A stretch of DNA of 40,939 bases from Candidatus Janibacter merdipullorum (GCA_019116945.1 DXAR01000048.1:1-40939); one strand, 5' to 3'; positions 1-40,939 are shown, counted from the stretch's first letter. Notes: generated from the sequence alone by a model not told the origin. Translations and numbers: made by a program.

Positions 1-195
1 CGGATCCTCGTCCTCGACCGGGACAGCGCCCCGGAGTCCACCGGGCACGGCACCCCCATGCCGCAGCTCGTCCACGGCGGGCCGGGCCGCGCCGGTGGCG
101 GGCAGGAGGAGGGCGGCCTGCGCGCCGTCCATGCGCACCTCCAGCGCACCGCGGTCCAGGGCAGCCCGGCCGTTCTCGACCGGCTGGGACAGTGA
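1..195 (+). CDS. boxD: C-terminal end of BoxD/PaaZ-type aldehyde dehydrogenase (partial, 5' end outside window)
   Basis: Frame 1 is open from the first base to a TGA at 193-195. The 64 visible residues carry the end of the PaaZ/BoxD aldehyde dehydrogenase family, recognisable from the segments [31 protein letters not shown] and SPAVLDRL. In PaaZ a MaoC hydratase domain follows this segment. Here the protein stops, as expected for BoxD, the 3,4-dehydroadipyl-CoA semialdehyde dehydrogenase of the aerobic benzoyl-CoA pathway. It lies directly upstream of boxB on the same strand, which supports the box reading over a phenylacetate one. The catalytic Cys and Glu lie outside the window, so activity cannot be judged. 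Confidence 0.8.
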
Positions 196-213
196 CGCTC
201 GGCGATCAACGTT

Positions 214-252
214 CGACAAACTCTTGTCGTGACGCGCATTGACGTGTAGAAC
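214..252 (+). promoter_or_regulatory. boxB promoter with palindromic operator-like element
   Basis: A perfect inverted repeat, CGACAA-actc-TTGTCG (214-229), ends 17 bases before TAGAAC (247-252). TTGTCG (224-229) can serve as a -35 and TAGAAC as a -10. The same layout occurs before livK (3382-3419) and boxC (8136-8173), which suggests one regulator, most simply the PaaX-family protein encoded nearby. The boxB ribosome site AAGGAGAG (281-288) follows. The promoter elements are read by eye; the regulator link is inferred. Confidence 0.6.
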
Positions 253-291
253 ATAGAGAAGACCTCGCAAGGACGCGACCAAGGAGAGACC

Positions 292-1788
292 ATGACGACG
301 ACCGACGACCGCATCGGATCCGCCCCGGAGCCGGACGGCCCCACGAGCCCGATCGACTACAGCCAGCGGATCCCCAACAACGTCAACCTCAACGAGAACC
401 GTCGCCTGCAGCGAGCGCTCGAGGGCTGGCAGCCGAAGTTCCTCGACTGGTGGAAGAACCTCGGGCCGCAGCTGCCGACGAAGGATGTCTACCTGCGCAC
501 CGCCGTCGCGGTCGGGCGCGACGGCTGGGCCCACTTCGAGCACGTGCCGATGGAGGAGTACCGCTGGGGGATCTTCCTCGCGGAGGGCAACCCCGACCGG
601 ACCGTGAACTTCGGCAAGCACAAGGGGGAGCCGGCCTGGCAGGAGGTCCCGGGCGAGTACCGCGCCGACCTCATGCGGCTCATCGTCGTCCAGGGCGACA
701 CCGAGCCGGCCTCGGTGGAGCAGCAGCGCATCCTCGCCAACACGGCGCCGTCGATCTACGACATGCGCAACCTCTTCCAGGTCAACGTCGAGGAGGGCCG
801 CCACCTCTGGGCGATGGTCTACCTGCTCCACGCGTACTTCGGACGCGAGGGCCGCGAGGAGGCCGAGCAGCTGCTGAAGCGCAACTCGGGTGACTACGAC
901 AACCCGCGCATCCTCGGTGCCTTCAACGAGGAGACCACCGACTGGCTGCAGTTCTTCATGTTCACCTACTTCACCGACCGGGACGGCAAGTACCAGCTCG
1001 GCACCCTCAAGGAGAGCGGCTTCGACCCGCTGGCCCGCACCTGCGAGTTCATGCTCAAGGAGGAGGCGCACCACATGTTCGTCGGGACGACCGGCGTACA
1101 GCGGACCGTGGAGCGCACCGCCGAGGTCATGAAGGAGAAGGGTGGCCCCGCCACCTTCGAGGACGGCGTCATCCCGCTCGACGTCATCCAGAAGTACCTC
1201 AACTTCCAGTTCTCCGTCTCGATGGACCTCTTCGGCTCCGAGCAGTCGACCAATGCCGGCAACTACTACACCTCCGGCCTCAAGGGCCGCTGGCAGGAGA
1301 CCCGGCGCAAGGACGACCACACGCTGCTCGACGACGAGCGCGAGATGAACTACGTCGAGGACGGCCAGATCAAGACCAAGACGGTCCCGATGATCTCCGC
1401 GCTCAACCTCGACCTGCGTGACGAGTACGTCGCCGACTGCGAGAACGGCGTGCGTCGCTGGAACCAGGCGCTCGAGGACGCCGGCCTCGAGGACCGTCTC
1501 TACATCCCGCACGAGGGCTTCCACCGTCAGGTCGGCGTCTACGCCGGCCACCACGTGAGCCCCGACGGCGAGGTGCTCGACGACGCGACGTGGGAGTCCC
1601 GGGTCGACGAGTGGATCCCGAGCGCCGAGGACCGGGCCAAGGTCGCCGAGCTCATGGTTCCCGTGTACGAGTACGGCAAGTTCGCCAGCTGGATCGCCGA
1701 GCCCCCGACGGGTATCAACGGTCAGCCGGTCGAGTTCGACTACGTCCACCTCTACGAGGAGGCGCTGCGCGAAGAGGGCTTGGCATGA
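292..1788 (+). CDS. boxB: Benzoyl-CoA 2,3-epoxidase, diiron subunit BoxB
   Basis: BoxB is the class I diiron oxygenase that converts benzoyl-CoA to 2,3-epoxybenzoyl-CoA in the cytoplasm. The protein has 498 residues, close to the family's length of about 475. Two ExxH motifs are visible, E168-H171 (in EEGRH) and E258-H261 (in EEAHH), along with E138 and D229. These six residues match the iron ligands described for Azoarcus BoxB (E120, E150, H153, D211, E240, H243) with a constant offset of 18, so the active site looks intact. The start ATG follows a strong AAGGAGAG. The stop overlaps the start of the GNAT gene (ATGA). A BoxD-type gene lies upstream and boxC is 6.4 kb downstream. Confidence 0.95.
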   Translation: MTTTDDRIGSAPEPDGPTSPIDYSQRIPNNVNLNENRRLQRALEGWQPKFLDWWKNLGPQLPTKDVYLRTAVAVGRDGWAHFEHVPMEEYRWGIFLAEGNPDRTVNFGKHKGEPAWQEVPGEYRADLMRLIVVQGDTEPASVEQQRILANTAPSIYDMRNLFQVNVEEGRHLWAMVYLLHAYFGREGREEAEQLLKRNSGDYDNPRILGAFNEETTDWLQFFMFTYFTDRDGKYQLGTLKESGFDPLARTCEFMLKEEAHHMFVGTTGVQRTVERTAEVMKEKGGPATFEDGVIPLDVIQKYLNFQFSVSMDLFGSEQSTNAGNYYTSGLKGRWQETRRKDDHTLLDDEREMNYVEDGQIKTKTVPMISALNLDLRDEYVADCENGVRRWNQALEDAGLEDRLYIPHEGFHRQVGVYAGHHVSPDGEVLDDATWESRVDEWIPSAEDRAKVAELMVPVYEYGKFASWIAEPPTGINGQPVEFDYVHLYEEALREEGLA

Positions 1789-2327
1789 CCACGCTGACCT
1801 GGGAGCGCGAGGCCCGGCCCGTCTGGGATGCGGACAAGGCGCGGATCGCCGCGTCCGCCCCGGACGGGGCCCTCGGCCTCGACTTCGCCGACGGTGCCGA
1901 GCTGCCGGGGGACTGGTTCCTCGCCAAGGACGGGGAGTCCGTCGTCGGCCTCGGTGTCCTCGACACGACGTGGGGCGGAGACGCCGAGATCACCCTCGTC
2001 GTCGACGGGTCCCGTCAGGGCGAGGGCATCGGGTCCTTCGTCATGGACCGCCTCGAGCAGGAGGCCCGCACGCGCGGGATCAACTACGTCTACAACACGG
2101 TGCGCGACACCCACCCGCAGCGTGACGAGGTGCACGACTGGCTCGTCGTCCGCGGCTACTGGGGCAACGAGCGGGACGCCTCCCTGCGCAAGCGGGTGGA
2201 CGACGTGGGGGCCGAGCAGCCCTCTCCCGCACAGGCGTCCGCGCCGGTCGCCGTCCCTCCGGGCTCGCGCTCGCGGGGCGAGGAGGAGAGCGGCGACTAC
2301 GTCGACGTGGAGTCCCACCGCTACTGA
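1785..2327 (+). CDS. GNAT-family acetyltransferase coupled to boxB
   Basis: A 180-residue protein begins at an ATG that overlaps the boxB stop, so it is probably translationally coupled. An acetyl-CoA binding signature of the GNAT fold, R77-Q-G-E-G-I-G83, is visible and followed by a helix (FVMDRLEQEAR). Beta strands before it (SVVGLGVL, AEITLVV) fit the fold. The last 40 or so residues are Pro/Ala/Glu/Ser-rich and probably disordered. Its substrate is unknown. The tight coupling suggests a role in the box pathway, for example acyl-CoA detoxification or modification of a pathway protein, but that is inference. A perfect 42-bp palindrome lies 13 bases past the stop. Confidence 0.8.
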   Translation: MTTLTWEREARPVWDADKARIAASAPDGALGLDFADGAELPGDWFLAKDGESVVGLGVLDTTWGGDAEITLVVDGSRQGEGIGSFVMDRLEQEARTRGINYVYNTVRDTHPQRDEVHDWLVVRGYWGNERDASLRKRVDDVGAEQPSPAQASAPVAVPPGSRSRGEEESGDYVDVESHRY

Positions 2328-2340
2328 CCCGAGCCCAGCG

Positions 2341-2382
2341 CCCGAGGGCCCGCATCTGCCTAGGCAGATGCGGGCCCTCGGG
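2341..2382. terminator. Perfect 42-bp palindrome, bidirectional terminator between convergent genes
   Basis: Two 20-base arms starting CCCGAGGGCCCGCATCTGCC are perfectly complementary around a central TA. The structure sits between the GNAT stop (2327) and the stop of the convergent paaX-like gene, which begins at 2383. There is no T-tract on either side, as is common for actinobacterial hairpin terminators. Confidence 0.75.
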
Positions 2383-3246
2383 TCAGGTGCGCTCGCCGGC
2401 CGCCTGCTCCATGTGGTCCCAGTGGCGCTGGGCGCGGCGGTGCCAGCGGTCCCGGAGGGTGTGGAAGAGCGTCGCCGCCTCGGGGCCGGGCCAGTCCGGC
2501 GGGAGGAGCTCGGCGGGGAGGTCCGGGTCGACGAAGGGGAAGGACCGCCAGGCCTGGATGAGCTCGACCTGGGCGACGAAGGCCTCGGCGTCGTCGTCGA
2601 CGGTGCGGTCGGCGAAGTCCGCCGCGAACTCCTGGTAGCGGGTGCGGACCTCGTCGAGGTCCCAGGCGGCATCGATGAGCGAGGCGGGGTCGGTGCCGGC
2701 CGCCCGTCGCCCGACCCACGCGAAGGCGCGGTCGGCGAGGTCCAGCTCGGTGAGCATGGCCTGGACGTCGTCCTCCTTGTCGGCGTCGGGGATGATCCAC
2801 ATCCCGGGTGTCGGGCAGCCCAGCCCCAGCCAGGTCAGACGGGTGCGCAGCTTGTGCCGCGTGCTCCGCTGGGCCTCCGGGACCGCCGCCGCCACGACGA
2901 GCCACTGCCCGTCCCAGGTGCGCGCGCTGCGCAGGAAGCTGTAGATGCGCTCGGTGCCCTCCGCGAGGAGCGTCCGGCCCGGGGCCGTGAGCTGCCAGCG
3001 CACCCGCCGTCCGTGCCGCTCGGACTCGATGATCCCCTGGCTCGCCGTGCGGGCGATCGTCTGGCGCGCGGACTTCTCCTCGACACCGAGGGCGCCGAGG
3101 GCCGAGACGAGGGTACCCGTCCAGGCGGACCCGTCGCGGGGGTGGACGAACTCGCCGAGCACGGTGAGCAGCAGTGCTCGGGCGCTGGCTGCCGTCGACC
3201 GGTCGGCGGTCGTGCCGGCCGGGGAATCCTCCACCTTGGTGCTCAT
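2383..3246 (-). CDS. PaaX-family transcriptional regulator of the benzoate genes
   Basis: This 287-residue protein matches the PaaX family in length and layout. It has an N-terminal winged helix (about residues 20-95, including GTLVSALGALGVEEKSARQTI and a wing around RHGRRVRWQLT). A central PaaX domain follows (about 105-190, with WDGQWLVVAAAVPE, LTWLGLGCPTPGMWI), and then a C-terminal domain. PaaX proteins repress aryl-CoA catabolic genes and are released by the aryl-CoA intermediate, here most likely benzoyl-CoA. Start ATG is at 3246. The gene runs divergently from livK and convergently to boxB-GNAT. Three box promoters share a palindromic element that is the natural candidate for its operator, although binding is not shown. 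Confidence 0.88.
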   Translation of the reverse strand: MSTKVEDSPAGTTADRSTAASARALLLTVLGEFVHPRDGSAWTGTLVSALGALGVEEKSARQTIARTASQGIIESERHGRRVRWQLTAPGRTLLAEGTERIYSFLRSARTWDGQWLVVAAAVPEAQRSTRHKLRTRLTWLGLGCPTPGMWIIPDADKEDDVQAMLTELDLADRAFAWVGRRAAGTDPASLIDAAWDLDEVRTRYQEFAADFADRTVDDDAEAFVAQVELIQAWRSFPFVDPDLPAELLPPDWPGPEAATLFHTLRDRWHRRAQRHWDHMEQAAGERT

Positions 3247-3273
3247 CTGTCCTCGCTTCGTCGGGTCTGCAGA

Positions 3274-3472
3274 TCAGGGTGACATCTCCCGGACGAGATC
3301 GTCCGCCGAGGCGCGACGGGGCCCGCTGCCACACCGCACCGGGGCGCGGTGTCGGACTCAGGGTGACCTTACCGCAATCTGCTACGAAAATGTTTCGATA
3401 CGGCTATTGACTGTAGAACAATTGACGGTCATTCTCGGTGCTACCGACGACGGGGTCGGCGCTCAGCGTGAC
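3274..3472 (+). repeat. Three spaced copies of TCAGGGTGAC in the paaX-livK intergenic region
   Basis: TCAGGGTGAC occurs exactly at 3274-3283 and 3358-3367, and with one mismatch (TCAGCGTGAC) at 3463-3472. All three copies are on the same strand inside the 267-bp divergent region. Spaced direct repeats in a divergent promoter can be binding sites for a second regulator or for cooperative repressor binding. The assignment is speculative. Confidence 0.35.
3382..3419 (+). promoter_or_regulatory. livK (benzoate importer) promoter with operator-like element
   Basis: The element CTACGAAAATGTTTCG (3382-3397) contains the inverted repeat CGAAA-atg-TTTCG. It ends 16 bases before TAGAAC (3414-3419), and TGTAGAACA (3412-3420) is identical to the boxB site at 245-253. 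It matches the boxC element at 9 of 16 positions. Promoter function is inferred from position and recurrence. Confidence 0.55.
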
Positions 3473-3479
3473 CCCGTCG
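3448..3479 (+). promoter_or_regulatory. Leader hairpin upstream of livK
   Basis: CGACGGGGTC (3448-3457) and GACCCCGTCG (3470-3479) form a perfect 10-bp stem with a 12-base loop. The hairpin lies about 30 bases after the predicted -10 box and 25 bases before the GGAG ribosome site (3505-3508), so it falls in the 5' untranslated leader. It might stabilise the mRNA, attenuate transcription, or act as an operator. Confidence 0.5.
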
Positions 3480-3513
3480 GCCTCAATGACGAGATCGCAC
3501 CCCTGGAGTCACG

Positions 3514-4695
3514 ATGCGCGCCACCCGCACCCTTCCCCTGGCCCTGACCGCCACCCTCGCCCTCACCGCCTGCGGCGGCTCGGCCCTCTCCGGCGACGGA
3601 GGTGACGGCGGCGGCGACGACAAGGTCAAGATCGCCCTCCTCGTCCCCCAGTCGGGCGTCTACGCACCCCTCGGCAAGGACATGGAGGCGGGTTTCCGGC
3701 TCTACCTCGAGGAGAACGACAACCAGCTCGGTGGGCGGGACGTCGAGGTCACCGTCGTCGACGAGGGCGCCGGCCCCGAGGACGGCGTCCCCGCCGGGAC
3801 CAAGCTCGCGCAGGACGAGTCGGTCGACGCCGTCGTCGGCGTCGTCAACTCCGCGACCGCCCTCGGCCTCACCGACTCCTTCGACGAGGCGAAGAAGCCG
3901 CTCATCATCGCCAACGCGGGCGCCGACGCGATCACGGGCAAGGAGTCCTCGAAGTACGTCTGGCGCACGAGCTTCGCCAACGGCGAGGTCGGCGGCGCCA
4001 TCGGCGAGCACGTCGCCAAGGAGGTCGGTGACGGCAAGGTCTACCTCGTCGGCCCCGACTACGCCGCCGGTGACGAGTTCCTCGCCGGCTTCAAGAAGTC
4101 CTTCGAGGGCGCCGGCGGCAAGATCGCCGGGACCCAGATGACCCCCTTCGGGAAGACGACGAACTTCCAGCCGTACCTGCAGAAGGTCCGCAACGCCAAG
4201 CCGGACGCCGTCTTCGCCTTCTACGCCGGCTCCGAGGCCGTGACCTTCGTCAAGCAGTACGACCAGCTCGGGCTGCACGAGAACATCCCCTTCTACGCCA
4301 CCGGATTCCTCACCGAGGGTGGGGCGCTCGAGGCCCAGGGCAAGTCCGCCGAGGGGATCTTCACCTCCCTCCACTACTCCTCGGCCCTCGACAACGACGT
4401 CAACACCGACTTCGTCGCCGCCTACGAGAAGGAGAATGACGGCCCGCCGACGACATACTCCGTCCAGGCCTACGACGCCGCCGACGTGCTCGACCAGTCG
4501 CTCGAGGGCGCCTCGAACGGTGACGACATCGTCAAGGGCCTGGGCGAGATCGAGGAGATCGACAGCCCGCGCGGCCCCTGGTCCTTCTCCGACGAGCAGG
4601 GTCCGGACCAGACCTACTACCTGCGCAAGGTCGAGCAGAAGGACGGTGCCTGGACGAACTCCGTCGAGGACGAGCTGACGAAGCCCTCCTCCTGA
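3514..4695 (+). CDS. Substrate-binding lipoprotein of branched-chain-amino-acid-type ABC importer, probably for benzoate
   Basis: A lipoprotein signal is clear: a positively charged start, a hydrophobic core and lipobox LTAC with C20 as the lipidated residue, followed by a Gly/Ser/Asp-rich linker. The mature protein matches periplasmic-binding fold type I (Leu/Ile/Val-binding; LivK-like), with VKIALLVPQSGVYAPLGKDM at the start of lobe 1 and AVVGVVNSATALGL further in. Total length 393 fits the family. It heads a five-gene importer run (3514-8131) between boxB and boxC. Liv-type transporters of this kind commonly sit in aromatic-acid clusters, so benzoate or a related aryl acid is the likely cargo. 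The ligand cannot be read from sequence. Confidence 0.88.
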   Translation: MRATRTLPLALTATLALTACGGSALSGDGGDGGGDDKVKIALLVPQSGVYAPLGKDMEAGFRLYLEENDNQLGGRDVEVTVVDEGAGPEDGVPAGTKLAQDESVDAVVGVVNSATALGLTDSFDEAKKPLIIANAGADAITGKESSKYVWRTSFANGEVGGAIGEHVAKEVGDGKVYLVGPDYAAGDEFLAGFKKSFEGAGGKIAGTQMTPFGKTTNFQPYLQKVRNAKPDAVFAFYAGSEAVTFVKQYDQLGLHENIPFYATGFLTEGGALEAQGKSAEGIFTSLHYSSALDNDVNTDFVAAYEKENDGPPTTYSVQAYDAADVLDQSLEGASNGDDIVKGLGEIEEIDSPRGPWSFSDEQGPDQTYYLRKVEQKDGAWTNSVEDELTKPSS

Positions 4696-4723
4696 TCCGT
4701 CCGCACCACTCTGGGAGTTCCTC

Positions 4724-5629
4724 GTGACCGCACTGCCGGCCAACTTCATCACTGACAACGGGGTGACGATGATCGACGGGCTCGCCACCGGCGTCCTGCT
4801 CTTCGTCATCGCCCTCGGCCTCTCGCTCGTCTTCGGCGTCATGGACGTCCTCAACCTCGCCCACGGCGCGATCTACCTCGTCGGCGCCTACGTCGCCGTC
4901 GCCCTCCTCGGGGGCGGGTCGACGATGACCCTCGTCGCCTTCGTCGGGGCGGTGCTCCTCGCCGCCGTCGTCGGAGGACTGGGCGGGTGGGGGCTGTCCG
5001 CGATGGTGCGGCCGGTCGCGCACCGCGGCCACCTCGACCAGGCGCTGCTCACGCTGGGCATCGCGCTCGTCGTGTCGGACCTCATCTCGATGAGGTTCGG
5101 CAACGACGTGCGCTCCATCCCGGCGCCGGACGGCCTCGACGGCAGCGTGTCGATCTTCGGGCAGTCCTACCCGCTGTACCGGTTGATCGTCATCGTCGTC
5201 GGCGGGCTGCTGGCGGTCGCGGCGCTGTACGTCATCGAGCGGACCCGCGTCGGCTCGCTCGTGCGCGCCTCGGTCGTCGACCCCGAGATGGTCTCGGCCC
5301 TCGGGGTCGACACGAAGAAGCTCGTCACCGGGGTCTTCGCCGCCGGTGCCGCCCTCGCCGCAGCCGGGGGCGTCATCGGCGGGCCGATCCTCTCGGCCTA
5401 CCCGGGTCTGGACAACCGGGTCCTCCTCCTCGGGCTCGTCGTCGTCGTCATCGGCGGCCTCGGCTCGGTGAGCGGCGCGCTCGTGGGGGCTCTCGTCATC
5501 GGCCAGATCGAGACCCTCGGCGTCTCCCTCCTGCCCGACCACGCGAGCTTCCTCGTCTTCGGCGCGATGGGGCTCGTCCTCCTCCTGCGGCCGCAGGGGC
5601 TGCTCGGCCAGAAGGAGGCCTCGGCATGA
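4724..5629 (+). CDS. LivH-type ABC transporter permease
   Basis: A 301-residue integral membrane protein with about eight hydrophobic segments and the LivH signature (DGLATGVLLFVIALGLSLVFGVMDVLNLAHGA near the start). The GTG start at 4724 follows GGGAG (4713-4717). It forms the membrane pore together with the LivM-like partner. The stop overlaps the next ATG (5626). The EAA-like cytoplasmic loop region that contacts the ATPases lies around residues 185-200 (SALGVDTKKLVTGVF). It probably imports benzoate, by context only. Confidence 0.9.
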   Translation: MTALPANFITDNGVTMIDGLATGVLLFVIALGLSLVFGVMDVLNLAHGAIYLVGAYVAVALLGGGSTMTLVAFVGAVLLAAVVGGLGGWGLSAMVRPVAHRGHLDQALLTLGIALVVSDLISMRFGNDVRSIPAPDGLDGSVSIFGQSYPLYRLIVIVVGGLLAVAALYVIERTRVGSLVRASVVDPEMVSALGVDTKKLVTGVFAAGAALAAAGGVIGGPILSAYPGLDNRVLLLGLVVVVIGGLGSVSGALVGALVIGQIETLGVSLLPDHASFLVFGAMGLVLLLRPQGLLGQKEASA

Positions 5630-6588
5630 GGAAGTACGCCTCCTCGATCCTCGCGATCATCGCCGTCCTCCTCCTCGTGGCCGTGCCGCTGATCTTCCCG
5701 GCGGACATGGCCAACACCCTGAGCCGGGTCCTCGCGCTCGCGCTCCTCGCGGTGAGCCTCGACCTGCTCGTCGGGGTCTCGGGGATGCCCTCCCTCGGGC
5801 ACGCCGCCCCCTTCGGCGTCGGTGCCTACACGGCCGCGCTCGTGGCCCGCGACGTCGACGCCTTCGCCCCGGTCCCGCTCCTGGCGGCGGTCGTGGCCGG
5901 TGGCCTCTTCGCCCTCGTCACCGGCGTCCTCATGGTCCGGACGAAGGGGACCTACTTCCTCATGCTCACCCTCGCCATCGCCGAGCTCGTCCACGTGCTC
6001 GCGCAGCGCTGGGAGGGGCTCACCGGGGGGACGAACGGGCTCTACGGCATCCCCTCGATCACGCTCACCCCAGGTGGTGAGGCGGTGACCCTCGCCGGCA
6101 TCCGCTACTGGTGGATCCTCCTCGTCTTCCTCGTCGGCTTTGCCGTCGTGTGGTGGACGTCGAAGTCGACCCTGGGCCGCTCCCTTCGCGGCCTGCGGGA
6201 CAACGAGGAGCGGATGGGGTCCATCGGCTACTCGACCTTCCGGCTCAAGCTCGTCGTCTACGCGATCGCCGGCGCCGTCGCCGGTGCCGCCGGCTCCATG
6301 TGGGTGGCGCAGAACCGCTTCGTCTCACCGGAGGACCTCGCCTTCGAGGTCTCGGCGATGGCCCTCCTGGCCGTCGTCGTGGGTGGCCGCGGACGGCTCT
6401 GGGGTGCGGTGCTCGGCGCGGCGCTCGTGACGATCATCCGCGACGACATCGGGGCCTCCCTCGACGGGCGTGGACCCCTCCTGCTGGGTCTCGTCTTCAT
6501 CGCCGTCGTGTACCTGCTGCCCCGCGGCTTCGCCGGCACCGACTGGCGCGGGCTGCTCGCCCGTCGCCCCCAGGAGGAGAAGGCATGA
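5626..6588 (+). CDS. LivM-type ABC transporter permease
   Basis: The ATG at 5626 overlaps the LivH stop, giving a 320-residue protein. Longer upstream reading in this frame overlaps livH and is not coding. Typical LivM segments are present: LAVSLDLLVGVSGMPSLGHAAPFGVGAYTAA near the N-terminus, and the cytoplasmic loop around GRSLRGLRDNEERMGSIGYSTFRLKL. About eight to ten membrane spans are seen. It pairs with the LivH-like permease. Leu in GRSLRG is coded by the rare CTT, creating a CCCTTCG heptamer at 6182. Confidence 0.9.
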   Translation: MRKYASSILAIIAVLLLVAVPLIFPADMANTLSRVLALALLAVSLDLLVGVSGMPSLGHAAPFGVGAYTAALVARDVDAFAPVPLLAAVVAGGLFALVTGVLMVRTKGTYFLMLTLAIAELVHVLAQRWEGLTGGTNGLYGIPSITLTPGGEAVTLAGIRYWWILLVFLVGFAVVWWTSKSTLGRSLRGLRDNEERMGSIGYSTFRLKLVVYAIAGAVAGAAGSMWVAQNRFVSPEDLAFEVSAMALLAVVVGGRGRLWGAVLGAALVTIIRDDIGASLDGRGPLLLGLVFIAVVYLLPRGFAGTDWRGLLARRPQEEKA

Positions 6589-7418
6589 CCACGACCGACA
6601 CGGGCGCCCCGGTCCCCGCGCTGACCCTGCGCCATGTCACGAAGAAGTACGGCGCGCTCGTCGCCGTCGACGACGTGAGCCTCGAGGTGGCGAAGGGGGG
6701 ACGCCACGCCCTCATCGGTCCCAACGGTGCCGGCAAGTCGACCCTCTTCAACCTCGTCGCCGGCGGTCTCGGCACGACCTCGGGGGAGATCCTCTTCTCC
6801 GGCGAGGACGTGACGCGACGGTCCGCCGCGTGGCGGGCTCGGAAGGGCCTGGGCAAGACCTTCCAGCACAGCTCCCTCTTCCTCTCGATGAGCCCCTTGG
6901 AAAACGTCGCCCTCGCGGCCCAGCGCGTCGCGGGCAAGGGCATGTCCTGGCGGACCTCCTCCGCGCGACGGCGGCCGGGGATCGACGACCTCGCCGAGCA
7001 GTGCGTCGCCGACGTCGGGCTCACCGACCGGTCGCACATCATGACGGGCAACCTCAGCCACGGTGAGCGACGTCAGCTCGAGGTCGCCGTCGCGCTCGCG
7101 ACGAAGCCGCGGCTCCTCCTCCTCGACGAGCCCGCCGCGGGCATGTCCCCGGCGGAGAGCCACCGCTTCGCCGAGCTCGTCCGCTCGCTGCCGGAGGACC
7201 TCACGGTCGTCATCATCGAGCACGACCTCGAGCTCGTCTTCCAGCTCGCCGAGCGGGTCTCCGTCCTCCACCTCGGGGCCCTCATCGCCGACGGCCCGAC
7301 CGACGAGGTGCGGGAGGACCCGGCCGTCCAGCAGGCCTACCTCGGGGAGGCCTCCCTCGACGAGCTCTTCCACGAGTCACCCACGCCACCGAACGAGACC
7401 GAGGAGGCCGCCCGATGA
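6585..7418 (+). CDS. LivG-type ABC transporter ATP-binding protein
   Basis: A 277-residue ATPase starting at an ATG that overlaps the livM stop. Walker A GPNGAGKST is at residues 45-53. The ABC signature is LSHGERRQLEV, Walker B is LLLLDEPAAGM, and the switch His lies in IIEHDLELVF. The extra insertion between Walker A and the signature (about residues 95-145, MSPLENV onwards) is typical of LivG. The C-terminal tail (about 20 residues) is Pro/Glu-rich. It acts at the inner face of the membrane with the LivF partner. Confidence 0.93.
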   Translation: MTTTDTGAPVPALTLRHVTKKYGALVAVDDVSLEVAKGGRHALIGPNGAGKSTLFNLVAGGLGTTSGEILFSGEDVTRRSAAWRARKGLGKTFQHSSLFLSMSPLENVALAAQRVAGKGMSWRTSSARRRPGIDDLAEQCVADVGLTDRSHIMTGNLSHGERRQLEVAVALATKPRLLLLDEPAAGMSPAESHRFAELVRSLPEDLTVVIIEHDLELVFQLAERVSVLHLGALIADGPTDEVREDPAVQQAYLGEASLDELFHESPTPPNETEEAAR

Positions 7419-8131
7419 GCGCCGCAGGAGCAGACCTGAGGATCAGCGGTGTCACGGCCGGCTACGGCGGGAGCACCGTGCTCACCGGCGTCGACCTCGA
7501 CGTCGGCGCGGGCGAGACGGTCGCCCTCCTCGGCCGCAACGGCGTCGGCAAGACGACGCTCATGGCGACGATCATGGGCTTCGTCCGGGCGATCGACGGC
7601 AGCATCACCCTCGGGGGCGAGGAGCTCGCCACGGTGCCCACGCACGTCCGGGCCCGGTCCGGTGTCGCGATCGTCCCCCAGGGGCGGCGGGTCTTCGCCC
7701 CGCTGACGGTGCACAACAACCTCCGCATCGCCGAGAGCGCCCGGTCCGGCGACTGGAGCCTCGAGCGGGTCTACGAGCTCATGCCCAGGCTGCGGGAGCG
7801 CAAGAACAACCGCGGTGACCAGCTCTCCGGTGGCGAGCAGCAGATGCTCGCCATCGGGCGGGCCCTCCTCCTCGGCCCGCGCGTGCTCCTTCTCGACGAG
7901 CCGTCCGACGGTCTCGCCCCCGCGATCGTCCAGCAGGTCATGGGCGTCGTCCGTGACCTCGCGCAGGAGGGCATCACCGTCCTCCTCGTCGAGCAGGACC
8001 TCCGCGCCGCCTTCTCGGTCGCCGACCGGGTCGCCGTGATGGAGAAGGGACGGATCGTCCACGAGGGGTCGGTGGAGGACTTCCGCGGGGACGCAGACCG
8101 GGCGCGACGACTCCTCGGCGTCGGGCAATAA
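7415..8131 (+). CDS. LivF-type ABC transporter ATP-binding protein
   Basis: A 238-residue ATPase overlapping the preceding stop by four bases. Walker A is GRNGVGKTT (residues 40-48), the signature is LSGGEQQMLAIGRALL, Walker B is VLLLDEPSDGL, and LLVEQDLRAAF follows. The sequence IVPQGRRVFAPLTVHNNL is characteristic of LivF proteins. It ends the importer operon. Its TAA stop (8129-8131) lies only four bases before the operator-like element of the boxC promoter, with no hairpin terminator between, so read-through into boxC is likely. Confidence 0.93.
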   Translation: MSAAGADLRISGVTAGYGGSTVLTGVDLDVGAGETVALLGRNGVGKTTLMATIMGFVRAIDGSITLGGEELATVPTHVRARSGVAIVPQGRRVFAPLTVHNNLRIAESARSGDWSLERVYELMPRLRERKNNRGDQLSGGEQQMLAIGRALLLGPRVLLLDEPSDGLAPAIVQQVMGVVRDLAQEGITVLLVEQDLRAAFSVADRVAVMEKGRIVHEGSVEDFRGDADRARRLLGVGQ

Positions 8132-8135
8132 AATA

Positions 8136-8173
8136 CTACAACCACTTGACGAGGCGCGGGGAGAATGTAGAAG
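8136..8173 (+). promoter_or_regulatory. boxC operon promoter with operator-like element
   Basis: CTACAACCACTTGACG (8136-8151) matches the boxB element (214-229) at 12 of 16 positions and contains TTGACG (8146-8151), a good -35. TAGAAG (8168-8173) lies 16 bases downstream as the -10, within TGTAGAAGAT, which resembles the boxB and livK boxes. It is probably controlled by the same regulator. Confidence 0.6.
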
Positions 8174-8191
8174 ATAGGGGAGTACCCCCGA

Positions 8192-8226
8192 CGTCGTGGT
8201 CCCTGCCCGACGTCTGATCCACGACG
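8192..8226 (+). promoter_or_regulatory. Leader hairpin abutting the boxC ribosome site
   Basis: CGTCGTGG (8192-8199) pairs perfectly with CCACGACG (8219-8226) around a 19-base loop. The right arm overlaps by one base the GGAAGG ribosome site (8226-8231) of boxC. A second small stem, GGGG-agta-CCCC (8177-8188), precedes it. This placement could modulate translation initiation or protect the mRNA 5' end. The function is inferred from position. Confidence 0.45.
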
Positions 8227-8237
8227 GAAGGTTTGAC

Positions 8238-9956
8238 GTGAGCGACACCACCTTGGAGAAGCCGACCGTGGAGGGTGGCGGCCAGGAGCCGGCGCCCGTC
8301 GTCGAGTTCCGCACGGGGCCCGACCGGTACCGCCACTTCACCGTCGAGTACGACGGCGACGTCGCCACGGTCAAGCTGACCGTCGACGAGCAGGGCGGTC
8401 TCGTCCCCGGCTACGAGCTGAAGATGAACAGCTACGACCTCGGCGTCGACATCGAGCTCTACGACATCGTCCAGCGCATGCGCTTCGAGCACCCCGAGGT
8501 CAAGTCGGTGATCATGACCTCCGGCAACGAGAAGATGTTCTGCGCCGGGGCCAATATCCGGATGCTCGCCGGCTCCCCGCACAGCTGGAAGGTGAACTTC
8601 TGCAAGTTCACCAACGAGACCCGCAACGGCATCGAGGACGCGACGGCCAATTCCGGCCAGAAGTGGATCGCCGCCCTCAACGGCACCGCGGCCGGTGGCG
8701 GCTACGAGCTCGCCCTCGCCTGCGATGACATCGTCCTCATCGACGACAACAGCTCGACCGTCTCCCTCCCCGAGGTGCCGCTCCTCGGCGTCCTCCCGGG
8801 CACGGGTGGGCTGACCCGCGTCGTCGACAAGCGCCATGTCCGCAAGGACCGCGCCGACCTCTTCGCGACGAAGTCCGAGGGCTACCGCGGTGACACCGCC
8901 GTCGACTGGGGTCTCGTCGACGCGACCATCCCGCGCAACAGCTGGGACGAGGAGATCACCTCCCGGGCCAGGGCGGCGGCCGCCGAGTCCTCCCGCGGCG
9001 GTGCCGCCGGCGAGGGCGTCCAGCTCACCGAGCTGGCCCGCACCATCGACGGCGACACGATCACCTACGACCACGTCACGGCGACGATCGACCGGGCCAA
9101 CCGCCGGGTGGACATCACCGTGGCCGCGCCGACCGAGGCGCCGCCGGCGGACGCCGAGGCGGCCCGCGCCCAGGGGGTGGCCTACTACCCGCTGGCCCTC
9201 GCCCGGGCGCTCGACGACCTCATCCTCCACCTGCGGACCAACGAGCTGCTCATCGGCACGTGGGTCATCCGCACGACCGGTGACCAGGCCCTCGTGCTCG
9301 AGCACGACGACCGGCTCGTCGAGTGGGCGGACCACTGGTTCGTCAACGAGGTCAACCAGTACCTCAAGCGGACGCTCAAGCGTCTCGACGTCACCTCGCG
9401 CACCCTCATCGCGGTCATCGAGCCGGGGTCGGCCTTCGTCGGCACCCTGCTCGAGCTGGCCCTCGCGGCCGACCGGCAGTACATGCTCGAGGGCGTCTAC
9501 GAGGACGTCGACCCCGACGCCGACCCGGCGACGATCCGCCTCACCGACGCCAACGACGGCCGCTACCCGATGGGCAACGGCCTGAGCCGGCTCGAGTCCC
9601 GCTTCTTCGGTCGCGACGAGGACCTCGACGCCGCGCGTGCGGCGAAGGGCACGGACCTCGACTCGGCCGCCGCGGACCAGGCCGGTCTCGTGACGATGGC
9701 GCTCGACGACATCGACTTCGAGGAGGAGCTGCGCATCGTCCTCGAGGAGCGCGCCGCGCTCAGCCCCGATGCCCTCACCGGCATGGAGGCCAACCACCGG
9801 TTCGTCGGACCGGAGACGACGGAGACCAAGATCTTCGGCCGCCTCACGGCTTGGCAGAACTGGATCTTCATCCGTCCCAACGCCTCCGGTCCTGACGGTG
9901 CCCTCCGGCGCTATGGCTCGGGCCAAAAGGGCGAGTACAACCTCGAGAGGGTCTGA
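8238..9956 (+). CDS. boxC: 2,3-Epoxybenzoyl-CoA dihydrolase (benzoyl-CoA-dihydrodiol lyase) BoxC
   Basis: BoxC hydrolytically opens 2,3-epoxybenzoyl-CoA to 3,4-dehydroadipyl-CoA semialdehyde plus formate. The protein (572 residues from the chosen start) has the family's size and two crotonase-like halves. The first half shows CAGANIRML (oxyanion hole), the NGTAAGGGYELALA segment with E157, and LPEVPLLGVLPGTGG with E179. I chose GTG 8238 because GGAAGG lies seven bases before it; an upstream in-frame GTG at 8196 would lie inside the leader hairpin. It heads an eight-gene operon that continues to 16071. Confidence 0.93.
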   Translation: MSDTTLEKPTVEGGGQEPAPVVEFRTGPDRYRHFTVEYDGDVATVKLTVDEQGGLVPGYELKMNSYDLGVDIELYDIVQRMRFEHPEVKSVIMTSGNEKMFCAGANIRMLAGSPHSWKVNFCKFTNETRNGIEDATANSGQKWIAALNGTAAGGGYELALACDDIVLIDDNSSTVSLPEVPLLGVLPGTGGLTRVVDKRHVRKDRADLFATKSEGYRGDTAVDWGLVDATIPRNSWDEEITSRARAAAAESSRGGAAGEGVQLTELARTIDGDTITYDHVTATIDRANRRVDITVAAPTEAPPADAEAARAQGVAYYPLALARALDDLILHLRTNELLIGTWVIRTTGDQALVLEHDDRLVEWADHWFVNEVNQYLKRTLKRLDVTSRTLIAVIEPGSAFVGTLLELALAADRQYMLEGVYEDVDPDADPATIRLTDANDGRYPMGNGLSRLESRFFGRDEDLDAARAAKGTDLDSAAADQAGLVTMALDDIDFEEELRIVLEERAALSPDALTGMEANHRFVGPETTETKIFGRLTAWQNWIFIRPNASGPDGALRRYGSGQKGEYNLERV

Positions 9957-9961
9957 GGCTC

Positions 9962-11545
9962 ATGACCGACGCCACCTTCAACGCCGCAGAGTGGCTCGTC
10001 GACCGCACGGCCGCCGAGCGCGGTGACCACCCGGCCGTCGAGACCCCGTCGCAGACGGTGACCTACTCCGACCTCGTGGAGCTCACCGGCAGGGTCGCCG
10101 CAGGGTTCCGCTCCCTGGGGCTCCGCCGCGACGACCGCGTCGTCTTCGTCGCCAACGACGACATCCCGCTCTTCGCGGGCATCCTCGGAGCGATCCGCGG
10201 TGGCTTCGTCGCCGTCCCGATCTCGACGATGTACGGCCCTGACGAGCTCGCCGAGATCATCAACGACTCGGGCGCCGTCGCGCTGCTCGCGAGCTCCACC
10301 TTCGCCGCCGCGGCCGCGGGTGCGGCCGCGCAGTGCCCGGAGCTGCGCCACGTCATCTGGGACGGCGACCCGGGCGAGGCGGCCTCCGTCGTCACCGGTG
10401 CCCAGCAGCGCCCGTGGGCCGACCTCGTGGACCGCGGCGCCCGGGCCGAGGAGGCCGAGCGGGCACCCGTCCCGGCCGGCTCCGATGCGTGGGCCCTGTG
10501 GCTCTACACCTCGGGCACGACCGGCAAGCCGAAGGGGGCGATGCACCGGCACGAGAACATCCGCATCGTCACCGAGACCTACGGGACCCAGGTCCTGGGG
10601 ATCACCCGGGAGGACCGCTGCCTGTCCGTGGCCAAGCTCTTCTTCGCCTACGGCATCGGCAACTCGATGTTCTTCCCGCTCTCGGTCGGGGCCACCGCGG
10701 TCCTCAACCCCGAGAAGCCGACGCCGGCCGGGATGGCGGCACGGACCGTCGAGGGGCGGGCGACGCTCTTCTTCGGCGTCCCCACCTTCTACGCCGGTCT
10801 CCTCGCGAGCGACATCCCCGACGACACCTTCGCCGGTGTCCGCTACGGGGCCTCCGCCGGTGAGGCGCTGCCGGTCGGCGTGCAGGAGCGGATGCACTCC
10901 CGCTTCGGTCTGGAGATCCTCGACGGCATCGGCTCGACCGAGTGCCTGCACATCTTCGTCTCCAACGCTCCCGGGCAGATCAAGCCGGGGACGACCGGCA
11001 AGGCCGTCCCCGGGTACGACCTCGAGATCCGCGATGTCGACGGGCAGCTCGTCCCCGACGGGGAGCCGGGCACCCTCTTCGTCCGCGGTGGCTCCGCCGC
11101 CCTGGGCTACTGGCGCCGGGCCGACGCGACCCGCACGGTCTTCCAGGGTGAGTGGCTCAACACCGGGGACACCTACATCCGCGACGACGAGGGCTACTAC
11201 ACGCCCCTCGGGCGGGCCACCGACCTGCTCAAGGCGGGCGGCATCTGGGTCAGCCCGACCGAGGTCGAGGACCGTCTCCTCGGGCACTCCGCGATCGCGG
11301 AGTGCGCCGTCGTCGGTCAGGAGGACGAGGACGGCCTCGTCAAGCCGGTGGCCGCCGTCGTCACCCGCGGCGAGGTCACCGTCGAGGAGCTCGACGCGTG
11401 GTGCCGAGAAGGACTCGCCTCCTTCAAGCGTCCGCGCCGGGTCTACTTCGTCGACGAGCTGCCGAAGACGGCGACGGGCAAGATGCAGAGGTTCAAGGTG
11501 CGCACGCTCGTCAAGGAGCTCGCCGCCAAGGAGGTGGTGTCATGA
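9962..11545 (+). CDS. bclA: Benzoate-CoA ligase
   Basis: A 527-residue adenylate-forming enzyme that activates benzoate with ATP and CoA. The P-loop-like motif YTSGTTGKPKG is at residues 182-192, the adenylate motif is GIGSTECLHIF, the hinge region GRATDLLKAGG and the catalytic lysine K507 lies in ATGKMQRF. The stretch NPEKPTPAGM and the ferulate/benzoate ligase-type context support an aryl-CoA ligase of the benzoate-CoA ligase group. The gene begins five bases after boxC and overlaps the next gene by four bases. Benzoate is the most likely substrate given BoxB/BoxC; hydroxy- or aminobenzoate cannot be excluded. Confidence 0.9.
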   Translation: MTDATFNAAEWLVDRTAAERGDHPAVETPSQTVTYSDLVELTGRVAAGFRSLGLRRDDRVVFVANDDIPLFAGILGAIRGGFVAVPISTMYGPDELAEIINDSGAVALLASSTFAAAAAGAAAQCPELRHVIWDGDPGEAASVVTGAQQRPWADLVDRGARAEEAERAPVPAGSDAWALWLYTSGTTGKPKGAMHRHENIRIVTETYGTQVLGITREDRCLSVAKLFFAYGIGNSMFFPLSVGATAVLNPEKPTPAGMAARTVEGRATLFFGVPTFYAGLLASDIPDDTFAGVRYGASAGEALPVGVQERMHSRFGLEILDGIGSTECLHIFVSNAPGQIKPGTTGKAVPGYDLEIRDVDGQLVPDGEPGTLFVRGGSAALGYWRRADATRTVFQGEWLNTGDTYIRDDEGYYTPLGRATDLLKAGGIWVSPTEVEDRLLGHSAIAECAVVGQEDEDGLVKPVAAVVTRGEVTVEELDAWCREGLASFKRPRRVYFVDELPKTATGKMQRFKVRTLVKELAAKEVVS

Positions 11546-12561
11546 CGACCACGACGGTCGACGTCCTCATCGTCGGTGCCGGACCCGTCGGGCTCTTCGG
11601 GGCCTACTACGCGGGTGTCCGGGGCCTGAGCACGGCGGTCATCGACAGCCTCAGCCAGGTCGGTGGCCAGGTGACCGCGATGTACCCGGAGAAGGAGATC
11701 TTCGACATCGCCGGGTTCCCCTCGGTCTCCGGCCGCACCCTCATCTCCAACCTCGTCGAGCAGGCCGCGCCCTACGACCCGACGTACATCCTCGGCCAGG
11801 AGGCTCAGGACCTCGAGCACGTCACGGGTGAGGACGGCCGCGAGCGGCTCGTCGTCACGACGAGCACGGGGGACCGCATCGACGCGGGGTCGGTCATCGT
11901 CACCGGCGGCATCGGGACCTTCACCCCCCGGACCCTGCCGGCAGGGGAGGACTTCCTCGGTCGCGGGCTCGAGTACTTCGTCCCGAGCTCGGCCGAGTAC
12001 GCCGGGCAGGACGTCGTCATCGTCGGTGGCGGGGACTCCGCGGTGGACTGGGCCAACATGCTCCACCCCATCGCCAAGAGCGTGACCCTCGTCCACCGCC
12101 GCGACCAGTTCCGCGCGCACCACGGCTCGGTGGAGCAGATGAAGGCCGCGCCGGTTGAGGTCGTCCTCAACGCCCAGATCACCGAGACCTCGGGCGCGGA
12201 CACTCTCGAGACGGTGACGGTCACGCCCAAGGCGAAGGACGAGGAGCCCTGGTCCCTGCCGTGCACGAAGCTCGTCGCGGCGCTGGGTTTCACCGCCAAC
12301 CTCGGTCCCCTCCGCGAGTGGGGGGTCGAGCTGCACGACAACCGGCACCTCGTCGTCGACCCGGCGATGCGCACCAACGTCAGCGGTGTCTTCGCCGCCG
12401 GCGACATCACCGACTACGACGGCAAGGTTCGTCTCATCGCCGTGGGCTTCGGTGAGGTCGCGACGGCCGTCAACAACGCGGCGGTGCACATCGACCCCGA
12501 TGCGCAGCTGTTTCCGGGACACTCGACGGACCAGCAGCCGTCCGTCCCGCAGCCCGCCTGA
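11542..12561 (+). CDS. Ferredoxin-NADP+ reductase, thioredoxin-reductase-like (YumC type)
   Basis: A 339-residue flavoprotein with an N-terminal FAD-binding motif VGAGPVG, the segment QVGGQVTAMYPEKEIFDIAGFP typical of ferredoxin reductases of the YumC group, an NADPH motif VGGGDSAVDWA, and a C-terminal FAD motif VFAAGDITDYDGKVRL. The redox CxxC of thioredoxin reductase is absent, which fits a ferredoxin reductase. It overlaps the ligase stop and is followed 23 bases later by a ferredoxin. Together they probably pass NADPH electrons to BoxB, taking the place of the classical BoxA fusion reductase. This electron route is inferred from gene order. Confidence 0.85.
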   Translation: MTTTTVDVLIVGAGPVGLFGAYYAGVRGLSTAVIDSLSQVGGQVTAMYPEKEIFDIAGFPSVSGRTLISNLVEQAAPYDPTYILGQEAQDLEHVTGEDGRERLVVTTSTGDRIDAGSVIVTGGIGTFTPRTLPAGEDFLGRGLEYFVPSSAEYAGQDVVIVGGGDSAVDWANMLHPIAKSVTLVHRRDQFRAHHGSVEQMKAAPVEVVLNAQITETSGADTLETVTVTPKAKDEEPWSLPCTKLVAALGFTANLGPLREWGVELHDNRHLVVDPAMRTNVSGVFAAGDITDYDGKVRLIAVGFGEVATAVNNAAVHIDPDAQLFPGHSTDQQPSVPQPA

Positions 12562-12584
12562 GAGACCTGAGAGAGGAGATCGAC

Positions 12585-12914
12585 ATGCCGTACGTCATTG
12601 CCGGGGACTGCCTCGACATCATGGACCAGTCGTGCACGGAGGAGTGCCCTGTCGACTGCATCTACGAGGGGGAGCGCAAGCTCTACATCAACCCCAAGGA
12701 GTGCATCGACTGCGGTGCCTGCGAGCCCGTGTGCCCCGTGGAGGCGATCAGCCAGGACCGCCGTGTCGCGGAGGACATGGAGCAGCACATCGAGGACAAC
12801 CGACGGTTCTTCACCGAGGTGCTCGACGGGCGCGACGAGCCCCTCGGCGCGCCGGGCGGGTCGCACAAGACCGGTCCCATCGGGGTGGACACCCCGATGG
12901 TCAAGGACCTCTGA
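12585..12914 (+). CDS. 7Fe ferredoxin, probable electron donor to BoxB
   Basis: A 109-residue ferredoxin. Cysteines at 9, 17, 21, 25, 40, 43, 46 and 50 match the Azotobacter FdI pattern with an offset of one: C9, C17 and C50 would hold the [3Fe-4S] cluster, C21, C40, C43 and C46 the [4Fe-4S] cluster, and C25 stays free. The C-terminal 45 residues are a helix and a tail usual for actinobacterial FdxA proteins. A strong GAGAGGAG precedes the ATG. Its place between the reductase and the rest of the box operon suggests it carries electrons to the BoxB diiron site. Confidence 0.92.
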   Translation: MPYVIAGDCLDIMDQSCTEECPVDCIYEGERKLYINPKECIDCGACEPVCPVEAISQDRRVAEDMEQHIEDNRRFFTEVLDGRDEPLGAPGGSHKTGPIGVDTPMVKDL

Positions 12915-12920
12915 GGCGCC

Positions 12921-13781
12921 GTGCTCGACGGTCACCACCTCGTCGACGCGCACGTCCACGTGCCCGTCCTCCCTTCGTTGTCGCAGTCGTGGATCGACTG
13001 GGCGCGCCAGTTCGGCCCCGAGGGCCTGCTCGAGCGGGCCTGGGACGGCGAAGGGAGGCCGCGTCCGGCCGTCCTCGACGAGCTCTTCGCGGGGCAGGGC
13101 GTCGACACCGCGATCCTCTTCTGCGAGTACAGCCCCAAGGCGACCGGCATGCAGCTCTTCGACGACCTGCTGCCGATCGTCGAGCACAACCCGCAGCGCT
13201 TCCGGCCGATGGCCAACGTCAACCCGCACCTGCACCACCCGATCGGTGCCGAGGTGCGCCGACAGCTCGGCCACGGGGCGGCGGGGCTCAAGCTCCATCC
13301 CGTCCACGGCGGCTTCCGGTGCGACGACCCGATGCTCTACCCGGCCTACCAGGTCCTCGTCGAGGAGGGGGCACCCCTCGTCGTCCACTGCGGTACGTCG
13401 ACCTTCTCCGGGTCCTCGAACCAGTTCGCGGACCCCACCTACCTCCTCGCCGTGACCCGGGACTTCCCCGACCTCGACATCGTCCTGGCCCATGGCGGCC
13501 GGGGCTGGTGGTACGAGCAGGCGGCCTTCATGGCGATGAGCAACCCGCGTATCTGGATCGAGCTCTCCGGGCTGCCGCCCAAGCGGCTGCCCGAGTACTA
13601 CGCCGCCGCCGGGCTGCACCGGCTCGCGCGCAAGATGATCTTCGCGACCGACTGGCCGGGAGTCCCCGGGGCGGACACCAACGCCCGGGCCGTGGCCGAT
13701 CTCGTGCCCCCCGAGCAGGTGCCGGCGGTCCTGGGGGGCAACGCCCTTCGCATCTACTCGCACCTGCCGGAGGTGGCCTGA
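12921..13781 (+). CDS. Amidohydrolase-2 family metal-dependent hydrolase/decarboxylase
   Basis: A 286-residue TIM-barrel protein of the amidohydrolase-related (ACMSD-like, COG2159) group. Visible ligands include H11-x-H13 in DAHVH, a histidine in LKLHPVHGGF, VVHCGT, VLAHGGRGWW and a late aspartate in FATDWPGVPG. The GTG start lies six bases after the ferredoxin stop, and one base separates its stop from the next gene. Relatives decarboxylate or hydrate aromatic ring-cleavage acids. Its substrate in a box operon is unknown; rescue of an off-pathway product (for example of the epoxide or semialdehyde) is a guess. Leu near the C-terminus uses rare CTT, creating CCCTTCG at 13744. Confidence 0.8.
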   Translation: MLDGHHLVDAHVHVPVLPSLSQSWIDWARQFGPEGLLERAWDGEGRPRPAVLDELFAGQGVDTAILFCEYSPKATGMQLFDDLLPIVEHNPQRFRPMANVNPHLHHPIGAEVRRQLGHGAAGLKLHPVHGGFRCDDPMLYPAYQVLVEEGAPLVVHCGTSTFSGSSNQFADPTYLLAVTRDFPDLDIVLAHGGRGWWYEQAAFMAMSNPRIWIELSGLPPKRLPEYYAAAGLHRLARKMIFATDWPGVPGADTNARAVADLVPPEQVPAVLGGNALRIYSHLPEVA

Positions 13782-13782
13782 C

Positions 13783-14304
13783 ATGGCGATCTACGCCCTC
13801 GGTGCCCGAGAGCCGGTCATCCCCGACTCGGCCTTCGTCCACCCGGACGCCACCGTCATCGGGGCGGTGACCCTCGGCGAGCGGGCCTCGGTGTGGCCCG
13901 GTGCGGTACTCCGGGCCGACTTCGGCGAGATCGTCGTCGGCGACCGCACCTCCGTCCAGGACGGGACCGTCGTGCACTGCATCGAGCAGCAGCCGACCCG
14001 GATCGGCGACGACTGCGTCGTCGGGCACAACGCCCACCTCGAGGGCTGCACGGTGGGTGACCACTGCCTCGTCGGCTCGGGGTCGATCCTCCTCAACTAC
14101 GCCACCGTCGGCGACGGGTCGGTCATCGGCGCCGGCGCGGTCGTCACCGAGCACGCCGACATCCCCGCCTCCTCGTTGGCGGTCGGGATCCCGGCCAGGG
14201 CGCGACCCGCGCCGGCCGAGGCGGCCGAGTGGGTCCGCTTCGGTGTCGACGAGTACCTCACCAACTCCACCGTCTACCGCGACCAGCTGCGTCGGCTCGA
14301 CTGA
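13783..14304 (+). CDS. Gamma-carbonic-anhydrase-like / PaaY-like left-handed beta-helix protein
   Basis: A 173-residue protein built of hexapeptide repeats (left-handed beta helix) and a C-terminal helix, the architecture of gamma carbonic anhydrases and of PaaY, the thioesterase that guards the phenylacetate pathway. The first two zinc histidines are present (H65 in VVHC, H82 in VGHN). The third, normally five residues after the second (GHGAILHGC type), is E87 here, with an unusual H85 in GHNAHLEGC. The metal site may therefore be altered or lost. A thioesterase-like or scaffold role in benzoate catabolism is plausible by analogy with PaaY, but is not shown. Start ATG is one base after the amidohydrolase stop. 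Confidence 0.8.
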   Translation: MAIYALGAREPVIPDSAFVHPDATVIGAVTLGERASVWPGAVLRADFGEIVVGDRTSVQDGTVVHCIEQQPTRIGDDCVVGHNAHLEGCTVGDHCLVGSGSILLNYATVGDGSVIGAGAVVTEHADIPASSLAVGIPARARPAPAEAAEWVRFGVDEYLTNSTVYRDQLRRLD

Positions 14305-14323
14305 CGCCCAAGGAGGGAATGAC

Positions 14324-14869
14324 ATGAACGACAACACCCAGGGTGTCCCCGCGTCCGAGCTGAGTGACGAAGAGCTCGAGACCCAGGGCAAGAGCGCCCA
14401 CGAGTCCCGCAACTGGGTCTTCCTGCACGGCAGTGCCGAGCAGTTCGCGCACCACACCGCGCGGATGCTCGAGCTCGAGCGCGAGTACCTCCGCCGCTAC
14501 CCCAAGCGCACGTGGCAGGGCAGTGGCGGTGCGCCGACCGACCTCGCCCAGACCGCGGCCTCGTGGCGGGAGACCGTCCGCGGTGTCATCGCCCAGCTCG
14601 AGGCGCTCGTCGAGCTCCCCGACCCGCAGTCCGACGACGCGCCGGGCACGGCCGACCCGACGCGGGCCTTCCTCCAGCGTCTCGCCGACAACGGCGGCCG
14701 GCTCAACAAGCTCGAGGCGCACCAGGCCGCCCGTGAGGTCGGGCTGGACCCGGCCGTCCGGGCCGACCTCTACCGGGCCGACCCCCAGCTCGTGGCGACC
14801 GACGGCACCGACCGGGTCCTCACCGACGCGGGCCGCGCCCGTCTCGCGGACCCCGAGGGCGCCGCCTGA
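14324..14869 (+). CDS. DUF6158-like protein in the box operon
   Basis: A 181-residue soluble protein. The first half resembles the DUF6158 family: a TQGVPASELSDEEL opening, then a helix with HGSAEQFAHHTARMLELEREYLRRYP. The second half (about residues 90-181) is helical, with a winged-helix-like end (DRVLTDAGRARL). I know of no assigned function. It lies 19 bases after the gamma-CA-like gene with a strong AAGGAGGG site (14310-14317), and its TGA overlaps the thiolase ATG by one base. It is therefore an integral part of this operon and a good candidate for an uncharacterised pathway component. The family name comes from memory and is moderately certain. Confidence 0.7.
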   Translation: MNDNTQGVPASELSDEELETQGKSAHESRNWVFLHGSAEQFAHHTARMLELEREYLRRYPKRTWQGSGGAPTDLAQTAASWRETVRGVIAQLEALVELPDPQSDDAPGTADPTRAFLQRLADNGGRLNKLEAHQAAREVGLDPAVRADLYRADPQLVATDGTDRVLTDAGRARLADPEGAA

Positions 14870-16071
14870 TGACCCGACCGGCCTATCTCGTCGACGGCGT
14901 CCGCACCCCCGTCGGCCGCTACGGCGGGGCGCTCTCGAGCGTGCGACCCGACGACCTCGCGGCGCACGTCATCCGCGAGCTCCTCGCGCGCCACGCCGAC
15001 CTCGACCCCGCCCTTGTCGACGACGTCGTCCTCGGCAACGCCAACCAGGCCGGGGAGGACAACCGCAATATCGCCCGGATGGCGGCTCTGCTCGCCGACC
15101 TGCCCGTCGGGGTCCCGGGCACGACGATCAACCGGCTCTGCGGGTCCGGGCTCGACGCCGTCGGCTACGCCGCCCGGGCGATCCGGGCGGGCGACGCCGA
15201 CCTCGTCGTCGCCGGGGGAGCGGAGAGCATGAGCCGGGCCCCCTTCGTCGTCCCCAAGGCGGCCACCCCCTTCTCCCGGTCGATGTCGCTCGAGGACACG
15301 ACGATCGGCTGGCGCTTCGTCAACCCCGAGATGGAGCGCAGGTACGGCACCGACCCGATGCCGCGCACCGCCCAGAACGTCGCCTCCGAGGAGGACATCT
15401 CCCGCGAGGACCAGGATGCCTTCGCGCTGCGCTCCCAGGAACGCGCGGCGGCGGCGATCGCCTCCGGCCGGCTCGCCCGCGAGATCGTCCCGGTGAGCGT
15501 GCCGCGCCGCAAGGCCGACCCCGTCGTCGTCGACACCGACGAGCACCCGCGGCAGACCTCGATGGAGGCGCTCGGGGGGCTCACGCCGCTCTTCGAGGGC
15601 GGGTCGGTGACCGCCGGCAACTCCTCCGGCGTCAACGACGGTGCGGCCGCCCTCCTCGTCGCCTCCGAGGCGGCCGTCGAGAGGCACGGCCTCACCCCCT
15701 TCGCCCGGGTGGACGCCGTGACCGCCGTCGGCGTGGAGCCGCGGGTCATGGGCATGGGCCCGGCCCCGGCCGTGGAGCAGCTCGTCGAGCGCACCGGCGT
15801 GGCCCTCGACGACGTCGGGGTCGTCGAGCTCAACGAGGCCTTCGCCTCGCAGGGGCTCGCCGTGCTCCGCCGGCTCGGCATCGCCGACGACGACCCGCGC
15901 GTCAACCCGCACGGGGGAGCGATCGCGCTCGGTCACCCGCTGGGGATGAGCGGGGCACGCATCGCCCTCTCCGGTGGCCTGTCCATGGCCGACGGCGACC
16001 ACGACCACGCGATCATCACGATGTGCATCGGGGTCGGCCAGGGCATCGCCGCGCTGCTGTCGCGTCCGTGA
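14869..16071 (+). CDS. Beta-ketoadipyl-CoA-type thiolase
   Basis: A 400-residue thiolase. The acyl-accepting cysteine is C91 (in NRLCGSGLDA), the base histidine H356 lies in GHPLGMSGAR and the second cysteine C386 in MCIGVGQG; NEAFASQ is also present. It would cleave 3-oxoadipyl-CoA to acetyl-CoA and succinyl-CoA, the last step of the box route, as PaaJ/PcaF do. A general acetyl-CoA acetyltransferase activity cannot be ruled out from sequence. It overlaps the DUF6158-like gene by one base and closes the boxC operon; a hairpin terminator follows. Confidence 0.9.
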   Translation: MTRPAYLVDGVRTPVGRYGGALSSVRPDDLAAHVIRELLARHADLDPALVDDVVLGNANQAGEDNRNIARMAALLADLPVGVPGTTINRLCGSGLDAVGYAARAIRAGDADLVVAGGAESMSRAPFVVPKAATPFSRSMSLEDTTIGWRFVNPEMERRYGTDPMPRTAQNVASEEDISREDQDAFALRSQERAAAAIASGRLAREIVPVSVPRRKADPVVVDTDEHPRQTSMEALGGLTPLFEGGSVTAGNSSGVNDGAAALLVASEAAVERHGLTPFARVDAVTAVGVEPRVMGMGPAPAVEQLVERTGVALDDVGVVELNEAFASQGLAVLRRLGIADDDPRVNPHGGAIALGHPLGMSGARIALSGGLSMADGDHDHAIITMCIGVGQGIAALLSRP

Positions 16072-16089
16072 CCGGACCGGCACCACGTG

Positions 16090-16133
16090 GTCGCGCCCTG
16101 CGACACCCGAGGGTGAGAGCCGCAGGGCGCGAC
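16090..16133. terminator. Nested hairpin terminator between convergent genes
   Basis: GTCGCGCCCTGCG (16090-16102) pairs perfectly with CGCAGGGCGCGAC (16121-16133). Inside the loop a second stem, CACCC-ga-GGGTG (16104-16115), forms. It lies between the thiolase stop (16071) and the stop of the convergent secreted-protein gene (16158), so it could end both transcripts. Confidence 0.7.
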
Positions 16134-16157
16134 GACGTGAGGTGGCCGTCGCCGTGG

Positions 16158-17291
16158 TCAGCGGGCGTACGGCATGACGACCGCGCTGCGGACGTAGCCA
16201 CCCGAGAGCAGGGTGGTGTTCTCCCCGGTGCTCACGTCGTGGCTCGTCAGGGCCGTGGCATCAGCGCCGCAGTCGGCGATCCCGCCGAGGCCGATGACGT
16301 CGGTGCCGACGACGTCGAGCGTGCGGAACTGCCCGGTCGGGAAGCCGGTGTTGACGTCCTTGGTGCCCGTGCCCGTCAGCTCGTGCACGTCCTCGGCGCC
16401 GCACTCGAGACGCTCGGTGGCGACGTCCCCGACGGTCGACGCGGTGGGCCAGGCGTTGTCCCAGCCGAAGCCCGCCGGGGGCGTCCCCTTCGTCAGCCGG
16501 CGGGCGGCGGAGCCGCTCTCGGTCGGCACCGCGAAGACCTGGGCGACGCCCGAGCCAGAGGTCGGGGTGCACGTTATGACCGCATCGCCGCTGCCGCCAT
16601 GGCCGTCCCCGAGGAAGCGGTCCAGCGAGCACTCCCCGTAGCCCTTCGGCGGGGAGATGGTGCGCTGGGTCCTCCCGGTCGCCGGATCCACGAGGTGCAG
16701 GCGGTCATTGGTGAGCATGCCGATGGACTCGCCCGCCTGGTCGGTGGCCAGGCCTTGGGTGTGGCCGTGCCCCGGACCGCGCAGCACCGCCACCAGGTCG
16801 AGGTCACGGTCGTAGGTCTCCACCTGCGTCTCGTCGTAGCCGCGCTCCACGGCGAGCTGCGAGCCGGCGCCGTCGACGAAGGTGACGCTGCTGACCTCCG
16901 GCAGGTCGGTGGTGCGCACGGTCCCCGACTGCAGGTCACGCAGGGTGATCCGGGCGGTCTGGGACTCCGTGTCGATGGTCTTCGTCGTCGCGACGAAGCG
17001 CCCGTCGGTGCTCATCCCCTGCACCTGCTCGGTGCGGCCGACCCGACCCATGTCGTGCTTCTCGCCGTCGGGTCCGACGAGGTAGAGGTCCTGTCCCTGC
17101 CACGCGGGCGCCCCCTTCGCCAGGACGGTCGCGGCGCTCCACCCGGAGTTGACCGACGGCAGGTCGGGTGCCTGCGGCTGCGCCTGGGCCGGCGATGCCA
17201 GGCAGGTCGTCGCTGCGGCGGTCGCCGCGATCGTTGCGAGCGCGCGGCCCGAGCGAGCGACGGCGCGTGTGCTGAAGGTCGTGCGGTCCAT
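16158..17291 (-). CDS. Secreted protein, probable beta-propeller, unknown function
   Basis: Start ATG at 17291 follows GGGGGAAAG on the minus strand; longer reading upstream runs into the divergent promoter and the hydratase gene. The 377-residue protein has a Sec signal peptide with a likely cut after ASPAQA (about residue 37). Repeated short segments of the type GPDGEKHDMGRV, STDGRFVAT, ATDQAGESIGML, DPATGRTQRT look like blades of a WD40/TolB-type propeller. Cysteine pairs in the second half fit an exported location. I do not recognise a specific family. It interrupts the box genes, separating the thiolase from the enoyl-CoA hydratase, and shows no evident link to benzoate. Confidence 0.7.
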   Translation of the reverse strand: MDRTTFSTRAVARSGRALATIAATAAATTCLASPAQAQPQAPDLPSVNSGWSAATVLAKGAPAWQGQDLYLVGPDGEKHDMGRVGRTEQVQGMSTDGRFVATTKTIDTESQTARITLRDLQSGTVRTTDLPEVSSVTFVDGAGSQLAVERGYDETQVETYDRDLDLVAVLRGPGHGHTQGLATDQAGESIGMLTNDRLHLVDPATGRTQRTISPPKGYGECSLDRFLGDGHGGSGDAVITCTPTSGSGVAQVFAVPTESGSAARRLTKGTPPAGFGWDNAWPTASTVGDVATERLECGAEDVHELTGTGTKDVNTGFPTGQFRTLDVVGTDVIGLGGIADCGADATALTSHDVSTGENTTLLSGGYVRSAVVMPYAR

Positions 17292-17415
17292 GATCTTTCC
17301 CCCTGCTCGTGGGGACGCCCGGTGCGTCCCTCGTACCCCACCCACGTCGCACCCCGTGCCGGGGGTTGCTCCCCGGCCGCGTCGTGATCCTCCTGTGACC
17401 TGCACCTGAGATTGG

Positions 17416-18210
17416 ATGTCTGCCATGACCGACTCACCGCTCATCCGCACCGTTCGCCACGACCAGGGGGTCGTCGAGGTCGTCCTCGACCGACCCGAGG
17501 CGATGAATGCCGTCTCGACGGCCATGGCCGGGGCCCTCACCGCGGTCGGCGAGGAGCTGCGCACCGACACCTCCGTGCGGGCCGTCGTCGTCACCTCCAG
17601 CCACGAGAAGGCCTTCTGCGTCGGCGCCGACCTCAAGGAGCGCAATGGCTTCAGCGATGACGACCTGAGGGCGCAGCGGCCGGGCAACCGGCTGGCCTAC
17701 CGGGCGCTCCACGACCTGCCGGTCCCGACGATCGCGGCCGTCGACGGGCACGCCCTCGGTGGAGGCTGCGAGATCGCGCTCGCGTGCGACCTCATCGTCG
17801 CCGGACCGAGGGCGAGCTTCGCGCTCCCCGAGGTGTCCGTCGGCGTCATCCCCGGCGGTGGCGGCACCCAGCTGCTCACCCGCCGGATCGGCTGGTCCCG
17901 GGCCGCGGACCTCATCTTCACCGCTCGCCGGGTCGCCGGCGAGGAGGCCCGGGCGCTCGGTCTGGTGGACCGCGTCGTCGAGGACGCGAAGGGGGAGGCC
18001 CTGGCCATCGCGGGGACGGTCGCCCAGCACTCGCCGGTCGGCGTGCGCAATGCCAAGGCGGCGATGCGCGGCGGGCTCGACCTCACCCTCGACGAGGGTC
18101 TCGACCTCGAGGACGCCCGCTGGCACGACACCGCCTTCAGCGCCGACCGCGCCGAGGGCGTGCGGGCCTTCGCCGAGAAGCGCGCGCCGGAGTGGCCCGG
18201 TCTGGGCTGA
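17416..18210 (+). CDS. Enoyl-CoA hydratase/isomerase (crotonase family)
   Basis: A 264-residue crotonase. The two catalytic glutamates are present 20 residues apart, E119 (HALGGGCEIALAC) and E139 (LPEVSVGVIPGGGG), as in rat enoyl-CoA hydratase (E144/E164). The oxyanion-hole segment is KAFCVGADLKE. It would hydrate or isomerise dehydroadipyl-CoA on the way to 3-oxoadipyl-CoA, which the box pathway needs after BoxD; fatty-acid oxidation is the alternative. It is transcribed divergently from the secreted propeller gene. A second in-frame ATG nine bases on (17425) is a possible start. No 3-hydroxyacyl-CoA dehydrogenase is present in the window. Confidence 0.88.
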   Translation: MSAMTDSPLIRTVRHDQGVVEVVLDRPEAMNAVSTAMAGALTAVGEELRTDTSVRAVVVTSSHEKAFCVGADLKERNGFSDDDLRAQRPGNRLAYRALHDLPVPTIAAVDGHALGGGCEIALACDLIVAGPRASFALPEVSVGVIPGGGGTQLLTRRIGWSRAADLIFTARRVAGEEARALGLVDRVVEDAKGEALAIAGTVAQHSPVGVRNAKAAMRGGLDLTLDEGLDLEDARWHDTAFSADRAEGVRAFAEKRAPEWPGLG

Positions 18211-18219
18211 CCGGGTCCA

Positions 18220-18930
18220 CTACGGCTCGACCGGCACCTCGAAGACCTCGCCATCGGCGGCGGTCCAGCGCACGGACTCCGGGACCGACATCACGTCCTG
18301 CGCGTCCCGGGTCGCGACGAGGATGTACCGCCCGGTGCCCGGGAGCTGCGCGCTCGCGAAGTCGACCGTGCGCACGTCCTGGCCCTCCGCGTCGAGGAGC
18401 GTGACCTCCGTCGGCTCCTCGTGGACGACCCCGTACGTGAGGTGGCCGCCGGCTCCGTCCCCCCTGGTCATCGCGTCTTCGTCACCCTTGCGGATCGTGA
18501 CCTGGGCGTTGCCCGCCCAGTACTCGCCGTCGTGGTGGGTGAAGGTGACGGTGCCGCTGCTGCCCCGGGGGCGCACCTCCGCCCGCACCGACTCCTCGAA
18601 CTCGTCCGCACCGTTCTGCCCGCCCACGGTCAGCTCGACGACGCCCTCGCGCGGCGCGTCCGATGTGGTCGAGGCGGGTGGGGCCGTCTGCGGGCCGAAG
18701 GACGTGAGCGTCGCCGCGCCCACACCGAGCGCGAGCACCGCCGCGGCGCCGCCGACGGCGGTGGCGATGCGGCGCCGGCGGACGACCCGCCGTCCGCGGT
18801 CACGGGCGGCGTCGAGGTCCGGCCGGAGGGTGCTGGGCACCGCGGCACCGTGCAGCTCGGCGCTGATGAGCTCCTCGAAGGGGGAGCGGTCCTCGAGCGG
18901 CGACGGGCCGTCGGGCGATCCGGTGCTCAT
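18220..18930 (-). CDS. Single-pass membrane protein partner of a SigE-type sigma factor
   Basis: A 236-residue protein whose ATG (18930) overlaps the stop of the sigma factor gene, so the two are co-translated. The N-terminal 55 residues are cytoplasmic and charged (RGRRVVRRRR before the membrane), one transmembrane segment spans about residues 56-77, and an extracellular domain of about 150 residues follows. The arrangement matches the unnamed membrane partners of actinobacterial SACE/SigE-type sigma factors, which may act as anti-sigma factors. No zinc-binding anti-sigma motif (HxxxCxxC) is visible. The longer open frame upstream overlaps the sigma gene and is not real. Confidence 0.75.
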   Translation of the reverse strand: MSTGSPDGPSPLEDRSPFEELISAELHGAAVPSTLRPDLDAARDRGRRVVRRRRIATAVGGAAAVLALGVGAATLTSFGPQTAPPASTTSDAPREGVVELTVGGQNGADEFEESVRAEVRPRGSSGTVTFTHHDGEYWAGNAQVTIRKGDEDAMTRGDGAGGHLTYGVVHEEPTEVTLLDAEGQDVRTVDFASAQLPGTGRYILVATRDAQDVMSVPESVRWTAADGEVFEVPVEP

Positions 18931-19436
18931 GACGTCACCTCCCCGCTCGTTCGGCCGAGATGCTCGCGCAGGGTCGCCAGCCCGCGTGACGCGGTGCTCT
19001 TGACGGTGCCCGGCGAGATGCCGAGGAGGTCGGCGACGGCCTTCTCCGACATGTCGTGGTAGTAGCGCAGGACGACCACGCGGCGCTGCTGCTCGGGCAG
19101 CAGCTGGAGGATCCGGACGATCTCGTCGCGGTCCTCGACCGAGGCCGCGGGTCTGCTGGGTCGCTCCGGTGGCTCGGCGGAGAGCTTTTCCTTGCGGGTC
19201 TTGCGCCACGTGTCCGTCGAGTGGTTGACGAGGATCCGGCGGGTGTAGGCGAGTGCCTCCCCGGTGCGGATCCGCGGCCACGCGACATAGGCCTTGACGA
19301 GGGCGGCCTGGACGAGCTCCTCGGCGGCGTGGACGTCCCCGGTGAGGAACCACGCGGTCCGGCTGAGCGACGGCGTCGCCTCCTGGACGAAGCGCGTGTA
19401 CTCGTCCTCGCGCTGCTCCCTGCGCATCCACGCCAC
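18927..19436 (-). CDS. SigE/SACE-type ECF RNA polymerase sigma factor
   Basis: About 169 residues. Region 2 (YTRFVQEATPSLSRTAWFLTGDVHAAEELVQAAL, including a DxxAEELVQ-like core) and region 4 (LPEQQRRVVVLRYYHDMSEKAVADLLGISPGTVKSTASRGLATL) are both recognisable. I prefer GTG 19436, where GGGGGAG lies six bases upstream on the minus strand; an ATG nine bases further in is the alternative, and an upstream ATG at 19499 lacks a ribosome site. A possible autoregulatory promoter, AACC-N16-CGTC, lies at 19480-19503. The stop overlaps the membrane protein gene. A second, similar pair occurs at 37656-38920. Confidence 0.88.
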   Translation of the reverse strand: MAWMRREQREDEYTRFVQEATPSLSRTAWFLTGDVHAAEELVQAALVKAYVAWPRIRTGEALAYTRRILVNHSTDTWRKTRKEKLSAEPPERPSRPAASVEDRDEIVRILQLLPEQQRRVVVLRYYHDMSEKAVADLLGISPGTVKSTASRGLATLREHLGRTSGEVTS

Positions 19437-19479
19437 CGGCGGCTCCCCCCTTCGACATCGTCGTCCCGTCCCCCTTGAC

Positions 19480-19503
19480 GACGCGCGGGATGCCGACAAG
19501 GTT
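19480..19503 (-). promoter_or_regulatory. ECF-type promoter candidate for the sigma factor operon
   Basis: On the minus strand AACC (19503-19500) is followed after 16 bases by CGTC (19483-19480), about 45 bases before the chosen GTG. The second sigma operon has a matching AACC-N17-CGTC (37605-37629). AAC-CGTC spacing is typical of ECF sigma promoters and suggests autoregulation. Confidence 0.4.
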
Positions 19504-19661
19504 GCGCGGACCGGGCGAGATCAGGTCCCATGGCCGGTCCTCCTTCGCGCTCGGACGATGCTCTCACCCATCCCTACGTGCCGGCAGCGTGAGACGTTGC
19601 CTTCCGATGGTGACGGGCCGGGCGGCGAACCTCCCTTCGCCCCGGCCGCAGGGGGCCTAAG

Positions 19662-20519
19662 GTGGCTGAGGTGATCGACCTCCACACCCACTCCGCCCGC
19701 AGCGACGGGACGGACGAGCCCGCGGACCTCGTCGCCCAGGCCGCGTCGGCCGGGCTCACGGCGCTCGCGCTCACCGACCACGACTCGACGGCGGGGTGGG
19801 CGGAGGCCGCGGAGGCTGCAGAGCGGCACGACATCACCCTGGTGCGGGGAGCCGAGCTGTCCACGCGTCACCGTGGCCGCTCCGTGCACCTGCTGGCCTA
19901 CCTTTTCGACCCCGGGCACCCCGAGCTCACCGAGGAGATGCGGCGCATCCGGGAGGACCGCGTGCCGCGGCTGCGGCGCATCGTCGAGCACATGGCCGCG
20001 GACGGCTTCGACATCACGTGGGAGGACGTGCTGGCGCAGGTCCCCGAGGGCCCGTCCTCGCTCGGCCGACCCCACCTCGCGGACGCGCTCGTGGCGAAGG
20101 GACAGGCGCCGGACCGCAACGCGGTCTTCGCCGAGTGGCTCCACAACGGGTCCCCCTACTACGAGCCCCACTACGCGGCGACGACCTTCGACGCGGTGCG
20201 CCTCGTCCGGGAGGCGGGGGGTGTGCCGGTCGTGGCCCACCCCTTCGCGACCCAGCGCCAGCGCTCGCTCGACGGCGAGGACGTCGCCGAGCTCGTCGAG
20301 GCCGGGCTCGTCGGCATCGAGGCCGACCACCGCGACCACGACGACGAAGGGCGGCGCCTCGCCCGGGAGCTGGCCGCCCGCCACGACCTCGTCGTCACCG
20401 GGAGCAGCGACTTCCACGGGGACGGCAAGGACAACCGGCTGGGGGAGAACTCCACCGCCCCGGAGTCCCTGGCCCGCATCGAGGAGATCGCCTCCGGCGT
20501 CCCGGTCCTGCGTCCCTGA
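19662..20519 (+). CDS. PHP-domain phosphoesterase (TrpH/YciV-like)
   Basis: A 285-residue PHP hydrolase. Metal-binding motifs are visible: DLHTHSARSDG (H8, H10, D15), LTDHDS, a late histidine in VVAHPFA and SSDFHGD near the C-terminus. Members of this group act as 3',5'-nucleoside bisphosphate phosphatases or 5'-3' RNA exonucleases. The GTG start at 19662 has GGGGG six bases upstream; a second GTG nine bases on is possible. It is divergent from the sigma factor and is followed by a short GC hairpin before parA. Confidence 0.87.
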   Translation: MAEVIDLHTHSARSDGTDEPADLVAQAASAGLTALALTDHDSTAGWAEAAEAAERHDITLVRGAELSTRHRGRSVHLLAYLFDPGHPELTEEMRRIREDRVPRLRRIVEHMAADGFDITWEDVLAQVPEGPSSLGRPHLADALVAKGQAPDRNAVFAEWLHNGSPYYEPHYAATTFDAVRLVREAGGVPVVAHPFATQRQRSLDGEDVAELVEAGLVGIEADHRDHDDEGRRLARELAARHDLVVTGSSDFHGDGKDNRLGENSTAPESLARIEEIASGVPVLRP

Positions 20520-20536
20520 CGCGCACCGTGGGGTGG

Positions 20537-20555
20537 CGGGGCCGCGACGGCCCCG
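20537..20555 (+). terminator. Short GC hairpin after the PHP gene
   Basis: CGGGGCCG (20537-20544) and CGGCCCCG (20548-20555) form an 8-bp stem with a 3-base loop, 17 bases past the PHP stop and 50 bases before parA. There is no T-tract, so it is a terminator candidate only. Confidence 0.45.
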
Positions 20556-20605
20556 GTGACCTGCGAAGATGACCGGGGCATTCCGCAGGAGAGAAGGGCA
20601 ACCAG

Positions 20606-21379
20606 GTGGCACGAGCGAAGAAGGCGGCGATCATCGCCGTCGCCAACCAGAAGGGTGGCGTCGCCAAGACGACGTCCGTCGCCTCCATCGGTGCGGCCAT
20701 GGCCGAGACCGGACGGCGCGTCCTCCTCGTCGACCTCGACCCGCAGGCGAGCCTGACCTTCAGCCTCGGCATCGACCCGGACGCCGTCGAGCTCTCCGTC
20801 CACGAGGTCGTCCTCGGCCAGGCCGAGATCGGCGATGCCCTCCTCGAGGCCGCCGAGGGCATCGACCTGCTGCCCTCGACGATCGAGCTCGCGGGAGCGG
20901 AGGCGCAGCTGCTCACCCGCCCCGGTCGGGAGTTCGTCCTCCAGTCGGTGCTCGAGGAGGTCCGCACCGACTACGACGTCATTCTCCTCGACTGCAGCCC
21001 CAGCCTCGGGGTGCTCACCCTCGCCGCGCTCACGGCCGCGACCGGGCTCATCATCCCGATGCAGGCCGAGATGCTCAGCCACCGTGGTGTCGGCCAGCTC
21101 CTCGACACCGTCAAGGACGTCAAGAAGCTCCTCAACAAGAAGCTCAAGACCATCGGCATCCTCCCGACGATGTACGACGGGCGCTCCAACCACTCCCGCG
21201 AGGTGCTCGAGGACCTCGGCGGCCGCTACAAGCTGCCGGTCCTCTCGCCGCCGATCCCGCGCACCGTCCGCTTCGCCGAGGCCCCGGCCGCCGGCCGCTC
21301 CGTCCTCGACACCGCGCGCACGAGCAAGGGCGCCGTGGCCTACCGCGAGGTCACCGAGAGCATCCTCGCGGCGCTCTGA
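20606..21379 (+). CDS. Orphan ParA-family ATPase
   Basis: A 257-residue ParA/MinD-type ATPase with the deviant Walker A KGGVAKTT (signature K16 and K21), DLDPQAS as Walker A' and VILLDCSPSLGVL as Walker B. No parB follows, so it is not the chromosomal segregation pair. Gene order near a RhlE helicase resembles Rv3213c of M. tuberculosis, an orphan Soj-like protein. Such orphan ParAs may position proteins or other cargo. GTG start at 20606 follows AGGAGAGAAGGG. A gap of 13 bases separates it from the glycosyltransferase gene, so the three genes 20606-25243 may be one transcript. Confidence 0.88.
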   Translation: MARAKKAAIIAVANQKGGVAKTTSVASIGAAMAETGRRVLLVDLDPQASLTFSLGIDPDAVELSVHEVVLGQAEIGDALLEAAEGIDLLPSTIELAGAEAQLLTRPGREFVLQSVLEEVRTDYDVILLDCSPSLGVLTLAALTAATGLIIPMQAEMLSHRGVGQLLDTVKDVKKLLNKKLKTIGILPTMYDGRSNHSREVLEDLGGRYKLPVLSPPIPRTVRFAEAPAAGRSVLDTARTSKGAVAYREVTESILAAL

Positions 21380-21392
21380 CCGCGCCCGCACC

Positions 21393-23522
21393 ATGGCCTC
21401 CCTGCAACGCGCCCGCAGCCTCGCCGCCGGTGGTGTCCGTGCCGTCCTCACCGGGGACCCGGCCGCCCGACGGCGGGTGGTGGACCCCCTTCGCGCCCGG
21501 GTGCTCCCGACGCCGGTGACCGGGCTCGACCCCCTGCTCGCCGGCTATGCCCGCGGGGCCGAGGAGATCGGGGTGGACGACCTCGTGGCCACCGGCCACC
21601 GCACCCGCTCGGCCCTCCTGCGCGAGGTCGCCCGCGAGCTGGCGCAGCGCACCGGCGCACCCAGCTGGCGGGCCGGCTGGGCCGAGCTCCTCTGCACGAG
21701 TGGGGATCCCGACCTGGCGCGCACCGGCTCGGCGGTCTTCCGCGAGCTCGTCGACGACGGCCACGCCGACCAGCTCACCGCCCGCCAGTCCCTCCTCCAC
21801 GCCCACACCCTCCTCCTGCGGCAGGCCGAGGCGGGGGAGGGCGCGGCCGTGCTGGCCGCCCAGCTGGACCAGCTCACGGCGCTCTCCCACGACGAGCGCA
21901 CCGACCTCCAGACCGACCTCGCCCACCCCTCGATCACCGGGGATTCGGCGACGTGGTGGCCGCTGCTCACCCGACGCTGGCGGGAGGCGAGGATGCTCGT
22001 CCCGCGCCTGCTCACCGACGCCGAGCTCGCCGAGGTCATCGGGTCAGAAGCGGTCGCGGCCTTCGGCGAGGACCTGCCGGTCTACGACCGGGTCGGCCCG
22101 GACCGCGGGGAGCTCGCCGATCGTCGTGCCGGCCTGGACGCGCGCATCGCCGCGGCCACCGGACGACCTGCCCCCGACGCCCTGCCCCTCGTGAGCGTCG
22201 TCGTCACCGCCTACCGCCCCGGCGCGTGGCTGGCCACCGCGGTCCGCGCCCTCCTCGACCAGACGTGGACTCAGCTCGAGGTGCTCGTCGTCGACGACGC
22301 CTCCGGCCCCGAGCACGCGGACGAGATCGCCCGGCTGGCCGCCCTCGACCCGCGGGCCCGGGTCATCACCCGCCGGCGCAACGGCGGCGCCTACCGCGCG
22401 CGCAACCTCGGTGTGGCCGAGGCGAAGGGGGACTTCCTCGCCTTCCTCGACGCCGACGACTGGTGCCACCCCGAGCGCATCGAACGCCAGGTGATCCCGC
22501 TGCTCGCCGACCCCGATGCCGTCGGGACCCATGCTCTGGCCATCCGCGCCGACGAGGACCTGCGCCTGGCCTGGCTGGGCTACCCGGCGGTGCGGCACAA
22601 CGCCTGCGGGCTCGTCATGCCGCGCTCGACGCGCGAGCGGGTCGGCACCTTCGACGACGTGCGCAAGAGCGCGGACAGCGAGTACAACGCGCGGATCGAG
22701 GCGGTGACCGGTCAGGTGCCGCCGATGGTCACGCCCCCGCTGCAGATCACCCGCCTGCGCTCGGGGTCCTTGTCCCGCAGTGACTTCGGCGTCGGGTGGG
22801 GTGTCGGCGGACGCCTGGCCTATCGCTCGGCCTACAAGTCCTGGCACCGCTACCTCGCCTCCGTCCGAGCCAGGAGGGAGCTGCCCGGCCAGCCGGGCGG
22901 GGTCGCCGAGTACCCCGGCGGCCCGCCCCCGGGCCTCGACCTCGAGTGGGCGACGCGGCACGGCGAGTCCGACCCGCAGCGCGAGCAAGCGACGAACCGC
23001 CCCTTCGCCGCTCCGCACGCCTGGGTCTCGCCGCACCCGCTGGCCCCCTTCGACGTCCTCGTCGTGGACGACGCCGCGGACACGATGGTCGACCCGATGG
23101 AGCTCTACGGCGTGCTCGAGCGACTGCGCGACGAGGGGCTGCGCATCGCCCTGCTCCACCGGGAGAACCCCGCCCGGCTGCGGCTCTACCGCAAGCCCCT
23201 CCTCCCCGCGGTGCGCGACCTCCTCGACGCGACCGACGAGGTCGTCCAGGTCCACCCGGAGGAGCGGGTCGAGGCGCGCGTGACGTGGATCCGACGCGCC
23301 GAGGCGCTCTCGGTCGGCCGCCCGGCCCCCGACCTCGGCGCCGGCACGGTCATCGTCACCGAGCCGACGGTCACGAGGACGCACCGCGTCGAGCCCGCGT
23401 GGACGCGGGAGTCCGTCGACTCCGAGCTCGCGACCTGGGGCATCGACCCGAGCGCCGCGCTGTGGCTGCCCGAGGAGGCGGCCGAGGCGTGCGTGCACCA
23501 GCTGACGGAGGAGACCCGATGA
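21393..23522 (+). CDS. Large family 2 glycosyltransferase with unknown flanking domains
   Basis: A 709-residue protein starting at ATG 21393 after the parA stop. An unrecognised helical region (residues 1-260, rich in Ala/Arg/Leu) precedes a GT-A catalytic domain: VSVVVTAYRPG (about residue 267), VLVVDDASG, and FLDADDW (about residue 351, the metal-binding acidic motif). The last 250 or so residues include a Rossmann-like segment (FDVLVVDDAADTMVDP) that may be a second glycan-related domain. No membrane spans are evident. It overlaps the next glycosyltransferase gene by four bases. It probably builds a cell-surface polymer, but the sugar and acceptor cannot be read. Confidence 0.8.
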   Translation: MASLQRARSLAAGGVRAVLTGDPAARRRVVDPLRARVLPTPVTGLDPLLAGYARGAEEIGVDDLVATGHRTRSALLREVARELAQRTGAPSWRAGWAELLCTSGDPDLARTGSAVFRELVDDGHADQLTARQSLLHAHTLLLRQAEAGEGAAVLAAQLDQLTALSHDERTDLQTDLAHPSITGDSATWWPLLTRRWREARMLVPRLLTDAELAEVIGSEAVAAFGEDLPVYDRVGPDRGELADRRAGLDARIAAATGRPAPDALPLVSVVVTAYRPGAWLATAVRALLDQTWTQLEVLVVDDASGPEHADEIARLAALDPRARVITRRRNGGAYRARNLGVAEAKGDFLAFLDADDWCHPERIERQVIPLLADPDAVGTHALAIRADEDLRLAWLGYPAVRHNACGLVMPRSTRERVGTFDDVRKSADSEYNARIEAVTGQVPPMVTPPLQITRLRSGSLSRSDFGVGWGVGGRLAYRSAYKSWHRYLASVRARRELPGQPGGVAEYPGGPPPGLDLEWATRHGESDPQREQATNRPFAAPHAWVSPHPLAPFDVLVVDDAADTMVDPMELYGVLERLRDEGLRIALLHRENPARLRLYRKPLLPAVRDLLDATDEVVQVHPEERVEARVTWIRRAEALSVGRPAPDLGAGTVIVTEPTVTRTHRVEPAWTRESVDSELATWGIDPSAALWLPEEAAEACVHQLTEETR

Positions 23523-25243
23523 GCGCCTCGAGCATCCCGGCCCGCCTGCGCGGCCCGGCCCGGACCGTCCGGGACGCCGTCCGCGAAGCCACGGCGGGGC
23601 CGCGGGAGCGACGCGCCGCCGCCCGCCGCCACGAGCGCGCGATGGCCCCGGTCGAGCCGCCCCGACGGGAGACCGCGGGGCGGCTGCGGGTGCAGGTGCT
23701 CGCCTCGGCCCGGGTGCGTGCGGGTCTCGAGGGGCAGTGGGAGCTGACCGAGGTCGACCCCGATGCCGTGCTCGTCGAGGTCGACGCGACGAGTGCCGTG
23801 ACGGTGGCGGCCCCCTTCGCGGAGCAGCGGCGGGTCGCCCTCGCCGCGACCGTGCCGGTGGTCGTCTGGGTCACCGCGAGCGCGCGCGTCGCCGCCGATG
23901 ACGTGACCGCGCTCCTCGAGGGCGTGGACGCACCGGTCCACGTCGTCGTCGACGACGCGGCGGGTGTCGATGCCTGGGCTGCCGCGCTTGACCGCCCCGT
24001 CCACCATCTCGGCCCGGCCGCAGACCCGGCCGTCCACTCGCCGGCGCTCGCGGGCTCCACCCTCCGCCGGGAGCACGTCGTCGCGCTCGTCGGTGACGGC
24101 GGCTTCGACCGGGGGCGGCTCGCCCCGGTGCAGCCGGAGCGCATCGACGTCATCGCCGGCGACGACGCCGCGAGCGAGCTGCCGGGGGACCGCCCGGTCC
24201 TCGGGCACCACCGCGCGGCGGCCTTCGTCGCGGACCGTCCCCTCACGGCGTGGCACGCCGTCGAGGCGGCGGCCGCGGGAACGGCCCTCATCAACGGTCC
24301 TGGCGTGACCAGCCTGCCGGACCGCCTTGCGGCACAGGCCTGCCCGGTCGAGGACGACACCCAGCTACGCCAGCAGGCCATCGCCCACCTGTGGCAGGAC
24401 GAGGTCGTCGACCGGTCCGCCATGGCGACCGCGCGCACGGTGCGTCAGGAGCACACCTTCGCCCACCGGGCGATGGACCTCGAGGCCCTCGTGGGGCACC
24501 CCCGGCGAGGACGAAGGGGGCGGCCCGGCGCTCCCTTCGACCGGTCCGTCAGCGCCGTGATCTCGACGAACCGGACGCACGAGCTCGACACCATCGCCGA
24601 CAACATGGCACGGCAGAGCGCCCGTGAGGCGGGTGACCTCCAGGTGGTCCTCGTCCTCCACGGTCTCGACGTGTCCGTGGCGGAGGTCGAGACGCGCTTC
24701 CGCGACCAGGGGATCGAGCAGCTCGTCGTCGTCCCGGCGGACCCGTCGCTCACGCTCGGCGCCTGTCTCAACCTCGGTATCGACGCCGCGGACGGCGCGC
24801 ACATCGCGAAGATCGACGACGACAACTTCTACGGACGGCACTACCTCGACGACCTCGTCGACGCGATCGACTTCTCCGGCGCGGGGATCGCCGGCAAGTG
24901 GGCGCACTACACGTGGCTGCGCAGCACGGGCGCGGTGATCCTGCGCTTCCCCCGGAGCGAGCACCGCTTCGAGCGGCTCGTCCAGGGCGGGTCGATCCTC
25001 ATGCGGGGTGACGTCGCCCGGGAGCTGCGCTTCTCCGACCTGCCGCGGGCCGTCGACACCGACCTCCTCAACCGGGCGCAAGCCGCGGGGGTGCGCACCT
25101 ACTCCTCGGACCGCTTCAACTACGTGAGCATCCGTGGCACCGACCGGCACGCCCACACCTGGGCGCTCGAGGACGCGGCCTTCATGAACCGCACGAGCCG
25201 GGTCGTCTTCTACGGCGACCCGCGCCAGCACGTCGACGTCTGA
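23519..25243 (+). CDS. Second glycosyltransferase (GT2-like catalytic domain) with long N-terminal region
   Basis: A 574-residue protein whose ATG overlaps the preceding stop. The first 340 residues are not recognised; they begin with a basic stretch and then alternate strands and helices, ending in a segment (TAWHAVEAAAAGTALINGPG) that resembles the donor site of GT-B enzymes. Residues about 345-574 form a GT-A domain: SAVISTNRTHEL, then IAKIDDDNFYG with the acidic metal motif near residue 434, and a final WALEDAAF region. The protein may carry a degenerate GT-B half joined to an active GT-A half. It ends 24 bases from the convergent GT4 gene. Confidence 0.78.
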   Translation: MSASSIPARLRGPARTVRDAVREATAGPRERRAAARRHERAMAPVEPPRRETAGRLRVQVLASARVRAGLEGQWELTEVDPDAVLVEVDATSAVTVAAPFAEQRRVALAATVPVVVWVTASARVAADDVTALLEGVDAPVHVVVDDAAGVDAWAAALDRPVHHLGPAADPAVHSPALAGSTLRREHVVALVGDGGFDRGRLAPVQPERIDVIAGDDAASELPGDRPVLGHHRAAAFVADRPLTAWHAVEAAAAGTALINGPGVTSLPDRLAAQACPVEDDTQLRQQAIAHLWQDEVVDRSAMATARTVRQEHTFAHRAMDLEALVGHPRRGRRGRPGAPFDRSVSAVISTNRTHELDTIADNMARQSAREAGDLQVVLVLHGLDVSVAEVETRFRDQGIEQLVVVPADPSLTLGACLNLGIDAADGAHIAKIDDDNFYGRHYLDDLVDAIDFSGAGIAGKWAHYTWLRSTGAVILRFPRSEHRFERLVQGGSILMRGDVARELRFSDLPRAVDTDLLNRAQAAGVRTYSSDRFNYVSIRGTDRHAHTWALEDAAFMNRTSRVVFYGDPRQHVDV

Positions 25244-25252
25244 GGCCGCTCG

Positions 25253-25282
25253 GTCGCGCGAGCCAGCTCAGTCGCGCGAGCC
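25253..25282 (+). repeat. 18-bp tandem duplication at the convergent glycosyltransferase gene ends
   Basis: GTCGCGCGAGCC occurs at 25253-25264 and 25271-25282, an exact 12-base repeat with an 18-base period. The second copy covers the last codons of the minus-strand gene and the first lies just beyond its stop. It looks like a small slippage duplication. Confidence 0.6.
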
Positions 25283-26920
25283 GAGCACGGCGTCGTAGAC
25301 GGCGCGGTAGCGGTGGCCGTTGGCCTCCCAGGAGCGCTCGGTCTCGACCCAGGAGCGGCCGGCGGCGGCGAGGCGGGTGCGGCGTTCGGGGTCCTGCTCG
25401 AGCTCGCCGAGGGCCGCGGCCAGGGCGCGGGCGTCACCGGCAGGGAAGGACTCGCCGCGCGCGCCGTCACCCGTGATCTCGGTGAGGGCCGGGAGGTCGG
25501 AGACGAGGACCGGCAGCCCGGCGGCCATCGCCTCGAAGGGCTTGAGCGGCGTGACGAGCCGTGCCGCCTGCTCGTCGACCCGCGGGACGACGAAGACGTC
25601 GAGGAGGGCGTAGTGGTCGAGCACCTCGTCGTGGGGGACCCGGCCGGTGAGGACGACGGCATCACCGGCACCGACCGCGGCGGCGTGCGCCTCGACCTCC
25701 GTCCGGCGGGTGCCGTCGCCGACGATGAGGGCGACGGCGTCGACTCCCTGCTCACGCAGGGCCATCGCCGCGTCGACGAGGTACTCCTGCCCCTCGCGGT
25801 AGTGGTCGAGGTTGGAGACGTAGCCGAAGACGAATCGCCCGGCGAGACCGTACTGCTCGACGAGGTCCTCGCGGCGCGGCCGCGGGGCGAAAGCGCTCGC
25901 GTCGACACCGTTGGGCACGACGTGGACGCGCTCGGCCGGCACGCCGCGCTCGACGATGTCCGCGCGCATGGACTCGCTGAGGGTGACGACGGCGTCGGCA
26001 GCGAGCATGCACCGGGTGTCCGTGTCCCTCCGGCGGTGGTAGGTCTCCGCGCTCTCGGCTCGCTCGACGTCCTGGGACCAGATCGCCTCGAAGAAGCCAC
26101 GCACCTCGTAGACCCACGGAATCCCGAGGGCCTCGGCGGCGGCACGCCCGACGAGCGCGGCCTCGTACCCGCGGGCGCCGGAGTGCACGTGGAGGAGGGC
26201 GGGGGCCTCCTCGGCGAGGGCCGGCACGAGGGCGGAGGCGTAGGCGTCGAGGTAGGCGTCGACGGTCTCCGCTCCGGGGACGTCGTCCCGGAGGAGGTGT
26301 CGGTGCCGGATGCCGTGCACCTCCTCGACCTCCGGAACGTCCTCACCGGGGAAGTCGAGGGCCGTGACGGCCACCGGCTCGATCCCCGCGTCCACCTGGG
26401 CCGAGAGGTTGTAGCGGGTGCGCACGGAGTACCCCGACTGCCGGTGGGGCAGAGCGATCTTCAGCAGGTGCGCTACGCGAAGGGGGGAGCTCCCCCCTTC
26501 GTCCCGGGGTAGGGGGGCGACGGCCGGGACGGTCGGGGTCCAGGCCGGGTCCGTCTCCAGCAGGCGACCCTCGAGCTGGGTGAGCACCGCCTCCAGCCGG
26601 GTCCGGGCGGGGCCGGCGATGCTCGGGGTCGCCCGGATCTGGGCGCGCGTGACCCTGGCCTGGAGGCTCGGCTCACCGGCCCGCGAGGCGCTCCGGCGGG
26701 CCTGGTCGAGGAACCCGGTGTCCCGGTCGAGGGCGTCGAGCTCGCGAGTGATGAGGGCGACGGCGCCGTCGTGGTCCCGGGCGGCGGTGAGCTCCTCGAG
26801 CCGGGAGGTGACCGCCGCGGCGCTCGCCCCGTCCGAGGCGGTCGGTCGGGGCCGCCAGCGCTGGAGGGTCAGGTAGGCCCGGCGGGCCAGGCCGCGCAGG
26901 AGGGTCTTGGGGTCGCGCAC
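25268..26920 (-). CDS. Family 4 (GT-B) glycosyltransferase
   Basis: A 550-residue protein. An N-terminal region of about 135 residues is basic at the very start (RRAYLTLQRWRPRP) and then helical, with no clear family. The GT-B N-domain runs about 150-340 (VAHLLKIALPHRQSGYSVRTRYN, LLHVHSGARGYEAALVG, WVYEVRGFFE). The C-domain includes VPNGVD, FVFGYVSNLDHYREG, ALIVGDGTR, VVLTGRVPHDEV and the donor-site motif PLKPFEAMAAGLPVLVSDLPALTEI. It is convergent with the two other glycosyltransferases and probably acts in the same surface-polymer pathway. Confidence 0.85.
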   Translation of the reverse strand: MRDPKTLLRGLARRAYLTLQRWRPRPTASDGASAAAVTSRLEELTAARDHDGAVALITRELDALDRDTGFLDQARRSASRAGEPSLQARVTRAQIRATPSIAGPARTRLEAVLTQLEGRLLETDPAWTPTVPAVAPLPRDEGGSSPLRVAHLLKIALPHRQSGYSVRTRYNLSAQVDAGIEPVAVTALDFPGEDVPEVEEVHGIRHRHLLRDDVPGAETVDAYLDAYASALVPALAEEAPALLHVHSGARGYEAALVGRAAAEALGIPWVYEVRGFFEAIWSQDVERAESAETYHRRRDTDTRCMLAADAVVTLSESMRADIVERGVPAERVHVVPNGVDASAFAPRPRREDLVEQYGLAGRFVFGYVSNLDHYREGQEYLVDAAMALREQGVDAVALIVGDGTRRTEVEAHAAAVGAGDAVVLTGRVPHDEVLDHYALLDVFVVPRVDEQAARLVTPLKPFEAMAAGLPVLVSDLPALTEITGDGARGESFPAGDARALAAALGELEQDPERRTRLAAAGRSWVETERSWEANGHRYRAVYDAVLGSRD

Positions 26921-26992
26921 GCGGTGCAGCCTAGTTCGTCAGGAGGGCCGAATCGCGGCTCCACGCCCGCACGGCAAGGGAGCCCAGAGGGG

Positions 26993-28501
26993 TCAGGAGG
27001 TCGACTGCTGCGACTGTCCGCCGCGGGTGCGGCGACGGTTGCGCCGACGGCGGGGGCGGCCCTCGCCGGAGCCGGACTCGCCCTTCGTCTGGTCGCGACC
27101 GCCGCCGGAGCGGTTCCCGCCCGAGCGGCCACCACCGGAACGGCCGCCCTGACGACGGCCACCGGACTTGCCGGTCTCGCCCACGTCCTCGAGCTCCTCG
27201 GCGTCGAGGCCCTCGCGGGTGCGCTGCGAGCGGGGGAGGCGGCCCTTCGTCCCCTCGGGGATGTCGAGGTCGGTGAAGAGGTGCGGGCTCGAGGAGTAGG
27301 TCTCGATGGCCTCGGGGATGCCGAGGTCGAGCTGGCGGTTGATGACCGCCCACTTCGTCTCGTCGTCCCAGTCGACGAAGGTCACCGCGATGCCGGTGTT
27401 GCCCGCGCGGCCGGTGCGCCCGATGCGGTGGACGTAGGTCTTCTCGTCGTCGGGGCACTGGTAGTTGATGACGTGCGTGACATTGGTGACGTCGATGCCT
27501 CGGGCGGCGACGTCGGTGGCGACGAGGACGTCGACCTTGCCGTTGCGGAAGGCGCGCAGCGCCTGCTCGCGCGCGCCCTGCCCGAGGTCGCCGTGGATCG
27601 ACGCGGCTGCGAAGCCCCGGTCGACGAGCTCGTCGGCCACCTTGGCCGCGGTGCGCTTGGTGCGCGAGAAGATGATCGTCAGCCCGCGCCCCTTCGCCTG
27701 GAGGATGCGCGCGACCATCTCGACCTTGTCCATCGCGTGCGCGCGGTAGACGAACTGCTCGGTGGCCTTGACGGTGTGGCTGTCCTGCTCGCCGTCCTCG
27801 CTCATCGCACGGATGTGCGTCGGCTGCGTCATGTAGCGGCGCGCGAGCGCGACGATCGCGCCCGGCATCGTCGCGGAGAAGAGCATCGTGTGCCGCGTCG
27901 GCGCGGTCATCGCCATGATCTTCTCGACGTCGGGGAGGAAGCCGAGGTCGAGCATCTCGTCGGCCTCGTCGAGGACGACGGTCTTGGCCGCGGAGAGGTC
28001 GAGGTGCTTCTGCTGGGCCAGGTCGATGAGCCGGCCGGGGGTGCCGACGACGACGTGCACGCCCTTCTTCAGCGCCTCGATCTGCGGCTCGTAGGCACGA
28101 CCGCCGTAGACGGTGAGGACCGAGATGCCGAGGCGCTTCCCGGCCCGCTCGAGGTCGGCAGCGACCTGGCCGGCGAGCTCGCGGGTCGGGGCGACGGCGA
28201 GGGCCTGCGGGCGGGGGTCGTCGGAGTCGACGTCGATGCGGTTGAGCATCGGGACGCCGAAGCCGAGCGTCTTGCCGGTGCCGGTCTTGGCCTGGCCGAT
28301 GATGTCGTGGCCGTCGAGCGCGACGGGGAGCGTCATCGCCTGGATGGGGAAGGGGTGGATGATCCCGGCATCGGCGAGGGCGCCGACGATCTCCGGGTGG
28401 ACGGAGAAGTCGGCGAAGGTCTGCTGGGCCGCCTCGGGGGCGGTGCCCTCGACGTCGGGCGTGGCCTGGACGTCGTCGGGCGTGGTGGAGGTCTCGGACA
28501 T
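26993..28501 (-). CDS. DEAD-box RNA helicase RhlE/DeaD type with RGG-rich tail
   Basis: ATG at 28501 gives 502 residues; the open frame upstream of it lacks helicase similarity. Helicase motifs in order: Q motif (FADF...PFPIQ), motif I AKTGTGKT, Ia PTRELA, II DEAD, III SAT, IV IIFSRTKRTA, V VATDVAARGIDV, VI HRIGRTGRAG. The last 70 residues form a Gly/Arg/Ser-rich RGG-type tail (GGRRQGGRSGGG and similar), expected to bind RNA and to be disordered. Actinobacterial relatives act in rRNA processing, RNA decay and cold adaptation. The position near orphan ParA, a ferritin-like gene and TetR-DUF3107 resembles Rv3211. Confidence 0.93.
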   Translation of the reverse strand: MSETSTTPDDVQATPDVEGTAPEAAQQTFADFSVHPEIVGALADAGIIHPFPIQAMTLPVALDGHDIIGQAKTGTGKTLGFGVPMLNRIDVDSDDPRPQALAVAPTRELAGQVAADLERAGKRLGISVLTVYGGRAYEPQIEALKKGVHVVVGTPGRLIDLAQQKHLDLSAAKTVVLDEADEMLDLGFLPDVEKIMAMTAPTRHTMLFSATMPGAIVALARRYMTQPTHIRAMSEDGEQDSHTVKATEQFVYRAHAMDKVEMVARILQAKGRGLTIIFSRTKRTAAKVADELVDRGFAAASIHGDLGQGAREQALRAFRNGKVDVLVATDVAARGIDVTNVTHVINYQCPDDEKTYVHRIGRTGRAGNTGIAVTFVDWDDETKWAVINRQLDLGIPEAIETYSSSPHLFTDLDIPEGTKGRLPRSQRTREGLDAEELEDVGETGKSGGRRQGGRSGGGRSGGNRSGGGRDQTKGESGSGEGRPRRRRNRRRTRGGQSQQSTS

Positions 28502-28713
28502 GCGTCTCTCGATCAGCGTGGGCGGCGGACTGCGCCGCGTGATGGGACGGGCCGATCGGAGGTCAGTCAAGCGGTCTGCCACACGTGGGGCGACCGCGCC
28601 GGACGTCTCGTCCAGCCGGAAAGGATGCCGACCGGGCACCGCTGGTCACCACCATGGTACCCGCCGGGCGCCGCTGCGGACGCCACCCCCGGGCGGAGCA
28701 CTAGGCTGCGGCC

Positions 28714-29415
28714 ATGAGCGAGCAGGCATCCCCGTCGTCCGGCACGCCCCTCGGGGACCGCGAGCGCGAGGGCACGATCGACCTCCTCGGCGCCATCGCC
28801 TACGGCGCGATCTCGGGCTTCAGCCGGATGGCGGCCGACTCCGAGATGGCCCGCGACCTCGAGCTCAAGCGGGCGCTCGCGGGGATGGCGGTCAAGGAGT
28901 TCCACAACCACGAGCTCCTCGCCGACCACATCGTCGACCTCGGCGGCGAGCCCAATGCGGCCATGGTGCCCTTCAAGAGCGCCTTCGAGGTCTTCCACGA
29001 GCGGACGAGGCCGCGCGACCTCCTCGAGGGCCTCGTCAAGGCCTACATCGGCGACGGGATCGCGACCGACTTCTACATCGAGATCAGCCGGTACGTCGAG
29101 CCGGAGTCGCGGGCGATCATCGCCCGGGCCAGCAGCGACCACCGGGACGTCGACACGATCGTCAAGGCCGTCCGGGCCGGGATCGCCGAGGACTCCCGGC
29201 GCGCCGGACCCCTGGCCCTGTGGGGCCGGCGCCTCGTCGGCGAGGCGCTGACCCAGGGGCAGGTCGTCGCCGGCGAGCGCGAGGCGCTGAGCGAGCTCGT
29301 CCTCGGCCTGAGCCACGACCGGCCGGGCGCCACCCTGGAGGAGGTCGGCCAACTCATGCAGCGGCTCACCGACCGCCACCAGCTGCGCATGGGGCGCCTC
29401 GGCCTCGCTGCCTGA
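28714..29415 (+). CDS. Ferritin-like four-helix protein (Rv3210c-like)
   Basis: A 233-residue helical protein with ferritin-like/MiaE-like features: GAIAYGAISGFSRMAADSEMA, VKEFHNHELLADHI with E and H residues suited to metal binding, and DFYIEISRY. The function in this family is unknown; a diiron or structural role is possible. It is transcribed divergently from rhlE with a 212-base intergenic region, in a position equivalent to Rv3210c of M. tuberculosis. ATG 28714 was chosen as the first start after the divergent promoter region. Confidence 0.8.
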   Translation: MSEQASPSSGTPLGDREREGTIDLLGAIAYGAISGFSRMAADSEMARDLELKRALAGMAVKEFHNHELLADHIVDLGGEPNAAMVPFKSAFEVFHERTRPRDLLEGLVKAYIGDGIATDFYIEISRYVEPESRAIIARASSDHRDVDTIVKAVRAGIAEDSRRAGPLALWGRRLVGEALTQGQVVAGEREALSELVLGLSHDRPGATLEEVGQLMQRLTDRHQLRMGRLGLAA

Positions 29416-29436
29416 CCCGCGTCCCACACGGCACGA

Positions 29437-29477
29437 CGAAGGGGAGGCCCCGCCGCAGCGGCGGGGCCTCCCCTTCG
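29437..29477. terminator. Perfect 20-bp stem bidirectional terminator
   Basis: CGAAGGGGAGGCCCCGCCGC (29437-29456) pairs with its complement (29458-29477) around a single A. It lies between the ferritin-like gene stop (29415) and the stop of the convergent GlsB-type gene (29487). The outer ends consist of the heptamer CGAAGGG/CCCTTCG that recurs through the window. Confidence 0.82.
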
Positions 29478-29486
29478 CGCTCGGTG

Positions 29487-29738
29487 TCAGGTCTGCTTGC
29501 GGCCGACGACCATGCCGTAGACGACGATGAGGACGGCCGCGGCGACGACGCCGACGACGACGGCGAGGAAGCTGAACTCCGTGCTCGTGCCGTTGACGAC
29601 GGAGGAGCCGATGAGGGCGCCGAGGACGCCGAGGATGACCGTGACGAGCGTCGAGATGCTCTGCTTACCGGGCAGGACCAGACGAGCCAGGGCGCCGATG
29701 ATGGCGCCGATGACGACGGTGACGATGATCGTCCACAC
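29487..29738 (-). CDS. GlsB/YeaQ/YmgE-family small membrane protein
   Basis: An 83-residue protein with three transmembrane segments (VTVVIGAIIGALARLVLPG, STLVTVILGVLGALIGSSVV, FLAVVVGVVAAAVLIVVYG) and the GxxxG-rich pattern of the transglycosylase-associated (GlsB/YeaQ/YmgE) stress family. The role is unknown, often tied to envelope stress. GTG start at 29738 has AAGGAG nine bases upstream. A palindrome GTGATCAC lies between that ribosome site and the start, and again 64 bases upstream. Confidence 0.88.
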   Translation of the reverse strand: MWTIIVTVVIGAIIGALARLVLPGKQSISTLVTVILGVLGALIGSSVVNGTSTEFSFLAVVVGVVAAAVLIVVYGMVVGRKQT

Positions 29739-29740
29739 GG

Positions 29741-29810
29741 GTGATCACTCCTTCTGCGTCCGACGGGGGAGAGCGGACGCGCTCAGAGCCCGGTGGGCTC
29801 CGTGATCACT
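29741..29810 (-). promoter_or_regulatory. Two GTGATCAC palindromes at the GlsB-type gene
   Basis: GTGATCAC occurs at 29741-29748, overlapping the ribosome site region, and at 29802-29809, both followed by T on the plus strand. The pair brackets the expected promoter and start of the GlsB-type gene. Two copies of one 8-bp palindrome 61 bases apart suggest a regulator binding as a pair of dimers. Confidence 0.45.
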
Positions 29811-29883
29811 GTAGGCCTCTGTGGCGTGTGGTGCGGGTGTGACGACACCCGGACAGCCGAATCGTGACCGGCTCGAGCGGAGG

Positions 29884-30102
29884 TCAGGCGCCGAAGCCGA
29901 CGCGACCACGCGTCGGCTCACCGACCTCGACGTAGCCCAGGGCACCGGCGGGGACCATGACGCGGCGGCCCTTGTCGTCGGTGAGGACGAGCGATCCGCC
30001 CTCGAGGGCCGACGCGAACGCAGCCTCGATCTCGTCCTCGGTGCCGCTCGCGTCGAGCACGATCTCTCGGGCGACGTTCTGGATGCCGATCTTGACCTCC
30101 AC
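29884..30102 (-). CDS. DUF3107 protein (TB9.4-like)
   Basis: A 72-residue protein with the conserved family pattern: EVKIGIQNVAREIVLDASG, then a short acidic helix (EDEIEAAFASALEGG), SLVLTDDKGRRVMVPAGALGYVEVG and a RRVGFG-like end. I chose GTG 30102 because GGAGG lies seven bases before it; GTG 30108 is too close to that site. It follows the TetR gene on the same strand (43 bases), as Rv3208A follows Rv3208 in mycobacteria. Function unknown. Confidence 0.88.
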   Translation of the reverse strand: MEVKIGIQNVAREIVLDASGTEDEIEAAFASALEGGSLVLTDDKGRRVMVPAGALGYVEVGEPTRGRVGFGA

Positions 30103-30145
30103 GGTCACTCCTCCGCTCTCGGGGCTGGTGTCGCCTCCCATCGTG

Positions 30146-30799
30146 TCACTCGGCCGCCGCGTCGCCCCGGTCGGGGTCGCCCATGCGGTTGACCGGGAAG
30201 GACCCGATGCCGCGCCAGGCGAGGTGACCGGCGGCCTGCGCCGCGACCTCCTGGGGGAAGTCCTCGCCGTGGGCGAGCCAGGTACGGGCCATGACCTGGG
30301 CCGCACCGGACATCGCCAGGCCGAGCATCTCGGCGAGCTCTCGCGGCAGGGTCGTGTCCTGCATGATCCGCAGCGCGATGGCATCTCCGAGCTGGGCCTC
30401 GAGCGCATCGAGGCGGTGGCGGACCTGCGGGTCGTTGGTGAGGTCGGACTCGTAGATGAGGCGGAAGGCGCCGCCCTCGTCCGCGACGAACGAGAAGAAG
30501 GCGCGGACGGTCGCGTAGACGCGCTCCTCGTGGTCGTCGCTGGACTCGAGCGCCTGGAGGACGAGCTTCTCGAGGGTGTCGCACTGGGCGTCGAGGAGGG
30601 CGAGGTAGAGGTCGAGCTTGCCGGGGAAGTGCTGGTAGAGCACCGGCTTCGAGACGCCCGCCTGGTCGGCGATGTCCTCCATCGCGGCCTGGTGGTAGCC
30701 CTTGGAGACGAAGACGCCGAGAGCCGCCTCGAGCAGCTGGGCGCGGCGCTGGGCCCGCGGCATCCGCTGGACGCGGGTGCCGGTCGAGGAGGAGCTCAT
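30146..30799 (-). CDS. TetR-family transcriptional regulator
   Basis: A 217-residue TetR protein. The N-terminal helix-turn-helix (MEDIADQAGVSKPVLYQHFPGK) is intact and is followed by an all-helical ligand and dimer domain (to about residue 190). ATG 30799 has AAGGA at a good distance; the open frame upstream of it has no family match. It lies head-to-head with adnA and upstream of DUF3107, an arrangement conserved with Rv3208/Rv3208A. The ligand is unknown. A 12-bp palindrome TACCC-ac-GGGTA (30851-30862) in the shared intergenic region is a likely operator. Confidence 0.9.
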   Translation of the reverse strand: MSSSSTGTRVQRMPRAQRRAQLLEAALGVFVSKGYHQAAMEDIADQAGVSKPVLYQHFPGKLDLYLALLDAQCDTLEKLVLQALESSDDHEERVYATVRAFFSFVADEGGAFRLIYESDLTNDPQVRHRLDALEAQLGDAIALRIMQDTTLPRELAEMLGLAMSGAAQVMARTWLAHGEDFPQEVAAQAAGHLAWRGIGSFPVNRMGDPDRGDAAAE

Positions 30800-30850
30800 G
30801 GTCTGTCCTTCGAGGAGAGTGCAGTCGTCGTGGTGTGGATCACGCGATCT

Positions 30851-30862
30851 TACCCACGGGTA
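30851..30862. promoter_or_regulatory. TACCC-ac-GGGTA palindrome, candidate TetR operator
   Basis: A perfect 5+2+5 palindrome sits in the 128-base region between the divergent TetR gene (start 30799) and adnA (start 30928). TetR proteins usually bind short palindromes in their own promoter region, and no other palindrome of this length was seen there. Confidence 0.5.
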
Positions 30863-30927
30863 CACGTCGGCCCGCACGAGGCCCGCTCGTGGTGACCGCT
30901 GTCGGGGGTCGGTGATGGGATGTCCTC

Positions 30928-33900
30928 GTGGCAGCACAGACCCCCTTCGTCCAGCTCCGCCCGCCGACCTCGGCCGGGGCGGAGGCCACGCTGGTGCCCG
31001 ACGAGGACCAGGTTGCTGCGATCGCCGCGCGTGGCGATCTCGTCCGGATCCTCGGCGGCCCGGGGACGGGCAAGACGCGCGTCGCCGTCGCGAGCGTCCT
31101 CGACCGCATCGCCCGGGAGGAGTGTGCGCCCGAGGAGATCGTCCTCGTGTCCGCGACCCGCCTGGGGGCCGCCGCCGCCCGGGACGCCGTCACCGCCGGC
31201 CTGCCCGGGGCGACGACGGAGCCGTTGGCGCGCACCATGCAGTCCCTCGGCTTCGCGGTGCTGCGCCAGCAGGCGGCGTTGCGCGGGGAGCCGACTCCTC
31301 GCCTCCTCTCCGGCGCCGACCAGGACGTCGTCCTCGGCGAGCTCCTCGCCGGCCACCGCGAGGGCGGGGACGGGCCGGTCTGGCCCGAGGACCTCGAGCT
31401 GGCGCTGCCGACCCGGGGCTTCCGCGAGGAGCTGCGCGACCTCCTCATGCGGGCCATCGAGCACGGGGTCACGCCGGACGTCCTCGCGAGGCTGGGCGTG
31501 GAGCACGGGCGACCCGAGTGGAGCGCCGCCGCGCAGGTGGCCCGCGAGTACGACGAGGTCACCGCGCTCTCGCGACCGGGGGCCTTCGACCCTGCGTGGG
31601 TCCTCACGGCCGCCGCCGAGCTCCTCGAGGGGGACGAGCAGGCGCGCGAGCGGGTGCGCAGTGGGACCCGCACCGTCGTCGTCGACGACGCCCAGGAGCT
31701 GACCGCCCCGGCCGCGCGGCTCCTCCGGGCCCTCACCGGGGAGGGCATCGACCTCGTGCTCGTCGGCGACCCGGACGCCACCGTGCAGGGCTTCCGCGGA
31801 GCCGACCCGCGACACCTCGTCGAGGACTGGCCCGGACGGGAGGGGCCCACGCTCGTCCTCGGCCACGGCCACCGCCTCCCGGAGTCCGTCCACTCGGCGG
31901 TCTCGCGGGTCACGCCGCGGATCGCTGCTCTCGGAGGAGGGCTCCAGCGTCGGGCGGCCCCGGCCGCGCCGGGGGGTGCCGTCGCCGCCCACGTGCTCCA
32001 CTCGGGTGCCCAGGAGGCGGCCTTCATCGCCCACGAGCTGCGCGCCGCGCACCTGCTCCACGGGGTGCCCTGGCGGCAGCTGGCGGTGATCGTCCGCGGC
32101 GCGGCCCGGCAGGCGACGCTGCGGCGCGTCCTCGCCTCGCGCGGTGTCCCGGTCCTCGGCGACGCCCACCGGGTGCCGGTCCGGGACGAGCCGGCCGCCC
32201 GCCCGCTGCTGCAGCTGCTCGGCCTCGTCATCGACCTCGCCCGCGGGGAGGTCGACGCCCTCGAGGCCACCGAGGTCACCGACCTGCTCACGAGCCCGCT
32301 CTTCGGCGCCGACACGGTCACCGTGCGGCGGCTCCGGCGGACCTTGCGCCGTGAGGAGCTCTCGGCCGGCGGGACCCGGACGAGCGACGAGCTCCTCGGC
32401 GCGCTGGCCCTCGACCCCGAGCGGCTGCTCCACCTCGGCGACGACGCGGCCCCGCTGCACCGGTTGGCGACCGTCATCGCCGGCGGTCTGGCGGCAGCCG
32501 TCACCTCCGAGGACGGGCGCGGCTGGGCTCCCGGCGTCTCGGCCGAGTCCGTCCTCTGGGAGGTGTGGCAGGCCGCGGGGGTGGCCGATGCGTGGCGGTC
32601 CACCGCGCTCGCCGGCGGCGCTGCCGGCGCCCGCGCCGACCGGGCGCTCGACGCCGTCGTCGCGCTCTTCGACGCCGCGGCCGCCCACCAGGACGCGCTG
32701 CCGGCATCGGGCCCCGATGCCTTCCTCGATGCCGTGGCCAGTCAGTCGGTGGCCGCCGACTCGCTCGCGGCCCGCAGTCCCGATCCCGACGCCGTGGCGC
32801 TCGTGACCCCGCAGACCGCGGCGGGACTCGAGTGGCACACCGTCGTCCTCGCCGGCGTCCAGGAGGGCGTCTGGCCCGACCTGCGCCTCCGCGGCTCCCT
32901 CCTCGGGTCCGAGCGCCTCGTCGACGTCGTCACCGGCCGTGACCGCACGGGGGTGGGCGCGGCGGCGGCCGTTCGCCACGACGAGACCCGGCTCTTCCAC
33001 GTCGCCCTCACCCGGGCGACCGAGCGGGTCCTCGTCACCGCGGTCGCTGCCGAGGACGAGCAGCCCTCGGTCTACCTGGACCTCGTCGACCCCCTCCCGG
33101 ACGATGTCGTGCGCCGCGAGCCGAGCGATGTCCCGCCCCCGCTCGACCTCACCGGGCTCGTCGCCCAGCTGCGCCAGCAGCTCGCGGAGCCGGACCCCGC
33201 GGCGGTCGCCCGGGCCGTCGCCCGCCTGGCCCACCTGGCGGCGGCCGGGGTGCCGGGGGCCTCCCCTTCGTCCTGGTGGGCCCTGCGGGACCTCACCGAC
33301 ATGCGGGCGGTCCGCGGACCGGAGGACCGGGTGGCCGTGAGCCCGTCCAAGGTGGCGCAGTTCGGCGAGTGCGGCCTGCGGTGGCTCCTCCAGTCCTCGG
33401 GCGGCGACGGGCCGAGGAGCGTGTCGATGGAGGTCGGCACGCTCATCCACGACATCGCCCACGAGCTCGGTGACGCGGGCGAGGAGGCCTTCCAGGCGGA
33501 GCTCGAGCGCCGCTGGCCGGAGCTCGGCATGGCACCCGGGTGGGTCACCGACCAGAAGCGGGAGCGCGCCCGCACCATGGCCCACTGGCTCGCCCAGTAC
33601 CACCTGCGCGCCGCCTCGGAGGGGTGGCGCCCGGTCGCGACCGAGGAGGGCTTCCGCGTCGAGATCGGGCGAGCGGTGCTGCGCGGCAATGTTGACCGGC
33701 TCGAGGCCGACGAGGACGGACGCCTGCGGGTCATCGACTACAAGACCGGTGCGAGCGCACCGACGGCCGCGGAGCTCGCCGAGCACCCGCAGCTCGGGTC
33801 CTACCAGGTGGCCATCGCCGAGGGAGGCTTCGCGGAGCACGGCACCGACGGGGCCGGCGCCGCTCTCGTCCACCTCGGCCGGGCCCGCACCTCGCGCAAT

Positions 33901-34086
33901 GCCGTGCAGGGGCAGGAGCCGATCGGCGAAGGGGAGGACCCACGGTACTTCCACGACCTCATCTCGCGCACGGCCGACGGCATGGCCGCGGCGACCTTCG
34001 CCGCCCAGCCGGAGGACGGGCGGTGCCGGATCTGCCCGGTCCGCTCCTCCTGCCCCGCCCACGAGGAAGGAGGTCGGCTGCGATGA
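30928..34086 (+). CDS. adnA: AdnA subunit of the AdnAB helicase-nuclease
   Basis: A 1052-residue protein, close to M. tuberculosis AdnA. The N-terminal UvrD-type motor shows motif I GGPGTGKT (K49), motif II as DDAQ (D253-Q256, where DExQ is usual), motif III GDPDATVQGFRGA and motif VI ALTRATERVL. The C-terminal RecB-type nuclease has HDIAHELGD, VDRLEAD and D937-x-K939 in VIDYKTG. Cysteines C815, C1033, C1036 and C1042 (C...CRICPVRSSC) match the AddB-type iron-sulfur staple. With AdnB it would resect double-strand ends for recombination. GTG 30928 is the first plausible start. The stop overlaps the adnB ATG. Confidence 0.92.
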   Translation: MAAQTPFVQLRPPTSAGAEATLVPDEDQVAAIAARGDLVRILGGPGTGKTRVAVASVLDRIAREECAPEEIVLVSATRLGAAAARDAVTAGLPGATTEPLARTMQSLGFAVLRQQAALRGEPTPRLLSGADQDVVLGELLAGHREGGDGPVWPEDLELALPTRGFREELRDLLMRAIEHGVTPDVLARLGVEHGRPEWSAAAQVAREYDEVTALSRPGAFDPAWVLTAAAELLEGDEQARERVRSGTRTVVVDDAQELTAPAARLLRALTGEGIDLVLVGDPDATVQGFRGADPRHLVEDWPGREGPTLVLGHGHRLPESVHSAVSRVTPRIAALGGGLQRRAAPAAPGGAVAAHVLHSGAQEAAFIAHELRAAHLLHGVPWRQLAVIVRGAARQATLRRVLASRGVPVLGDAHRVPVRDEPAARPLLQLLGLVIDLARGEVDALEATEVTDLLTSPLFGADTVTVRRLRRTLRREELSAGGTRTSDELLGALALDPERLLHLGDDAAPLHRLATVIAGGLAAAVTSEDGRGWAPGVSAESVLWEVWQAAGVADAWRSTALAGGAAGARADRALDAVVALFDAAAAHQDALPASGPDAFLDAVASQSVAADSLAARSPDPDAVALVTPQTAAGLEWHTVVLAGVQEGVWPDLRLRGSLLGSERLVDVVTGRDRTGVGAAAAVRHDETRLFHVALTRATERVLVTAVAAEDEQPSVYLDLVDPLPDDVVRREPSDVPPPLDLTGLVAQLRQQLAEPDPAAVARAVARLAHLAAAGVPGASPSSWWALRDLTDMRAVRGPEDRVAVSPSKVAQFGECGLRWLLQSSGGDGPRSVSMEVGTLIHDIAHELGDAGEEAFQAELERRWPELGMAPGWVTDQKRERARTMAHWLAQYHLRAASEGWRPVATEEGFRVEIGRAVLRGNVDRLEADEDGRLRVIDYKTGASAPTAAELAEHPQLGSYQVAIAEGGFAEHGTDGAGAALVHLGRARTSRNAVQGQEPIGEGEDPRYFHDLISRTADGMAAATFAAQPEDGRCRICPVRSSCPAHEEGGRLR

Positions 34087-37000
34087 GCGCACCGACGATG
34101 AGCGCGGTCGACCTGGCCCGGGCCCTGGGCCAGGAGCACCCGCCTACCGAGGAGCAGCGACGGATCATCGAGGCCCCCCTCGAGCCCCTGCTCGTCGTGG
34201 CCGGCGCCGGCTCGGGCAAGACCGAGACGATGACGGCCCGCGTCGTCTGGCTCGTCGCCAACGGCCTCGTGGCGCCGGAGGAGGTCCTCGGCCTGACCTT
34301 CACCCGCAAGGCGGCCGGTGAGCTCGCCGAGCGGGTGGGTCGCCGGCTCGCGACCCTCGAGCAGGTCGGCATCTGGTCCCCGCCGCAGGAGGCCGAGGCC
34401 GACAGCCTCGGCGGCGCACCGACGATCTCGACCTACCACTCCTACGCGGGTCGGCTCGTCCGCGAGGGCGCCCTCCGGCTGGGCTATGAGAAGGACTCGC
34501 GCCTCCTCTCCGAGGCCGCGACCTGGCAGCTGGCCCATGAGGTCGTCGTCGCCTGGGACGGACCGATGGAGGGGATCGACAAGGTCGAGTCGACGGTGAC
34601 CAATGCCGTCGTCTCGCTCGCCGGGGAGCTCGCGGAGCACCTGCGCACCCCGCAGGACATCGCGGACTTCTCCCGGCGGACCCTCGCCCACCTCGAGGGG
34701 GTCGCGGCCTCGGGCAAGGACTTCACCAAGGACTTCCGCGGCAAGGTCATCACCCCGATGGCCGAGCAGCAGCTCATCCTCCCGATCGTCGAGCGCTATC
34801 GCGAGGTCAAACGGGAGCGCTCGGTCATGGACTTCGCCGACCAGATGGCGCTGGCGGCCGCACTCGCGAGCCGGTTCCCCGATCTGGGGCGGGCCGAGCG
34901 CGACCGCTTCCGCGTCGTCATGCTCGACGAGTTCCAGGACACCTCCGAGGCGCAGCTCGTCCTCATGCGCGAGCTCTTCGCGCCGACGGGGGAGCGGCCG
35001 GCCGCGGTCACGGCCGTCGGCGACCCGCACCAGTCGATCTACGCCTGGCGCGGGGCGAGCGCGACGACCCTCGAGTCCTTCCCGGTGCACTTCGCGACCG
35101 CCGGCCGGGAGGCTCCGGTCGAGCACCTGTCGACGAGCTGGCGCAACGACGAGACGATCCTCGAGGTCGCCAATGTCGTCGCCGGTCCGCTCGGGGAGGC
35201 GAGCGGGGTGCCGGTGACCTCCCTTCGTCCACGGCCGGGGGCCCAGCGCGGCCAGGTCGAGGCGCTGCGCTCGCTCACGGCCCACGACGAGGCCGACCGG
35301 ATCGCCGAGTGGATCCAGATCCGTCGCGGCGCCGGCGAAGGGGGGATCCCCCGCCGGAGTGCGGCGGTCCTCTGCCGCAAGCGCAGCCAGTTCACCCTCG
35401 TCGCCGAGGCGCTCGCCGCGCGCAACATCCCCCACGAGGTCGTCGGGCTCGGCGGGCTGCTCCTCACGCCCGAGGTCGCCGATGTCATCTCGCTGCTGAC
35501 GATCGTCCAGGACCCCGCCCGCGGGGACCGCCTCATGCGGTTGCTCACCGGGGCGCCCGGGCTCCTCGGCCCGGCCGACCTCGACGGCTTCGGTGCGTGG
35601 GCCCGTCACCTCGGGCGGCAGGCGGTGGCCGAGGTGTCCGACGGGGGAGTGCCGCCCGGGCCCGACGACGCCGTGACGATCGTCGACGCCCTCGACCAGC
35701 TGCCCGAGCCGGGCTGGACCGGTGACAGCGGGCAGCGGGTCTCCGATGGGGCGCTGCAGCGCCTGCACCACATCGCCGGCATGGTGGCGCGGCTGCGCCG
35801 CGGAGCGGGCATGCCCCTGCCCGACCTCGTGGGCGAGGCGGAGCGCGAGCTCGGCGTCGACATCGAGGTCCTCTCCCGGCCCGGGTGGTCGCCGGCGGCG
35901 GCCCGGGCCCACCTCGATGCCTTCGCCGACGTGGCCGCGCAGTTCTCCGCCAGCGCGGACCGGCCGACCCTGGGGGGCTTCATCGACTGGATCGAGGCAG
36001 CCGTCGAGCAGGAGCGCGGTCTCGAGGCGCCCGTCGTCGAACCCGTGCGGGAAGCGGTGCAGATCCTCACCTGTCACGCGGCCAAGGGTCTGGAGTGGGA
36101 TGTCGTGGCGGTCCCGGGCCTGTCCGAGGGGGTCTTCCCCGCCCACAGCTCACGCTCCTCGTGGTCCGAGGACCGGGGGTGGTCGCTGGGCCAGGTCAAC
36201 GAGTCGGGCTGGATCTCCGGTCTCGACGGCGTGCCCTTCCCCCTCCGGGGAGACCGCGAGGGCCTGCCGCACCTCGACCTCTCGCTCGGCGAGACCAAGG
36301 AGCTCCAGGAGGAGCTCAAGCGCTTCCGGGCGGCGAACGGCGACCACGGCCTCCTCGAGGAGCGCCGCCTCGCCTACGTCGCGGTGACCCGCGCACGGAG
36401 TCAGCTGCTCCTCGGGTCCTGGGTGTGGGGCGCGACCGGGCAGAGCCCGCGACTGCCCTCGCGCTTCCTCGACGAGGCGCGGGGGACGGGCGTCGTCGAG
36501 ACGCTCGACTGGGCCGAGATGCCGGAGTCCAAGGAGGTGCGCAACCCCGCGCTCGAGGTCTCCCGTCAGGTCCTGTGGCCCGGCGAGGAGCAGGCGCCGG
36601 AGCGACCCGGGCTCGAGGCGGCCGCCGCGCAGATAGTGGATTCCCCGCCAGCGGACGACCTGGGGTCGGACCCGCTGGACGAGCAGATGCTTCTCCTCCT
36701 CGAGGAGCGGGAGCGTCGACGGAGCGCGCGCGACGAGGGAGCCTCCGTCGAGCTGCCGGCCCATCTGTCGACCTCCGAGCTCGTCTCGCTCGCGCGCGAT
36801 CCGCAGGACTTCGCGCTCGCCCTGCGCCGGCCGATGCCGCAGCCACCGCAGGTGGCGGGGCGTCGGGGAACGGCCTTCCACACCTGGGTCGAGCAGCACT
36901 ACGCCGACGCCGGCCTCGTCGACGTCTTCGAGCTGCCGGGGAGCGCCGACGAGGACCTCGGCGACGCCGACCTCACCGCCATGCAGGAGCACTTCCTCGC

Positions 37001-37346
37001 GAGCGAGTGGGCCGATCGCGTGCCCCTCGACGTCGAGCTCTCCCTCGAGACCCTCGTCGGAGGGCACGCCGTCCGCGGACGCGTGGACGCGGTCTTCGCC
37101 GACGAGGACGGCGGCGTGACCGTCGTCGACTGGAAGACCGGCCGTCCGCCCCGGGGAGCCGAGGCACAGGTGCGGGCCGTCCAGCTCTCCGCCTACCGCA
37201 TCGCCTATGCCCGCTGGCGGGGGATCGACCTCGACCGGGTCCGGGGAGCCTTCTTCTACGCCGCGACGGGGGAGACGGTGCGCCCCGAGATGCTCGGGGA
37301 AGAGGCGATCGTCGCGATGCTCGGCGCGGCGGTCTCCCCGGCCTGA
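34083..37346 (+). CDS. adnB: AdnB subunit of the AdnAB helicase-nuclease
   Basis: A 1087-residue protein whose ATG overlaps the adnA stop. All UvrD-type motifs are intact: motif I GAGSGKT (K46), II DEFQD (D282-E283), III GDPHQSIYAWRG, V HAAKGLEWD and VI AVTRARSQLL. A RecB-type nuclease domain ends the protein, with RRGTAFHTWVEQHY, VDAVFADEDGG and D1016-x-K1018 in VVDWKTG, then QLSAYRIAYAR. The intact Walker B contrasts with the DDAQ of AdnA, which fits AdnB as the lead motor in the mycobacterial enzyme. ATG 34098 is an alternative start. Confidence 0.93.
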   Translation: MSAPTMSAVDLARALGQEHPPTEEQRRIIEAPLEPLLVVAGAGSGKTETMTARVVWLVANGLVAPEEVLGLTFTRKAAGELAERVGRRLATLEQVGIWSPPQEAEADSLGGAPTISTYHSYAGRLVREGALRLGYEKDSRLLSEAATWQLAHEVVVAWDGPMEGIDKVESTVTNAVVSLAGELAEHLRTPQDIADFSRRTLAHLEGVAASGKDFTKDFRGKVITPMAEQQLILPIVERYREVKRERSVMDFADQMALAAALASRFPDLGRAERDRFRVVMLDEFQDTSEAQLVLMRELFAPTGERPAAVTAVGDPHQSIYAWRGASATTLESFPVHFATAGREAPVEHLSTSWRNDETILEVANVVAGPLGEASGVPVTSLRPRPGAQRGQVEALRSLTAHDEADRIAEWIQIRRGAGEGGIPRRSAAVLCRKRSQFTLVAEALAARNIPHEVVGLGGLLLTPEVADVISLLTIVQDPARGDRLMRLLTGAPGLLGPADLDGFGAWARHLGRQAVAEVSDGGVPPGPDDAVTIVDALDQLPEPGWTGDSGQRVSDGALQRLHHIAGMVARLRRGAGMPLPDLVGEAERELGVDIEVLSRPGWSPAAARAHLDAFADVAAQFSASADRPTLGGFIDWIEAAVEQERGLEAPVVEPVREAVQILTCHAAKGLEWDVVAVPGLSEGVFPAHSSRSSWSEDRGWSLGQVNESGWISGLDGVPFPLRGDREGLPHLDLSLGETKELQEELKRFRAANGDHGLLEERRLAYVAVTRARSQLLLGSWVWGATGQSPRLPSRFLDEARGTGVVETLDWAEMPESKEVRNPALEVSRQVLWPGEEQAPERPGLEAAAAQIVDSPPADDLGSDPLDEQMLLLLEERERRRSARDEGASVELPAHLSTSELVSLARDPQDFALALRRPMPQPPQVAGRRGTAFHTWVEQHYADAGLVDVFELPGSADEDLGDADLTAMQEHFLASEWADRVPLDVELSLETLVGGHAVRGRVDAVFADEDGGVTVVDWKTGRPPRGAEAQVRAVQLSAYRIAYARWRGIDLDRVRGAFFYAATGETVRPEMLGEEAIVAMLGAAVSPA

Positions 37347-37423
37347 CGGTCAAGGGATCTCCCCACCCCGGTCAGGCGGTCCGCACCATGGGCAGCCGGG
37401 GCGCGTCTGGCAAGGCTGGACGC

Positions 37424-37591
37424 ATGGACACCGACACCGCCACCGCCACACCCACTGCCCGCGCCGCCGTCACCCCACCCACCGACCCGCCGCCGGACCG
37501 AGCCGCCCCGGCCTTCGTGGGCCTCGGTGCCACCCTGCTCATGGTCATCGTCGTGGCCGCCCGCCCCCGGCCCGCCACCGCGACCGACTGA
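37424..37591 (+). CDS. Possible small single-pass membrane protein
   Basis: A 55-residue reading frame between adnB and the sigma factor gene: a Thr/Ala/Pro-rich first half (DTDTATATPTARAAVTPP) and one hydrophobic segment (FVGLGATLLMVIVVAA) near the C-terminus with a basic end. No strong ribosome site precedes ATG 37424 and no family is recognised, so it may be chance in this GC-rich DNA. Confidence 0.35.
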   Translation: MDTDTATATPTARAAVTPPTDPPPDRAAPAFVGLGATLLMVIVVAARPRPATATD

Positions 37592-37604
37592 GCCGCGGCG
37601 ACTG

Positions 37605-37629
37605 AACCTCCGGGACCTCGCGACGCGTC
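37605..37629 (+). promoter_or_regulatory. ECF-type promoter candidate for the second sigma operon
   Basis: AACC (37605-37608, within TGAACC) is followed after 17 bases by CGTC (37626-37629), about 25 bases before the GTG start. It parallels the AACC-N16-CGTC before the other sigma gene at 19503-19480 and suggests autoregulation. Confidence 0.4.
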
Positions 37630-37655
37630 ATCCTTCGTGAAGGGAAGGAGACACC

Positions 37656-38180
37656 GTGACCGAGGATGACGAAGAGAGCTTCCGGGAGTTCGCGCTGGCC
37701 GCGCTGCCGCAGCTGAGGCGAGTGGCCGTGGCCCAGGTCCGGGACGGCCACCGAGCGGACGACCTGGTCCAGATGACGTTGGAGAAGCTCTACGTGGACT
37801 GGCGACGCATCAACCGTCAGGCCCGAGACCCCTTCGCCTATGCGCGCAGGGTCCTCGTCAACACGCTCGTCAGCGACAGCCGCCGCCTCCGCTGGCACCG
37901 CGAGGTGTCCGTCACGGACGCGGGCGAGAGCGCGCGGGTCGAGGACGCCACCGGGCAGGTCGACCTGCGCACCGACCTGGGAGCGGCGCTCGATGCGCTG
38001 CCACCCCGTCAGCGGCTGACGGTCGTGCTGCGATTCGTCGAGGACCTCTCGGTGACGCAGACCGCGGCGCTCATGGGGTGCAGCGAGGGGACGGTCAAGA
38101 GCGCGACCAATGCCGCACGCGGCACCCTGCGCGAGCTGCTGGGGGAGCCGGTAACAACGATGAAGGGGTGGGACGCATGA
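37656..38180 (+). CDS. SigE/SACE-type ECF RNA polymerase sigma factor (second copy)
   Basis: A 174-residue sigma factor with region 2 (LPQLRRVAVAQVRDGHRADDLVQMTLEKLYVDW) and region 4 (LPPRQRLTVVLRFVEDLSVTQTAALMGCSEGTVKSATNAARGTL). The GTG start follows AAGGAG (37645-37650). Its stop overlaps the ATG of a membrane protein, exactly as in the operon at 18220-19436. The two pairs are likely paralogous systems with different inputs. The target genes are unknown. Confidence 0.9.
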   Translation: MTEDDEESFREFALAALPQLRRVAVAQVRDGHRADDLVQMTLEKLYVDWRRINRQARDPFAYARRVLVNTLVSDSRRLRWHREVSVTDAGESARVEDATGQVDLRTDLGAALDALPPRQRLTVVLRFVEDLSVTQTAALMGCSEGTVKSATNAARGTLRELLGEPVTTMKGWDA

Positions 38181-38920
38181 CCCAGGAGACCATGTGGAAG
38201 CACGCTGCCGAGGCGCGAGCGCAGGACGCCGGTACGACAGCGATCGACATCGACGAGGTGATGCGCCGAGGGCGCTCCCGGGTGCGCCGCCGGCGGGTGG
38301 TCCGCGGGGGGCTGGGTGCCGCGCTGGCCACGGTGGCGGTGGCCGGCGCAGTGGCACTCACGCCCCTGGGGCCGGACTCCGACACTGCCGACCCCGCAGG
38401 TTCTGGATCGCCCCGGTCCATGGCCGGCTGCACCCTGCAGCCGAGCACGTGCGACGGGGAGATCGTCACGCGGTGGATGGAGGAGGACCTCGACGTGCAC
38501 CGGCCATCGGCGGTCGAGTTCAGCGCCGTGACCTCCTCGGACCCCGATGCCGATGTGTTGCCGGAGGGCTCCTGGCAGATGGTGTCGATCCCGGTGGGCC
38601 TGCGCGAAGGGCAGCAGCAGGCGAGCATGGACGTTCTCGTCGCCCCGGCTGCCGGAGACAGCCCGATCTTCGAGGTGGTGGCCAACCAACCCGATCGCGA
38701 GTGGGAGGAGCGCGTCGTGGAGATCCGGCCGGGCATCACGGCCGAGGTGAGCACCAGCAGAACCGACGGCGACAGGTTCGAGATGTGGGCGATCCGAGAG
38801 GGGCGCGGCCACGGTGCGGTCGTCATGACCTTCGAAGGGTCCACGGTGCCGAAGTGGTCCGACGACACGGCCCGGCTCCTGCTCGACGACCTGCTGACGG
38901 GGGCGCCGAGCTCCGGGTGA
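38177..38920 (+). CDS. Single-pass membrane protein partner of the second sigma factor
   Basis: A 247-residue protein overlapping the sigma factor stop by four bases. A short cytoplasmic part with a basic cluster (RGRSRVRRRRVVRGG), one membrane span (about residues 45-63) and an extracytoplasmic domain of about 180 residues with two cysteines (GCTLQPSTCDG) follow. No known anti-sigma domain is seen; a sensor or anti-sigma role is inferred from coupling. Two Glu residues use GAA within CGAAGGG heptamers (38605, 38833), although GAG dominates elsewhere. Confidence 0.75.
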   Translation: MTQETMWKHAAEARAQDAGTTAIDIDEVMRRGRSRVRRRRVVRGGLGAALATVAVAGAVALTPLGPDSDTADPAGSGSPRSMAGCTLQPSTCDGEIVTRWMEEDLDVHRPSAVEFSAVTSSDPDADVLPEGSWQMVSIPVGLREGQQQASMDVLVAPAAGDSPIFEVVANQPDREWEERVVEIRPGITAEVSTSRTDGDRFEMWAIREGRGHGAVVMTFEGSTVPKWSDDTARLLLDDLLTGAPSSG

Positions 38921-38937
38921 GGAAAGGAGGGTGTGGG

Positions 38938-40368
38938 TCAGGAGCGCTGCGTCGGCGGAACGACGTCGTCGTCGTCCTCGTCCGCGATCGGGGTGATCTC
39001 GTCGGTGATGTGGTCACTGCCCTTCGCCGGGATCGCCGCCGGGGCGTCGTCGGGCGCCTTGTCCGTCGTCGGCTCGGCGGGCGAAGGGAGGTCCTCGTCG
39101 GCCTGCTCCTCAGGTGCCTCGGCCGCGGGGGTCTCGGCCGCGGCCTCATCGGTCGGCTCCTGTGCTGGCTGCACCGGGGTGGGCTCGGCCGGGTGCTCCA
39201 CCTGGACGGCTTCGTCACTCTCGTCGGAGGCGTCCGGCACGGCGACGGGGCCGGTCGCGACCGGTTGGGTGTCGGCCGGCCGGTCATCCGCCGGCTGCGC
39301 CTCGACCGACCCCGTCTCGGCCGGGGGCTGCGTCTCGACGGGCTGGGTGTCGGCCTTCGCCGGGGTGTCCTCGGCGTCGGGCTCGCTCGCCGCTGCCACG
39401 GCGGCCGGCGCAGGCGCGGGGGTCGCCTGCCCGGCAGCCTCCTCCTCGCGGGCCAGCCGGTCGTCCAGCCGGCGCAGGTGCATCGCGTGCTCCTCCGCTC
39501 CCTCGTCGTCACCCGCGGCGACGGCCGTCATCATCGCCCGGACGAGCTGCATCTCGCCGATGACCTTGGCGCGCTGCTGCAGGTGGCGGTCGGGGCGCTC
39601 CACCCGGGCGTGGGCGTAGGCCTCCATGACCGTGTCGACGGCCTCCGGGTCGAGCTCGGCCAGGATCGGCGCGAGGTCGTCCGCGGGGTCGGCGACCTGA
39701 GCCGACTCCCACCCGAGGAAGGCCTTGACGTCGACCTCGTTGCCGTCGTCTGGCGTCGCGAGGACGGTGTCGTCGCCGAGCGCCCCGTGGGTGGGCGTGC
39801 TCGTGAAGGTCCACAGCGACTCGTCGTCGAGGACCTTTTCCCAGCGCGTGAGCAGGCCGGTGGGGACCCGACCCGTCGCGGCGGCCCGGTCGAGCTCGGC
39901 CAGGCGGCGAGCCCGGTAGGAGGCGGCGTCGTAGACGGGGACACCGGCCTCCTCGTAGACCCGGACGTCGAGGTTGTGCAGCTGGGCGATGGCCCGGCCC
40001 AGCCCGGTGGCGAGGGCGGACCCGGCCGTGACCCCGGCGAGGCTGACCATGCGGCCGGTGAGGTAGCTGTGGACGGCGGCGCGCCCCCCTTCGGGCAGGG
40101 CCACCCAGCCCTTGACCGCGGGGACGGGCATCGTGAGGCGCCGGGCGAGCAGGCCGAGCAGCGCGGCCGAACGCTCCAGGTGGGCGGATGCCGCGGGGGA
40201 GACCGGGCAGCGGATGACCCAGCGCCGGTGCTCCTGGTCGGAGACGAGGGCGACGTCGAAGGGGTCCCCGGGTCCGGTGGGCACGACCCCTTCGACGGTG
40301 TCGGGGTCGAGGCCGGGCACGGCGGCGCTGGCCAGTGCGGCGAGAGTCAGCGGTCCACGGGAGGTCAC
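38938..40368 (-). CDS. Phosphotransferase-fold protein with long disordered acidic tail
   Basis: About 476 residues from GTG 40368, preceded by GGTGGG. Residues 1-300 resemble the aminoglycoside/macrolide phosphotransferase (APH) fold: RWVIRCPVS, LTGRMVSLAGV, AIAQLHNLD, FTSTPTHGALGDDTVLA in the catalytic-loop position, and FLGWESAQVADPADDLAPIL in place of the usual DFG-type segment. The catalytic HGDLHxxN is changed to HGALGDDT, so kinase activity is doubtful. The last 165 or so residues are Pro/Ala/Glu/Thr-rich, include two ADTQPV[E/A]T repeats and end very acidic (DEDDDDVV). It is convergent with the second sigma operon and divergent from nudC. Confidence 0.78.
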   Translation of the reverse strand: MTSRGPLTLAALASAAVPGLDPDTVEGVVPTGPGDPFDVALVSDQEHRRWVIRCPVSPAASAHLERSAALLGLLARRLTMPVPAVKGWVALPEGGRAAVHSYLTGRMVSLAGVTAGSALATGLGRAIAQLHNLDVRVYEEAGVPVYDAASYRARRLAELDRAAATGRVPTGLLTRWEKVLDDESLWTFTSTPTHGALGDDTVLATPDDGNEVDVKAFLGWESAQVADPADDLAPILAELDPEAVDTVMEAYAHARVERPDRHLQQRAKVIGEMQLVRAMMTAVAAGDDEGAEEHAMHLRRLDDRLAREEEAAGQATPAPAPAAVAAASEPDAEDTPAKADTQPVETQPPAETGSVEAQPADDRPADTQPVATGPVAVPDASDESDEAVQVEHPAEPTPVQPAQEPTDEAAAETPAAEAPEEQADEDLPSPAEPTTDKAPDDAPAAIPAKGSDHITDEITPIADEDDDDVVPPTQRS

Positions 40369-40404
40369 GAGCCCACCGTACGAGGACGACGGCGGGGATC
40401 GGGG

Positions 40405-40440
40405 GAGCAACGCCCGTCCGGCGGCGGACGGGTGGCGCTC
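40405..40440. promoter_or_regulatory. Interrupted palindrome in the divergent phosphotransferase/nudC promoter region
   Basis: CCCGTCCG (40413-40420) and CGGACGGG (40425-40432) form an 8-bp inverted repeat around GCGG. GAGC (40405-40408) and GCTC (40437-40440) extend it symmetrically after 4-base gaps. Its location 37-72 bases from the phosphotransferase start and 16-51 bases from the nudC start fits an operator or a leader hairpin. Confidence 0.45.
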
Positions 40441-40455
40441 CGTAGGGTGGGAGAC

Positions 40456-40939
40456 GTGGACCACGACCCGATGCGCGACCTGCCCATGTCGGCTCCGACC
40501 GTCGACCGCGATGGTCTCGCCCGCGGCGAGGAGGGGCTCTTCGAGCGACTCCTCGCCGACCCGGCCACGCGGATCGTCGAGCTCGTGGGGGCACGGGTCC
40601 CGCTGCGCCCGGACCGCTCGCTCGCGCTCCGCCCGCCGCAGCCCGAGGACACCGAGACCCTCCTGCTCTACCTCGGCCGGCACGACGGCACCGCGCACGT
40701 CGCCGCGTGCCGGCCCGAGACGCCGGGCGACCAGGGGCCGCGCGAGGAGGACCTGGACGCCGCCCCCTTCGCCGACCTGCGCGAGGTCGCCACCGACCTC
40801 AGTCCGACGGAGGCCACGCTCTTCGCCACCGCCCTCGGCCTGGCCAACTGGCACGTGCGCCACCCGCGGTGCCCGCGCTGCGGTGAGCCGACCGAGGTCG
40901 TCCAGGCCGGCTGGGTGCGCCGGTGCCCCCACGACGGGT
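40456..40939 (+). CDS. nudC: NADH pyrophosphatase NudC (partial, 3' end outside window)
   Basis: The frame is open to the window end (161 residues visible). The N-terminal NudC-type domain and the zinc ribbon (HPRCPRCGEP ... WVRRCP) are present; the Nudix box lies beyond the window. NudC hydrolyses NAD(H) to nicotinamide mononucleotide and AMP and can remove NAD caps from RNA. GTG 40456 is the longest start with an AGGGTGGGAG site; ATG 40471 and ATG 40486 are alternatives. Association with adnAB matches the mycobacterial order around Rv3199c. Confidence 0.85.
   Translation, partial: MDHDPMRDLPMSAPTVDRDGLARGEEGLFERLLADPATRIVELVGARVPLRPDRSLALRPPQPEDTETLLLYLGRHDGTAHVAACRPETPGDQGPREEDLDAAPFADLREVATDLSPTEATLFATALGLANWHVRHPRCPRCGEPTEVVQAGWVRRCPHDG

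What the first reader, a model, noticed from the sequence alone, without database searches (positions are those of the whole stretch)
2533..40772. Heptamer CCCTTCG/CGAAGGG strongly over-represented and kept with rare codons
By eye I count close to 48 copies on both strands, against roughly 10 expected if bases were independent at about 72% GC. Many copies use codons that are rare here: Leu CTT at 6182, 13744, 21487 and 35221; Glu GAA at 20345, 33927, 35336, 38605 and 38833. This suggests selection for the DNA word itself: a chromosome-organising, FtsK-orienting, Chi-like, methylation or uptake motif. It also ends the terminator stem at 29437-29477.
Basis: partly seen in the sequence, partly recalled or inferred. 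Interest (0 to 1): 0.8.

Follow-up and report, generated by a model that had tools for sequence, protein, structure and literature searches.

The report
Genus-wide DNA word, probably uptake tag
A seven-letter DNA word (CCCTTCG) is repeated thousands of times across this bacterium's genome, even where it forces rare codons; it looks like the 'self' tags that a few proteobacteria use to recognise their own DNA during uptake, which would be new for Gram-positive bacteria if a laboratory test confirms it.

Summary
The in-frame class CCC|TTC|G is ordinary codon context, but the remaining frames stay enriched (window 33 vs 9.4; 282 kb 200 vs 60) and intergenic DNA is denser still. Leu CTT fills 35% of xCC|CTN|CG contexts against 0.9% elsewhere; rare codons inside the word are kept in orthologues (0.57 vs 0.17). 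Loose extended consensus: C-B-CCCTTCG-Y-C. No origin-terminus polarity (so not FtsK-orienting); inverted pairs build terminators. The word marks all 16 Janibacter genomes searched and genus g59. In the same family 80 of 159 genomes instead carry at least 1,000 GTATGCCG, and two genomes lacking it inside such genera show other leading words. This is the anatomy of DNA uptake sequences with dialects; a 2025 paper (PMC12616744, passage seen) calls Neisseriaceae and Pasteurellaceae the only families known to use such motifs. ComEA, ComEC and three Tad pilus loci are present. Sequence-specific uptake is inferred, not shown; a Chi-like signal for AdnAB is the main rival, and the prophage test could not be run.

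The parts
2532..2538 (-). word; P-F-V, in-frame CCC TTC G
4144..4150 (+). word; P-F-G, in-frame
5809..5815 (+). word; P-F-G, in-frame
5942..5948 (-). word; T-K-G (ACG AAG GGG)
6182..6188 (+). word; S-L-R with rare Leu CTT
6691..6697 (-). word; A-K-G
9643..9649 (-). word; A-K-G
10530..10536 (-). word; P-K-G
12971..12977 (+). word; L-P-S with rare Pro CCT
13049..13055 (-). word; G-E-G with rare Glu GAA
13744..13750 (+). word; A-L-R with rare Leu CTT
15241..15247 (+). word; P-F-V, in-frame
15697..15703 (+). word; P-F-A, in-frame
16486..16492 (+). word; T-K-G
16642..16648 (+). word; P-K-G
17113..17119 (+). word; A-K-G
17987..17993 (-). word; A-K-G
18876..18882 (-). word; P-F-E, in-frame
19448..19454 (+). 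word; intergenic
19633..19639 (+). word; intergenic
20095..20101 (-). word; A-K-G
20241..20247 (+). word; P-F-A, in-frame
20345..20351 (-). word; D-E-G with rare Glu GAA
21487..21493 (+). word; P-L-R with rare Leu CTT
22423..22429 (-). word; A-K-G
23001..23007 (+). word; P-F-A, in-frame
23046..23052 (+). word; P-F-D, in-frame
23813..23819 (+). word; P-F-A, in-frame
24512..24518 (-). word; R-R-G (CGA AGG GGG); inverted pair with 24533
24533..24539 (+). word; P-F-D, in-frame
25534..25540 (-). word; P-F-E, in-frame
26478..26484 (-). word; P-L-R with rare Leu CTT; inverted pair with 26495
26495..26501 (+). word; D-E-G with rare Glu GAA
27081..27087 (+). word; T-K-G
27243..27249 (+). word; T-K-G
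27690..27696 (+). word; A-K-G
29437..29443 (-). word; left foot of terminator stem
29471..29477 (+). word; right foot of terminator stem
29437..29477 (.). perfect inverted-repeat hairpin between convergent genes, both feet are the word (probable intrinsic terminator)
   Evidence: RNA fold -49.4 kcal/mol, z -6.8, 0 of 200 shuffles as stable; gene ends 29415 (+) and 29487-29738 (-) on my gene calls
30943..30949 (+). word; P-F-V, in-frame
33264..33270 (+). word; S-P-S with rare Pro CCT
33927..33933 (-). word; G-E-G with rare Glu GAA
35221..35227 (+). word; S-L-R with rare Leu CTT; kept in 7 of 7 aligned Janibacter orthologues
35336..35342 (-). word; G-E-G with rare Glu GAA; kept in 0 of 7 aligned orthologues
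37830..37836 (+). word; P-F-A, in-frame
38605..38611 (-). word; R-E-G with rare Glu GAA
38833..38839 (-). word; F-E-G with rare Glu GAA
39020..39026 (+). word; A-K-G on my gene call (frame uncertain)
39082..39088 (-). word; L-P-S on my gene call (frame uncertain)
40087..40093 (+). word; P-E-G on my gene call (frame uncertain)
40257..40263 (-). word; P-F-D on my gene call (frame uncertain); inverted pair with 40288
40288..40294 (+). word; V-E-G on my gene call (frame uncertain)
40765..40771 (+). word; G-E-G on the minus gene call, but P-F-A in a plus-strand open frame that looks more like the real gene

Best explanation
CCCTTCG (loosely C-B-CCCTTCG-Y-C) is a DNA uptake sequence: a short tag that a competence pilus or surface DNA receptor of Janibacter prefers when it binds free DNA. 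DNA with the tag enters, passes ComEA and ComEC, and is recombined in; because tagged alleles enter more often, the word spreads through the chromosome by transformation-coupled drive until about 1.2 copies per kb are reached, wherever the protein tolerates it and most freely between genes, where inverted pairs have been taken over as terminator stems. The rest of the family uses other words, above all GTATGCCG, so receptor and word would have switched together (dialects). SHOWN: genome-wide word, frame-independent excess, cost in rare codons, retention in orthologues, intergenic and terminator enrichment, no replication polarity, genus- and family-level distribution, com and tad genes. INFERRED: uptake, receptor, drive, and that the other words are the same system.
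For: (1) 3,510 copies in 2.94 Mb, 1,789 forward and 1,721 reverse; 1,957-4,020 in 15 further Janibacter genomes against 329-1,179 in one genome each of 20 other genera of the family. (2) Codon-aware tests: in 282 kb of G000, 287 genic against 88.2 +- 6.6, against 142.9 +- 6.3 with context kept, and 200 against 60.0 +- 6.3 without the in-frame class; in 400 kb of G008, 343 against 173.1 +- 6.6 and 230 against 65.1 +- 6.4. Rank 1 of 105 anagrams in both genomes; top genic and top intergenic 7-mer in G000. (3) Leu CTT in 48 of 138 xCC|CTN|CG contexts (35%) against 0.9% elsewhere; Glu GAA in 54 of 127 C|GAR|GGG contexts (42.5%) against 2.3% elsewhere. (4) Rare codons inside the word kept at 0.565 (64 codon sites) against 0.170 outside (334). 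(5) Intergenic 2.9/kb (G000, 74 in 25.2 kb) and 4.5/kb (G008, 172 in 38.3 kb) against about 1/kb in genes; inverted -/+ pairs are 19 of 28 and 31 of 52 neighbour pairs within 45 bp. Known DUS form terminators the same way (PMC3630211 and PMC2397512, passages). (6) No polarity. (7) Family words: CNCCCTTCG 1,246-2,903 in 11 Janibacter and 1,623-2,388 in 3 g59 genomes, 61-378 in the other 145; GTATGCCG at 1,000 or more in 80 of 159 genomes, 30 of 53 genera, but 9-38 in Janibacter (my hand tally). (8) ComEA (SLBB + helix-hairpin-helix), ComEC, Tad ATPases and TadE pilins; in Micrococcus luteus, also Micrococcales (recalled), Flp/Tad pili are required for transformation (PMC6370729, passage).
Against: No uptake experiment exists here, and 0 papers of the open-licence library hold both 'Janibacter' and 'natural transformation'. 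The core is 7 bases, shorter and looser than DUS (10-12) or USS (9). The 15 (window) or 87 (G000) in-frame genic copies are codon context. In Janibacter G001 the word is only 44 genic against 18.5 in 80 kb and not among its top 7-mers. Com and Tad genes do not discriminate: ComEC in 57 of 58 and PF00437 in 158 of 159 genomes, with or without a word. No receptor was identified. The test on prophages or recently acquired DNA could not be run. Word sites are far from invariant: 347 sites kept at 0.576 on average at 83.4% identity; in the window 53 of 122 aligned copies kept against 32.5% for phase-matched 7-mers. One-mismatch neighbours are not enriched overall (1,348 against 1,282). Loss of GTATGCCG within genera (G105 19 copies, G158 37) is faster than slow erosion would suggest, unless these lineages are deep.
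Confidence: 0.6

Rival explanations
1. Chi-like recombination signal: the word is read by AdnAB (encoded at 30928-37346 in this window by my reading) or another helicase-nuclease, which stops degrading and loads RecA there; different genera evolved different words.
For: Density of about 1.2/kb suits a 7-base Chi (recalled). [quoted passage not shown] Known Chi words differ widely between phyla (recalled).
Against: Chi acts from one side only and is usually co-oriented with replication (recalled); here no polarity, 244:271 and P 0.71 for any split. Intergenic density is 3-5 times the genic one, and inverted pairs in terminators are not a known Chi feature. Word switches between and within genera would need AdnAB to change specificity each time.
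Confidence: 0.17
2. Binding site of an abundant chromosome-organising or other DNA-binding protein, with the protein's specificity drifting between genera.
For: Dispersed, near-Poisson distribution (119 windows of 8 kb: mean 8.8, variance 11.4, none empty), both strands, genus-wide.
Against: A site needed for structure would not favour inverted pairs in terminators; several thousand invariant sites with such a switchable word have no described parallel that I know of (recalled); no candidate protein was sought.
Confidence: 0.12
3. FtsK-orienting (KOPS-like) polar sequence.
For: Over-representation; the reverse complement CGAAGGGNG is G-rich like E. coli KOPS GGGNAGGG (recalled).
Against: Polarity is the defining feature and is absent: 244:271, P 0.25, in 20 x 20 kb of the complete genome G008 (dnaA at 481); best split 54%, null mean larger.
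Confidence: 0.01
4. Methylation or restriction-modification target favoured as a self mark.
For: Genus-specific words.
Against: Restriction normally leads to avoidance, not enrichment (recalled). The word is not palindromic. No methyltransferase search or base-modification data.
Confidence: 0.04
5. Codon usage, codon-pair bias or mutational bias, no function of the word.
For: True for one class: CCC|TTC is about 2-fold enriched whatever base follows, because NNG|TTC is nearly absent.
Against: All other frames, both orientations and intergenic DNA remain strongly enriched under a context-keeping shuffle; rare CTT and GAA are used 20-50 times more often inside the word; anagrams are not enriched (median ratio 0.88-1.01).
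Confidence: 0.03
6. Terminator stems alone: the word spread as part of hairpins.
For: 29437-29477 and similar hairpins; inverted pair in 5 of 17 (G000) and 7 of 35 (G008) convergent gaps against 0 of 37 and 5 of 56 divergent ones.
Against: Most copies are single and inside genes: 287 of 361 in G000, 343 of 515 in G008.
Confidence: 0.01

Closest known systems
DNA uptake sequence (DUS) of Neisseriaceae, with dialects
   Same: Thousands of copies, both strands, in genes and more densely between them, inverted pairs as terminators, genus-level dialects that follow phylogeny (PMC3630211, PMC2397512, passages). The family's GTATGCCG word shares ATGCCG with the Neisseria 12-mer as I recall it (GCCGTCTGAA is the form printed in PMC6370729); probably chance.
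   Different: Different phylum; 7-base core; Janibacter word unrelated in sequence; Tad/Flp-type loci instead of the type IVa pilus with ComP (recalled); uptake not shown.
Uptake signal sequence (USS) of Pasteurellaceae
   Same: Density: 500-800 Hin-USS per Mb or 200-500 Apl-USS per Mb (PMC12616744, passage); here 1,195 CCCTTCG or 816 CNCCCTTCG per Mb. Two dialects in one family.
   Different: 9-base core AAGTGCGGT or ACAAGCGGT; Gram-negative uptake machinery; specificity proven by experiment there.
Chi sites of RecBCD and AddAB
   Same: Short over-represented words that differ between lineages (recalled).
   Different: Polar and read by a translocating enzyme (recalled); here no polarity, and no enzyme is known to read it.
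KOPS (FtsK-orienting polar sequences)
   Same: Short over-represented chromosomal word (recalled).
   Different: Strong polarity is required (recalled) and is absent here.

Membership tests
DNA uptake sequence (DUS/USS class) | Short word present in hundreds to thousands of copies genome-wide, far above expectation | tested here: met
   3,510 copies in G000, reversed control 294; codon-aware shuffles exceeded
DNA uptake sequence (DUS/USS class) | Both strands equally, no replication polarity | tested here: met
   1,789:1,721; 244:271 along G008, P 0.25; any split P 0.71
DNA uptake sequence (DUS/USS class) | Enriched in permissive and intergenic DNA; inverted pairs as terminators | tested here: met
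   2.9 and 4.5/kb intergenic against about 1/kb genic; 19 of 28 and 31 of 52 close pairs are inverted -/+
DNA uptake sequence (DUS/USS class) | Word itself conserved in orthologues | tested here: met
   Rare codons inside the word kept 0.565 against 0.170; but only 53 of 122 window copies kept against 32.5% background
DNA uptake sequence (DUS/USS class) | Shared by a clade, with dialects in related clades | tested here: met
   Janibacter and g59; GTATGCCG in 30 of 53 genera; other leading words in G016, G105, G158. That these other words do the same job is inferred
DNA uptake sequence (DUS/USS class) | Competence machinery encoded | tested here: met
   ComEA, ComEC, Tad ATPases, TadE; ComEC in all 16 Janibacter genomes; not discriminating, most genomes without a word have them too
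DNA uptake sequence (DUS/USS class) | Absent from recently acquired DNA | not tested
DNA uptake sequence (DUS/USS class) | Preferential binding and uptake of DNA with the word | not testable with these tools
   Needs an uptake assay
DNA uptake sequence (DUS/USS class) | Cognate surface receptor such as ComP | not tested
   No receptor sought beyond listing com and tad loci
Chi site | Co-orientation with replication | tested here: not met
Chi site | Recognised by the cell's helicase-nuclease | not testable with these tools
   AdnAB response to Chi is unknown (PMC4824097, passage)
KOPS | Strong strand polarity from origin to terminus | tested here: not met
Methylation or restriction motif | Modified base at the motif and a matching methyltransferase | not tested
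   No modification data; no methyltransferase search made

The most novel reading that the evidence does not exclude
An actinobacterial family (Janibacter and relatives; Intrasporangiaceae in the NCBI taxonomy) has a family-wide DNA uptake-sequence system with many dialects: ancestral GTATGCCG-type words, a 14-base elaboration GTATGCCGCTGRGC in genus g16, GTACGGCG and GTAGACC variants, and a complete switch to CNCCCTTCG in Janibacter and g59. It would be the first outside Neisseriaceae and Pasteurellaceae, in Gram-positive cells, evolved independently on Tad/Flp pili.
Probability: 0.5. Interest if true: 0.95.

Novelty: new variant of a known kind. Interest (0 to 1): 0.85.

Why it matters
Uptake sequences have been tied to two proteobacterial families for decades; a 2025 paper still names only these (PMC12616744, passage). 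A third, independent case in monoderm bacteria with dozens of genera and several word switches would give a natural experiment on how a receptor and thousands of genomic sites change together, and on whether sequence-specific 'bacterial sex' arises by drive or for repair. It would also turn little-studied environmental actinobacteria into transformable organisms for which one knows which DNA to offer. If the word is instead the missing Chi of AdnAB, that would answer an open question about recombination in mycobacteria and streptomycetes.

Tried and rejected
FtsK-orienting motif: rejected on polarity. Codon usage or codon pairs as the whole cause: rejected with a context-keeping shuffle, but accepted for the class CCC|TTC|G. 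An even-spacing signal: none, gaps are close to exponential (CV 1.01 and 0.98). Bias to gene ends: no clear pattern (deciles). Correlation of word density with GC: none (rho -0.006). PF00437 as a marker that separates genera with and without words: not discriminating, 158 of 159 have it. Excess of one-mismatch neighbours: none overall. Plasmid test with the window's ParA as bait: it returned only distant ParA proteins (4,999 of the 5,000 kept records under 60% identity) and no Janibacter plasmid among the 40 rows seen, so nothing was learned. The first maximum-order Markov ranking did not bring up the word, because its 6-mers are enriched too; the codon-shuffle ranking did.

Limits of my own methods. 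Genes were called by a small script of mine, not by a published caller; it found no genes at all in G029 (60% GC) and its call at 38938-40863 is doubtful. The P value (2.4e-12) overstates the evidence, since the same orthologous codon is counted from several reference genomes and the named Janibacter records may be the same strains as some G handles. The LeuS tree is one gene; 15 of its 27 inner branches have strong support, the outgroup G036 falls inside, and G074 LeuS looks transferred. The reversed control for GTATGCCG is itself raised in some genera (up to 578); in G030 this is because the extended word GCCGTATGCCG contains it. In 20-kb scans of 16 other genera, 8 showed no clear word, among them G020 and G033, which do carry 939 and 1,581 GTATGCCG genome-wide. 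Literature: CCCTTCG stands in 2,255 papers of which I saw 15 titles, so a report of this word in an unrelated context cannot be excluded.

Full report
WHAT WAS CLAIMED AND WHETHER IT IS THERE. The window has 52 copies of CCCTTCG/CGAAGGG (31 and 21), against 7.66 +- 2.79 in dinucleotide shuffles. Codon-preserving shuffles give 13.3 +- 2.5 against 48 genic copies.

In Janibacter, codons ending in G almost never precede TTC (for example CCG TTC 1 observed against about 72 expected in 282 kb of G000), so CCC TTC is about 2-fold enriched whatever base follows. The in-frame copies CCC|TTC|G therefore say nothing about the word. A shuffle that keeps this context still leaves 48 against 23.6 +- 2.5 in the window, 287 against 142.9 +- 6.3 in G000 and 343 against 173.1 +- 6.6 in 400 kb of the Janibacter genome G008. 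Without the in-frame class the figures are 33 against 9.4, 200 against 60.0 and 230 against 65.1, above the largest of 300, 150 and 150 shuffles.

THE WORD ITSELF. In G000, CCCTTCG is the top genic 7-mer against codon shuffles (287 against 88.2, z 21) and the top intergenic 7-mer (73 against 9.0 by a trinucleotide model). It ranks first of 105 anagrams in G000 and G008. Flanks of 361 copies prefer C at -2 (0.69; G only 0.03), C, T or G at -1 (A 0.02), C or T at +7 (0.71) and C at +8 (0.65); CTCCCTTCG reaches 55 against 2.5 in genes. The clearest sign of selection or drive is codon choice: Leu CTT in 48 of 138 xCC|CTN|CG contexts (35%) against 0.9% elsewhere in G000, 40% against 0.7% in G008; Glu GAA in 54 of 127 C|GAR|GGG contexts (42.5%) against 2.3% elsewhere and 4.6% when the next codon is GG[ACT]. 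Orientation relative to genes is even, 147 sense and 140 antisense in G000, so the word acts in DNA, not in mRNA.

WHERE IT LIES. Intergenic density is 74 in 25.2 kb in G000 and 172 in 38.3 kb in G008, against about 1 per kb in genes; it is highest between convergent genes, 5.4 and 6.3 per kb. Of neighbours within 45 bp, 19 of 28 (G000) and 31 of 52 (G008) are inverted -/+ pairs, most of them hairpins like the one in the window. Otherwise gaps are close to random. In 119 windows of 8 kb from several Janibacter genomes the mean is 8.8 and the variance 11.4, and none is empty. There is no replication polarity: 244:271 about the origin of G008 (P 0.25), and no split point does better than chance (P 0.71).

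EVOLUTION. The organism is a Janibacter: a window protein is 79-88% identical to 8 named Janibacter records in a single scan, and NCBI places the genus in Intrasporangiaceae. All 15 other Janibacter genomes searched have 1,957-4,020 copies; one genome each of 20 other genera of the family has 329-1,179, and 22 genomes of other families of the order have 213-1,014. Among orthologous stretches from 17 Janibacter sources, rare codons inside the word are kept at 0.565 (64 codon sites) against 0.170 outside (334); in the window alone the counts are 18 of 25 against 11 of 66. Of the lost copies, 668 of 813 aligned without a gap, so most differences are substitutions, not insertions. Single sites do come and go: 53 of 122 aligned window copies are kept, against 32.5% for phase-matched 7-mers.

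OTHER WORDS IN THE SAME FAMILY. CNCCCTTCG is common only in Janibacter (11 genomes, 1,246-2,903) and in genus g59 (3 genomes, 1,623-2,388); the other 145 family genomes have 61-378. In g59 genome G074, CGAAGGGG is the top genic 8-mer, 85 against 17.5. GTATGCCG, nearly absent from Janibacter (9-38), has at least 1,000 copies in 80 of 159 family genomes and 30 of 53 genera (my hand tally). Outside the family none of 290 genomes of the class exceeds 386. It is the top genic 8-mer in G069 (70 against 3.7) and G072 (50 against 6.0), and GGATGCCG is it in G016 (31 against 8.5). Genus g16 has a long form, GTATGCCGCTGRGC, with 882 and 969 exact copies of its first 11 bases in G030 and G099, split 439:443 and 490:479 by strand. 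Two genomes lacking GTATGCCG inside GTATGCCG genera show other leading 8-mers: GTACGGCG in G105 (96 against 26.9 in genes, 24 in 15.1 kb between genes) and GGTCTACG in G158 (32 against 5.8); these two are weaker cases. In a one-gene LeuS tree GTATGCCG genomes are spread over all main branches and Janibacter with G135 sits among them (support 94/94 for its clade), which suggests that GTATGCCG is old and CNCCCTTCG a replacement.

HOW IT MOST LIKELY WORKS. These are the traits of uptake sequences: thousands of copies, both strands, permissive places, terminator pairs, dialects by clade. PMC3630211 and PMC2397512 (passages) describe the same for Neisseria. The genome encodes ComEA, ComEC and three Tad-type loci with ATPases and TadE pilins; in Micrococcus luteus, transformation depends on Flp/Tad pili (PMC6370729, passage; the PMC4322843 title and passages do not mention uptake sequences). 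I therefore read the word as a self-DNA tag preferred by a competence pilus or surface receptor and spread by recombination of what is taken up. Shown: anatomy, distribution, conservation, genes. Inferred: uptake, receptor, drive, and that the family's other words do the same.

WHAT SPEAKS AGAINST IT. Nobody has shown transformation of Janibacter in the papers I could search (0 papers with both terms; searches likewise gave no report of uptake sequences in actinobacteria among the rows seen). Com and Tad genes are as common in genera without a word. Janibacter G001 has a modest excess only. Copies in prophages could not be counted. The best rival is a Chi-like signal for AdnAB; the window itself carries two large UvrD/RecB-like helicase genes that I read as AdnB-AdnA (30928-37346; one search gives only UvrD/PcrA/AddA/RecB models below their cut-offs, the name is recalled). 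The lack of polarity, the intergenic excess and the terminator pairs speak against Chi, but whether AdnAB obeys Chi at all is unknown (PMC4824097, passage).

NOVELTY. PMC12616744 (2025; [quoted passage not shown] If uptake is confirmed, this is a third and independent case, with dialects over dozens of genera. I score it as a new variant of a known kind, interest 0.85.

Noticed in passing
G000 (window, L009-L028), G008, G001, G012, G074; compare G069, G030, G016: Codons ending in G almost never precede Phe TTC in Janibacter and g59 G074 (fraction G of C+G endings 0.01-0.06; G004 0.16, g59 G135 0.24) against 0.26-0.51 in six genomes of other genera; in G008 and G012 also before AAC, and in G008 before TAC. 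The cause is unknown.
   Followed up: partly
L087-L090 and L134 (G030); G058, G070, G086, G099, G117 by count: A 14-base dispersed word GTATGCCGCTGRGC in genus g16; its first 11 bases have 882 and 969 copies there and 198-561 in genera g43, g55 and g71.
   Followed up: partly
G105 (L182-L188), G158 (L189-L195): Genomes that lack GTATGCCG although congeners have 1,062-3,681 (g47) or 1,251-1,660 (g57) copies, with other leading 8-mers GTACGGCG and GGTCTACG: possible recent word switches.
   Followed up: partly
L111 12-4158, L112 374-4967, L113 6005-12842: Three separate Tad-type pilus loci in the window's genome.
   Followed up: partly
L060 2719-2766: A short tandem repeat of period 19 in G008 in which each unit carries the word.
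   Followed up: no
G000 282 kb: The palindrome TGCGCA is also over-represented against codon shuffles (258 against 105); 9-mers CAACACCTA and CAACAACCT appear 8 times each against 0.1-0.2 expected.
   Followed up: no
window 292-1788 and 14869-16071: Benzoyl-CoA epoxidase BoxB and 3-oxoadipyl-CoA thiolase PcaF, with ABC-transporter-like, CoA-ligase-like and thioesterase-like genes around by eye: an aromatic-acid degradation cluster.
   Followed up: no
window 38938-40863: My gene call is doubtful: the upstream part looks like a plus-strand gene running off the window end, so frames of six copies there are uncertain.
   Followed up: partly
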